NCBI GenBank assembly: GCA_942159475.1
Contig: OW804100.1
Span: forward strand, 7,146,127-7,210,126
DNA from: Sthenelais limicola
Lineage: Eukaryota; Annelida; Polychaeta; Phyllodocida; Sigalionidae
Direction of reading: 5' to 3'
Length of the DNA: 64,000 nucleotides
Shown: positions 1 through 64,000 of the stretch, in pieces
Layout: every line of letters starts with the position of its first letter
Numbering within the stretch: position 1 is the stretch's first letter
Program-made: the position numbers and the translations under genes
The notes under the pieces: generated by a model
Databases searched by the model: none
What the model was told of the DNA's origin: nothing
The model's input: only the letters and a program-made list of their open reading frames with translations

Positions 1-270
1 CCCCCACCCACCCCCAATTGATTGAATAAACCTAAGGAAAGCATTAACCCCAAGTGTAAAATGAAAACAGAATACATAGCCCAGGTGTAGAATGAAAAAA
101 AAAATTCCCTGCCCCCCCCCCCCCTCGCCAATACACACACTCCCCCCCCCCAACACTCCCTCTGCCACCCCCTACCCCCGCCTCCACCCCAAATTGATAG
201 AATACACCAAAAAAGTGTAAAATGCGGGTTTTACGTGTAAAATGCGGCATTTGTGTAAAATGCGGCTTAT
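1..270. repeat. C-rich low-complexity region with GTGTAAAATG repeats
   Basis: Two similar halves each contain a run of C followed by CCCCAA(A)TTGAT(A/T)GAATA and then GTGTAAAATG, at about 10-65 and 187-225, suggesting an old local duplication of about 175 bp. GTGTAAAATGCGG occurs three times, at 215-227, 235-247 and 253-265. The 77-codon minus-strand frame across here is glycine-rich only because it reads through the poly-C tracts, so I do not call it a gene. Confidence 0.6.
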
Positions 271-352
271 AGTGCAACCGCGTTAGAGCTGTGCCAAAAC
301 ACCTATTATCACTCAGTCTCAGGCAATATTAAAACAAGATTAAATTGCTTAC

Positions 353-481
353 CCTGAAGTCTTTCCCAACACCACGACGAATTTGTACAATCCATTCCTT
401 CCTCTGCTATTTATTCGCGGGTAATTTGACAAATGTAAGGTCATGGTTCTTGTCATACCACGTATTACTTAACAGTGCGGG
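353..481 (-). pseudogene. THAP-domain exon relic, broken
   Basis: Read on the minus strand from about 481 down to 353, one frame encodes HDLTFVKLPANK, an in-frame TAG at 409-407, then QRKEWIVQIRRGVGKDFR. The LP, the W-I-x-x-I-R-R core and the following DF are the central signature of the THAP zinc-binding DNA-binding domain, found in P-element-type transposases and in host THAP proteins. The reading ends at a good splice donor (AGG/GTAAGC, GT at 352-351), and THAP domains are often split near this point. The paired N-terminal cysteines expected upstream are not visible in this frame, and no second exon carrying the C-x2-H half is found before the window edge. The stop and missing zinc ligands make it a fossil. 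A 94-codon plus-strand frame over the same bases is its shadow. It could be a P-like transposon remnant or a processed host THAP gene piece; the sequence does not decide. Confidence 0.7.
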
Positions 482-1353
482 ACGCAGAGTGATACGCAGC
501 TCTCGCCATGTTTACACTGAGCTGTGTGTGTCGTCTGCTTTGTTTACAACAAGTGCCTTCGGCACTTGGATTTTAGAAGCAGTTTATTCTACTTCTTTAT
601 ACTATAGAAATCCGACCATAGGCCTATAGCCTAAAGTAGGGTGCCTGGAGGGGCAGTCACTTCAAATTCGTGCAAAAGTTTCATTCTTGGTATCAAATGA
701 AAGCTTGATCCGAGTGGACAACGATCATCCCCCAGCGGGTGCCGTGGGGGGGGGGGGGGGGGGGGGGGATGTGCTATGACAGTAAGGGGCTGACCCCCCT
801 TTCAATATAACAACTCTCACCGAAAAGAAACAATTCGGAAAAATTGTCTTTTTTTCGGCCTCATTTCGGCCTCGGTTCGGTAATCACCGACCTTTATAAT
901 TTGCCAAATGATCCGATATCCGAACCAAGCCGAACCGAAATTTAATAAATTCGGGAGAAATTCGGTAAAATTTCTCTTTTATAACTGAATGGTTATTTTG
1001 CTGTAAAATTTCTTCTAGTTGGAATATTTTCACAAACTAAAGAGTGTTATGACCCTTATATAAAGACTTATCAGGTACACACAGAATTACAAATATTACG
1101 GTACCATTGACTATAATTTTAGACATTATTTAGGCAAATTAGTTATACCTGAATATAATGAGTAATGAGTGGCACTATGTGTAGAAAGACAGAGAGAAGA
1201 AAACAGAGACTTGTTATGTATATGTGTTATGTATACTGTATGTTATGTATACTGTATATTATGTATACTATATCTTAGTTATATATTTTAATTTTATTTT
1301 TTTCTACATTGTATTCTATAGAGCTCCAAACAAGAGGATTCCCAGCATATTAG
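482..1353. other. Non-coding left flank of the satellite
   Basis: No gene is seen. It contains a small perfect hairpin (arms 550-557 and 561-568, loop TTC), a G run of 23 at 746-768, and a cluster of TTCGG/CCGAA pentamers at about 826-970. It also has three copies of a 16-bp unit GTTATGTATACTGTAT starting at 1226, 1242 and 1258. The last 100 bases before the satellite are AT-rich, and the array begins abruptly at 1354. The sequence around 668-690 (AATTCGTGCAAAAGTTTCAT) resembles 58482-58502, so both may be pieces of one poly-G-bearing repeat. Confidence 0.5.
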
Positions 1354-4300
1354 TTGGTCGAAAAAAAAGGTGGTCGTCCAAAAGTTGGTCGTAAATAGTT
1401 GGTCGAAAAAAAGGTGGTCGTAAAAAGTGGGTCGTAAAAAATTGGTCGAAATTTAGTTGGTCGAAAAAAAAAGGTGGTCGTCCAAAAGTGGGTCGTAAAT
1501 AGTTGGTCGAAAAAAAGGTGGTCGTAAAAAGTGGGTCGTAAAAAATTGGTCGAAATTTAGTTGGTCGAAAAAAAAGGTGGTCGTCAAAAAGGTGGTCGTC
1601 AAAAAGTTGGTCGTAAAAAGTGGGTCGTACAAAATTGGTCGAAATTTAGTTGGTCGTAAAAAGTGGGTCGTAAAAAATTGGTCGAAATTTAGTTGGTCGA
1701 AAAAAAAGGTGGTCGTCAAAAAGGTGGTCGTCAAAAAGTTAGTCGTAAAAAGTGGGTCGTACAAAATTGGTCGAAATTTAGTTGGTCGAAAAAAAAGGTG
1801 GTCGTCAAAAAGGTGGTCGTCAAAAAGGTGGTCGTAAAAAGTGGGTCGTACAAAATTGGTCGAAATTTAGTTGGTCGTAAAAAGTGGGTCGTAAAAAATT
1901 GGTCGAAATTTAGTTGGTCGAAAAAAAAGGTGGTCGTCAAAAAGGTGGTCGTCAAAAAGGTGGTCGTAAAAAGTGGGTCGTAAAAATATGGTCGAAATTT
2001 AGTTGGTCGAAAAAAAAAGGTGGTCTTCCAAAAGTGGGTCGTAAATAGTTGGTCGAAAAAAAAGGTGGTCATCAAAAAGTTGGTCGAAAAAAAAGTGGTC
2101 GTAAAAAGTGGGTCGTAAAAAATTGGTCGAAATTTAGTTGGTCGAAAAAAAAAGGTGGTCGTCAAAAAGGTGGTCGTAAAAAGTGGGTCGTAAAAAATTG
2201 GTCGAAATTTAGTTGGTCGAAAAAAAGGTGGTCGTCAAAAAGTGGGTCGAAAAAAAGGTGGTCGGAAAAAGTGGGTCGTAAAAATATGGTCGAAATTTAG
2301 TTGGTTCGAAAAAAAAAGGTGGTCGTCCAAAAGTGGGTCGTAAATAGTTGGTCGAAAAAAAGGTGGTCGTAAAAAGTGGGTCGTAAAAAATTGGTCGAAA
2401 TTTAGTTGGTCGGAAAAAAAGGTGGTCGTCAAAAAGGTGGTCGAAAAAAAGGTGGTCGTAAAAAGTGGGTCGTAAAAAATTGGTCGAAATTTAGTTGGTC
2501 GAAAAAAAAAGGTGGTCGTCCAAAAGTGGGTCGTAAATAGTTGGTCGAAAAAAAGGTGGTCGTAAAAAGTGGGTCGTAAAAAATTGGTCGAAATTTAGTT
2601 GGTCGAAAAAAAAGGTGGTCGTCAAAAAGGTGGTCGTAAAAAGTGGGTCGTAAAAATATGGTCGAAATTTAGTTGGTCGAAAAAAAAAGGTGGTCGTCCA
2701 AAAGTGGGTCGTAAATAGTTGGTCGAAAAAAAGGTGGTCGTAAAAAGTGGGTCGTACAAAATTGGTCGAAATTTAGTTGGTCGAAAAAAAAGGTGGTCGT
2801 CAAAAAGGTGGTCGTCAAAAAGTTGGTCGTAAAAAGTGGGTCGTACAAAATTGGTCGAAATTCAGTTGGTCGTAAAAAGTGGGTCGTAAAAAGTGGGTCG
2901 TACAAAATTGGTCGAAATTTAGTTGGTCGTAAAAAGTGGGTCGTAAAAAATTGGTCGAAATTTAGTTGGTCGAAAAAAAAGGTGGTCGTCAAAAAGGTGG
3001 TCGTCAAAAAGTTAGTCGTAAAAAGTGGGTCGTACAAAATTGGTCGAAATTTAGTTGGTCGAAAAAAAAGGTGGTCGTCAAAAAGGTGGTCGTCAAAAAG
3101 TTGGTCGTAAAAAGTGGGTCGTACAAAATTGGTCGAAATTTAGTTGGTCGTAAAAAGTTGGTCGTAAAAAGTGGGTCGTACAAAATTGGTCGAAATTTAG
3201 TTGGTCGTAAAAAGTGGGTCGTAAAAAGTTGGTCGAAATTTAGTTGGTCGAAAAAAAAGGTGGTCGTCAAAAAGGTGGTCGTCAAAAAGTTAGTCGTAAA
3301 AAGTGGGTCGTACAAAATTGGTCGAAATTTAGTTGGTCGAAAAAAAAGGTGGTCGTCAAAAAGGTGGTCGTCAAAAAGGTGGTCGTAAAAAGTGGGTCGT
3401 AAAAATATGGTCGAAATTTAGTTGGTCGAAAAAAAAAGGTGGTCGTCCAAAAGTGGGTCGTAAATAGTTGGTCGAAAAAAAGGTGGTCGTAAAAAGTGGG
3501 TCGTAAAAAATTGGTCGAAATTTAGTTGGTCGAAAAAAAAGGTGGTCGTCAAAAAGGTGGTCGTCAAAAAGTTGGTCGTAAAAAGTGGGTCGTAAAAAAT
3601 TGGTCGAAATTTAGTTGGTCGAAAAAAAAAGGTGGTCGTCAAAAAGGTGGTCGTAAAAAGTGGGTCGTAAAAATATGGTCGAAATTTAGTTGGTCGAAAA
3701 AAAAAGGTGGTCGTCCAAAAGTGGGTCGTAAATAGTTGGTCGAAAAAAAGGTGGTCGTAAAAAGTGGGTCGTAAAAAATTGGTCGAAATTTAGTTGGTCG
3801 AAAAAAAAGGTGGTCGTCAAAAAGGTGGTCGTCAAAAAGTTAGTCGTAAAAAGTGGGTCGTACAAAATTGGTCGAAATTTAGTTGGTCGTAAAAAGTGGG
3901 TCGTAAAAAGTGGGTCGTACAAAATTGGTCGAAATTTAGTTGGTCGTAAAAAGTGGGTCGTAAAAAATTGGTCGAAATTTAGTTGGTCGAAAAAAAAGGT
4001 GGTCGTCAAAAAGGTGGTCGTCAAAAAGTTAGTCGTAAAAAGTGGGTCGTACAAAATTGGTCGAAATTTAGTTGGTCGAAAAAAAAGGTGGTCGTCAAAA
4101 AGGTGGTCGTCAAAAAGTTGGTCGTAAAAAGTGGGTCGTATAAAATTGGTCGAAATTTAGTTGGTCGTAAAAAGTTGGTCGTAAAAAGTGGGTCGTACAA
4201 AATTGGTCGAAATTTAGTTGGTCGTAAAAAGTGGGTCGTAAAAAGTTGGTCGAAATTTAGTTGGTCGAAAAAAAAGGTGGTCGTCAAAAAGGTGGTCGTC

Positions 4301-5223
4301 AAAAAGTTAGTCGTAAAAAGTGGGTCGTACAAAATTGGTCGAAATTTAGTTGGTCGAAAAAAAAGGTGGTCGTCAAAAAGGTGGTCGTCAAAAAGGTGGT
4401 CGTAAAAAGTGGGTCGTAAAAATATGGTCAAAATTTAGTTGGTCGAAAAAAAAAGGTGGTCGTCCAAAAGTGGGTCGTAAATAGTTGGTCGAAAAAAAGG
4501 TGGTCGTAAAAAGTGGGTCGTAAAAAATTGGTCGAAATTTAGTTGGTCGAAAAAAAAGGTGGTCGTCAAAAAGGTGGTCGTCAAAAAGTTGGTCGTAAAA
4601 AGTGGGTCGTACAAAATTGGTCGAAATTTAGTTGGTCGTAAAAAGTGGGTCGTAAAAAATTGGTCGAAATTTAGTTGGTCGAAAAAAAAGGTGGTCGTCA
4701 AAAAGGTGGTCGTCAAAAAGGTGGTCGTAAAAAGTGGGTCGTAAAAATATGGTCGAAATTTAGTTGGTCGAAAAAAAAAGGTGGTCGTCCAAAAGTGGGT
4801 CGTAAATAGTTGGTCGAAAAAAAAGGTGGTCATCAAAAAGTTGGTCGAAAAAAAGGTGGTCGTAAAAAGTGGGTCGTAAAAAATTGGTCGAAATTTAGTT
4901 GGTCGAAAAAAAAGGTGGTCGTCAAAAAGGTGGTCGTCAAAAAGGTGGTCGTCAAAAAGGTGTGCGTAAAAAGTGGGTCGTAAAAATATGGTCGAAATTT
5001 AGTTGGTCGAAAAAAAAAGGTGGTCGTCCAAAAGTGGGTCGTAAATAGTTGGTCGAAAAAAAAGGTGGTCATCAAAAAGTTGGTCGAAAAAAAGGTGGTC
5101 GTAAAAAGTGGGTCGTAAAAAATTGGTCGAAATTTAGTTGGGTCGAAAAAAAATGTGGTCGTCAAAAAGGTGGTCGTCAAAAAGGTGGTCGTAAAAAGTG
5201 GGTCGTAAAAATATGGTCGAAAT

Positions 5224-6790
5224 TTAGTTGGTCGAAAAAAAAAGGTGGTCGTCCAAAAGTGGGTCGTAAATAGTTGGTCGAAAAAAAGGTGGTCGTAAAA
5301 AGTGGGTCGTAAAAAATTGGTCGAAATTTAGTTGGTCGAAAAAAAAGGTGGTCGTCAAAAAGGTGGTCGTCAAAAAGTTGGTCGTAAAAAGTGGGTCGTA
5401 CAAAATTGGTCGAAATTTAGTTGGTCGTAAAAAGTGGGTCGTAAAAAGTGGGTCGTACAAAATTGGTCGAAATTTAGTTGGTCGTAAAAAGTGGGTCGTA
5501 AAAAATTGGTCGAAATTTAGTTGGTCGAAAAAAAAGGTGGTCGTCAAAAAGGTGGTCGTCAAAAAGTTAGTCGTAAAAAGTGGGTCGTACAAAATTGGTC
5601 GAAATTTAGTTGGTCGAAAAAAAAGGTGGTCGTCCAAAAGGTGGTCGTCAAAAAGGTGGTCGTAAAAAGTGGGTCGTAAAAATATGGTCGAAATTTAGTT
5701 GGTCGAAAAAAAAAGGTGGTCGTCCAAAAGTGGGTCGTAAATAGTTGGTCGAAAAAAAGGTGGTCGTAAAAAGTGGGTCGTAAAAAATTGGTCGAAATTT
5801 AGTTGGTCGAAAAAAAAGGTGGTCGTCAAAAAGGTGGTCGTCAAAAAGTTGGTCGTAAAAAGTGGGTCGTACAAAATTGGTCGAAATTTAGTTGGTCGTA
5901 AAAAGTGGGTCGTAAAAAATTGGTCGAAATTTAGTTGGTCGAAAAAAAAGGTGGTCGTCAAAAAGGTGGTCGTCAAAAAGTTAGTCGTAAAAAGTGGGTC
6001 GTACAAAATTGGTCGAAATTTAGTTGGTCGAAAAAAAAGGTGGTCGTCAAAAAGGTGGTCGTCAAAAAGGTGGTCGTAAAAAGTGGGTCGTACAAAATTG
6101 GTCGAAATTTAGTTGGTCGTAAAAAGTGGGTCGTAAAAAATTGGTCGAAATTTAGTTGGTCGAAAAAAAAGGTGGTCGTCAAAAAGGTGGTCGTCAAAAA
6201 GGTGGTCGTAAAAAGTGGGTCGTAAAAATATGGTCGAAATTTAGTTGGTCGAAAAAAAAAGGTGGTCTTCCAAAAGTGGGTCGTAAATAGTTGGTCGAAA
6301 AAAAAGGTGGTCATCAAAAAGTTGGTCGAAAAAAAAGTGGTCGTAAAAAGTGGGTCGTAAAAAATTGGTCGAAATTTAGTTGGTCGAAAAAAAGGGCGGT
6401 CGTCAAAAAGGTGGTCGTAAAAAGTGGGTCGTAAAAAATTGGTCGAAATTTAGTTGGTCGAAAAAAAAAGGTGGTCGTCCAAAAGTTGGTCGTAAATAGT
6501 TGGTCGAAAAAAAGGTGGTCGTAAAAAGTGGGTCGTAAAAAATTGGTCGAAATTTAGTTGGTCGAAAAAAAAAGGTGGTCGTCCAAAAGTGGGTCGTAAA
6601 TAGTTGGTCGAAAAAAAGGTGGTCGTAAAAAGTGGGTCGTAAAAAATTGGTCGAAATTTAGTTGGTTGAAAAAAAAAGGTGGTCGTCAAAAAGGTGGTCG
6701 TAAAAAGTGGGTCGTAAAAATATGGTCGAAATTTAGTTGGTCGAAAAAAAAAGGTGGTCGTCCAAAAGTGGGTCGTAAATAGTTGGTCGA
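5224..6790 (+). repeat. Satellite segment also present at 40590-42156
   Basis: The order of monomers and several rare variants (GGTGGTCTTCC, AAAAAAGTGGTCG, GGGCGGTCG and GTTGGTTGAAA) recur at an exact offset of 35,366 bp. Part of the same pattern (about 1577-2165, including GGTCTTCC) also occurs at an offset of 4,242 bp upstream. The segment is therefore a dispersed duplication inside the array. Confidence 0.85.
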
Positions 6791-9700
6791 AAAAAAGGTG
6801 GTCGTAAAAAGTGGGTCGTAAAAAATTGGTCGAAATTTAGTTGGTCGAAAAAAAAGGTGGTCGTCAAAAAGGTGGTCGTCAAAAAGTTAGTCGTAAAAAG
6901 TGGGTCGTACAAAATTGGTCGAAATTTAGTTGGTCGTAAAAAGTGGGTCGTAAAAAGTGGGTCGTACAAAATTGGTCGAAATTTAGTTGGTCGTAAAAAG
7001 TGGGTCGTAAAAAATTGGTCGAAATTTAGTTGGTCGAAAAAAAAGGTGGTCGTCAAAAAGGTGGTCGTCAAAAAGTTAGTCGTAAAAAGTGGGTCGTACA
7101 AAATTGGTCGAAATTTAGTTGGTCGAAAAAAAAGGTGGTCGTCAAAAAGGTGGTCGTCAAAAAGTTGGTCGTAAAAAGTGGGTCGTACAAAATTGGTCGA
7201 AATTTAGTTGGTCGTAAAAAGTGGGTCGTAAAAAGTGGGTCGTACAAAATTGGTCGAAATTTAGGTGGTCGTAAAAAGTGGGTCGTAAAAAATTGGTCGA
7301 AATTTAGTTGGTCGAAAAAAAAGGTGGTCGTCAAAAAGGTGGTCGTCAAAAAGTTAGTCGTAAAAAGTGGGTCGTACAAAATTGGTCGAAATTTAGTTGG
7401 TCGAAAAAAAAGGTGGTCGTCAAAAAGGTGGTCGTCAAAAAGGTGGTCGTAAAAAGTGGGTCGTAAAAATATGGTCGAAACTTAGTTGGTCGAAAAAAAA
7501 AGGTGGTCGTCCAAAAGTGGGTCGTAAATAGTTGGTCGAAAAAAAGGTGGTCGTAAAAAGTGGGTCGTAAAAAATTGGTCGAAATTTAGTTGGTCGAAAA
7601 AAAAGGTGGTCGTCAAAAAGGTGGTCGTCAAAAAGTTGGTCGTAAAAAGTGGGTCGTACAAAATTGGTCGAAATTTAGTTGGTCGTAAAAAGTGGGTCGT
7701 AAAAAATTGGTCGAAATTTAGTTGGTCGAAAAAAAAGGTGGTCGTCAAAAAGGTGGTCGTCAAAAAGTTAGTCGTAAAAAGTGGGTCGTACAAAATTGGT
7801 CGAAATTTAGTTGGTCGAAAAAAAAGGTGGTCGTCAAAAAGGTGGTCGTCAAAAAGTTGGTCGTAAAAAGTGGGTCGTACAAAATTGGTCGAAATTTAGT
7901 TGGTCGTAAAAAGTGGGTCGTAAAAAATTGGTCGAAATTTAGTTGGTCGAAAAAAAAGGTGGTCGTCAAAAAGTTAGTCGTAAAAAGTGGGTCGTACAAA
8001 ATTGGTCGAAATTTAGTTGGTCGAAAAAAAAGGTGGTCGTTAAAAAGGTGGTCGTCAAAAAGTTGGTCGTAAAAAGTGGGTCGTAAAAAATTGGTCGAAA
8101 TTTAGTTGGTCGAAAAAAAAAGGTGGTCGTCCAACAGTGGGTCGTAAATAGTTGGTCGAAAAAAAGGTGGTCGTAAAAAGTGGGTCGTAAAAAATTGGTC
8201 GAAATTTAGTTGGTCGAAAAAAAAGGTGGTCGTCAAAAAGGTGGTCGTCAAAAAGTTAGTCGTAAAAAGTGGGTCGTACAAAATTGGTCGAAATTTAGTT
8301 GGTCGAAAAAAAAGGTGGTCGTCAAAAAGGTGGTCGTCAAAAAGGTGGTCGTAAAAAGTGGGTCGTAAAAATATGGTCGAAATTTAGTTGGTCGAAAAAA
8401 AAAGGTGGTCGTCCAAAAGTGGGTCGTAAATAGTTGGTCGAAAAAAAGGTGGTCGTAAAAAGTGGGTCGTAAAAAATTGGTCGAAATTTAGTTGGTCGAA
8501 AAAAAAGGTGGTCGTCAAAAAGGTGGTCGTCAAAAAGTTGGTCGTAAAAAGTGGGTCGTACAAAATTGGTCGAAATTTAGTTGGTCGTAAAAAGTGGGTC
8601 GTAAAAAATTGGTCGAAATTTAGTTGGTCGAAAAAAAGGGCGGTCGTCAAAAAGGTGGTCGTAAAAAAGGTGGTCGTAAAAAGTGGGTCGTACAAAATTG
8701 GTCGAAATTTAGTTGGTCGTAAAAAGTTGGTCGTAAAAAGTGGGTCGTACAAAATTGGTCGAAATTTAGTTGGTCGTAAAAAGTGGGTCGTAAAAAGTTG
8801 GTCGAAATTTAGTTGGTCGAAAAAAAAGGTGGTCGTCAAAAAGGTGGTCGTCAAAAAGTTAGTCGTAAAAAGTGGGTCGTACAAAATTGGTCGAAATTTA
8901 GTTGTTGGAAAAAAAGGTGGTCGTCAAAAAGGTGGTCGTCAAAAAGTTGGTCGTAAAAAGTGGGTCGTACAAAATTGGTCGAAATTTAGTTGGTCGTAAA
9001 AAGTTGGTCGTAAAAAGTGGGTCGTACAAAATTGGTCGAAATTTAGTTGGTCGTAAAAAGTGGGTCGTAAAAAGTTGGTCGAAATTTAGTTGGTCGAAAA
9101 AAAAGGTGGTCGTCAAAAAGGTGGTCGTCAAAAAGTTAGTCGTAAAAAGTGGGTCGTACAAAATTGGTCGAAATTTAGTTGGTCGAAAAAAAAGGTGGTC
9201 GTCAAAAAGGTGGTCGTCAAAAAGGTGGTCGTAAAAAGTGGGTCGTAAAAATATGGTCGAAATTTAGTTGGTCGAAAAAAAAAGGTGGTCGTCCAAAAGT
9301 GGGTCGTAAATAGTTGGTCGAAAAAAAGGTGGTCGTAAAAAGTGGGGCGTAAAAAATTGGTCGAAATTTAGTTGGTCGAAAAAAAAGGTGGTCGTCAAAA
9401 AGGTGGTCGTCAAAAAGTTGGTCGTAAAAAGTGGGTCGTAAAAAATTGGTCGAAATTTAGTTGGTCGAAAAAAAAAGGTGGTCGTCAAAAAGGTGGTCGT
9501 AAAAAGTGGGTCGTAAAAATATGGTCGAAATTTAGTTGGTCGAAAAAAAAAGGTGGTCGTCCAAAAGTGGGTCGTAAATAGTTGGTCGAAAAAAAGGTGG
9601 TCGTAAAAAGTGGGTCGTAAAAAATTGGTCGAAATTTAGTTGGTCGAAAAAAAAGGTGGTCGTCAAAAAGGTGGTCGTCAAAAAGTTAGTCGTAAAAAGT

Positions 9701-11899
9701 GGGTCGTACAAAATTGGTCGAAATTTAGTTGGTCGTAAAAAGTGGGTCGTAAAAAGTGGGTCGTACAAAATTGGTCGAAATTTAGTTGGTCGTAAAAAGT
9801 GGGTCGTAAAAAATTGGTCGAAATTTAGTTGGTCGAAAAAAAAGGTGGTCGTCAAAAAGGTGGTCGTCAAAAAGTTAGTCGTAAAAAGTGGGTCGTACAA
9901 AATTGGTCGAAATTTAGTTGGTCGAAAAAAAAGGTGGTCGTCAAAAAGGTGGTCGTCAAAAAGTTGGTCGTAAAAAGTGGGTCGTACAAAATTGGTCGAA
10001 ATTTAGTTGGTCGTAAAAAGTGGGTCGTAAAAAGTGGGTCGTACAAAATTGGTCGAAATTTAGGTGGTCGTAAAAAGTGGGTCGTAAAAAATTGGTCGAA
10101 ATTTAGTTGGTCGAAAAAAAAGGTGGTCGTCAAAAAGGTGGTCGTCAAAAAGTTAGTCGTAAAAAGTGGGTCGTACAAAATTGGTCGAAATTTAGTTGGT
10201 CGAAAAAAAAGGTGGTCGTCAAAAAGGTGGTCGTCAAAAAGGTGGTCGTAAAAAGTGGGTCGTAAAAATATGGTCGAAATTTAGTTGGTCGAAAAAAAAA
10301 GGTGGTCGTCCAAAAGTGGGTCGTAAATAGTTGGTCGAAAAAAAGGTGGTCGTAAAAAGTGGGTCGTAAAAAATTGGTCGAAATTTAGTTGGTCGAAAAA
10401 AAAGGTGGTCGTCAAAAAGGTGGTCGTCAAAAAGTTGGTCGTAAAAAGTGGGTCGTACAAAATTGGTCGAAATTTAGTTGGTCGTAAAAAGTGGGTCGTA
10501 AAAAATTGGTCGAAATTTAGTTGGTCGAAAAAAAAGGTGGTCGTCAAAAAGGTGGTCGTCAAAAAGGTGGTCGTAAAAAGTGGGTCGTAAAAATATGGTC
10601 GAAATTTAGTTGGTCGAAAAAAAAAGGTGGTCGTCCAAAAGTGGGTCGTAAATAGTTGGTCGAAAAAAAAGGTGGTCATCAAAAAGTTGGTCGAAAAAAA
10701 GGTGGTCGTAAAAAGTGGGTCGTAAAAAATTGGTCGAAATTTAGTTGGTCGAAAAAAAAGGTGGTCGTCAAAAAGGTGGTCGTCAAAAAGGTGGTCGTCA
10801 AAAAGGTGTGCGTAAAAAGTGGGTCGTAAAAATATGGTCGAAATTTAGTTGGTCGAAAAAAAAAGGTGGTCGTCCAAAAGTGGGTCGTAAATAGTTGGTC
10901 GAAAAAAAAGGTGGTCATCAAAAAGTTGGTCGAAAAAAAGGTGGTCGTAAAAAGTGGGTCGTAAAAAATTGGTCGAAATTTAGTTGGGTCGAAAAAAAAT
11001 GTGGTCGTCAAAAAGGTGGTCGTAAAAAGTGGGTCGTAAAAATATGGTCGAAATTTAGTTGGTCGAAAAAAAAAGGTGGTCGTCCAAAAGTGGGTCGTAA
11101 ATAGTTGGTCGAAAAAAAGGTGGTCGTAAAAAGTGGGTCGTAAAAAATTGGTCGAAATTTAGTTGGTCGAAAAAAAAGGTGGTCGTCAAAAAGGTGGTCG
11201 TCAAAAAGTTGGTCGTAAAAAGTGGGTCGTACAAAATTGGTCGAAATTTAGTTGGTCGTAAAAAGTGGGTCGTAAAAAGTGGGTCGTACAAAATTGGTCG
11301 AAATTTAGTTGGTCGTAAAAAGTGGGTCGTAAAAAATTGGTCGAAATTTAGTTGGTCGAAAAAAAAGGTGGTCGTCAAAAAGGTGGTCGTCAAAAAGTTA
11401 GTCGTAAAAAGTGGGTCGTACAAAATTGGTCGAAATTTAGTTGGTCGAAAAAAAAGGTGGTCGTCAAAAAGGTGGTCGTCAAAAAGTTAGTCGTAAAAAG
11501 TGGGTCGTACAAAATTGGTCGAAATTTAGTTGGTCGTAAAAAGTGGGTCGTAAAAAGTGGGTCGTACAAAATTGGTCGAAATTTAGTTGGTCGTAAAAAG
11601 TGGGTCGTAAAAAATTGGTCGAAATTTAGTTGGTCGAAAAAAAAGGTGGTCGTCAAAAAGGTGGTCGTCAAAAAGTTAGTCGTAAAAAGTGGGTCGTACA
11701 AAATTGGTCGAAATTTAGTTGGTCGAAAAAAAAGGTGGTCGTCAAAAAGGTGGTCGTCAAAAAGTTGGTCGTAAAAAGTGGGTCGTATAAAATTGGTCGA
11801 AATTTAGTTGGTCGTAAAAAGTTGGTCGTAAAAAGTGGGTCGTACAAAATTGGTCGAAATTTAGTTGGTCGTAAAAAGTGGGTCGTAAAAAGTTGGTCG

Positions 11900-14800
11900 A
11901 AATTTAGTTGGTCGAAAAAAAAGGTGGTCGTCAAAAAGGTGGTCGTCAAAAAGTTAGTCGTAAAAAGTGGGTCGTACAAAATTGGTCGAAATTTAGTTGG
12001 TCGAAAAAAAAGGTGGTCGTCAAAAAGGTGGTCGTCAAAAAGGTGGTCGTAAAAAGTGGGTCGTAAAAATATGGTCGAAATTTAGTTGGTCGAAAAAAAA
12101 AGGTGGTCGTCCAAAAGTGGGTCGTAAATAGTTGGTCGAAAAAAAGGTGGTCGTAAAAAGTGGGTCGTAAAAAATTGGTCGAAATTTAGTTGGTCGAAAA
12201 AAAAGGTGGTCGTCAAAAAGGTGGTCGTCAAAAAGTTGGTCGTAAAAAGTGGGTCGTACAAAATTGGTCGAAATTTAGTTGGTCGTAAAAAGTGGGTCGT
12301 AAAAAATTGGTCGAAATTTAGTTGGTCGAAAAAAAAGGTGGTCGTCAAAAAGGTGGTCGTCAAAAAGGTGGTCGTAAAAAGTGGGTCGTAAAAATATGGT
12401 CGAAATTTAGTTGGTCGAAAAAAAAAGGTGGTCGTCCAAAAGTGGGTCGTAAATAGTTGGTCGAAAAAAAAGGTGGTCATCAAAAAGTTGGTCGAAAAAA
12501 AGGTGGTCGTAAAAAGTGGGTCGTAAAAAATTGGTCGAAATTTAGTTGGTCGAAAAAAAAGGTGGTCGTCAAAAAGGTGGTCGTCAAAAAGGTGGTCGTC
12601 AAAAAGGTGTGCGTAAAAAGTGGGTCGTAAAAATATGGTCGAAATTTAGTTGGTCGAAAAAAAAAGGTGGTCGTCCAAAAGTGGGTCGTAAATAGTTGGT
12701 CGAAAAAAAAGGTGGTCATCAAAAAGTTGGTCGAAAAAAAGGTGGTCGTAAAAAGTGGGTCGTAAAAAATTGGTCGAAATTTAGTTGGGTCGAAAAAAAA
12801 TGTGGTCGTCAAAAAGGTGGTCGTAAAAAGTGGGTCGTAAAAATATGGTCGAAATTTAGTTGGTCGAAAAAAAAAGGTGGTCGTCCAAAAGTGGGTCGTA
12901 AATAGTTGGTCGAAAAAAAGGTGGTCGTAAAAAGTGGGTCGTAAAAAATTGGTCGAAATTTAGTTGGTCGAAAAAAAAGGTGGTCGTCAAAAAGGTGGTC
13001 GTCAAAAAGTTGGTCGTAAAAAGTGGGTCGTACAAAATTGGTCGAAATTTAGTTGGTCGTAAAAAGTGGGTCGTAAAAAGTGGGTCGTACAAAATTGGTC
13101 GAAATTTAGTTGGTCGTAAAAAGTGGGTCGTAAAAAATTGGTCGAAATTTAGTTGGTCGAAAAAAAAGGTGGTCGTCAAAAAGGTGGTCGTCAAAAAGTT
13201 AGTCGTAAAAAGTGGGTCGTACAAAATTGGTCGAAATTTAGTTGGTCGAAAAAAAAGGTGGTCGTCCAAAAGGTGGTCGTCAAAAAGGTGGTCGTAAAAA
13301 GTGGGTCGTAAAAATATGGTCGAAATTTAGTTGGTCGAAAAAAAAAGGTGGTCGTCCAAAAGTGGGTCGTAAATAGTTGGTCGAAAAAAAGGTGGTCGTA
13401 AAAAGTGGGTCGTAAAAAATTGGTCGAAATTTAGTTGGTCGAAAAAAAAGGTGGTCGTCAAAAAGGTGGTCGTCAAAAAGTTGGTCGTAAAAAGTGGGTC
13501 GTACAAAATTGGTCGAAATTTAGTTGGTCGTAAAAAGTGGGTCGTAAAAAATTGGTCGAAATTTAGTTGGTCGAAAAAAAAGGTGGTCGTCAAAAAGGTG
13601 GTCGTCAAAAAGTTAGTCGTAAAAAGTGGGTCGTACAAAATTGGTCGAAATTTAGCTGGTCGAAAAAAAAGGTGGTCGTCAAAAAGGTGGTCGTCAAAAA
13701 GGTGGTCGTAAAAAGTGGGTCGTAAAAAATTGGTCGAAATTTAGTTGGTCGAAAAAAAAGGTGGTCGTCAAAAAGGTGGTCGTCAAAAAGTTAGTCGTAA
13801 AAAGTGGGTCGTACAAAATTGGTCGAAATTTAGTTGGTCGTAAAAAGTGGGTCGTAAAAAATTGGTCGAAATTTAGTTGGTCGAAAAAAAAGGTGGTCGT
13901 CAAAAAGGTGGTCGTCAAAAAGGTGGTCGTAAAAAGTGGGTCGTAAAAATATGGTCGAAATTTAGTTGGTCGAAAAAAAAAGGTGGTCGTCCAAAAGTGG
14001 GTCGTAAATAGTTGGTCGAAAAAAAGGTGGTCGTAAAAAGTGGGTCGTAAAAAATTGGTCGAAGTTTAGTTGGTCGAAAAAAAAGGTGGTCGTCAAAAAG
14101 GTGGTCGTCAAAAAGGTGGTCGTAAAAAGTGGGTCGTAAAAAATTGGTCGAAATTTAGTTGGTCGAAAAAAAAGGTGGTCGTCAAAAAGGTGGTCGTCAA
14201 AAAGTTAGTCGTAAAAAGTGGGTCGTACAAAATTGGTCGAAATTTAGTTGGTCGTAAAAAGTGGGTCGTAAAAAGTTGGTCGAAATTTAGTTGGTCGAAA
14301 AAAAAGGTGGTCGTCAAAAAGGTGGTCGTCAAAAAGTTAGTCGTAAAAAGTGGGTCGTACAAAATTGGTCGAAATTTAGTTGGTCGAAAAAAAAGGTGGT
14401 CGTCAAAAAGGTGGTCGTCAAAAAGGTGGTCGTAAAAAGTGGGTCGTAAAAATATGGTCGAAATTTAGTTGGTCGAAAAAAAAAGGTGGTCGTCCAAAAG
14501 TGGGTCGTAAATAGTTGGTCGAAAAAAAGGTGGTCGTAAAAAGTGGGTCGTAAAAAATTGGTCGAAATTTAGTTGGTCGAAAAAAAAGGTGGTCGTCAAA
14601 AAGGTGGTCGTCAAAAAGTTGGTCGTAAAAAGTGGGTCGTACAAAATTGGTCGAAATTTAGTTGGTCGTAAAAAGTGGGTCGTAAAAAATTGGTCGAAAT
14701 TTAGTTGGTCGAAAAAAAAGGTGGTCGTCAAAAAGGTGGTCGTCAAAAAGGTGGTCGTAAAAAGTGGGTCGTAAAAATATGGTCGAAATTTAGTTGGTCG

Positions 14801-16660
14801 AAAAAAAAAGGTGGTCGTCCAAAAGTGGGTCGTAAATAGTTGGTCGAAAAAAAAGGTGGTCATCAAAAAGTTGGTCGAAAAAAAGGTGGTCGTAAAAAGT
14901 GGGTCGTAAAAAATTGGTCGAAATTTAGTTGGTCGAAAAAAAAGGTGGTCGTCAAAAAGGTGGTCGTCAAAAAGGTGGTCGTCAAAAAGGTGTGCGTAAA
15001 AAGTGGGTCGTAAAAATATGGTCGAAATTTAGTTGGTCGAAAAAAAAAGGTGGTCGTCCAAAAGTGGGTCGTAAATAGTTGGTCGAAAAAAAAGGTGGTC
15101 ATCAAAAAGTTGGTCGAAAAAAAGGTGGTCGTAAAAAGTGGGTCGTAAAAAATTGGTCGAAATTTAGTTGGGTCGAAAAAAAATGTGGTCGTCAAAAAGG
15201 TGGTCGTAAAAAGTGGGTCGTAAAAATATGGTCGAAATTTAGTTGGTCGAAAAAAAAAGGTGGTCGTCCAAAAGTGGGTCGTAAATAGTTGGTCGAAAAA
15301 AAGGTGGTCGTAAAAAGTGGGTCGTAAAAAATTGGTCGAAATTTAGTTGGTCGAAAAAAAAGGTGGTCGTCAAAAAGGTGGTCGTCAAAAAGTTGGTCGT
15401 AAAAAGTGGGTCGTACAAAATTGGTCGAAATTTAGTTGGTCGTAAAAAGTGGGTCGTAAAAAGTGGGTCGTACAAAATTGGTCGAAATTTAGTTGGTCGT
15501 AAAAAGTGGGTCGTAAAAAATTGGTCGAAATTTAGTTGGTCGAAAAAAAAGGTGGTCGTCAAAAAGGTGGTCGTCAAAAAGTTAGTCGTAAAAAGTGGGT
15601 CGTACAAAATTGGTCGAAATTTAGTTGGTCGAAAAAAAAGGTGGTCGTCCAAAAGGTGGTCGTCAAAAAGGTGGTCGTAAAAAGTGGGTCGTAAAAATAT
15701 GGTCGAAATTTAGTTGGTCGAAAAAAAAAGGTGGTCGTCCAAAAGTGGGTCGTAAATAGTTGGTCGAAAAAAAGGTGGTCGTAAAAAGTGGGTCGTAAAA
15801 AATTGGTCGAAATTTAGTTGGTCGAAAAAAAAGGTGGTCGTCAAAAAGGTGGTCGTCAAAAAGTTGGTCGTAAAAAGTGGGTCGTACAAAATTGGTCGAA
15901 ATTTAGTTGGTCGTAAAAAGTGGGTCGTAAAAAATTGGTCGAAATTTAGTTGGTCGAAAAAAAAGGTGGTCGTCAAAAAGGTGGTCGTCAAAAAGTTAGT
16001 CGTAAAAAGTGGGTCGTACAAAATTGGTCGAAATTTAGCTGGTCGAAAAAAAAGGTGGTCGTCAAAAAGGTGGTCGTCAAAAAGGTGGTCGTAAAAAGTG
16101 GGTCGTAAAAAATTGGTCGAAATTTAGTTGGTCGAAAAAAAAGGTGGTCGTCAAAAAGGTGGTCGTCAAAAAGTTAGTCGTAAAAAGTGGGTCGTACAAA
16201 ATTGGTCGAAATTTAGTTGGTCGTAAAAAGTGGGTCGTAAAAAATTGGTCGAAATTTAGTTGGTCGAAAAAAAAGGTGGTCGTCAAAAAGGTGGTCGTCA
16301 AAAAGGTGGTCGTAAAAAGTGGGTCGTAAAAATATGGTCGAAATTTAGTTGGTCGAAAAAAAAAGGTGGTCGTCCAAAAGTGGGTCGTAAATAGTTGGTC
16401 GAAAAAAAGGTGGTCGTAAAAAGTGGGTCGTAAAAAATTGGTCGAAGTTTAGTTGGTCGAAAAAAAAGGTGGTCGTCAAAAAGGTGGTCGTCAAAAAGGT
16501 GGTCGTAAAAAGTGGGTCGTAAAAAATTGGTCGAAATTTAGTTGGTCGAAAAAAAAGGTGGTCGTCAAAAAGGTGGTCGTCAAAAAGTTAGTCGTAAAAA
16601 GTGGGTCGTACAAAATTGGTCGAAATTTAGTTGGTCGTAAAAAGTGGGTCGTAAAAAATT
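11900..16660 (+). repeat. Two tandem copies of a 2,383-bp satellite block
   Basis: About 11900-14270 and 14283-16660 repeat the same monomer sequence with a constant shift of 2,383 bp. Diagnostic variants include GGTGTGCG, TTGGGTCGAAAAAAAATG, the TTTAGCTGG near 13655 and 16038, and the GAAGTTTAG near 14062 and 16445. The boundaries are approximate because flanking monomers are alike. Confidence 0.8.
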
Positions 16661-18470
16661 GGTCGAAATTTAGTTGGTCGAAAAAAAAGGTGGTCGTCAA
16701 AAAGGTGGTCGTCAAAAAGGTGGTCGTAAAAAGTGGGTCGTAAAAATATGGTCGAAATTTAGTTGGTCGAAAAAAAAAGGTGGTCGTCCAAAAGTGGGTC
16801 GTAAATAGTTGGTCGAAAAAAAGGTGGTCGTAAAAAGTGGGTCGTAAAAAATTGGTCGAAGTTTAGTTGGTCGAAAAAAAAGGTGGTCGTCAAAAAGGTG
16901 GTCGTCAAAAAGTTGGTCATAAAAAGTGGGTCGTACAAAATTGGTCGAAATTTAGTTGGTCGTAAAAAGTGGGTCGTAAAAAATTGGTCGAAATTTAGTT
17001 GGTCGAAAAAAAAGGTGGTCGTCCAAAAGGTGGTCGTCAAAAAGGTGGTCGTAAAAAGTGGGTCGTAAAAATATGGTCGAAATTTAGTTGGTCGAAAAAA
17101 AAAGGTGGTCGTCCAAAAGTGGGTCGTAAATAGTTGGTCGAAAAAAAGGTGGTCGTAAAAAGTGGGTCGTAAAAAATTGGTCGAAATTTAGTTGGTCGAA
17201 AAAAAAGGTGGTCGTCAAAAAGGTGGTCGTCAAAAAGTTGGTCGTAAAAAGTGGGTCGTACAAAATTGGTCGAAATTTAGTTGGTCGTAAAAAGTGGGTC
17301 GTAAAAAATTGGTCGAAATTTAGTTGGTCGAAAAAAAAGGTGGTCGTCAAAAAGGTGGTCGTCAAAAAGTTAGTCGTAAAAAGTGGGTCGTACAAAATTG
17401 GTCGAAATTTAGCTGGTCGAAAAAAAAGGTGGTCGTCAAAAAGGTGGTCGTCAAAAAGGTGGTCGTAAAAAGTGGGTCGTAAAAAATTGGTCGAAATTTA
17501 GTTGGTCGAAAAAAAAGGTGGTCGTCAAAAAGGTGGTCGTCAAAAAGTTAGTCGTAAAAAGTGGGTCGTACAAAATTGGTCGAAATTTAGTTGGTCGTAA
17601 AAAGTGGGTCGTAAAAAATTGGTCGAAATTTAGTTGGTCGAAAAAAAAGGTGGTCGTCAAAAAGGTGGTCGTCAAAAAGGTGGTCGTAAAAAGTGGGTCG
17701 TAAAAATATGGTCGAAATTTAGTTGGTCGAAAAAAAAAGGTGGTCGTCCAAAAGTGGGTCGTAAATAGTTGGTCGAAAAAAAGGTGGTCGTAAAAAGTGG
17801 GTCGTAAAAAATTGGTCGAAGTTTAGTTGGTCGAAAAAAAAGGTGGTCGTCAAAAAGGTGGTCGTCAAAAAGGTGGTCGTAAAAAGTGGGTCGTAAAAAA
17901 TTGGTCGAAATTTAGTTGGTCGAAAAAAAAGGTGGTCGTCAAAAAGGTGGTCGTCAAAAAGTTAGTCGTAAAAAGTGGGTCGTACAAAATTGGTCGAAAT
18001 TTAGTTGGTCGTAAAAAGTGGGTCGTAAAAAATTGGTCGAAATTTAGTTGGTCGAAAAAAAAGGTGGTCGTCAAAAAGGTGGTCGTCAAAAAGGTGGTCG
18101 TAAAAAGTGGGTCGTAAAAATATGGTCGAAATTTAGTTGGTCGAAAAAAAAAGGTGGTCGTCCAAAAGTGGGTCGTAAATAGTTGGTCGAAAAAAAGGTG
18201 GTCGTAAAAAGTGGGTCGTAAAAAATTGGTCGAAGTTTAGTTGGTCGAAAAAAAAGCTGGTCGTCAAAAAGGTGGTCGTCAAAAAGTTGGTCATAAAAAG
18301 TGGGTCGTACAAAATTGGTCGAAATTTAGTTGGTCGTAAAAAGTGGGTCGTAAAAAATTGGTCGAAATTTAGTTGGTCGAAAAAAAAGGTGGTCGTCAAA
18401 AAGGTGGTCGTCAAAAAGGTGGTCGTCAAAAAGTTAGTGGTAAAAAGTGGGTCGTACAAAATTGGTCGAA
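15710..18470 (+). repeat. Two tandem copies of a 1,374-bp satellite block
   Basis: 15710-17083 and 17084-18470 carry the same pattern at a shift of 1,374 bp, including TTTAGCTGG and GAAGTTTAG. The second copy has one extra 15-bp monomer (GGTGGTCGTCAAAAA) near 18420. This block overlaps the right half of the 2,383-bp duplication, so the duplications are nested. Confidence 0.8.
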
Positions 18471-19740
18471 ATTTAGTTGGTCGAAAAAAAAGGTGGTCGT
18501 CAAAAAGGTGGTCGTCAAAAAGGTGGTCGCAAAAAGTGGGTCGTAAAAATATGGTCGAAATTTAGTTGGTCGAAAAAAAAAGGTGGTCGTCCAAAAGTGG
18601 GTCGTAAATAGTTGGTCGAAAAAAAGGTGGTCGTAAAAAGTGGGTCGTAAAAAATTGGTCGAAATTTAGTTGGTCGAAAAAAAAGGTGGTCGTCAAAAAG
18701 GTGGTCGTCAAAAAGTTGGTCGTAAAAAGTGGGTCGTACAAAATTGGTCGAAATTTAGTTGGTCGTAAAAAGTGGGTCGTAAAAAATTGGTCGAAATTTA
18801 GTTGGTCGAAAAAAAAGGTGGTCGTCAAAAAGGTGGTCGTCAAAAAGTTAGTCGTAAAAAGTGGGTCGTACAAAATTGGTCGAAATTTAGTTGGTCGAAA
18901 AAAAAGGTGGTCGTCAAAAAGGTGGTCGTCAAAAAGTTGGTCGTAAAAAGTGGGTCGTAAAAAATTGGTCGAAATTTAGTTGGTCGAAAAAAAAGGTGGT
19001 CGTCAAAAAGGTGGTCGTCAAAAAGTTAGTCGTAAAAAGTGGGTCGTACAAAATTGGTCGAAATTTAGTTGGTCGTAAAAAGTGGGTCGTAAAAAATTGG
19101 TCGAAATTTAGTTGGTCGAAAAAAAAGGTGGTCGTCAAAAAGGTGGTCGTCAAAAAGGTGGTCGTAAAAAGTGGGTCGTAAAAATATGGTCGAAATTTAG
19201 TTGGTCGAAAAAAAAAGGTGGTCGTCCAAAAGTGGGTCGTAAATAGTTGGTCGAAAAAAAAGGTGGTCATCAAAAAGTTGGTCGAAAAAAAGGTGGTCGT
19301 AAAAAGTGGGTCGTAAAAAATTGGTCGAAATTTAGTTGGTCGAAAAAAAAGGTGGTCGTCAAAAAGGTGGTCGTCAAAAAGTTAGTCGTAAAAAGTGGGT
19401 CGTACAAAATTGGTCGAAATTTAGTTGGTCGAAAAAAAAGGTGGTCGTCAAAAAGGTGGTCGTCAAAAAGGTGGTCGTAAAAAGTGGGTCGTAAAAATAT
19501 GGTCGAAATTTAGTTGGTCGAAAAAAAAGGTGGTCGTCAAAAAGGTGGTCGTCAAAAAGTTGGTCGTAAAAAGTGGGTCGTACAAAATTGGTCGAAATTT
19601 AGTTGGTCGAAAAAAAAGGTGGTCGTCAAAAAGGTGGTCGTCAAAAAGTTGGTCGTAAAAAGTGGGTCGTACAAAATTGGTCGAAATTTAGTTGGTCGTA
19701 AAAAGTGGGTCGTAAAAAATTGGTCGAAATTTAGTCGGTC

Positions 19741-22700
19741 GAAAAAAAAGGTGGTCGTCAAAAAGGTGGTCGTCAAAAAGTTAGTCGTAAAAAGTGGGTC
19801 GTACAAAATTGGTCGAAATTTAGTTGGTCGAAAAAAAAGGTGGTCGTCAAAAAGGTGGTCGTCAAAAAGGTGGTCGTAAAAAGTGGGTCGTAAAAATATG
19901 GTCGAAATTTAGTTGGTCGAAAAAAAAAGGTGGTCGTCCAAAAGTGGGTCGTAAATAGTTGGTCGAAAAAAAGGTGGTCGTAAAAAGTGGGTCGTAAAAA
20001 ATTGGTCGAAATTTAGTTGGTCGAAAAAAAAGGTGGTCGTCAAAAAGGTGGTCGTCAAAAAGTTAGTCGTAAAAAGTGGGTCGTACAAAATTGGTCGAAA
20101 TTTAGTTGGTCGTAAAAAGTGGGTCGTAAAAAATTGGTCGAAATTTAGTTGGTCGAAAAAAAAGGTGGTCGTCAAAAAGGTGGTCGTAAAAAGTGGGTCG
20201 TAAAAATATGGTCGAAATTTAGTTGGTCGAAAAAAAAAGGTGGTCGTCCAAAAGTGGGTCGTAAATAGTTGGTCGAAAAAAAAGGTGGTCATCAAAAAGT
20301 TGGTCGAAAAAAAGGTGGTCGTAAAAAGTGGGTCGTAAAAAATTGGTCGAAATTTAGTTGGTCGAAAAAAAAGGTGGTCGTCAAAAAGGTGGTCGTAAAA
20401 AGTGGGTCGTAAAAAATTGGTCGAAATTTAGTTGGTCGAAAAAAAAAGGTGGTCGTCCAAAAGTTGGTCGTAAATAGTTGGTCGAAAAAAAGGTGGTCGT
20501 AAAAAGTGGGTCGTAAAAATATGGTCGAAATTTAGTTGGTCGAAAAAAAAAGGTGGTCGTCCAAAAGTGGGTCGTAAATAGTTGGTCGAAAAAAAGGTGG
20601 TCGTAAAAAGTGGGTCGTACAAAATTGGTCGAAATTTAGTTGGTCGAAAAAAAAGGTGGTCGTCAAAAAGGTGGTCGTCAAAAAGTTGGTCGTAAAAAGT
20701 GGGTCGTAAAAAATTGGTCGAAATTTAGTTGGTCGAAAAAAAAAGGTGGTCGTCAAAAAGGTGGTCGTAAAAAGTGGGTCGTAAAAATATGGTCGAAATT
20801 TAGTTGGTCGAAAAAAAAAGGTGGTCGTCCAAAAGTGGGTCGTAAATAGTTGGTCGAAAAAAAGGTGGTCGTAAAAAGTGGGTCGTAAAAAATTGGTCGA
20901 AATTTAGTTGGTCGAAAAAAAAGGTGGTCGTCAAAAAGGTGGTCGTCAAAAAGTTAGTCGTAAAAAGTGGGTCGTACAAAATTGGTCGAAATTTAGTTGG
21001 TCGTAAAAAGTGGGTCATAAAAAATTGGTCGAAATTTAGTTGGTCGAAAAAAAAGGTGGTCGTCAAAAAGGTGGTCGTGAAAAAGGTGGTCGTAAAAAGT
21101 GGGTCGTAAAAATATGGTCGAAATTTAGTTGGTCGAAAAAAAAAGGTGGTCGTCCAAAAGTGGGTCGTAAATAGTTGGTCGAAAAAAAAGGTGGTCATCA
21201 AAAAGTTGGTCGAAAAAAAGGTGGTCGTAAAAAGTGGGTCGTAAAAAATTGGTCGAAATTTAGTTGGTCGAAAAAAAAGGTGGTCGTCAAAAAGGTGGTC
21301 GTCAAAAAGTTAGTCGTAAAAAGTGGGTCGTACAAAATTGGTCGAAATTTAGTTGGTCGAAAAAAAAGGTGGTCGTCAAAAAGGCGGTCGTCAAAAAGGT
21401 GGTCGTAAAAAGTGGGTCGTAAAAATATGGTCGAAATTTAGTTGGTCGAAAAAAAAAGGTGGTCGTCCAAAAGTGGGTCGTAAATAGTTGGTCGAAAAAA
21501 AGGTGGTCGTAAAAAGTGGGTCTTAAAAATTGGTCGAAATTTAGTTGGTCGAAAAAAAAGGTGGTCGTCAAAAAGGTGGTCGTCAAAAAGTTGGTCGTAA
21601 AAACTGGGTCGTACAAAATTGGTCGAAATTTAGTTGGTCGTAAAAAGTGGGTCGTAAAAAATTGGTCGAAATTTAGTTGGTCGAAAAAAAAGGTGGTCGT
21701 CAAAAAGGTGGTCGTCAAAAAGTTAGTCGTAAAAAGTGGGTCGTACAAAATTGGTCGAAATTTAGTTGGTCGAAAAAAAAGGTGGTCGTCAAAAAGGTGG
21801 TCATCAAAAAGGTGGTCGTAAAAAGTGGGTCGTAAAAATATGGTCGAAATTTAGTTGGTCGAAAAAAAAAGGTGGTCGTCCAAAAGTGGGTCGTAAATAG
21901 TTGGTCGAAAAAAAGGTGGTCGTAAAAAGTGGGTCGTAAAAAAAGGTGGTCGTCAAAAAGGTGGTCGTCAAAAAGTTGGTCGTAAAAAGTGGGTCGTACA
22001 AAATTGGTCGAAATTTAGTTGGTCGTAAAAAGTTGGTCGTAAAAAGTGGGTCGTACAAAATTGGTCGAAATTTAGTTGGTCGTAAAAAGTGGGTCGTAAA
22101 AAATTGGTCGAAATTTAGTTGGTCGAAAAAAAAGGTGGTCGTCAAAAAGGTGGTCGTCCAAAAGTTAGTCGTAAAAAGTTGGTCGTACAAAATTGGTCGA
22201 AATTTAGTTGGTCGAAAAAAAAGGTGGTCGTCAAAAAGGTGGTCGTCAAAAAGGTGGTCGTAAAAAGTGGGTCGTAAAAATATGGTCGAAATTTAGTTGG
22301 TCGAAAAAAAAAGGTGGTCGTCCAAAAGTGGGTCGTAAATAGTTGGTCGAAAAAAAGGTGGTCGTAAAAAGTGGGTCGTAAAAAACTGGTCGAAATTTAG
22401 TTGGTCGAAAAAAAAGGTGGTCGTCAAAAAGGTGGTCGTCAAAAAGTTGGTCGTAAAAAGTGGGTCGTACAAAATTGGTCGAAATTTAGTTGGTCGTAAA
22501 TAGTGGGTCGTAAAAAATTGGTCGAAATTTAGTGGGTCGAAAAAAAAGGTGGTCGTCAAAAAGGTGGTCGTCAAAAAGGTGGTCGTAAAAAGTGGGTCGT
22601 AAAAATATGGTCGAAATTTAGTTGGTCGAAAAAAAAAGGTGGTCGTCCAAAAGTGGGTCGTAAATAGTTGGTCGAAAAAAAGGTGGTCGTAAAAAGTGGG

Positions 22701-25700
22701 TCGTAAAAATATGGTCGAAATTTAGTTGGTCGAAAAAAAAAGGTGGTCGTCCAAAAGTGGGTCGTAAATAGTTGGTCGAAAAAAAGGTGGTCGTAAAAAG
22801 TGGGTCGTAAAAAATTGGTCGAAATTTAGTTGGTCGAAAAAAAAGGTGGTCGTCAAAAAGGTGGTCGTCAAAAAGTTAGTCGTAAAAAGTGGGTCGTACA
22901 AAATTGGTCGAAATTTAGTTGGTCGAAAAAAAAGGTGGTCGTCAAAAAGGTGGTCGTCAAAAAGGTGGTCGTAAAAAGTGGGTCGTAAAAATATGGTCGA
23001 AATTTAGTTGGTCGAAAAAAAAAGGTGGTCGTCCAAAAGTGGGTCGTAAATAGTTGGTCGAAAAAAAGGTGGTCGTAAAAAGTGGGTCGTAAAAAATTGG
23101 TCGAAATTTAGTTGGTCGAAAAAAAAGGTGGTCGTCAAAAAGGTGGTCGTCAAAAAGTTGGTCGTAAAAAGTGGGTCGTACAAAATTGGTCGAAATTTAG
23201 TTGGTCGTAAAAAGTTGGTCGTAAAAAGTGGGTCGTACAAAATTGGTCGAAATTTAGTTGGTCGTAAAAAGTGGGTCGTAAAAAGTTGGTCGAAATTTAG
23301 TTGGTCGAAAAAAAAGGTGGTCGTCAAAAAGGTGGTCGTCAAAAAGTTAGTCGTAAAAAGTGGGTCGTACAAAATTGGTCGAAATTTAGTTGGTCGAAAA
23401 AAAAGGTGGTCGTCAAAAAGGTGGTCGTCAAAAAGGTGGTCGTAAAAAGTGGGTCGTAAAAATATGGTCGAAATTTAGTTGGTCGAAAAAAAAAGGTGGT
23501 CGTCCAAAAGTGGGTCGTAAATAGTTGGTCGAAAAAAAGGTGGTCGTAAAAAGTGGGTCGTAAAAAATTGGTCGAAATTTAGTTGGTCGAAAAAAAAGGT
23601 GGTCGTCAAAAAGGTGGTCGTCAAAAAGTTGGTCGTAAAAAGTGGGTCGTACAAAATTGGTCGAAATTTAGTTGGTCGTAAAAAGTGGGTCGTAAAAAAT
23701 TGGTCGAAATTTAGTTGGTCGAAAAAAAAGGTGGTCGTCAAAAAGGTGGTCGTCAAAAAGGTGGTCGTAAAAAGTGGGTCGTAAAAATATGGTCGAAATT
23801 TAGTTGGTCGAAAAAAAAAGGTGGTCGTCCAAAAGTGGGTCGTAAATAGTTGGTCGAAAAAAAAGGTGGTCATCAAAAAGTTGGTCGAAATAAAGGTGGT
23901 CGTAAAAAGTGGGTCGTAAAAAATTGGTCGAAATTTAGTTGGTCGAAAAAAAAGGTGGTCGTCAAAAAGGTGGTCGTAAAAAGTGGGTCGTAAAAATATG
24001 GTCGAAATTTAGTTGGTCGAAAAAAAAAGGTGGTCGTCCAAAAGTGGGTCGTAAATAGTTGGTCGAAAAAAAGGTGGTCGTAAAAAGTGGGTCGTAAAAA
24101 ATTGGTCGAAATTTAGTTGGTCGAAAAAAAAGGTGGTCGTCAAAAAGGTGGTCGTCAAAAAGTTGGTCGTAAAAAGTGGGTCGTACAAAATTGGTCGAAA
24201 TTTAGTTGGTCGTAAAAAGTGGGTCGTAAAAAGTGGGTCGTACAAAATTGGTCGAAATTTAGTTGGTCGTAAAAAGTGGGTCGTAAAAAGTTGGTCGAAA
24301 TTTAGTTGGTCGAAAAAAAAGGTGGTCGTCAAAAAGGTGGTCGTAAAAAGTGGGTCGTAAAAATATGGTCGAAATTTAGTTGGTCGAAAAAAAAAGGTGG
24401 TCGTCCAAAAGTGGGTCGTAAATAGTTGGTCGAAAAAAAGGTGGTCGTAAAAAGTGGGTCGTAAAAAATTGGTCGAAATTTAGTTGGTCGAAAAAAAAGG
24501 TGGTCGTCAAAAAGGTGGTCGTCAAAAAGTTGGTCGTAAAAAGTGGGTCGTACAAAATTGGTCGAAATTTAGTTGGTCGTAAAAAGTTGGTCGTAAAAAG
24601 TGGGTCGTACAAAATTGGTCGAAATTTAGTTGGTCGTAAAAAGTGGGTCGTAAAAAGTTGGTCGAAATTTAGTTGGTCGAAAAAAAAGGTGGTCGTCAAA
24701 AAGGTGGTCGTCAAAAAGTTAGTCGTAAAAAGTGGGTCGTACAAAATTGGTCGAAATTTAGTTGGTCGAAAAAAAAGGTGGTCGTCAAAAAGGTGGTCGT
24801 CAAAAAGGTGGTCGTAAAAAGTGGGTCGTAAAAATATGGTCGAAATTTAGTTGGTCGAAAAAAAAAGGTGGTCGTCCAAAAGTGGGTCGTAAATAGTTGG
24901 TCGAAAAAAAGGTGGTCGTAAAAAGTGGGTCGTAAAAAATTGGTCGAAATTTAGTTGGTCGAAAAAAAAGGTGGTCGTCAAAAAGGTGGTCGTCAAAAAG
25001 TTGGTCGTAAAAAGTGGGTCGTACAAAATTGGTCGAAATTTAGTTGGTCGTAAAAAGTGGGTCGTAAAAAATTGGTCGAAATTTAGTTGGTCGAAAAAAA
25101 AGGTGGTCGTCAAAAAGGTGGTCGTCAAAAAGGTGGTCGTAAAAAGTGGGTCGTAAAAATATGGTCGAAATTTAGTTGGTCGAAAAAAAAAGGTGGTCGT
25201 CCAAAAGTGGGTCGTAAATAGTTGGTCGAAAAAAAAGGTGGTCATCAAAAAGTTGGTCGAAATAAAGGTGGTCGTAAAAAGTGGGTCGTAAAAAATTGGT
25301 CGAAATTTAGTTGGTCGAAAAAAAAGGTGGTCGTCAAAAAGGTGGTCGTAAAAAGTGGGTCGTAAAAATATGGTCGAAATTTAGTTGGTCGAAAAAAAAA
25401 GGTGGTCGTCCAAAAGTGGGTCGTAAATAGTTGGTCGAAAAAAAGGTGGTCGTAAAAAGTGGGTCGTAAAAAATTGGTCGAAATTTAGTTGGTCGAAAAA
25501 AAAGGTGGTCGTCAAAAAGGTGGTCGTCAAAAAGTTGGTCGTAAAAAGTGGGTCGTACAAAATTGGTCGAAATTTAGTTGGTCGTAAAAAGTGGGTCGTA
25601 AAAAGTGGGTCGTACAAAATTGGTCGAAATTTAGTTGGTCGTAAAAAGTGGGTCGTAAAAAGTTGGTCGAAATTTAGTTGGTCGAAAAAAAAGGTGGTCG

Positions 25701-28700
25701 TCAAAAAGGTGGTCGTCAAAAAGTTAGTCGTAAAAAGTGGGTCGTACAAAATTGGTCGAAATTTAGTTGGTCGAAAAAAAAGGTGGTCGTCATAAAGGTG
25801 GTCGTCAAAAAGGTGGTCGTAAAAAGTGGGTCGTAAAAATATGGTCGAAATTTAGTTGGTCGAAAAAAAAAGGTGGTCGTCCAAAAGTGGGTCGTAAATA
25901 GTTGGTCGAAAAAAAAGGTGGTCATCAAAAAGTTGGTCGAAAAAAAGGTGGTCGTAAAAAGTGGGTCGTAAAAAATTGGTCGAAATTTAGTTGGTCGAAA
26001 AAAAAGGTGGTCGTCAAAAAGGTGGTCGTCAAAAAGGTGGTCGTCAAAAAGGTGGTCGTAAAAAGTGGGTCGTAAAAATATGGTCGAAATTTAGTTGGTC
26101 GAAAAAAAAAGGTGGTCGTCCAAAAGTGGGTCGTAAATAGTTGGTCGAAAAAAAAGGTGGTCATCAAAAAGTTGGTCGAAAAAAAGGTGGTCGTAAAAAG
26201 TGGGTCGTAAAAAATTGGTCGAAATTTAGTTGGGTCGAAAAAAAAGGTGGTCGTCAAAAAGGTGGTCGTCAAAAAGGTGGTCGTAAAAAGTGGGTCGTAA
26301 AAATATGGTCGAAATTTAGTTGGTCGAAAAAGAAAAGGTGGTCGTCCAAAAGTGGGTCGTAAATAGTTGGTCGAAAAAAAGGTGGTCGTAAAAAGTGGGT
26401 CGTAAAAAATTGGTCGAAATTTAGTTGGTCGAAAAAAAAGGTGGTCGTCAAAAAGGTGGTCGTCAAAAAGTTGGTCGTAAAAAGTGGGTCGTACAAAATT
26501 GGTCGAAATTTAGTTGGTCGTAAAAAGTGGGTCGTAAAAAATTGGTCGAAATTTAGTTGGTCGAAAAAAAAGGTGGTCGTCAAAAAGGTGGTCGTCAAAA
26601 AGTTAGTCGTAAAAAGTGGGTCGTACAAAATTGGTCGAAATTTAGTTGGTCGAAAAAAAAGGTGGTCGTCAAAAAGGTGGTCGTCAAAAAGTTAGTCGTA
26701 AAAAGTGGGTCGTACAAAATTGGTCGAAATTTAGTTGGTCGAAAAAAAAGGTGGTCGTCAAAAAGGTGGTCGTCAAAAAGGTGGTCGTAAAAAGTGGGTC
26801 GTAAAAATATGGTCGAAATTTAGTTGGTCGAAAAAAAAAGGTGGTCGTCCAAAAGTGGGTCGTAAATAGTTGGTCGAAAAAAAGGTGGTCGTAAAAAGTG
26901 GGTCGTAAAAAATTGGTCGAAATTTAGTTGGTCGAAAAAAAAGGTGGTCGTCAAAAAGGTGGTCGTCAAAAAGTTAGTCGTAAAAAGTGGGTCGTACAAA
27001 ATTGGTCGAAATTTAGTTGGTCGTAAAAAGTGGGTCGTAAAAAATTGGTCGAAATTTAGTTGGTCGAAAAAAAAGGTGGTCGTCAAAAAGGTGGTCGTAA
27101 AAAGTGGGTCGTAAAAATATGGTCGAAATTTAGTTGGTCGAAAAAAAAAGGTGGTCGTCCAAAAGTGGGTCGTAAATAGTTGGTCGAAAAAAAAGGTGGT
27201 CATCAAAAAGTTGGTCGAAAAAAAGGTGGTCGTAAAAAGTGGGTCGTAAAAAATTGGTCGAAATTTAGTTGGTCGAAAAAAAAGGTGGTCGTCAAAAAGG
27301 TGGTCGTAAAAAGTGGGTCGTAAAAAATTGGTCGAAATTTAGTTGGTCGAAAAAAAAAGGTGGTCGTCCAAAAGTTGGTCGTAAATAGTTGGTCGAAAAA
27401 AAGGTGGTCGTAAAAAGTGGGTCGTAAAAATATGGTCGAAATTTAGTTGGTCGAAAAAAAAAGGTGGTCGTCCAAAAGTGGGTCGTAAATAGTTGGTCGA
27501 AAAAAAGGTGGTCGTAAAAAGTGGGTCGTACAAAATTGGTCGAAATTTAGTTGGTCGAAAAAAAAGGTGGTCGTCAAAAAGGTGGTCGTCAAAAAGTTGG
27601 TCGTAAAAAGTGGGTCGTAAAAAATTGGTCGAAATTTAGTTGGTCGAAAAAAAAAGGTGGTCGTCAAAAAGGTGGTCGTAAAAAGTGGGTCGTAAAAATA
27701 TGGTCGAAATTTAGTTGGTCGAAAAAAAAAGGTGGTCGTCCAAAAGTGGGTCGTAAATAGTTGGTCGAAAAAAAGGTGGTCGTAAAAAGTGGGTCGTAAA
27801 AAATTGGTCGAAATTTAGTTGGTCGAAAAAAAAGGTGGTCGTCAAAAAGGTGGTCGTCAAAAAGTTAGTCGTAAAAAGTGGGTCGTACAAAATTGGTCGA
27901 AATTTAGTTGGTCGTAAAAAGTGGGTCATAAAAAATTGGTCGAAATTTAGTTGGTCGAAAAAAAAGGTGGTCGTCAAAAAGGTGGTCGTGAAAAAGGTGG
28001 TCGTAAAAAGTGGGTCGTAAAAATATGGTCGAAATTTAGTTGGTCGAAAAAAAAAGGTGGTCGTCCAAAAGTGGGTCGTAAATAGTTGGTCGAAAAAAAA
28101 GGTGGTCATCAAAAAGTTGGTCGAAAAAAAGGTGGTCGTAAAAAGTGGGTCGTAAAAAATTGGTCGAAATTTAGTTGGTCGAAAAAAAAGGTGGTCGTCA
28201 AAAAGGTGGTCGTCAAAAAGTTAGTCGTAAAAAGTGGGTCGTACAAAATTGGTCGAAATTTAGTTGGTCGAAAAAAAAGGTGGTCGTCAAAAAGGCGGTC
28301 GTCAAAAAGGTGGTCGTAAAAAGTGGGTCGTAAAAATATGGTCGAAATTTAGTTGGTCGAAAAAAAAAGGTGGTCGTCCAAAAGTGGGTCGTAAATAGTT
28401 GGTCGAAAAAAAGGTGGTCGTAAAAAGTGGGTCTTAAAAATTGGTCGAAATTTAGTTGGTCGAAAAAAAAGGTGGTCGTCAAAAAGGTGGTCGTCAAAAA
28501 GTTGGTCGTAAAAACTGGGTCGTACAAAATTGGTCGAAATTTAGTTGGTCGTAAAAAGTGGGTCGTAAAAAATTGGTCGAAATTTAGTTGGTCGAAAAAA
28601 AAGGTGGTCGTCAAAAAGGTGGTCGTCAAAAAGTTAGTCGTAAAAAGTGGGTCGTACAAAATTGGTCGAAATTTAGTTGGTCGAAAAAAAAGGTGGTCGT

Positions 28701-31700
28701 CAAAAAGGTGGTCATCAAAAAGGTGGTCGTAAAAAGTGGGTCGTAAAAATATGGTCGAAATTTAGTTGGTCGAAAAAAAAAGGTGGTCGTCCAAAAGTGG
28801 GTCGTAAATAGTTGGTCGAAAAAAAGGTGGTCGTAAAAAGTGGGTCGTAAAAAATTGGTCGAAATTTAGTTGGTCGAAAAAAAAGGTGGTCGTCAAAAAG
28901 GTGGTCGTCAAAAAGTTGGTCGTAAAAAGTGGGTCGTACAAAATTGGTCGAAATTTAGTTGGTCGTAAAAAGTGGGTCGTAAAAAATTGGTCGAAATTTA
29001 GTTGGTCGAAAAAAAAGGTGGTCGTCAAAAAGGTGGTCGTCAAAAAGTTAGTCGTAAAAAGTGGGTCGTACAAAATTGGTCGAAATTTAGTTGGTCGAAA
29101 AAAAAGGTGGTCGTCAAAAAGGTGGTCGTCAAAAAGGTGGTCGTAAAAAGTGGGTCGTAAAAAAAGGTGGTCGTCAAAAAGGTGGTCGTCAAAAAGTTGG
29201 TCGTAAAAAGTGGGTCGTACAAAATTGGTCGAAATTTAGTTGGTCGTAAAAAGTTGGTCGTAAAAAGTGGGTCGTACAAAATTGGTCGAAATTTAGTTGG
29301 TCGTAAAAAGTGGGTCGTAAAAAATTGGTCGAAATTTAGTTGGTCGAAAAAAAAGGTGGTCGTCAAAAAGGTGGTCGTCCAAAAGTTAGTCGTAAAAAGT
29401 TGGTCGTACAAAATTGGTCGAAATTTAGTTGGTCGAAAAAAAAGGTGGTCGTCAAAAAGGTGGTCGTCAAAAAGGTGGTCGTAAAAAGTGGGTCGTAAAA
29501 ATATGGTCGAAATTTAGTTGGTCGAAAAAAAAAGGTGGTCGTCCAAAAGTGGGTCGTAAATAGTTGGTCGAAAAAAAGGTGGTCGTAAAAAGTGGGTCGT
29601 AAAAAACTGGTCGAAATTTAGTTGGTCGAAAAAAAAGGTGGTCGTCAAAAAGGTGGTCGTCAAAAAGTTGGTCGTAAAAAGTGGGTCGTACAAAATTGGT
29701 CGAAATTTAGTTGGTCGTAAATAGTGGGTCGTAAAAAATTGGTCGAAATTTAGTGGGTCGAAAAAAAAGGTGGTCGTCAAAAAGGTGGTCGTCAAAAAGG
29801 TGGTCGTAAAAAGTGGGTCGTAAAAATATGGTCGAAATTTAGTTGGTCGAAAAAAAAAGGTGGTCGTCCAAAAGTGGGTCGTAAATAGTTGGTCGAAAAA
29901 AAGGTGGTCGTAAAAAGTGGGTCGTAAAAATATGGTCGAAATTTAGTTGGTCGAAAAAAAAAGGTGGTCGTCCAAAAGTGGGTCGTAAATAGTTGGTCGA
30001 AAAAAAGGTGGTCGTAAAAAGTGGGTCGTAAAAAATTGGTCGAAATTTAGTTGGTCGAAAAAAAAGGTGGTCGTCAAAAAGGTGGTCGTCAAAAAGTTAG
30101 TCGTAAAAAGTGGGTCGTACAAAATTGGTCGAAATTTAGTTGGTCGAAAAAAAAGGTGGTCGTCAAAAAGGTGGTCGTCAAAAAGGTGGTCGTAAAAAGT
30201 GGGTCGTAAAAATATGGTCGAAATTTAGTTGGTCGAAAAAAAAAGGTGGTCGTCCAAAAGTGGGTCGTAAATAGTTGGTCGAAAAAAAGGTGGTCGTAAA
30301 AAGTGGGTCGTAAAAAATTGGTCGAAATTTAGTTGGTCGAAAAAAAAGGTGGTCGTCAAAAAGGTGGTCGTCAAAAAGTTGGTCGTAAAAAGTGGGTCGT
30401 ACAAAATTGGTCGAAATTTAGTTGGTCGTAAAAAGTTGGTCGTAAAAAGTGGGTCGTACAAAATTGGTCGAAATTTAGTTGGTCGTAAAAAGTGGGTCGT
30501 AAAAAGTTGGTCGAAATTTAGTTGGTCGAAAAAAAAGGTGGTCGTCAAAAAGGTGGTCGTCAAAAAGTTAGTCGTAAAAAGTGGGTCGTACAAAATTGGT
30601 CGAAATTTAGTTGGTCGAAAAAAAAGGTGGTCGTCAAAAAGGTGGTCGTCAAAAAGGTGGTCGTAAAAAGTGGGTCGTAAAAATATGGTCGAAATTTAGT
30701 TGGTCGAAAAAAAAAGGTGGTCGTCCAAAAGTGGGTCGTAAATAGTTGGTCGAAAAAAAGGTGGTCGTAAAAAGTGGGTCGTAAAAAATTGGTCGAAATT
30801 TAGTTGGTCGAAAAAAAAGGTGGTCGTCAAAAAGGTGGTCGTCAAAAAGTTGGTCGTAAAAAGTGGGTCGTACAAAATTGGTCGAAATTTAGTTGGTCGT
30901 AAAAAGTGGGTCGTAAAAAATTGGTCGAAATTTAGTTGGTCGAAAAAAAAGGTGGTCGTCAAAAAGGTGGTCGTCAAAAAGGTGGTCGTAAAAAGTGGGT
31001 CGTAAAAATATGGTCGAAATTTAGTTGGTCGAAAAAAAAAGGTGGTCGTCCAAAAGTGGGTCGTAAATAGTTGGTCGAAAAAAAAGGTGGTCATCAAAAA
31101 GTTGGTCGAAATAAAGGTGGTCGTAAAAAGTGGGTCGTAAAAAATTGGTCGAAATTTAGTTGGTCGAAAAAAAAGGTGGTCGTCAAAAAGGTGGTCGTAA
31201 AAAGTGGGTCGTAAAAATATGGTCGAAATTTAGTTGGTCGAAAAAAAAAGGTGGTCGTCCAAAAGTGGGTCGTAAATAGTTGGTCGAAAAAAAGGTGGTC
31301 GTAAAAAGTGGGTCGTAAAAAATTGGTCGAAATTTAGTTGGTCGAAAAAAAAGGTGGTCGTCAAAAAGGTGGTCGTCAAAAAGTTGGTCGTAAAAAGTGG
31401 GTCGTACAAAATTGGTCGAAATTTAGTTGGTCGTAAAAAGTGGGTCGTAAAAAGTGGGTCGTACAAAATTGGTCGAAATTTAGTTGGTCGTAAAAAGTGG
31501 GTCGTAAAAAGTTGGTCGAAATTTAGTTGGTCGAAAAAAAAGGTGGTCGTCAAAAAGGTGGTCGTAAAAAGTGGGTCGTAAAAATATGGTCGAAATTTAG
31601 TTGGTCGAAAAAAAAAGGTGGTCGTCCAAAAGTGGGTCGTAAATAGTTGGTCGAAAAAAAGGTGGTCGTAAAAAGTGGGTCGTAAAAAATTGGTCGAAAT

Positions 31701-33872
31701 TTAGTTGGTCGAAAAAAAAGGTGGTCGTCAAAAAGGTGGTCGTCAAAAAGTTGGTCGTAAAAAGTGGGTCGTACAAAATTGGTCGAAATTTAGTTGGTCG
31801 TAAAAAGTTGGTCGTAAAAAGTGGGTCGTACAAAATTGGTCGAAATTTAGTTGGTCGTAAAAAGTGGGTCGTAAAAAGTTGGTCGAAATTTAGTTGGTCG
31901 AAAAAAAAGGTGGTCGTCAAAAAGGTGGTCGTCAAAAAGTTAGTCGTAAAAAGTGGGTCGTACAAAATTGGTCGAAATTTAGTTGGTCGAAAAAAAAGGT
32001 GGTCGTCAAAAAGGTGGTCGTCAAAAAGGTGGTCGTAAAAAGTGGGTCGTAAAAATATGGTCGAAATTTAGTTGGTCGAAAAAAAAAGGTGGTCGTCCAA
32101 AAGTGGGTCGTAAATAGTTGGTCGAAAAAAAGGTGGTCGTAAAAAGTGGGTCGTAAAAAATTGGTCGAAATTTAGTTGGTCGAAAAAAAAGGTGGTCGTC
32201 AAAAAGGTGGTCGTCAAAAAGTTGGTCGTAAAAAGTGGGTCGTACAAAATTGGTCGAAATTTAGTTGGTCGTAAAAAGTGGGTCGTAAAAAATTGGTCGA
32301 AATTTAGTTGGTCGAAAAAAAAGGTGGTCGTCAAAAAGGTGGTCGTCAAAAAGGTGGTCGTAAAAAGTGGGTCGTAAAAATATGGTCGAAATTTAGTTGG
32401 TCGAAAAAAAAAGGTGGTCGTCCAAAAGTGGGTCGTAAATAGTTGGTCGAAAAAAAAGGTGGTCATCAAAAAGTTGGTCGAAATAAAGGTGGTCGTAAAA
32501 AGTGGGTCGTAAAAAATTGGTCGAAATTTAGTTGGTCGAAAAAAAAGGTGGTCGTCAAAAAGGTGGTCGTAAAAAGTGGGTCGTAAAAATATGGTCGAAA
32601 TTTAGTTGGTCGAAAAAAAAAGGTGGTCGTCCAAAAGTGGGTCGTAAATAGTTGGTCGAAAAAAAGGTGGTCGTAAAAAGTGGGTCGTAAAAAATTGGTC
32701 GAAATTTAGTTGGTCGAAAAAAAAGGTGGTCGTCAAAAAGGTGGTCGTCAAAAAGTTGGTCGTAAAAAGTGGGTCGTACAAAATTGGTCGAAATTTAGTT
32801 GGTCGTAAAAAGTGGGTCGTAAAAAGTGGGTCGTACAAAATTGGTCGAAATTTAGTTGGTCGTAAAAAGTGGGTCGTAAAAAGTTGGTCGAAATTTAGTT
32901 GGTCGAAAAAAAAGGTGGTCGTCAAAAAGGTGGTCGTCAAAAAGTTAGTCGTAAAAAGTGGGTCGTACAAAATTGGTCGAAATTTAGTTGGTCGAAAAAA
33001 AAGGTGGTCGTCATAAAGGTGGTCGTCAAAAAGGTGGTCGTAAAAAGTGGGTCGTAAAAATATGGTCGAAATTTAGTTGGTCGAAAAAAAAAGGTGGTCG
33101 TCCAAAAGTGGGTCGTAAATAGTTGGTCGAAAAAAAAGGTGGTCATCAAAAAGTTGGTCGAAAAAAAGGTGGTCGTAAAAAGTGGGTCGTAAAAAATTGG
33201 TCGAAATTTAGTTGGTCGAAAAAAAAGGTGGTCGTCAAAAAGGTGGTCGTCAAAAAGGTGGTCGTCAAAAAGGTGGTCGTAAAAAGTGGGTCGTAAAAAT
33301 ATGGTCGAAATTTAGTTGGTCGAAAAAAAAAGGTGGTCGTCCAAAAGTGGGTCGTAAATAGTTGGTCGAAAAAAAAGGTGGTCATCAAAAAGTTGGTCGA
33401 AAAAAAGGTGGTCGTAAAAAGTGGGTCGTAAAAAATTGGTCGAAATTTAGTTGGGTCGAAAAAAAAGGTGGTCGTCAAAAAGGTGGTCGTCAAAAAGGTG
33501 GTCGTAAAAAGTGGGTCGTAAAAATATGGTCGAAATTTAGTTGGTCGAAAAAGAAAAGGTGGTCGTCCAAAAGTGGGTCGTAAATAGTTGGTCGAAAAAA
33601 AGGTGGTCGTAAAAAGTGGGTCGTAAAAAATTGGTCGAAATTTAGTTGGTCGAAAAAAAAGGTGGTCGTCAAAAAGGTGGTCGTCAAAAAGTTGGTCGTA
33701 AAAAGTGGGTCGTACAAAATTGGTCGAAATTTAGTTGGTCGTAAAAAGTGGGTCGTAAAAAATTGGTCGAAATTTAGTTGGTCGAAAAAAAAGGTGGTCG
33801 TCAAAAAGGTGGTCGTCAAAAAGTTAGTCGTAAAAAGTGGGTCGTACAAAATTGGTCGAAATTTAGTTGGTC
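19741..33872 (+). repeat. Two tandem copies of a 7-kb satellite block
   Basis: Copy 1 is about 19741-26651 and copy 2 about 26652-33872. The shift is 6,911 bp up to about 21,820 / 28,731 and 7,221 bp afterwards, so copy 2 carries 310 extra bases at about 28,760-29,150. Rare changes recur at the expected positions: AAAAACTGGGTCG at about 21600 and 28511, GTGGGTCTTAAAAATTGG at about 21520 and 28431, and GGCGGTCGTC at about 21383 and 28294. Inside each copy a 1,372-bp sub-block is itself duplicated (23004-24375 / 24376-25748 and their counterparts). Confidence 0.88.
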
Positions 33873-33951
33873 GAAAAAAAAGGTGGTCGTCAAAAAGGTG
33901 GTCGTCAAAAAGGTGGTCGTAAAAAGTGGGTCGTAAAAATATGGTCGAAAT

Positions 33952-35500
33952 TTAGTTGGTCGAAAAAAAAAGGTGGTCGTCCAAAAGTGGGTCGTAAATA
34001 GTTGGTCGAAAAAAAGGTGGTCGTAAAAAGTGGGTCGTAAAAAATTGGTCGAAATTTAGTTGGTCGAAAAAAAAGGTGGTCGTCAAAAAGGTGGTCGTCA
34101 AAAAGTGGGTCGTAAAAAGTGGGTCGTAAAAAATTGGTCGAAATTTAGTTGGTCGAAAAAAAAAGGTGGTCGTCAAAAAGGTGGTCGTAAAAAGTGGGTC
34201 GTAAAAATGTGGTCGAAATTTAGTTGGTCGAAAAAAAAAGGTGGTCGTCCAAAAGTGGGTCGTAAATAGTTGGTCGAAAAAAAGGTGGTCGTAAAAAGTG
34301 GGTCGTAAAAAATTGGTCGAAATTTAGTTGGTCGAAAAAAAAGGTGGTCGTCATGAAGGTGGTCGTCAAAAAGTTAGTCGTAAAAAGTGGGTCGTACAAA
34401 ATTGGTCGAAATTTAGTTGGTCGTAAAAAGTGGGTCGTAAAAAATTGGTCGAAATTTAGTTGGTCGAAAAAAAAGGTGGTCGTCAAAAAGGTGGTCGTCA
34501 AAAAGGTGGTCGTAAAAAGTGGGTCGTAAAAATATGGTCGAAATTTAGTTGGTCGAAAAAAAAAGGTGGTCGTCCAAAAGTGGGTCGTAAATAGTTGGTC
34601 GAAAAAAAAGGTGGTCATCAAAAAGTTGGTCGAAAAAAAGGTGGTCGTAAAAAGTGGGTCGTAAAAAATTGGTCGAAATTTAGTTGGTCGAAAAAAAAGG
34701 TGGTCGTCAAAAAGGTGGTCGTCAAAAAGTTAGTCGTAAAAAGTGGGTCGTACAAAATTGGTCGAAATTTAGTTGGTCGAAAAAAAAGGTGGTCGTCAAA
34801 AAGGTGGTCGTCAAAAAGGTGGTCGTAAAAAGTGGGTCGTAAAAAAAGGTGGTCGTCAAAAAGGTGGTCGTCAAAAAGTTGGTCGTAAAAAGTGGGTCGT
34901 ACAAAATTGGTCGAAATTTAGTTGGTCGTAAAAAGTTGGTCGTAAAAAGTGGGTCGTACAAAATTGGTCGAAATTTAGTTGGTCGTAAAAAGTGGGTCGT
35001 AAAAAATTGGTCGAAATTTAGTTGGTCGAAAAAAAAGGTGGTCGTCAAAAAGGTGGTCGTCAAAAAGTTAGTCGTAAAAAGTTGGTCGTACAAAATTGGT
35101 CGAAATTTAGTTGGTCGAAAAAAAAGGTGGTCGTCAAAAAGGTGGTCGTCAAAAAGGTGGTCGTAAAAAGTGGGTCGTAAAAATATGGTCGAAATTTAGT
35201 TGGTCGAAAAAAAAAGGTGGTCGTCCAAAAGTGGGTCGTAAATAGTTGGTCGAAAAAAAGGTGGTCGTAAAAAGTGGGTCGTAAAAAATTGGTCGAAATT
35301 TAGTTGGTCGAAAAAAAAGGTGGTCGTCAAAAAGGTGGTCGTCAAAAAGTTGGTCGTAAAAAGTGGGTCGTACAAAATTGGTCGAAATTTAGTTGGTCGT
35401 AAAAAGTGGGTCGTAAAAAATTGGTCGAAATTTAGTTGGTCGAAAAAAAAGGTGGTCGTCAAAAAGGTGGTCGTCAAAAAGGTGGTCGTAAAAAGTGGGT
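33952..35500 (+). repeat. Truncated third copy of the 7-kb satellite block
   Basis: 33952-34800 matches 20532-21380 at a shift of 13,420 bp, and about 34849-35500 then matches 29167-29818 at 5,682 bp. The piece behaves as a third tandem copy that lost about 0.7 kb, with private variants (AAATGTGGTCG near 34206, GTCATGAAGG near 34351). Confidence 0.65.
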
Positions 35501-38500
35501 CGTAAAAATATGGTCGAAATTTAGTTGGTCGAAAAAAAAAGGTGGTCGTCCAAAAGTGGGTCGTAAATAGTTGGTCGAAAAAAAGGTGGTCGTAAAAAGT
35601 GGGTCGTAAAAAATTGGTCGAAATTTAGTTGGTCGAAAAAAAAGGTGGTCGTCAAAAAGGTGGTCGTCAAAAAGTTAGTCGTAAAAAGTGGGTCGTACAA
35701 AATTGGTCGAAATTTAGTTGGTCGAAAAAAAAGGTGGTCGTCAAAAAGGTGGTCGTCAAAAAGGTGGTCGTAAAAAGTGGGTCGTAAAAATATGGTCGAA
35801 ATTTAGTTGGTCGAAAAAAAAAGGTGGTCGTCCAAAAGTGGGTCGTAAATAGTTGGTCGAAAAAAAGGTGGTCGTAAAAAGTGGGTCGTAAAAAATTGGT
35901 CGAAATTTAGTTGGTCGAAAAAAAAGGTGGTCGTCAAAAAGGTGGTCGTCAAAAAGTTGGTCGTAAAAAGTGGGTCGTACAAAATTGGTCGAAATTTAGT
36001 TGGTCGTAAAAAGTGGGTCGTAAAAAGTGGGTCGTACAAAATTGGTCGAAATTTAGTTGGTCGTAAAAAGTGGGTCGTAAAAAATTGGTCGAAATTTAGT
36101 TGGTCGAAAAAAAAGGTGGTCGTCAAAAAGGTGGTCGTCAAAAAGTTAGTCGTAAAAAGTGGGTCGTACAAAATTGGTCGAAATTTAGTTGGTCGAAAAA
36201 AAAGGTGGTCGTCAAAAAGGTGGTCGTCAAAAAGGTGGTCGTAAAAAGTGGGTCGTAAAAATATGGTCGAAATTTAGTTGGTCGAAAAAAAAAGGTGGTC
36301 GTCCAAAAGTGGGTCGTAAATAGTTGGTCGAAAAAAAGGTGGTCGTAAAAAGTGGGTCGTAAAAAATTGGTCGAAATTTAGTTGGTCGAAAAAAAAGGTG
36401 GTCGTCAAAAAGGTGGTCGTCAAAAAGTTGGTCGTAAAAAGTGGGTCGTACAAAATTGGTCGAAATTTAGTTGGTCGTAAAAAGTGGGTCGTAAAAAGTG
36501 GGTCGTACAAAATTGGTCGAAATTTAGTTGGTCGTAAAAAGTGGGTCGTAAAAAATTGGTCGAAATTTAGTTGGTCGTAAAAAGTGGGTCGTAAAAAATT
36601 GGTCGAAATTTAGTTGGTCGAAAAAAAAGGTGGTCGTCAAAAAGGTGGTCGTCAAAAAGTTAGTCGTAAAAAGTTGGTCGTACAAAATTGGTCGAAATTT
36701 AGTTGGTCGAAAAAAAAGGTGGTCGTCAAAAAGGTGGTCGTCAAAAAGGTGGTCGTAAAAAGTGGGTCGTAAAAATATGGTCGAAATTTAGTTGGTCGAA
36801 AAAAAAAGGTGGTCGTCCAAAAGTGGGTCGTAAATAGTTGGTCGAAAAAAAGGTGGTCGTAAAAAGTGGGTCGTACAAAATTGGTCGAAATTTAGTTGGT
36901 CGAAAAAAAAGGTGGTCGTCAAAAAGGTGGTCGTCAAAAAGGTGGTCGTAAAAAGTGGGTCGTAAAAATATGGTCGAAATTTAGTTGGTCGAAAAAAAAA
37001 GGTGGTCGTCCAAAAGTGGGTCGTAAATAGTTGGTCGAAAAAAAAGGTGGTCATCAAAAAGTTGGTCGAAAAAAAGGTGGTCGTAAAAAGTGGGTCGTAA
37101 AAAATTGGTCGAAATTTAGTTGGTCGAAAAAAAAGGTGGTCGTCAAAAAGGTGGTCGTCAAAAAGTTGGTCGTAAAAAGTGGGTCGTACAAAATTGGTCG
37201 AAATTTAGTTGGTCGTAAAAAGTGGGTCGTAAAAAGTGGGTCGTACAAAATTGGTCGAAATTTAGTTGGTCGTAAAAAGTGGGTCGTAAAAAATTGGTCG
37301 AAATTTAGTTGGTCGAAAAAAAAGGTGGTCGTCAAAAAGGTGGTCGTCAAAAAGTTAGTCGTAAAAAGTGGGTCGTACAAAATTGGTCGAAATTTAGTTG
37401 GTCGAAAAAAAAGGTGGTCGTCAAAAAGGTGGTCGTCAAAAAGTTGGTCGTAAAAAGTGGGTCGTACAAAATTGGTCGAAATTTAGTTGGTCGTAAAAAG
37501 TGGGTCGTAAAAAATTGGTCGAAATTTAGTTGGTCGAAAAAAAAGGTGGTCGTCAAAAAGGTGGTCGTCAAAAAGTTAGTCGTAAAAAGTTGGTCGTACA
37601 AAATTGGTCGAAATTTAGTTGGTCGAAAAAAAAGGTGGTCGTCAAAAAGGTGGTCGTCAAAAAGGTGGTCGTAAAAAGTGGGTCGTAAAAATATGGTCGA
37701 AATTTAGTTGGTCGAAAAAAAAAGGTGGTCGTCCAAAAGTGGGTCCTAAATAGTTGGTCGAAAAAAAGGTGGTCGTAAAAAGTGGGTCGTACAAAATTGG
37801 TCGAAATTTAGTTGGTCGAAAAAAAAGGTGGTCGTCAAAAAGGTGGTCGTCAAAAAGGTGGTCGTAAAAAGTGGGTCGTAAAAATATGGTCGAAATTTAG
37901 TTGGTCGAAAAAGAAAGGTGGTCGTCCAAAAGTGGGTCGTAAATAGTTGGTCGAAAAAAAAGGTGGTCATCAAAAAGTTGGTCGAAAAAAAGGTGGTCGT
38001 AAAAAGTGGGTCGTAAAAAATTGGTCGAAATTTAGTTGGTCGAAATTTAGTTGGTCGTCAAAAAGGTGGTCGTCAAAAAGGTGGTCGTCAAAAAGGTGGT
38101 CGTAAAAAGTGGGTCGTAAAAATATGGTCGAAATTTAGTTGGTCGAAAAAAAAAGGTGGTCGTCCAAAAGTGGGTCGTAAATAGTTGGTCGAAAAAAAGG
38201 TGGTCGTAAAAAGTGGGTCGTAAAAAATTGGTCGAAATTTAGTTGGTCGAAAAAAAAGGTGGTCGTCAAAAAGGTGGTCGTCAAAAAGTTGGTCGTAAAA
38301 AGTGGGTCGTACAAAATTGGTCGAAATTTAGTTGGTCGTAAAAAGTGGGTCGTAAAAAATTGGTCGAAATTTAGTTGGTCGAAAAAAAAGGTGGTCGTCA
38401 AAAAGGTGGTCGTCAAAAAGGTGGTCGTAAAAAGTGGGTCGTAAAAATATGGTCGAAATTTAGTTGGTCGAAAAAAAAAGGTGGTCGTCCAAAAGTGGGT

Positions 38501-40589
38501 CGTAAATAGTTGGTCGAAAAAAAAGGTGGTCATCAAAAAGTTGGTCGAAAAAAAGGTGGTCGTAAAAAGTGGGTCGTAAAAAATTGGTCGAAATTTAGTT
38601 GGTCGAAATTTAGTTGGTCGTCAAAAAGGTGGTCGTCAAAAAGTTAGTCGTAAAAAGTGGGTCGTAAAAAATTGGTCGAAATTTAGTTGGTCGAAAAAAA
38701 AGGTGGTCGTCAAAAAGGTGGTCGTCAAAAAGGTGGTCGTAAAAAGTGGGTCGTAAAAATATGGTCGAAATTTAGTTGGTCGAAAAAAAAAGGTGGTCGT
38801 CCAAAAGTGGGTCGTAAATAGTTGGTCGAAAAAAAGGTGGTCGTAAAAAGTGGGTCGTAAAAAATTGGTCGAAATTTAGTTGGTCGAAAAAAAAGGTGGT
38901 CGTCAAAAAGGTGGTCGTCAAAAAGTTGGTCGTAAAAAGTGGGTCGTACAAAATTGGTCGAAATTTAGTTGGTCGTAAAAAGTGGGTCGTAAAAAATTGG
39001 TCGAAATTTAGTTGGTCGAAAAAAAAGGTGGTCGTCAAAAAGGTGGTCGTCAAAAAGTTAGTCGTAAAAAGTGGGTCGTACAAAATTGGTCGAAATTTAG
39101 TTGGTCGAAAAAAAAGGTGGTCGTCAAAAAGGTGGTCGTAAAAAGTGGGTCGTAAAAATATGGTCGAAATTTAGTTGGTCGAAAAAAAAAGGTGGTCGTC
39201 CAAAAGTGGGTCGTAAATAGTTGGTCGAAAAAAAGGTGGTCGTAAAAAGTGGGTCGTAAAAAATTGGTCGAAATTTAGTTGGTCGAAAAAAAAGGTGGTC
39301 GTCAAAAAGGTGGTCGTCAAAAAGTTGGTCGTAAAAAGTGGGTCGTACAAAATTGGTCGAAATTTAGTTGGTCGTAAAAAGTGGGTCGTAAAAAATTGGT
39401 CGAAATTTAGTTGGTCGAAAAAAAAGGTGGTCGTCAAAAAGGTGGTCGTCAAAAAGTTAGTCGTAAAAAGTGGGTCGTACAAAATTGGTCGAAATTTAGT
39501 TGGTCGAAAAAAAAGGTGGTCGTCAAAAAGGTGGTCGTCAAAAAGGTGGTCGTAAAAAGTGGGTCGTAAAAATATGGTCGAAATTTAGTTGGTCGAAAAA
39601 AAAAGGTGGTCGTCCAAAAGTGGGTCGTAAATAGTTGGTCGAAAAAAAGGTGGTCGTAAAAAGTGGGTCGTAAAAAATTGGTCGAAATTTAGTTGGTCGA
39701 AAAAAAAGGTGGTCGTCAAAAAGGTGGTCGTCAAAAAGTTGGTCGTAAAAAGTGGGTCGTACAAAATTGGTCGAAATTTAGTTGGTCGTAAAAAGTTGGT
39801 CGTAAAAAGTGGGTCGTACAAAATTGGTCGAAATTTAGTTGGTCGTAAAAAGTGGGTCGTAAAAAGTTGGTCGAAATTTAGTTGGTCGAAAAAAAAGGTG
39901 GTCGTCAAAAAGGTGGTCGTCAAAAAGTTAGTCGTAAAAAGTGGGTCGTACAAAATTGGTCGAAATTTAGTTGGTCGAAAAAAAAGGTGGTCGTCAAAAA
40001 GGTGGTCGTCAAAAAGGTGGTCGTAAAAAGTGGGTCGTAAAAATATGGTCGAAATTTAGTTGGTCGAAAAAAAAAGGTGGTCGTCCAAAAGTGGGTCGTA
40101 AATAGTTGGTCGAAAAAAAGGTGGTCGTAAAAAGTGGGTCGTAAAAAATTGGTCGAAATTTAGTTGGTCGAAAAAAAAGGTGGTCGTCAAAAAGGTGGTC
40201 GTCAAAAAGGTGGTCGTCAAAAAGTTGGTCGTAAAAAGTGGGTCGTACAAAATTGGTCGAAATTTAGTTGGTCGTAAAAAGTGGGTCGTAAAAAATTGGT
40301 CGAAATTTAGTTGGTCGAAAAAAAAGGTGGTCGTCAAAAAGGTGGTCGTAAAAAGTGGGTCGTAAAAATATGGTCGAAATTTAGTTGGTCGAAAAAAAAA
40401 GGTGGTCGTCCAAAAGTGGGTCGTAAATAGTTGGTCGAAAAAAAAGGTGGTCATCAAAAAGTTGGTCGAAAAAAAGGTGGTCGTAAAAAGTGGGTCGTAA
40501 AAAATTGGTCGAAATTTAGTTGGTCGAAAAAAAAGGTGGTCGTCAAAAAGGTGGTCGTAAAAAGTGGGTCGTAAAAATATGGTCGAAAT

Positions 40590-42156
40590 TTAGTTGGTCG
40601 AAAAAAAAAGGTGGTCGTCCAAAAGTGGGTCGTAAATAGTTGGTCGAAAAAAAGGTGGTCGTAAAAAGTGGGTCGTAAAAAATTGGTCGAAATTTAATTG
40701 GTCGAAAAAAAAGGTGGTCGTCAAAAAGGTGGTCGTCAAAAAGTTGGTCGTAAAAAGTGGGTCGTACAAAATTGGTCGAAATTTAGTTGGTCGTAAAAAG
40801 TGGGTCGTAAAAAGTGGGTCGTACAAAATTGGTCGAAATTTAGTTGGTCGTAAAAAGTGGGTCGTAAAAAATTGGTCGAAATTTAGTTGGTCGAAAAAAA
40901 AGGTGGTCGTCAAAAAGGTGGTCGTCAAAAAGTTAGTCGTAAAAAGTGGGTCGTACAAAATTGGTCGAAATTTAGTTGGTCGAAAAAAAAGGTGGTCGTC
41001 AAAAAGGTGGTCGTCAAAAAGGTGGTCGTAAAAAGTGGGTCGTAAAAATATGGTCGAAATTTAGTTGGTCGAAAAAAAAAGGTGGTCGTCCAAAAGTGGG
41101 TCGTAAATAGTTGGTCGAAAAAAAGGTGGTCGTAAAAAGTGGGTCGTAAAAAATTGGTCGAAATTTAGTTGGTCGAAAAAAAAGGTGGTCGTCAAAAAGG
41201 TGGTCGTCAAAAAGTTGGTCGTAAAAAGTGGGTCGTACAAAATTGGTCGAAATTTAGTTGGTCGTAAAAAGTGGGTCGTAAAAAATTGGTCGAAATTTAG
41301 TTGGTCGAAAAAAAAGGTGGTCGTCAAAAAGGTGGTCGTCAAAAAGTTAGTCGTAAAAAGTGGGTCGTACAAAATTGGTCGAAATTTAGTTGGTCGAAAA
41401 AAAAGGTGGTCGTCAAAAAGGTGGTCGTCAAAAAGGTGGTCGTAAAAAGTGGGTCGTACAAAATTGGTCGAAATTTAGTTGGTCGTAAAAAGTGGGTCGT
41501 AAAAAATTGGTCGAAATTTAGTTGGTCGAAAAAAAAGGTGGTCGTCAAAAAGGTGGTCGTCAAAAAGGTGGTCGTAAAAAGTGGGTCGTAAAAATATGGT
41601 CGAAATTTAGTTGGTCGAAAAAAAAAGGTGGTCTTCCAAAAGTGGGTCGTAAATAGTTGGTCGAAAAAAAAGGTGGTCATCAAAAAGTTGGTCGAAAAAA
41701 AAGTGGTCGTAAAAAGTGGGTCGTAAAAAATTGGTCGAAATTTAGTTGGTCGAAAAAAAGGGCGGTCGTCAAAAAGGTGGTCGTAAAAAGTGGGTCGTAA
41801 AAAATTGGTCGAAATTTAGTTGGTCGAAAAAAAAAGGTGGTCGTCCAAAAGTTGGTCGTAAATAGTTGGTCGAAAAAAAGGTGGTCGTAAAAAGTGGGTC
41901 GTAAAAAATTGGTCGAAATTTAGTTGGTCGAAAAAAAAAGGTGGTCGTCCAAAAGTGGGTCGTAAATAGTTGGTCGAAAAAAAGGTGGTCGTAAAAAGTG
42001 GGTCGTAAAAAATTGGTCGAAATTTAGTTGGTTGAAAAAAAAAGGTGGTCGTCAAAAAGGTGGTCGTAAAAAGTGGGTCGTAAAAATATGGTCGAAATTT
42101 AGTTGGTCGAAAAAAAAAGGTGGTCGTCCAAAAGTGGGTCGTAAATAGTTGGTCGA
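40590..42156 (+). repeat. Distant partner of the 5224-6790 satellite segment
   Basis: Its monomer order matches 5224-6790 at an offset of 35,366 bp, including the rare GTTGGTTGAAA at about 42029 and GGTCTTCC at about 41633. A private variant, AATTTAATTGG at about 40691, shows some divergence. The match stops near 42156, where the two contexts differ. Confidence 0.8.
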
Positions 42157-45100
42157 AAAAAAGGTGGTCGTAAAAAGTGGGTCGTACAAAATTGGTCGAA
42201 ATTTAGTTGGTCGTAAAAAGTGGGTCGTAAAAAGTGGGTCGTACAAAATTGGTCGAAATTTAGTTGGTCGTAAAAAGTGGGTCGTAAAAAATTGGTCGAA
42301 ATTTAGTTGGTCGAAAAAAAAGGTGGTCGTCAAAAAGGTGGTCGTCAAAAAGTTAGTCGTAAAAAGTGGGTCGTACAAAATTGGTCGAAATTTAGTTGGT
42401 CGAAAAAAAAGGTGGTCGTCAAAAAGGTGGTCATCAAAAAGTTGGTCGTAAAAAGTGGGTCGTACAAAATTGGTCGAAATTTAGTTGGTCGTAAAAAGTG
42501 GGTCGTAAAAAATTGGTCGAAATTTAGTTGGTCGAAAAAAAAGGTGGTCGTCAAAAAGGTGGTCGTCAAAAAGTTAGTCGTAAAAAGTTGGTCGTACAAA
42601 ATTGGTCGAAATTTAGTTGGTCGAAAAAAAAGGTGGTCGTCAAAAAGGTGGTCGTCAAAAAGGTGGTCGTAAAAAGTGGGTCGTAAAAATATGGTCGAAA
42701 TTTAGTTGGTCGAAAAAAAAAGGTGGTCGTCCAAAAGTGGGTCGTAAATAGTTGGTCGAAAAAAAAGTGGTCGTAAAAAGTGGGTCGTACAAAATTGGTC
42801 GAAATTTAGTTGGTCGAAAAAAAAGGTGGTCGTCAAAAAGGTGGTCGTCAAAAAGGTGGTCGTAAAAAGTGGGTCGTAAAAATATGGTCGAAATTTAGTT
42901 GGTCGAAAAAAAAAGGTGGTCGTCCAAAAGTGGGTCGTAAATAGTTGGTCGAAAAAAAAGGTGGTCATCAAAAAGTTGGTCGAAAAAAAGGTGGTCGTAA
43001 AAAGTGGGTCGTAAAAAATTGGTCGAAATTTAGTTGGTCGAAAAAAAAGGTGGTCGTCAAAAAGGTGGTCGTCAAAAAGTTGGTCGTAAAAAGTGGGTCG
43101 TACAAAATTGGTCGAAATTTAGTTGGTCGTAAAAAGTGGGTCGTAAAAAGTGGGTCGTACAAAATTGGTCGAAATTTAGTTGGTCGTAAAAAGTGGGTCG
43201 TAAAAAATTGGTCGAAATTTAGTTGGTCGAAAAAAAAGGTGGTCGTCAAAAAGGTGGTCGTCAAAAAGTTAGTCGTAAAAAGTGGGTCGTACAAAATTGG
43301 TCGAAATTTAGTTGGTCGAAAAAAAAGGTGGTCGTCAAAAAGGTGGTCGTCAAAAAGTTGGTCGTAAAAAGTGGGTCGTACAAAATTGGTCGAAATTTAG
43401 TTGGTCGTAAAAAGTGGGTCGTAAAAAATTGGTCGAAATTTAGTTGGTCGAAAAAAAAGGTGGTCGTCAAAAAGGTGGTCGTCAAAAAGTTAGTCGTAAA
43501 AAGTTGGTCGTACAAAATTGGTCGAAATTTAGTTGGTCGAAAAAAAAGGTGGTCGTCAAAAAGGTGGTCGTCAAAAAGGTGGTCGTAAAAAGTGGGTCGT
43601 AAAAATATGGTCGAAATTTAGTTGGTCGAAAAAAAAAGGTGGTCGTCCAAAAGTGGGTCGTAAATAGTTGGTCGAAAAAAAGGTGGTCGTAAAAAGTGGG
43701 TCGTACAAAATTGGTCGAAATTTAGTTGGTCGAAAAAAAAGGTGGTCGTCAAAAAGGTGGTCGTCAAAAAGGTGGTCGTAAAAAGTGGGTCGTAAAAATA
43801 TGGTCGAAATTTAGTTGGTCGAAAAAAAAAGGTGGTCGTCCAAAAGTGGGTCGTAAATAGTTGGTCGAAAAAAAAGGTGGTCATCAAAAAGTTGGTCGAA
43901 AAAAAGGTGGTCGTAGAAAGTGGGTCGTAAAAAATTGGTCGAAATTTAGTTGGTCGAAAAAAAAGGTGGTCGTCAAAAAGGTGGTCGTCAAAAAGGTGGT
44001 CGTAAAAAGTGGGTCGTAAAAATATGGTCGAAATTTAGTTGGTCGAAAAAAAAGGTGGTCGTCAAAAAGGTGGTCGTCAAAAAGGCGGTCGTCAAAAAGG
44101 TGGTCGTAAAAAGTGGGTCGTAAAAAATTGGTCGAAATTTAGTTGGTCGAAAAAAAAGGTGGTCGTCAAAAAGGTGGTCGTCAAAAAGTTGGTCGTAAAA
44201 AGTGGGTCGTACAAAATTGGTCGAAATTTAGTTGGTCGTAAAAAGTGGGTCGTAAAAAATTGGTCGAAATTTAGTTGGTCGAAAAAAAAGGTGGTCGTCA
44301 AAAAGGTGGTCGTCAAAAAGGTGGTCGTCAAAAAGTTAGTCGTAAAAAGTGGGTCGTACAAAATTGGTCGAAATTTAGTTGGTCGAAAAAAAAGGTGGTC
44401 GTCAAAAAGGTGGTCGTCAAAAAGGTGGTCGTAAAAAGTGGGTCGTAAAAATATGGTCGAAATTTAGTTGGTCGAAAAAAAAAGGTGGTCGTCCAAAAGT
44501 GGGTCGTAAATAGTTGGTCGAAAAAAAGGTGGTCGTAAAAAGTGGGTCGTAAAAAATTGGTCGAAATTTAGTTGGTCGAAAAAAAAGGTGGTCGTCAAAA
44601 AGGTGGTCGTCAAAAAGTTGGTCGTAAAAAGTGGGTCGTACAAAATTGGTCGAAATTTAGTTGGTCGTAAAAAGTGGGTCGTAAAAAATTGGTCGAAATT
44701 TAGTTGGTCGAAAAAAAAGGTGGTCGTCAAAAAGGTGGTCGTCAAAAAGTTAGTCGTAAAAAGTGGGTCGTACAAAATTGGTCGAAATTTAGTTGGTCGA
44801 AAAAAAAGGTGGTCGTCAAAAAGGTGGTCGTCAAAAAGTTGGTCGTAAAAAGTGAGTCGTAAAAAATTGGTCGAAATTTAGTTGGTCGAAAAAAAAGGTG
44901 GTCGTCAAAAAGGTGGTCGTCAAAAAGGTGGTCGTAAAAAGTGGGTCGTAAAAATATGGTCGAAATTTAGTTGGTCGAAAAAAAAAGGTGGTCGTCCAAA
45001 AGTGGGTCGTAAATAGTTGGTCGAAAAAAAGGTGGTCGTAAAAAGTGGGTCGTAAAAAATTGGTCGAAATTTAGTTGGTCGAAAAAAAAGGTGGTCGTCA

Positions 45101-45199
45101 AAAAGGTGGTCGTCAAAAAGTTGGTCGTAAAAAGTGGGTCGTACAAAATTGGTCGAAATTTAGTTGGTCGTAAAAAGTGGGTCGTAAAAAATTGGTCGA

Positions 45200-48100
45200 A
45201 AAAAAAGGTGGTCGTCAAAAAGGTGGTCGTCAAAAAGTTAGTCGTAAAAAGTGGGTCGTACAAAATTGGTCGAAATTTAGTTGGTCGAAAAAAAAGGTGG
45301 TCGTCAAAAAGGTGGTCGTCAAAAAGGTGGTCGTAAAAAGTGGGTCGTAAAAATATGGTCGAAATTTAGTTGGTCGAAAAAAAAAGGTGGTCGTCCAAAA
45401 GTGGGTCGTAAATAGTTGGTCGAAAAAAAAGGTGGTCATCAAAAAGTTGGTCGAAAAAAAGGTGGTCGTAAAAAGTGGGTCGTAAAAAATTGGTCGAAAT
45501 TTAGTTGGTCGAAAAAAAAGGTGGTCGTCAAAAAGGTGGTCGTAAAAAGTGGGTCGTAAAAAATTGGTCGAAATTTAGTTGGTCGAAAAAAAAAGGTGGT
45601 CGTCCAAAAGTTGGTCGTAAATAGTTGGTCGAAAAAAAGGTGGTCGTAAAAAGTGGGTCGTAAAAAATTGGTCGAAATTTAGTTGGTCGAAAAAAAAAGG
45701 TGGTCGTCCAAAAGTGGGTCGTAAATAGTTGGTCGAAAAAAAGGTGGTCGTAAAAAGTGGGTCGTAAAAAATTGGTCGAAATTTAGTTGGTCGAAAAAAA
45801 AGGTGGTCGTCAAAAAGGTGGTCGTAAAAAGTGGGTCGTAAAAATATGGTCGAAATTTAGTTGGTCGAAAAAAAAAGGTGGTCGTCCAAAAGTGGGTCGT
45901 AAATAGTTGGTCGAAAAAAAGGTGGTCGTAAAAAGTGGGTCGTAAAAAATTGGTCGAAATTTAGTTGGTCGAAAAAAAAGGTGGTCGTCAAAAAGGTGGT
46001 CGTCAAAAAGTTGGTCGTAAAAAGTGGGTCGTACAAAATTGGTCGAAATTTAGTTGGTCGTAAAAAGTGGGTCGTAAAAAATTGGTCGAAATTTAGTTGG
46101 TCGAAAAAAAAGGTGGTCGTCAAAAAGGTGGTCGTCAAAAAGTTAGTCGTAAAAAGTGGGTCGTACAAAATTGGTCGAAATTTAGTTGGTCGAAAAAAAA
46201 GGTGGTCGTCAAAAAGGTGGTCGTCAAAAAGGTGGTCGTAAAAAGTGGGTCGTAAAAATATGGTCGAAATTTAGTTGGTCGAAAAAAAAAGGTGGTCGTC
46301 CAAAAGTGGGTCGTAAATAGTTGGTCGAAAAAAAGGTGGTCGTAAAAAGTGGGTCGTAAAAAATTGGTCGAAATTTAGTTGGTCGAAAAAAAAGGTGGTC
46401 GTCAAAAAGGTGGTCGTCAAAAAGTTGGTCGTAAAAAGTGGGTCGTACAAAATTGGTCGAAATTTAGTTGGTCGTAAAAAGTGGGTCGTAAAAAATTGGT
46501 CGAAATTTAGTTGGTCGAAAAAAAAGGTGGTCGTAAATAGTTGGTCGAAAAAAAAGGTGGTCATCAAAAAGTTGGTCGAAAAAAAGGTGGTCGTAAAAAG
46601 TGGGTCGTAATAAATTGGTCGAAATTTAGTTGGTCGAAAAAAAAGGTGGTCGTCAAAAAGGTGGTCGTCAAAAAGGTGGTCGTAAAAAGTGGGTCGTAAA
46701 AATATGGTCGAAATTTAGTTGGTCGAAAAAAAAGGTGGTCGTCCAAAAGTGGGTCGTAAATAGTTGGTCGAAAAAAAGGTGGTCGTAAAAAGTGGGTCGT
46801 AAAAAATTGGTCGAAATTTAGTTGGTCGAAAAAAAAGGTGGTCGTCAAAAAGGTGGTCGACAAAAAGTTGGTCGTAAAAAGTGGGTCGTACAAAATTGGT
46901 CGAAATTTAGTTGGTCGTAAAAAGTGGGTCGTAAAAAATTGGTCGAAATTTAGTTGGTCGAAAAAAAAGGTGGTCGTCAAAAAGGTGGTCTTCAAAAAGG
47001 TGGTCGTAAAAAGTGGGTCGTAAAAATATGGTCGAAATTTAGTTGGTCGAAAAAAAAAGGTGGTCGTCCAAAAGTGGGTCGTAAATAGTTGGTCGAAAAA
47101 AAGGTGGTCGTAAAAAGTGGGTCGTAAAAAATTGGTCGAAATTTAGTTGGTCGAAAAAAAAAGGTGGTCGTCAAAAAGGTGGTCGACAAAAAGTTGGTCG
47201 TAAAAAGTGGGTCGTACAAAATTGGTCGAAATTTAGTTGGTCGTAAAAAGTGGGTCGTAAAAAATTGGTCGAAATTTAGTTGGTCGAAAAAAAAGGTGGT
47301 CGTCAAAAAGGTGGTCGTCAAAAAGGTGGTCGTAAAAAGTGGGTCGTAAAAATATGGTCGAAATTTAGTTGGTCGAAAAAAAAAGGTGGTCGTCCAAAAG
47401 TGGGTCGTAAATAGTTGGTCGAAAAAAAAGGTGGTCGTCAAAAAGTTGGTCGAAAAAAAGGTGGTCGTAAAAAGTGGGTCGTAAAAAATTGGTCGAAATT
47501 TAGTTGGTCGAAAAAAAAGGTGGTCGTCAAAAAGGTGGTCGTCAAAAAGTTGGTCGTAAAAAGTGGGTCGTAAAAAATTGGTCGAAATTTAGTTGGTCGG
47601 AAAAAAAAGGTGGTCGTCAAAAAGGTGGTCGTCAAAAAGTTGGTCGTAAAAAGTGGGTCGTACAAAATTGGTCGAAATTTAGTTGGTCGTAAAAAGTGGG
47701 TCGTAAAAAATTGGTCGAAATTTAGTTGGTCGAAAAAAAAGGTGGTCGTCAAAAAGGTGGTCGTCAAAAAGGTGGTCGTCAAAAAGGTGGTCGTAAAAAG
47801 TGGGTCGTAAAAATATGGTCGAAATTTAGTTGGTCGAAAAAAAAAGGTGGTCGTCCAAAAGTGGGTCGTAAATAGTTGGTCGAAAAAAAAGGTGGTCGTC
47901 AAAAAGTTGGTCGAAAAAAAGGTGGTCGTAAAAAGTGGGTCGTAAAAAATTGGTCGAAATTTAGTTGGTCGAAAAAAAAGGTGGTCGTCAAAAAGGTGGT
48001 CGTCAAAAAGTTGGTCGTAAAAAGTGGGTCGTAAAAAATTGGTCGAAATTTAGTTGGTCGAAAAAAAAAGGTGGTCGTCAAAAAGTGGGTCGTAAATAGT

Positions 48101-51100
48101 TGGTCGAAAAAAAAGGTGGTCGTCAAAAAGTTGGTCGAAAAAAAGGTGGTCGTAAAAAGTGGGTCGTAAAAAATTGGTCGAAATTTAGTTGGTCGAAAAA
48201 AAAGGTGGTCGTCAAAAAGTGGGTCGAAAAAAAGGTGGTCGTAAAAAGTGGGTCGTAAAAAATTGGTCGAAATTTAGTTGGTCGAAAAAAAAGGTGGTCG
48301 TCAAAAAGGTGGTCGTCAAAAAGTTAGTCGTAAAAAGTGGGTCGTACAAAATTGGTCGAAATTTAGTTGGTCGAAAAAAAAGGTGGTCGTCAAAAAGGTG
48401 GTCGTCAAAAAGGTGGTCGTAAAAAGTGGGTCGTAAAAATATGGTCGAAATTTAGTTGGTCGAAAAAAAAAGGTGGTCGTCCAAAAGTGGGTCGTAAATA
48501 GTTGGTCGAAAAAAAAGGTGGTCATCAAAAAGTTGGTCGAAAAAAAGGTGGTCGTAAAAAGTGGGTCGTAAAAAATTGGTCGAAATTTAGTTGGTCGAAA
48601 AAAAAGGTGGTCGTCAAAAAGGTGGTCGTAAAAAGTGGGTCGTAAAAAATTGGTCGAAATTTAGTTGGTCGAAAAAAAAAGGTGGTCGTCCAAAAGTTGG
48701 TCGTAAATAGTTGGTCGAAAAAAAGGTGGTCGTAAAAAGTGGGTCGTAAAAAATTGGTCGAAATTTAGTTGGTCGAAAAAAAAAGGTGGTCGTCCAAAAG
48801 TGGGTCGTAAATAGTTGGTCGAAAAAAAGGTGGTCGTAAAAAGTGGGTCGTAAAAAATTGGTCGAAATTTAGTTGGTCGAAAAAAAAGGTGGTCGTCAAA
48901 AAGGTGGTCGTAAAAAGTGGGTCGTAAAAATATGGTCGAAATTTAGTTGGTCGAAAAAAAAAGGTGGTCGTCCAAAAGTGGGTCGTAAATAGTTGGTCGA
49001 AAAAAAGGTGGTCGTAAAAAGTGGGTCGTAAAAAATTGGTCGAAATTTAGTTGGTCGAAAAAAAAGGTGGTCGTCAAAAAGGTGGTCGTCAAAAAGTTGG
49101 TCGTAAAAAGTGGGTCGTACAAAATTGGTCGAAATTTAGTTGGTCGTAAAAAGTGGGTCGTAAAAAATTGGTCGAAATTTAGTTGGTCGAAAAAAAAGGT
49201 GGTCGTCAAAAAGGTGGTCGTCAAAAAGTTAGTCGTAAAAAGTGGGTCGTACAAAATTGGTCGAAATTTAGTTGGTCGAAAAAAAAGGTGGTCGTCAAAA
49301 AGGTGGTCGTCAAAAAGGTGGTCGTAAAAAGTGGGTCGTAAAAATATGGTCGAAAATATGGTCGAAATTAAAAAATTGGTCGAAATTTAGTTGGTCGAAA
49401 AAAAAGGTGGTCGTCAAAAAGGTGGTCGTCAAAAAGTTGGTCGTAAAAAGTGGGTCGTACAAAATTGGTCGAAATTTAGTTGGTCGTAAAAAGTGGGTCG
49501 TAAAAAATTGGTCGAAATTTAGTTGGTCGAAAAAAAAGGTGGTCGTAAATAGTTGGTCGAAAAAAAAGGTGGTCATCAAAAAGTTGGTCGAAAAAAAGGT
49601 GGTCGTAAAAAGTGGGTCGTAATAAATTGGTCGAAATTTAGTTGGTCGAAAAAAAAGGTGGTCGTCAAAAAGGTGGTCGTCAAAAAGGTGGTCGTAAAAA
49701 GTGGGTCGTAAAAATATGGTCGAAATTTAGTTGGTCGAAAAAAAAGGTGGTCGTCCAAAAGTGGGTCGTAAATAGTTGGTCGAAAAAAAGGTGGTCGTAA
49801 AAAGTGGGTCGTAAAAAATTGGTCGAAATTTAGTTGGTCGAAAAAAAAGGTGGTCGTCAAAAAGGTGGTCGACAAAAAGTTGGTCGTAAAAAGTGGGTCG
49901 TACAAAATTGGTCGAAATTTAGTTGGTCGTAAAAAGTGGGTCGTAAAAAATTGGTCGAAATTTAGTTGGTCGAAAAAAAAGGTGGTCGTCAAAAAGGTGG
50001 TCTTCAAAAAGGTGGTCGTAAAAAGTGGGTCGTAAAAATATGGTCGAAATTTAGTTGGTCGAAAAAAAAAGGTGGTCGTCCAAAAGTGGGTCGTAAATAG
50101 TTGGTCGAAAAAAAGGTGGTCGTAAAAAGTGGGTCGTAAAAAATTGGTCGAAATTTAGTTGGTCGAAAAAAAAAGGTGGTCGTCAAAAAGGTGGTCGACA
50201 AAAAGTTGGTCGTAAAAAGTGGGTCGTACAAAATTGGTCGAAATTTAGTTGGTCGTAAAAAGTGGGTCGTAAAAAATTGGTCGAAATTTAGTTGGTCGAA
50301 AAAAAAGGTGGTCGTCAAAAAGGTGGTCGTCAAAAAGGTGGTCGTAAAAAGTGGGTCGTAAAAATATGGTCGAAATTTAGTTGGTCGAAAAAAAAAGGTG
50401 GTCGTCCAAAAGTGGGTCGTAAATAGTTGGTCGAAAAAAAAGGTGGTCGTCAAAAAGTTGGTCGAAAAAAAGGTGGTCGTAAAAAGTGGGTCGTAAAAAA
50501 TTGGTCGAAATTTAGTTGGTCGAAAAAAAAGGTGGTCGTCAAAAAGGTGGTCGTCAAAAAGTTGGTCGTAAAAAGTGGGTCGTAAAAAATTGGTCGAAAT
50601 TTAGTTGGTCGGAAAAAAAAGGTGGTCGTCAAAAAGGTGGTCGTCAAAAAGTTGGTCGTAAAAAGTGGGTCGTACAAAATTGGTCGAAATTTAGTTGGTC
50701 GTAAAAAGTGGGTCGTAAAAAATTGGTCGAAATTTAGTTGGTCGAAAAAAAAGGTGGTCGTCAAAAAGGTGGTCGTCAAAAAGGTGGTCGTCAAAAAGGT
50801 GGTCGTAAAAAGTGGGTCGTAAAAATATGGTCGAAATTTAGTTGGTCGAAAAAAAAAGGTGGTCGTCCAAAAGTGGGTCGTAAATAGTTGGTCGAAAAAA
50901 AAGGTGGTCGTCAAAAAGTTGGTCGAAAAAAAGGTGGTCGTAAAAAGTGGGTCGTAAAAAATTGGTCGAAATTTAGTTGGTCGAAAAAAAAGGTGGTCGT
51001 CAAAAAGGTGGTCGTCAAAAAGTTGGTCGTAAAAAGTGGGTCGTAAAAAATTGGTCGAAATTTAGTTGGTCGAAAAAAAAAGGTGGTCGTCAAAAAGTGG

Positions 51101-51215
51101 GTCGTAAATAGTTGGTCGAAAAAAAAGGTGGTCGTCAAAAAGTTGGTCGAAAAAAAGGTGGTCGTAAAAAGTGGGTCGTAAAAAATTGGTCGAAATTTAG
51201 TTGGTCGAAAAAAAA
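45200..51215 (+). repeat. Two tandem copies of a 3.0-kb satellite block
   Basis: Copy 1 is about 45200-48285 and copy 2 about 48286-51215. The shift is 3,086 bp in the left part and 3,012 bp in the right part. Copy 2 therefore lacks 74 bases, and an odd scar (ATATGGTCGAAAATATGG, then GAAATTAAAAAATTGG, 49342-49382) sits at the deletion. Shared rare variants are GGTCGACAAAAAG, GGTCTTCAAAAAGG and GTCGTAATAAATTGG. This is the last block before the array flips orientation. Confidence 0.85.
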
Positions 51216-51441
51216 GGTGGTCGTCAAAAAGGTGGTCGTCAAAAAGGTGGTCGTAAAAAGTGGGTCGTACAAAATTGGTCGAAATTTAGTTGGTCGTAAA
51301 AAGTGGGTCGTAAAAAATTGGTCGAAATTTAGTTGGTCGAAAAAAAAGGTGGTCGTCAAAAAGGTGGTCGTCAAAAAGGTGGTCGTAAACAGTGGGTCGT
51401 AAAAATATGGTCGAAATTTAGTTGGTCGAAATTTAGTTTAC

Positions 51442-52098
51442 CTATTTACGACCCACTTTTTGACGACCACCTTTTTTTTTCGACCAACTAAATTTCGACC
51501 AATTTTTTACGACCCCCTTTTTACGACCAACTTTTTGACGACCACCTTTTTGACGACCACCTTTTTTTTCGACCAACTAAATTTCGACCAATTTTTTACG
51601 ACCCACTTTTTACGACCAACTTTTTGACGACCACCTTTTTTTTTCGACCAACTAAATTTCGACCAATTTTTTACGACCCACTTTTTACGACCCACTTTTT
51701 GACGACCACCTTTTTGACGACCACCTTTTTTTTCGACCAACTAAATTTCGACCAATTTTTTACGACCCACTTTTTACGACCAACTTTTTGACGACCACCT
51801 TTTTGACGACCACCTTTTTTTTCGACCAACTAAATTTCGACCAATTTTTTACGACCCACTTTTTACGACCACCTTTTTTTCGACCCACTTTTTGACGACC
51901 ACCTTTTTTTTCGACCAACTATTTACGACCCACTTTTTGACGACCACCTTTTTTTTTCGACCAACTAAATTTCGACCAATTTTTTTACGACCCACTTTTT
52001 ACGACCCACTTTTTACGACCACCTTTTTTTCGACCCACTTTTTGACGACCACCTTTTTTTTCGACCAACTAAATTTCGACCAATTTTCTACGACCCAC
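51442..52098 (-). repeat. Inverted terminal arm of the GGTCG satellite
   Basis: From 51442 the sequence is the reverse complement of the array: CTATTTACGACCC, TTTTTGACGACCACC, CGACCAACTAAATTTCGACC and so on, for 657 bp. The switch happens within the three bases 51439-51441 (TAC), after two forward TTGGTCGAAATTTAG monomers. The arm ends at GACCCAC (52098), followed directly by unrelated DNA. It uses the same monomer repertoire, including the TAAATAG and poly-A types, with slightly more one-off variants (a CCCCC at about 51511-51515, TTTTTTTACG at 51980, TTTTCTACG at 52085). Confidence 0.95.
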
Positions 52099-52346
52099 GT
52101 TGCCTGACTAAACGGCATAGGGAAGTAGTATTCCTCCCGCACTAAGAAAATGAAAACGAAAATGAACATTTTGAGCAATATCAATCTTAACGTATTAAAT
52201 CTTCACATAAATTTTGCGTAACCTAAACATCAATATTAACGTGAATCTTCACAGAAATTGTTTGCAATCTTAACGTCTATATTAACGGGAGTCTTCACAT
52301 TGATATTAATGTAAGATATGGGTAAGATTTATGTTAGATAAGCCGG
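52099..52346. repeat. AT-rich right flank with degenerate ATCTTCACA repeats
   Basis: The satellite ends abruptly at 52098. From about 52178 to 52315 the words ATATTAACGT and AATCTTCACA/AGTCTTCACA recur three times in an irregular tandem of roughly 45 bp. No coding sequence is seen. Confidence 0.5.
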
Positions 52347-52574
52347 GCCCACACATTCAAGAACTCGCAATTCGTACAAATTGGGGACTCACGAAAAGTC
52401 CTAAATTTTGTCTACAAATTGTCATAAGAACCCATAATTTGTCATATGAATTGGAGGTTTCTTCATAAGAAAGCTCACAAGTTACCGAACTCAAGTGTAC
52501 TTCTTAAGAATGATTTTGAATTTATACGAATTGTCTTAAGGCCAATTCGGCTCTGAGTTCTTGAATGTGTGGGC
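52347..52574. mobile_element. 228-bp MITE with 20-bp perfect terminal inverted repeats
   Basis: The left end 52347-52366 (GCCCACACATTCAAGAACTC) is the exact reverse complement of 52555-52574. No coding capacity is present. Outside the arms, AGCC precedes the left end and TATA follows the right end, and a target duplication is not clear. Further inward, CGAATTGTCTTAAG and similar words give the interior partial self-complementarity. This fits a non-autonomous DNA transposon; the superfamily is not assignable by eye. Confidence 0.8.
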
Positions 52575-52863
52575 TATATTTAACCTCAATTCGGGCAAGA
52601 ATATTGACATTATTCCGGGGGTTGATTTCATAACTTTTATTAATATTAATATCCGGTTCATAGAGTTTGGTCAATTTGGGCCTCACCACTAGGGTATACT
52701 AAGACAGAAATGACCAAGGGACATAGCCTGTGAACATATTAATGTAGTTGGGAATTTCCCGCGCGGCAATTCAGGTGTTTATATTGATTCCATATAATTC
52801 ACTTTACCAAGGGGTGAATTAGTTGGCGTTTCTAGGCGTCAGACCATTTCATTTTCTAGGCAT
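52575..52863. other. Unassigned intergenic DNA
   Basis: No ORF of note, no recognisable repeat family and no RNA gene are seen between the 228-bp MITE and the next MITE. Confidence 0.4.
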
Positions 52864-53070
52864 GGGTGAAATCGTCAGACAATGTACAATTTACCTTCAT
52901 CACTCAAATAACCTTAATTTCAGACAAAAATAAAGTTCAACCTAACCAAACAGATTGCTAGAATCAATGCAATGACGAATATACTCGAATTGACCAAATT
53001 GCAGCCTAATTTAGCAGAATTTACTAAATGTGTACAGCTGCCAATTGTACATTTTCTGAAAATCTGACCC
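52864..53070 (-). mobile_element. GGGTCAG-family MITE, copy 1 (reverse)
   Basis: This is a member of the window's most abundant short element, about 205-240 bp long. Its ends read GGGTCAGATTTTCAGAAAAT and the reverse complement. I define the left end by ACAATTGGCAGCTCTACACA and the right end by the segment AATAACCCAAATTTCAGAC. This copy runs right-to-left, ends exactly in AATCTGACCC at 53070, and has a diverged right end with an indel (GGGTGAAATCGTCAGACAAT). It has no coding capacity. Confidence 0.85.
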
Positions 53071-53317
53071 ACATGCTTCAAATTGTTGCCGCGCCTATAG
53101 AAAGGCTTGATACAATACATGTGAGCGATTATATACCGCGTGCCGCACGGCGGGTTGCCGCGCAGCAAGAATCCGCGTCAATGGAAAGGCGTGGAATGGA
53201 ATGGAAACCTTCAGTTCCAGGAAAGCCTTTCTGCTACCTCCAACCTCACCTCAGCACTCTCTTTCCTCACAATTCTGACTTCTCCTCAATTTCAAGAGGT
53301 GTAGAATCTTCACTCTA
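53071..53317. other. Unassigned DNA between two transposons
   Basis: A GC-richer stretch containing TGCCGCACGGCGGGTTGCCGCG. A 135-codon plus-strand frame starts in the preceding MITE at 53028 and reads into the CACTA-like element, so it is not credible as a gene. Confidence 0.4.
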
Positions 53318-54920
53318 CACTCTAAGAAAAAAGGGTTCTTTTGGGTTCTTGATAGAACCTCATGGTTCTACCAAGAACCCTAGGGTTCTTCGACAACTAA
53401 AAGGGTTCTTCGGGACCACCGGAGGTTCCATCTAGAACCATTGGGGTTATTCAGTGATTTAAGGGTTCTTTGTGCACTTGAAAAGAGAATGAGGTTCTTT
53501 CGAGAACCCAGAAGCATGGGTCTTCACCCTGTTTTTTCATAAGAGGTACCGGTAATGCACTTATAATACATATTTATTCCTCAAAATGGCCGTTATTTAA
53601 CATTTTTTCGGTGTGGTAATGGAAATAGATAATTTAATTTGATTCTCAATAGATGACTATAGTCAAAGCTGTAGAGTACTGTCTTCTTGTTCTTCTTCCT
53701 TCCAAGCCCACCCTCCTTCAGACAATGTAATGTAGGCAGTTTATTATATTCGGACCATGGAAAATCTAGTCGGGCCATGAACTCAAAAAGTCATGGCCCA
53801 ACTGTCTATGACAACTCAACCCACTAGTCACTATGTTGCACACTGCCCCTAGCAAATTGCGCCCGTCATTTAGCTTTAGGCCTACAGAAAGCGCACCTGC
53901 ACTGGTCAGTGTGTGTCACGGTTCAATGCTCTCCCAAGCGACTAGGGTTGACCCAGTTACGCTTGGACGGGGCAGTGATGTGTGAGTGGGAGAGAGCATG
54001 GTAGGTGTGTGGCTTGCTAACATACTCACTTACCATCTAACGGCCAGAAGAGAAGCCCATTTTAAATTGACTGACCAGTATGGGAGTCAAGGTAAGTTTA
54101 TATATTACTACTACGTTTGTTCTCACATCAGCTCTATACACTAATTTACCTTAAGTAGTATAACTTAACTTTTGTATTAATTAATTATGTTTTACTTATT
54201 CCAAGGATATATATTAAATAGCTCTAGGTATGGCGGAAACTACTAGTGGTGTTTAAACCTGGCTATTTGTTAAATTTCTCAGGAGTTTTCACAGCGCAAA
54301 ACAAGGTCCAGGGCAAGAGCATAGCTGCTCTGGGCGAGAGGTCATACTGTTTGAATTGAATGGACAACAAAGTGGAGGCATTTAACTCAATTCAAATCTT
54401 CTACTTTATTTACAGGATCGATCTACATCAATGCAGAAGGACGGAAGGATGTATTGACTGGAATACCCACTGAAGAATAAGGGAACATACTATCCACACC
54501 ATGAAATGGAATATGTTGAATAATTTTATGAAAAGTGATGTTACTTCAGCAATAAAAACAATAATAAAATCAACTAGGTTTTGAAGAACCATATTAAGGG
54601 GTTTCGTCTATAGAACCCTTGATTGATAAAAACCAGGGGTATGAGGGTTCCACAAAGAACCTTGTACTGTAGGTTCTATCAAGAACCCCGGACATTTTCA
54701 GGGTTCTTCAAATCAGGGGTTCTATGTAGAACCCTACCTATTTTGGCCAGAGGGTTCTTCAAATCCAGGGTTCTATGTAGAACCCTGCCTATTCCCGAAA
54801 CGGGGGTTCTACTTAGAACCCTCAAAAAAGGGTTCTAACAAGAACCATTAGGGGTTCTGCCATGTCGACAAGCCGAAGAACCCTTAAGGGTTCTTGTTAG
54901 ATCCCTTTCTTCTTAGAGTG
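53318..54920. mobile_element. 1.6-kb CACTA-like (EnSpm-type) DNA transposon remnant
   Basis: The element begins CACTCTAAGAAAAAAGGG at 53318 and ends CCCTTTCTTCTTAGAGTG at 54920, giving 18-bp inverted ends with one mismatch. It is flanked on both sides by TA (53316-53317 and 54921-54922), consistent with a short target duplication. The outer 150-330 bp on each side are packed with GGGTTCTT/AAGAACCC words in both orientations, the subterminal repeat style of animal CACTA/EnSpm-type non-autonomous elements with CACT termini. The interior is unrelated to the ends and holds a decayed small spliced gene (54080-54584). No transposase catalytic region is visible, so it was presumably mobilised in trans. 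Confidence 0.75.
54080..54584 (+). pseudogene. Decayed small spliced gene inside the CACTA-like element
   Basis: Coding traces appear in pieces. ATGGGAGTCAAG at 54080-54091 is followed immediately by a consensus donor GTAAGT (54092). TTTCTCAG acceptors end at 54282, opening KEFSQRKTRSRARA before a TAG. A shifted frame then reads GREVILFELNGQQSGGI to a TAA at about 54382. TTTATTTACAG ends at 54415 and opens SIYINAEGRKDVLTGIPTEE, which stops at 54480. In another frame HTMKWNMLNNFMKSDVTSA continues to a TGA at 54584. The fragments share one strand and order with good splice signals, but at least two frame breaks separate them. I recognise no domain, and the product would be only about 100 residues. 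The AATAAA words near 54551 and 54562 lie inside the last coding trace, so they need not be poly(A) signals. Confidence 0.55.
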
Positions 54921-55154
54921 TATGGCGGTTTCCTTTCGCAATATCAGATTTCTGTGCGACCAATGTTTCCATTAATTTTTTACCCAACACCGGATTTTAT
55001 TCAATCTATCAACAAACTATCTCGTTGGGACTGATAACACTGGAATTGTACATCAAGTCCTCTTTTTCTTCTTCTGTACCGAAATATAATAAACACCTTA
55101 TAGCATGTAGTACACTATTTTGTTTTCCTGTTTTGTCGTATGGAAAATAAACTC
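54921..55154. other. Unassigned AT-rich spacer
   Basis: No gene or repeat is recognised between the CACTA-like element and the GCGCTC-rich MITE pair. Confidence 0.4.
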
Positions 55155-55158
55155 TTAA

Positions 55159-55661
55159 GGTGGGATCCCACTGGCTCGCTTGTATCTGCGCTCATTGCTC
55201 GCTCGTGCTGCGCTTGTTTATAGGGCGCCTGTCATTCGCTCTTCATCCGCTAATATTTTTAGCGCAATACAAGCGCAGAGCGATTCTACTAGGATTCTAC
55301 TGCTGCGCTTGTTTCCTATATGAAATCAATGGTAAATGCGTTTGTGCGCTCTCACTGCGCTCTTGGTCCGCTTCTTTAACAGGTAGAAAGAGCCTTAACT
55401 AAACCCCAATTTTTTACGACCCACTTTTTACGACCACCTTTTTTTCATGCGCTCAAATCAAACACGGCAGATATGAGCGCAACATCCTGCGCTCTTCTAA
55501 AGAAGCGCAAATAGGCACTTTTTAGAGCGTACAGAGAGCGCAGGAACCGATTCCATTAGATCGCTCTGGTTTCGCTCAATCTTCGCTTGTTATGCGCTCA
55601 AGATAATAAAAAAGAGCGGGCCATGAGCGGTCCAAAAGAGCGAGCCAGTGGAAACGCAGCC
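55159..55661 (+). mobile_element. GCGCTC-rich MITE, copy A, with satellite fragment inside
   Basis: The left end GGTGGGATCCCACTGGCTCG and the right end GAGCCAGTGGAAACGCAGCC form imperfect inverted repeats of about 25 bp. The copy is bounded by TTAA at 55155-55158 and at 55662-55665. The body is saturated with GCGCTC/GAGCGC words. It aligns along its whole length with copy B except for about 60 bp in the middle, where a satellite fragment (55406-55445) replaces roughly 15 bp. The two 80-codon frames in copies A and B are translations of this repeat, not proteins. A TTAA or TA target would suit Kolobok/piggyBac-like or Tc1/mariner-like transposases, and I cannot choose between them. Confidence 0.75.
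55406..55445 (-). repeat. Isolated 40-bp GGTCG-satellite fragment within a MITE
   Basis: CCAATTTTTTACGACCCACT followed by TTTTACGACCACCTTTTTTT matches the satellite in the reverse orientation, the same as in the 51442-52098 arm. It spans about two and a half monomers. It is preceded by CCTTAACTAAACC and followed by CATGCGCTC, where the sister MITE copy has only GCGTTGTGTTGCTGCGCTC. This is the only satellite sequence seen outside the main array. Confidence 0.9.
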
Positions 55662-55665
55662 TTAA

Positions 55666-56102
55666 GGTACGATTCCACTGGCTCGCTTGTATATGTGCTC
55701 ATGGCTCGCTCTTGCTGCGCTTGTTCATAGTGCGCTTGTCATTCGCTTGTCATCCGCTAATATTCTTAGCGCAATACAAGCGCAGAGCGATTCTACCGAG
55801 ATTCTACTGCTCTTATATGAAAGCAATAGCAAATGCGTTTGTGCGCTCTCACTGCGCTCTTGGTCCGCTTGTTTAACAGGCAGAAGAGCGTTGTGTTGCT
55901 GCGCTCAAATCAAACACGGCAGATATTAGCGCAATGTCAAAAAGAAGCGCCAACTTCAAGTTTTAAGAGCGTATAGAAAGCACAGTAACCTATCCTATTA
56001 GACCGCTCTGGTCTCGCTCAAACTTCGCTTCTTAGTCGCTCTGGGAAAATAAAAGAGCGTATGAAGAGCGGGCCAAAAGAGGGAGCCAGTGGAAACGCAG
56101 CC
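55666..56102 (+). mobile_element. GCGCTC-rich MITE, copy B
   Basis: It abuts copy A head-to-tail, sharing the TTAA at 55662-55665. The left end is GGTACGATTCCACTGGCTCG and the right end GGAGCCAGTGGAAACGCAGC, then CTTAC, so the right flank has TTAC rather than TTAA. It is 437 bp long and has no satellite insertion, so it approximates the undisturbed element. Internal GCGCTC and GAGCGC words allow extensive self-pairing. Confidence 0.75.
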
Positions 56103-56199
56103 TTACATCAGAAAACAAATCGTCTAGCTGTTATATTTTAGACGTACACACTGGCACGCCAGACACATGTGACTATAACCGGCAAATTATCTTATATGT

Positions 56200-56434
56200 G
56201 GATCAGATTTTCGGAAAATGTACAATTGGCCGCTCTACACATTTAGGAAATTCTGAAGAATTTGGCTGAAAAAATACGAATACCGGGTCTGTCAGGGAAT
56301 CTTTGGCATTGTGTTGATTAGAAATATCTCTTTCATTGTGTTACACTGCATTTTGAACGTCACTTTTCACTTAAATTTGGATTATTTGAAAGAATTGGTG
56401 AAGATGAATTGTACATTTTCTGAAAATCTGATCA
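56200..56434 (+). mobile_element. GGGTCAG-family MITE, copy 2
   Basis: The left end GGATCAGATTTTCGGAAAAT and CCGCTCTACACATTTAGG are recognisable. The right end reads GAATTGTACATTTTCTGAAA, then ATCTGATC. Both ends share the change GGGTC to GGATC, so the arms still pair. This copy lies just 3' of the minus-strand ORF region. Confidence 0.85.
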
Positions 56435-56600
56435 ATATAGAGTCTAGGTACAAACCCTCGGATCAGATAAGAATGGTATGTCAGTGATTAGACGCCTACT
56501 TCGCTAATCGTGTCATGGCCTAGCACGCGGCGTTCTAATGGGATTATAATGACATTTGTCCTCACGTAATATATCTTTTATAGGAAGCGTGTCATCGCTG

Positions 56601-56798
56601 CTATATAGTCAGTTTTTGCTTGTTCCTTTTTAGATTTGTTAAAGTGAAACAATTTTCTGGCATTTTCCCCAGAATATCTGCTATCTCTGTGAATTCTCTA
56701 GCAGTTTGTTGCTTCAAATCCGGGCCAGAATCTGTACTGAGATTTGATTTCCCTCGAGTTGTTACTCGAGGGAAATCTGGTCTGTTATCTGTTCTGGC
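56601..56798 (-). other. 65-codon open frame overlapping the end of the 145-codon ORF
   Basis: On the minus strand, in the -1 frame relative to the ORF ending at 56762, the sequence is open from 56798 to a TAG at 56603-56601. It has protein-like composition (for example QQTAREFTEIADILGK and PENCFTLTNLKR). It overlaps the upstream ORF by 12 codons and has no early ATG. It could be the decayed continuation of the same protein after a frameshift mutation, an exon, or chance. I see no canonical slippery heptamer in the overlap. No function is assigned. Confidence 0.35.
56746..56777. other. Perfect 13-bp hairpin spanning the ORF stop codon
   Basis: Arms 56746-56758 (GATTTCCCTCGAG) and 56765-56777 are exact reverse complements with a 6-nt loop, TTGTTA. 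On the minus strand the TAA stop of the 145-codon ORF is in the loop. In RNA this would be a very stable stem directly around the stop. Confidence 0.85.
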
Positions 56799-57199
56799 TC
56801 ATTTGGGATGGCATTTTTAACATTGCGCTCTATGGCGGCGCCATTATTCTTTGGGATAGGCTTTTTAACCTTGGTTCCTATGGCGTCCCAATCAAACGTT
56901 CGCTCTGGTCGCGCTATAGCGTTGTTTTCTAAAGCGTCCAGTTTTGAAACTCTTTGCCTAGTCTCTATGGCGCCCGAATTTGGGATAAATTCAGGAGCTG
57001 TCGGATCTAAATTGTAAGGCGTATTTCTTCTGATTTGATCGTAGTTATCGATACTTGTTGGTGTAAAAGTAGTATAATCTAGTAATCTTAGATTCTTCTG
57101 TACCAGAAATTGTCTCTCTGATGTTGCAGGAATTGTCATTTCTGTTTCCTTATCGAGTAACGCCCACTTTGCTATTTGTGACAACTGTAAAGGTTCCAT
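56762..57199 (-). CDS. Uncharacterised 145-aa protein with PAM2-like motif
   Basis: This is the only ORF in the window with clear protein-like composition and no repeat origin. The ATG at 57199 lies 15 nt after an in-frame TGA, so the frame is complete from start to TAA (56764-56762). No signal peptide or membrane segment is visible; it looks soluble and charged, with a basic, proline-containing C-terminal third. The N-terminal 50 residues (MEPLQLSQIAKWALLDKETE onward) look folded and helical. Residues about 63-72 read NLDPTAPEFIP, which fits the PAM2 consensus (L-x-P-x-A-x-x-F-x-P) used by Ataxin-2, PAIP1/2 and others to bind the MLLE domain of poly(A)-binding protein. I recognise no enzyme domain. 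It lies among MITEs and has no visible neighbours of its own, so it may be a transposon or endogenous-virus-derived ORF or a host exon. A further open frame continues downstream in a different phase. Confidence 0.5.
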   Translation of the reverse strand: MEPLQLSQIAKWALLDKETEMTIPATSERQFLVQKNLRLLDYTTFTPTSIDNYDQIRRNTPYNLDPTAPEFIPNSGAIETRQRVSKLDALENNAIARPERTFDWDAIGTKVKKPIPKNNGAAIERNVKNAIPNEPEQITDQISLE

Positions 57200-57264
57200 C
57201 GCTTCTCGCCTTTCTCACATACCGCTGACCCGACCCAAGGTGTCTCTATCAAAATTGAATATAA

Positions 57265-57333
57265 GGTTAAGATTTTTAGAAAATGTACAATTGGCAGCTA
57301 CACACATTTAGTAAATTTTGAAAAATTGCATCA
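57265..57333 (+). mobile_element. GGGTCAG-family MITE, truncated left end
   Basis: Only the left end survives: GGTTAAGATTTTTAGAAAAT, then GTACAATTGGCAGCTACACA and about 30 more bases of homology. It lies about 65 bp upstream of the 145-codon ORF start (minus strand). Confidence 0.7.
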
Positions 57334-57611
57334 GGCAAGGCAATAAAACATACGTTCATACTCTACCGAATCTTCACTCCTTAATGTTACATCCGTTATA
57401 ACACTGTATACCTATTCTACAATAAACACTATTCTAGATCTTAGGATCATATCCTTTAGACTTACTCTTTATTCTTCTTATTTTCCTACAATAATTCTAC
57501 CACTATTCCATATCTAAAACGGACAAATCTTCTCATTTCAACCAGGATGAACTGTTGTAATTTCCTCCCTGTCCCGCTATGGCTGTCGCCCTCCATAACA
57601 ATACAAATGCC
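57334..57611. other. Unassigned AT-rich DNA
   Basis: No gene, RNA or repeat is recognised. Confidence 0.4.
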
Positions 57612-57843
57612 GGTCAGATTGTCAGAAAATCTACAATCGGCAGCTCTACACATTTAGGAAATTTTGCAAAATTAGGCTGAAACATGATGAATACCGGGAA
57701 TATCTGGGTATATTTGGTATCGTGTTGATTTAAGGTATTTGTTTTGCTGTTAAACTATGTTTTGAAGCTCATTTTAGTCTTAAATATGGGTTATTTGAGA
57801 TGATTGGTAAAGGTGAATTGTACATTTTCTAAAAATCTGACCC
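57612..57843 (+). mobile_element. GGGTCAG-family MITE, copy 3
   Basis: A full-length copy of 232 bp, from GGTCAGATTGTCAGAAAATC to TTTTCTAAAAATCTGACCC, in left-to-right orientation. The internal segment TGGGTTATTTGAGATGATTGG matches the family right half. Confidence 0.85.
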
Positions 57844-58109
57844 ATGTATGTATCGAGTCCAAGCCGACATCTCCTCTTGCTTCAATAATGTAGATCTGTC
57901 TTGTGTTTTACCCACTTTTCATTTTACTTTTATTCCTCATTTTGATTACGTAATATTGCATAATAGTATGATATGCGATATGATATTGAATTTCATAACA
58001 TTATGAAATATGAATATTAAAGTGAATGTGTATGTACATGTGTATTAAAGGACGGTTAAGGTTGCCGACACCTGCCGCTAGGTATTAGCTAACCAACTTG
58101 CGACAATAT
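57844..58109. other. Unassigned AT-rich DNA
   Basis: It contains alternating ATGATATGCGATATGATATTG sequence. No gene is seen. Confidence 0.4.
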
Positions 58110-58338
58110 GGGTCTGATTTTCAGAAAATGCACAATTGGTAGCTCTACACATTAAGATGCTAAATTAGGTTGCAATTTGGCCAATACTAGGTAAATTCGA
58201 GTAAATTCGGCATTGCATTGATTCTAGCAATCTGTTTGGTTAGGTTGAACTATATTTTGAACTTTATTTTTGTCATAAATCTGGGTTATTTGAGAAGATT
58301 GGTGAAGGTGAATTGTACATTTTCTGACGATATGACCC
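58110..58338 (+). mobile_element. GGGTCAG-family MITE, copy 4
   Basis: A full-length copy of 229 bp, from GGGTCTGATTTTCAGAAAAT to TTTTCTGACGATATGACCC. The 92-codon minus-strand frame at 58502-58224 mostly translates this element and the adjoining poly-C, so I reject it as a gene. Confidence 0.85.
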
Positions 58339-58418
58339 CATAGACTGGCCCCCCGCCATGGACAGCACGCGCCGTGCTCCATCGCGCTGCTCAGCGACCC
58401 CGTCCAAGCTATTAACGC

Positions 58419-58483
58419 TTTAGGGACTGTTCTGTTTAGGGACTGTTCTGCCCCCCCCCCCCCCCCATTGGGGGGGGGCAGAA
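58419..58483. repeat. 16-bp direct repeat joined to a poly-C/poly-G foldback
   Basis: TTTAGGGACTGTTCTG occurs twice head-to-tail (58419-58434 and 58435-58450). The second copy runs into a foldback, TTCTGCCCCCCCCC ... GGGGGGGGGCAGAA, between 58446 and 58483, with a run of 16 C, then ATT, then 9 G. Confidence 0.75.
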
Positions 58484-58619
58484 TTCGTGTACAAAACTTC
58501 ATGACCCCCCCCCTACAGGATTGTAGTTCTGAGTCTGCGCAAAAAAATATGGACTCCCCCCACTTTTAGAGTATGGTGCTCCTCCCCATCAGAGTCGGCA
58601 CGGAATCTGTGATTCACGT

Positions 58620-58853
58620 GGGTCAGATTTTCAGAAAATGTACAATCGGCAGCTCTACACATTTAGGAAATTCTGCTAAATTAGGCTGAAAAATGATGAT
58701 TCATTCTGGGTATATCTGAGTATATATTCAGTGTCGCATTGATTTATAGTATCTGTTTTGCTAAGTTAAACTGTAATTTGAAGCTCATTTCTGTCTTAAA
58801 TATGTGTTATTTTAGAATGAAGGCGAATTGTACATTTTCAGAAACGCTGACCC
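58620..58853 (+). mobile_element. GGGTCAG-family MITE, copy 5
   Basis: A full-length copy of 234 bp in left-to-right orientation, flanked by CACGT on the left and ATGTG on the right. It ends in TTTTCAGAAACGCTGACCC. Confidence 0.85.
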
Positions 58854-59675
58854 ATGTGCCCTGTGGTTGCGTGGTTATACGTACAATAACCACACGCTGG
58901 GTAAACCCCTCCACAGCGTGCAAAACCAAGACGAATCTGGTAAAATAATATATTGGCTTCGGCTCATCTAATGTGAATTCATTAGTTCGGGTATAGGGAA
59001 ATCTAATATGGCTGTTCCTTGATGTCTACATTGCTATTGCCTCACTATATGCGATTCCATATCAGAGCAACGGGCCGTTCAGATTTAACATTAATATTCG
59101 GATCATTATATCAGGTTAATAAATACAGGTTAACTAACGAGTTGGTTGAAGGAGCGTGAATATTGCATGAGTTGTGTAGCAACGAGTGCAATATTCTAAG
59201 TGACTGAAACCAACAGATTTATTATACATGCTTTCAATCATGAAAATAGAAAAACAATCGAGTCATGAATTTGAATTTTACCGGTGATCTTGGTAAAGAT
59301 CAAACAGATTGGTTGCTATGACAACCCCACGTAAATCATTAGTGAAATACGCACTATGCGTAAACCACTCCAGATACGTGGTTTTCAGAACATACATTCA
59401 TATAACCCTAGCCGTTCGCAACGACCCCCCCCCCCCCGAGCTATAGACCTTTCATGCACCCATTTTCATGATCAGAGACATATACTAGTAACTTGCCAAA
59501 TCCCATTTCATTTTCTACGGTCAACTTACCCATCGTCCACACCTAAGGTATAGCAATTCCTTTATTCATATAAAATATGTTTGATCTGCTCAGAGAGTTA
59601 CGATTGATCGAGGTTTTCCGATGACTTTAAAATGTCGGCCATGAGACACTTAGATATAATCTGAATTGAATATAT
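58854..59675. other. Unassigned DNA with one hairpin and a poly-C tract
   Basis: An inverted repeat GAATATTGCA / TGCAATATTC occupies 59158-59167 and 59187-59196 with a 19-nt loop. It lies within a stretch (GTGAATATTGCATGAGTTGT) that looks like the core of an old repeat. A C run lies at about 59426-59438. No gene is seen; the 65-codon plus frame crossing the poly-C is not convincing. Confidence 0.5.
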
Positions 59676-59757
59676 GGTTCAGATTTTCAGAAAATGTACA
59701 ATCGGCAGATCTACAAATTTAGTCAATTCTGCTAAATTAGGCTGAACAATGATGAAT
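59676..59757 (+). mobile_element. GGGTCAG-family MITE, truncated left end
   Basis: About 80 bp of the left half (GGTTCAGATTTTCAGAAAAT ... GCTAAATTAGGCTGAACAAT) survive, then homology stops just before the 18-bp minisatellite. Confidence 0.8.
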
Positions 59758-59772
59758 ACCTGCCTCTCGAGT

Positions 59773-59890
59773 CAATATTGCGTCTCCACTCAATATTGCG
59801 TCTCCACTCAATATTGCGTCTCCACTCAATATTGCGTCTCCACTCAATATTGCGTCTCCACTCAATATTGCATCTCCACTCAATATTGCG
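59773..59890 (+). repeat. 18-bp minisatellite CAATATTGCGTCTCCACT, 6.6 copies
   Basis: CAATATTGCG starts at 59773, 59791, 59809, 59827, 59845, 59863 and 59881, separated by TCTCCACT. One substitution (GCG to GCA) is in the sixth copy. Because 18 is a multiple of 3, every frame becomes a hexapeptide repeat (STQYCV on plus, RRNIEW on minus), which explains the short ORFs here. I do not regard them as genes. Confidence 0.95.
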
Positions 59891-60366
59891 TGACCAAAAT
59901 GACCAAAAAGATTGGTGCATCCGAGGCAGTGACTGCGTGAGCACTATACCAGGCATATAGGAAGGATAAAAACCAAACCAAAACAGCAACAATATGTTGA
60001 TTTGCGACGGGTCACCTTAATCTATCTAACTACCAGTGCCTATAAAATTATAGCATAAGCCATTTGTTGCCACAACAGACTTTATTTTTCGATATTTGCT
60101 AACATTTTGTGTCGATATTGACGTTTTGATATAGGCACTAAACTGGATCAGTGAGTCTGTGAAGGGACTACCGCGGTAGGGCATTTCAAAATAGTTTCGC
60201 AGGTGCCTCTATGCCATAGAACTGATATGTGAAACCGCATTTTCGCGGAGAAAATATTTCGCGGTGTCAGAAATGATATCGCGGAATTCGCGGTATTTTA
60301 GCCCGCGAACGGTTTTGGCTGCACGGTGGTGGTGGAGGATGACTAGGGAGGCTTCCTGTCTCACAT
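59891..60366. other. Unassigned DNA with CGCG-rich stretch
   Basis: 60230-60310 contains seven CGCG words (TTCGCGGAGAAAATATTTCG and similar), and GGTGGTGGTGGA follows. The word TTCGCGGA recurs in the element at 61028-62097. No gene is seen. Confidence 0.4.
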
Positions 60367-60605
60367 GGGTCAGATTTTCAGAAAATGCACACTTCACCAA
60401 TCCTCTCAGATAACCAAAATTTCAGACAAAAATAAAGTTCAAAATACTAACTAGGCTATTCAAACCTAACCAATCACATTGCTAGAATCAATACAATGCT
60501 GAATATACTCGAATTAACCTAGTGTTGACCAAATTGCAGCCTAATCTAGCAGAATTTACTGAATGTGTAGAGCTGCCAATTGTACATTTTCTGAAAATCT
60601 GACCC
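60367..60605 (-). mobile_element. GGGTCAG-family MITE, copy 6 (reverse)
   Basis: A full-length copy of 239 bp, from GGGTCAGATTTTCAGAAAAT to TTTTCTGAAAATCTGACCC. Both ends are nearly perfect, making this one of the best-preserved copies. Confidence 0.9.
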
Positions 60606-60810
60606 ACGGTATGGGGCCCTGCACTGAGAGGGAGCCAGTGGGCCTGCCTGTCAGTAACTGTTGTACCGGCAGTCCCTGTTGAAGGAGCGGATGATAAGAG
60701 CAATGATTCATTCTTCGAAGGTTGGGGAGTGGAGGGTTGGAGCTTGCTTGGTATGAGCGGTTGTTGGTGTTGCCGTAGTGAGGTTGGTGGAGGCGTGGAG
60801 TCATGAAGAC

Positions 60811-60905
60811 TACACTCTATACGCGACCTGTTGGCAGTAAACATCAAAGCCCTCTAATGTTAAGGCTATGGCAGGCCGCTGCCAACAGGACGAGTATAGA
60901 GTGTA
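60811..60905. repeat. Foldback with 27-bp arms
   Basis: 60811-60837 (TACACTCTATACGCGACCTG + TTGGCAG) and 60879-60905 are reverse complements at 25 of 27 positions, with a 41-nt loop. The overlapping short frames on both strands are explained by the palindrome and by neighbouring poly-C. Its origin is unknown; it could be a small foldback element or an RNA hairpin. Confidence 0.8.
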
Positions 60906-61027
60906 CCACGGTTGTTGTGTGCTGTTGTTTGTCGACTGGATCCGGAGCGGCCATGCACGGAGGTCACTCTGGGGCAATCACTACTAGGCTTCGACAAACA
61001 GCGGTTGGGCTGTGTATTGCACCTCCT

Positions 61028-62097
61028 CCCCCCCCCCCCCCCCGATACCCCCACACCCTCACTCAGGGATCAAAAGTGTACGCTCTTTTGTTCCCAATTT
61101 CGCGGAGAAAGGGGTAATTTTTCACTCACAAACGCCGAACCCGAAATCAGAAATAAGCGTACCAATTTGCAGCTGAACTCCGCGAAATGCTGAAAAAAGG
61201 GGTATTTTTGCAAGTGAAGTCCGCGAAATGCTGGAAAAAGGGCTATTTTTTTACTCACTTTGTGCACAGAATAGTGATTATGGTTCATAATAGAATATAA
61301 TATTATTGTATAGAGATTGATACATAACTTAGATTGCGACCTGATTCCAACTGTATATTACTTAGTATTAGCGACCTGAGCGCTGTAAATATCACAGATT
61401 ATTACTATTAGGCCTACTACCAAGTGTAATATTATGTGCGCCATTCTCAGAAAAGTCTTGCATACTTTCCTCTATACAATCCTAAAAAAAATGGTACTCG
61501 GGCTAAAATATTAAGGAATCTAGAGCCCAAAACGTGAGGAAAGGTCATTTTTGCAGTTTTTGCATAGGAATACCATACATAGGTATCACAAATATATATA
61601 TGTGATAATAATCACAATTAAATATGTAGGGGCCTAATAAAAATAAACATTCGAAATTCTACATGATGCTGACAGTTTTGCGGTTTTTTGCTATGTACAC
61701 GATTATCTTGTGGCTTAAAATACTTTTCCTCTGTCAGCGTCAACGCGACGCGTAGCATTTCCGAAAAATCCGTCGCCAGATGTTGCCAGTGCATAAGTAG
61801 CGTTGATAGGTGTTGGAAATCCATAGAAGCATGAATAAATGCATGGTATTCGCCGGATATTCCTCTGAATCTTAATGATTCTTATAATATTATCATTAAA
61901 AAGGAGTGTTGAGTTTACATGGATTTTTTTTCATGTTTGTGAACATGGTATCATGTCATAGGCTACAAGACTCCCTGAAATCATAAAAATTGCCTTGAAA
62001 ATTCGCGGAAAGGGGGTACTTTTCAAAGGATGGAACACAAAAGCATACACTTTTGACCCCTGGGTGTGTGTGTGGGCGGGGGGGGGGGGGGGGGGCA
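61028..62097. mobile_element. 1.07-kb element with about 70-bp imperfect inverted ends
   Basis: The left end reads poly-C, then ACACCCTCACTCAGGGATCA, AAAGTGTACGCTCTTTTGTT and a TTCGCGGAGAAAGGGGTA block. The right end at 62097-62009, on the opposite strand, reads poly-C, then ACACACACCCAGGGGTCA, AAAGTGTATGCTTTTGTGTT and TACCCCCTTTCCGCGAATTT. The C runs are 16 and about 18 nt long. Just inside the left end a 41-bp direct repeat (TGAACTCCGCGAAATGCTGA at 61174 and TGAAGTCCGCGAAATGCTGG at 61215) repeats the CCGCGAAATG...GGGGTATTTTT block. No coding region is seen. It could instead be two separate copies of one repeat in opposite orientation. Confidence 0.5.
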
Positions 62098-62282
62098 CCA
62101 ACCACGGCAGCCATCATACTTCACTTGACTCATATATACGCGTGGTGGTAGCAGCGGAGACCGGCGGCCTTCCTCGAGCGCTGGCTGGATGTGGACGAGT
62201 ACGCGCGGCTGGGATGTGGAGTCGGTTGGCGGTGTGTCTAGTGAGCGGGCTTTTGTTGGAGGTGTTGGGTTCAAACATAAGT

Positions 62283-62522
62283 GGGTCAGATTTTCAGAAA
62301 ATGTGCAATTCAACTTCACCAATCGTCTCAAATAACCCAAATTTTGGACAAAATTAAAGTTCAAAATACAGTTCAACCTAACCAAAGAGATTTCTAGAAT
62401 TAATGCAATGCTGAATATACTCGAATTTACCTAGTAGGCCTATTGACCAAATTGCAGCTTAATTAGCAGAATTTACTAAATGCGTACAGCTGCCAATTGT
62501 ACATTTTCTCAAAATCTGACCC
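62283..62522 (-). mobile_element. GGGTCAG-family MITE, copy 7 (reverse)
   Basis: A full-length copy of 240 bp, from GGGTCAGATTTTCAGAAAAT to TTTTCTCAAAATCTGACCC. The two 120-codon frames around 61995-62385 run from the poly-G tract into this element and are rejected as genes. Confidence 0.9.
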
Positions 62523-62650
62523 AAGTTGTGTAAAGCAGCCAAGTTAGTTGCAGAATAGTTGGTTTAAATTAAACAGCGGCAGGCCCTTTATTCTTGTATG
62601 GCTTGGAACTGATGTAAGGAACTGTCTTGAGTAGTTTCACAAGCACAGGA

Positions 62651-62740
62651 TATGGGTCACATTTTCAGAAATTGTACAATTGGCAGCTGTACACATATGG
62701 GTCACATTTTCAGAAATTGTACAATTGGCAGCTGTACACA
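62651..62740 (+). repeat. Two exact 45-bp tandem copies of the MITE left end
   Basis: TATGGGTCACATTTTCAGAA plus ATTGTACAATTGGCAGCTGT and ACACA is repeated exactly at 62651-62695 and 62696-62740. It then begins a third time at 62741, where the sequence continues as a full MITE in the reverse orientation. The identity of the two units implies a recent local duplication. Confidence 0.95.
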
Positions 62741-62743
62741 TAT

Positions 62744-62979
62744 GGGTCACATTTTCAGAAAATGTACAATTCGCCGTCACCAATCCTTTCAAATAACCCA
62801 AATTTCAGACGAAAATAAAGTTCAAATTACAGTTCAACCTAACCAAAGAGATTGCTAGAATAAAGGCAATGTCGAATATACTCGAATTTACCTAGTATTG
62901 ACCAAATTACAGCCTAATTTAGCAGAATTTACTAAAATGTGTACAACTGCCAATTGTACATTTTCTGAAAATCTGACCC
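62744..62979 (-). mobile_element. GGGTCAG-family MITE, copy 8 (reverse)
   Basis: A full-length copy of 236 bp, from GGGTCACATTTTCAGAAAAT to TTTTCTGAAAATCTGACCC. Its first end carries the same C at position 7 (GGGTCAC) as the two 45-bp units before it, linking them. Confidence 0.9.
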
Positions 62980-63086
62980 ATATCTGTCTTTGGCTTGGTG
63001 GTTGAGAAAGGCCTGTGATTGAAGCATGTTTGTGGATCCATGCACTTCTTCCTCCAGTGAGTACACTCACTCATAATTTCGGAAAT

Positions 63087-63160
63087 GGGTCAGATTTTCA
63101 GAAAATGTACAATCGGCAGCTCTACACATTTAGTAAATTCTGCTAAATTAGCCTGAACAA
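63087..63160 (+). mobile_element. GGGTCAG-family MITE, truncated left end
   Basis: A nearly consensus left end (GGGTCAGATTTTCAGAAAAT ... CAGCTCTACACATTTAGTAA) breaks off after GCTAAATTAGCCTGAACAA. This is the same internal position as the truncated copy at 59676. Confidence 0.85.
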
Positions 63161-63317
63161 GTTATAAGTTTATTAAGTTAATCAATCATTTAATGAACTA
63201 TTTTTCTGTTTAACTTTATAATCAGTTTATGTTAATGTATATATTGTGCGTTTCCAAAGGAAACAAATTCTACGGTCAACTATTTGTGCGCAATGGCTAG
63301 ATTATGAATATCAGACG

Positions 63318-63840
63318 TGCTGTAATCTGAAATGCCTCGAATGTCTGCATTAGAAGAACACAGGAGTGGAAGTAAAATTCAGTTTATTAACAACTAGGAA
63401 AGTTGCACACTCCCTGTTTACAAAGGCAGTTGGATAAACATGAAAGTACAATGCAAGGGAATTAGACATAAGACATCAAACAACATGTTGTAATCTAATA
63501 ATACACAATTGTCTTTTAGTCTTTGCAATTCCGAGCTTGTCTGTCGCCAAGACTTGAAACCCAGAAATCCCAAAGGGTGTAGTAGGTGTAGATCACTCAG
63601 ATTCAGTCATGGGTGGTCCTCTCTAAATGGGTTCCTCTCAAAACCTATACAGTGGCCTTAAGTGGCAACTTGTCAATCAAACCAAGATAGCCAATAGAAT
63701 ACAACAAATGTCAACCAATAGGATGTCACACTGGCCTTCAGGGATTTACTGCAGAGATGGTAGAAGGTTGTCAATCAAGCAGTCCTTGCATAAGTGCAAA
63801 GTTAGTAGTGTTGGCGTGAATTACATCACACAGAGATGGG
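63318..63840 (-). mobile_element. Possible solo LTR (reverse strand)
   Basis: On the minus strand the segment begins TGTGATGTAATTCACG (63840 downwards) and ends GATTACAGCA (63318). This is a TG...CA layout with partly matching inverted ends. ATTGGT/ATTGGC (CCAAT-box type) words near 63720-63690 and TGTATAGG near 63647 would suit a U3 promoter, and AATAAA at 63388-63383 would suit a poly(A) signal near the 3' end. No clean 5-bp target duplication (AGACG left, CAGAG right), primer-binding site or polyprotein is visible, so this is a tentative call. Confidence 0.3.
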
Positions 63841-63845
63841 CATTT

Positions 63846-64000
63846 TTCGGGTCAAGTTCGGGTCAAGTTCGGGCCCACAGCGGGACCCATACATATAAAA
63901 AAAAATTGCGGCCGAAAAATATTTTTTCGGCCGACGAAAATATTTTTTCGGCCGCAAAAATTATTTTTCGGCCGCCGAAATTATTTATTCGGCCGCCGAA
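63846..64000. repeat. Start of a second tandem array: CGGCCG every 20 bp
   Basis: TTCGGGTCAAG repeats at 63846, 63857 and, partially, 63868. After a short spacer the palindrome CGGCCG occurs at 63909, 63928, 63949, 63969 and 63990. The periods are 19, 21, 20 and 21 bp, separated by A/T runs such as AAAAATATTTTTT. The array continues past the window edge, so its size is unknown. Confidence 0.8.

Follow-up and report, generated by a model that had tools for sequence, protein, structure and literature searches.

The regional centromere of fission yeast consists of a core that lies between inverted outer repeats. In relatives of Candida, putative centromeres have been called from a single inverted-repeat locus per chromosome that is alike across chromosomes; according to the same account, all eight such loci of C. 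parapsilosis coincide with CENP-A in one strain, and two centromeres are located at other sites in another isolate (PMC7292649). In Drosophila melanogaster, functional centromeres were reported to be located on complex islands between satellites (PMC6516634). Few animal centromeres have been assembled.

Here, a 64,000-bp stretch of the genome of the scale worm Sthenelais limicola (C7:7,146,127-7,210,126; referred to as the window) was analysed in the context of the complete assembly of 1,130,627,326 bp, which comprises 161 contigs, including nine chromosome-scale sequences (designated C1 to C9). The eight known chromosome lengths (161.9, 156.7, 150.5, 137.0, 119.4, 118.5, 84.2 and 68.1 Mb), combined with a length of at least 121.8 Mb for C5, indicate that these nine sequences represent at least 98.9% of the assembly. 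The mitochondrial contig (C161) was observed to carry ND2 directly upstream of COX1 (C161:9,086-10,426). This COX1 shares 94% identity with a Phyllodocida cluster, 91% with Alentiana and 90% with Branchipolynoe, both of them genera of polynoid scale worms.

The window was found to cover one end of a larger block that consists, in order, of a satellite array (array 1), whose inverted arm adjoins a non-satellite core of ~100 kb, this core, and a second satellite array (array 2). This block is probably centromeric or immediately pericentromeric, with a likelihood that we place at about two in three, and array 1 would represent one of its two satellite flanks. The main finding is the block bounded by satellite and not the array itself. 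The features of the window are listed in Table 1.

Table 1. Positions of the satellite, flank and core features identified in the window
Feature	Window positions	Strand	Remarks
Left outer flank (LF)	1..1351	+	Adjoins array 1
Array 1, main part	1352..51438	GGTCG on +	14.8-bp GGTCG monomers in ~89-bp blocks
4,782-bp exact duplication, first copy	21910..26691	+	Offset 7,221
4,782-bp exact duplication, second copy	29131..33912	+	Offset 7,221
Inverted satellite arm adjoining the core	51439..52098	-	Older monomer variants only
Shared core, first 12 kb	52096..64000	+	Sharp junction with the arm near 52,098
51-bp satellite piece	55397..55447	-	7 bp lost; C1 and C2 cores have an empty site

An initial annotation of this DNA had described a ~50-kb, insertion-free GGTCG satellite with a small monomer vocabulary and a strong higher-order arrangement, all of which was borne out. 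Tolerant segmentation resolved array 1 into 3,385 monomers with a mean length of 14.79 bp, and 3,239 exact GGTCG anchors were located between window positions 1,356 and 51,428. Neighbouring GGTCG pairs spaced 12-18 bp apart were observed 3,091 times, whereas 100 first-order Markov simulations yielded 57 such pairs on average and never more than 78. The GGTCG-to-GGTCG intervals measured 14-17 bp in 3,087 of 3,238 cases and did not exceed 33 bp, indicating that array 1 contains no foreign insertion. The 15 commonest interval sequences, including two that represent double monomers in which the anchor is mutated, accounted for 96% of all intervals. Repeated runs of intervals reached a length of 312, compared with 6-7 in 20 order-shuffles, and the entropy of the next monomer decreased from 3.71 to 0.72 bits once the previous two monomers were known. 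The monomers are arranged in near-fixed order in blocks with a mean length of ~89 bp, each ending in the GGTCGAAATTTAGTT monomer, of which 566 copies were counted. Furthermore, the length of the A-tract was shown to depend on its slot (9 A in 127/134, 8 A in 277/285 and 7 A in 132/132 cases), indicative of copying that is faster than homopolymer slippage and of a consensus that is not noisy. The inverted continuation and the 51-bp piece within the core correct this annotation, in which the inversion had been missed.

Exact repeats within array 1 have an upper limit of 4,782 bp, and 97% of the array possesses a second copy of at least 400 bp at 98.5% identity or more elsewhere in the array. As is characteristic of a satellite, array 1 thus combines a long head-to-tail arrangement, ordered multi-monomer blocks and local homogenisation; on its own it reads as an ordinary new satellite that has grown by repeated local duplication.

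Monomer strings searched in PMC full text did not retrieve a report of this satellite, one match being to a paper on Vibrio. Viral contigs yielded either no matches or only chance 16-mers (36 stretches), prokaryote contigs yielded a single chance match (Aliiruegeria), and none of these 37 stretches contained more than three successive GGTCG motifs at 12-18-bp spacing. A coding role of the array was rejected, as its longest stop-free frame (203 aa) consists of monomers. The observed/expected CpG ratio was 2.5 in the array and 0.70-0.79 in the flanks, and only 6 of 50 distinct rare single-base variants in the array were CpG transitions, which argues against strong methylation decay. Mapping of the unit over the assembly, as the initial annotation had proposed, identified 4,230 exact copies of a 22-mer of the satellite, 448 of which lie in the window, corresponding to approximately half a Mb of satellite in the 1.13-Gb genome. 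The array matches listed (best 19 of 746 candidates) were all located at block loci.

At approximately window position 51,439 the satellite changes strand, and 44 minus-strand GGTCG motifs follow up to position 52,098. This arm was found to lack the derived variants that are common in the main array. In the best-powered slot, the derived form was present in none of five cases in the arm vs 127 of 132 in the main array (Fisher, P=7e-7); four other slots likewise showed no derived form in the arm, with P-values of 0.13-0.50 each when taken alone and with two slots overlapping. In the stretches read from both C2 arms, the second C1 array (sampled in two parts, 1,970 bp) and C8, the older forms of the arm recurred: the F and L variants were absent, and the K variant was observed in 0/8, 0/10, 1/6 and 0/3 cases across four stretches. 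The C2 right arm contains a single M form, and one GGTCATC, which marks N, was observed in the second C1 array; these marks are therefore not strictly private to the window. The first C1 array (30 kb) has F, K and L in common with the window, and neither M nor N. The longest exact block in common between the C1 and C7 arrays measured 407 bp, compared with 4,782 bp within C7, which, together with the older forms in the arm, points to local homogenisation of the arrays and to the arm as an older lineage.

The DNA to the right of array 1, the shared nature of which had been overlooked in the initial annotation, was shown to recur on most chromosomes. A 1,202-bp junction flank was represented by eight full-length copies at 99-100% identity, one each on C1-C4 and C6-C9, the next-best matches being ~235-bp repeat pieces at 94% or less (best 40 of 6,229 candidates). 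The same eight chromosomes were identified, again at 99-100%, with 1,000 bp of core interior containing a myosin II tail exon, the only other long matches among all 38 candidates being two on C2 at 94-95%. On C5, no copy of the junction flank or the core interior was found; satellite probing covered the chromosomes other than C5. The distance between core interior and junction ranged from 60,675 to 113,201 bp among the eight copies, which consequently differ by large insertions or deletions. The block thus occupies a single locus on eight of the nine chromosome-scale sequences, in each case internally (0.06-0.61 of chromosome length). Eight copies placed at random would fall on eight different chromosomes with a probability of about 0.007 (length-weighted, with C5 guessed at 125 Mb). 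An identical distribution would be expected of some other element that occurs once on each chromosome, for example a site of meiotic pairing or cohesion. We know of no animal pairing or cohesion element of such size, and no Rfam match was obtained in the 140 kb searched, meaning that rDNA and 5S are absent from those 140 kb; an element of this kind is decidedly improbable.

Immediately to the right of window position 52,096, C2 agrees with the window at 898 of 900 bases and C1 at 652 of 652, and over 3.9 and 3.7 kb, respectively, 11 and 10 aligned substitutions and a few indels were counted. The core was compared closely between C1 and C7, and by pieces for the other six copies. On C7 it ends between 7,304,300 and 7,306,001 (~106 kb). 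The C1 and C7 cores were aligned over a total of 36.4 kb (5,849 bp at 99.80% and 30,591 bp at 99.75%), the C1 sequence being covered up to 3.7 kb and from 16.4 kb beyond the junction. An additional 13 C7 core probes all matched C1, at 98.7-100%; in one case the match extended over 198 of the 300 bases. For the pieces compared, near-identity of the core across chromosomes thus amounts to 98.7-100%. With more than 1 kb at more than 90% identity at several loci, the core also has the properties of a segmental duplication.

The C1 core contains a gypsy-type RNase H/integrase frame (65,771,885-65,774,113), and myosin II tail exons were observed within it at C1:65,776,552-65,777,067 and 65,781,520-65,781,987. 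Copies of the myosin exon region at 94-95% identity were found only at C2:74,872,400 and 77,419,869, near the C2 block (77.82 Mb), which suggests that the myosin-containing part of the core came from this region of C2. A degenerate short array of 15-17-bp GTTGGTCGTAAAAAA-like monomers, located within the core at C1:65,801,300-65,801,560, is possibly a relic or progenitor of the satellite. Several small repeats were observed in the core portion of the window: a MITE-like repeat of ~240 bp with TGGGTCAGATTTTCAGAAAATGTACAATTGG ends, represented by some ten complete or incomplete copies (52,862-63,160), a 1.6-kb element, identified by eye, whose inverted ends are rich in AAGGGTTCTT and whose interior is intron-like (53,315-54,935), and a MITE-like repeat with CCACTGGCTCGCT ends, present as a tandem pair (74%; 55,154-56,105). 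The latter repeat also flanks the first C1 array on both sides. That array begins inside a truncated MITE (C1:65,731,919-65,731,990), a fuller copy of which lies on C7, ~550 bp to the left of the window. A 150-aa frame at window positions 56,762-57,214 had no Pfam or database relative.

The 51-bp satellite piece within the C7 core has an exact match in the C8 arm, less than 300 bp from the C8 junction, and a match with a single mismatch in the C2 arm. It looks like satellite-templated filler, probably introduced by break repair on C7 after the copies had separated. Such private differences bear on whether one collapsed or repeated block was placed in many scaffolds as an assembly artefact, which near-identical copies on many chromosomes could reflect, the assembly being judged here from its sequence. 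This insertion is absent from C1 and C2, however, and arm lengths, array variants, outer flanks and the 61-113 kb spacing also differ among copies. Moreover, no N is present in the window or at any other locus examined in this genome, and the slot-specific A-tracts are unlike a noisy consensus, rendering an artefact very improbable.

On all eight chromosomes, the satellite was shown to start at the junction, with GGTCG in the direction of the window's arm. Probes detected a strand switch in array 1 on C1, C2, C3, C4, C7 and C8. On C6 and C9, where they spanned ~27 and ~37 kb, respectively, no such switch was observed. Array 2 was found beyond the core on all seven chromosomes probed (C1, C3, C4, C6, C7, C8 and C9); on C7 it carries minus-strand GGTCG from the core end to between 7,333,100 and 7,336,001, past which C7 is again identical to C1 (100% in two probes). 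Based on these probes, the outer part of array 1 and array 2 are oppositely oriented on six of the seven chromosomes, being convergent on C1, C3, C4, C7 and C8 and divergent on C9, and have the same orientation on C6.

The outer flanks allowed the orientation of the core to be assessed. Among the best 40 of 3,397 candidates, LF was present at near-full length (1-1,348) beside the C6 and C9 satellite at 98-99% and partially on C3; parts 1-280 and 809-1,290 of LF are dispersed repeats. On C6 and C9, LF adjoins array 2 and not array 1, which implied a turned core, and the other flank (RF) was set beforehand as the test. RF was located beyond array 1 on C9 (98%) and beyond array 2 on C1, C2, C4 and C7 (~100%), with none at the C3, C6 and C8 loci, among the matches listed (best 40 of 123 candidates); RF is itself repetitive, with copies at 96-97% in several other places. 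These placements yield the order LF-core-RF on C7 and RF-core-LF on C9, and judging from them the core sits in opposite orientation on these two chromosomes relative to its outer flanks. Private DNA, as compared with the C1/C7 stretches, was identified beside the arrays at the C8 array end, on C6 from 19,706,001 and at C9 probe 14,545,001.

Alternatively, the presence of a satellite-bounded segment on eight chromosomes may be unrelated to centromere function and result from a recent burst of segmental duplication between chromosomes or from the activity of a giant mobile unit. The core identity of 99-100% would then imply a recent event, and the restriction of the 94-95% myosin pieces to C2 (74.87 and 77.42 Mb), near its 77.82-Mb copy, is as if the segment had originated there. 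Against this stand the single copy per chromosome, with no second full copy found, the differing outer flanks, the flipped core and the lack of a target-site duplication, as no common word of 7 bp or more was present in the 60 bp outside both satellite edges; we consider such a spread unlikely. The same lack of a target-site duplication bears on a foldback-type transposon whose terminal repeats have grown into satellite, as described for Tetris in Drosophila virilis. The short tandem repeats and the head-to-head inverted arms adjoining the segment resemble Tetris/TIR-220, in which tandem repeats in inverted arms expand into satellite, while the Tetris units measure ~220 bp, lie inside the transposon and are accompanied by 8-10-bp target-site duplications, none of which was found in the worm block (PMC4079207). 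The 'element' would furthermore exceed 100 kb, and, as the shared DNA extends beyond array 2, its arms do not form its ends. A foldback element, the first idea considered, was abandoned once the shared DNA exceeded 50 kb and is now highly improbable for the block, though a foldback origin could explain how the satellite arose.

The centromeric or pericentromeric reading is the one that we favour. An internal, satellite-flanked block that occurs once each on eight of nine chromosomes and is homogenised between non-homologues represents a strong centromere candidate. The centromeric or pericentromeric role suggested by the initial annotation has thereby gained strong indirect support; as to function, we infer that the kinetochore forms at the block. 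The continual homogenisation that it had put forward was recovered within the array and, unexpectedly, also in the core between chromosomes, while its suggestion of a sex-chromosome satellite found no support. By analogy with known systems, it is tentatively proposed, with somewhat less than even confidence, that the block may constitute an animal centromere of a homogenised inverted-repeat type, having a ~100-kb non-satellite core and oppositely oriented minisatellite arrays, being ~99-100% identical across non-homologues, flippable and present on nearly all chromosomes.

Under the favoured centromeric or pericentromeric reading, clustering of centromeres would allow sequence exchange between non-homologous copies by gene conversion, break-induced replication or whole-block exchange, and the core would thereby be kept alike. 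Unequal exchange inside each array would duplicate blocks of 1-7 kb, by which array arrangements would diverge and the core would not, and recombination between oppositely oriented arrays could turn the core around. The satellite would correspond to flanking heterochromatin and the core would be the likelier kinetochore platform, a choice between core and satellite that the sequence does not decide.

The centromere reading is weakest in two respects, namely that no copy was found on C5 and that the satellite amounts to roughly half a Mb, a small quantity by the standard of animal centromeres; the block could simply be the neighbour of an unassembled centromere. The presence of myosin II exons and a gypsy-type frame in the core counts against this reading, as does the private DNA beside some arrays (C8, C6 and C9). 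In addition, the direct arrays of C6 and the divergent arrays of C9 are not all explained by one crossover, and further steps are needed. The three scale-worm papers among the literature matches listed made no mention of a centromere, which is not proof of absence in print. A long non-satellite core with chromosome-specific marks would render centromere exchange, satellite turnover and core inversion readable per base. Were CENP-A located on the core, eight chromosomes would offer the same DNA for comparison; were it located on the arrays, the core would serve as a natural tracer of pericentromeric exchange.

Both the fission yeast centromere and the worm block consist of a core between flanking repeats, which in the worm are inverted on six of the seven chromosomes probed, although they differ in scale and lineage and the worm centromere is putative. 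The centromeres of Candida tropicalis, as described, occupy a single site on each chromosome, with inverted repeats on both sides of a core and high identity across all chromosomes, an architecture that the worm block approaches on eight of nine chromosomes; their core of ~3 kb and repeats of 3-4 kb contrast with a ~100-kb core and arrays of tens of kb in the worm, and CENP-A has been demonstrated on them, whereas the worm block is a candidate centromere (PMC7292649). Similar to the islands of Drosophila melanogaster, which comprise complex, retroelement-rich DNA between satellite arrays (PMC6516634), the C1 core carries a gypsy-type frame with arrays on both sides, a likeness of presence and not of enrichment. 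Conversely, the islands are reported to differ in size and arrangement at each centromere, with only G2/Jockey-3 common to all, whereas the worm core is common to eight chromosomes at 99-100% (PMC6516634).
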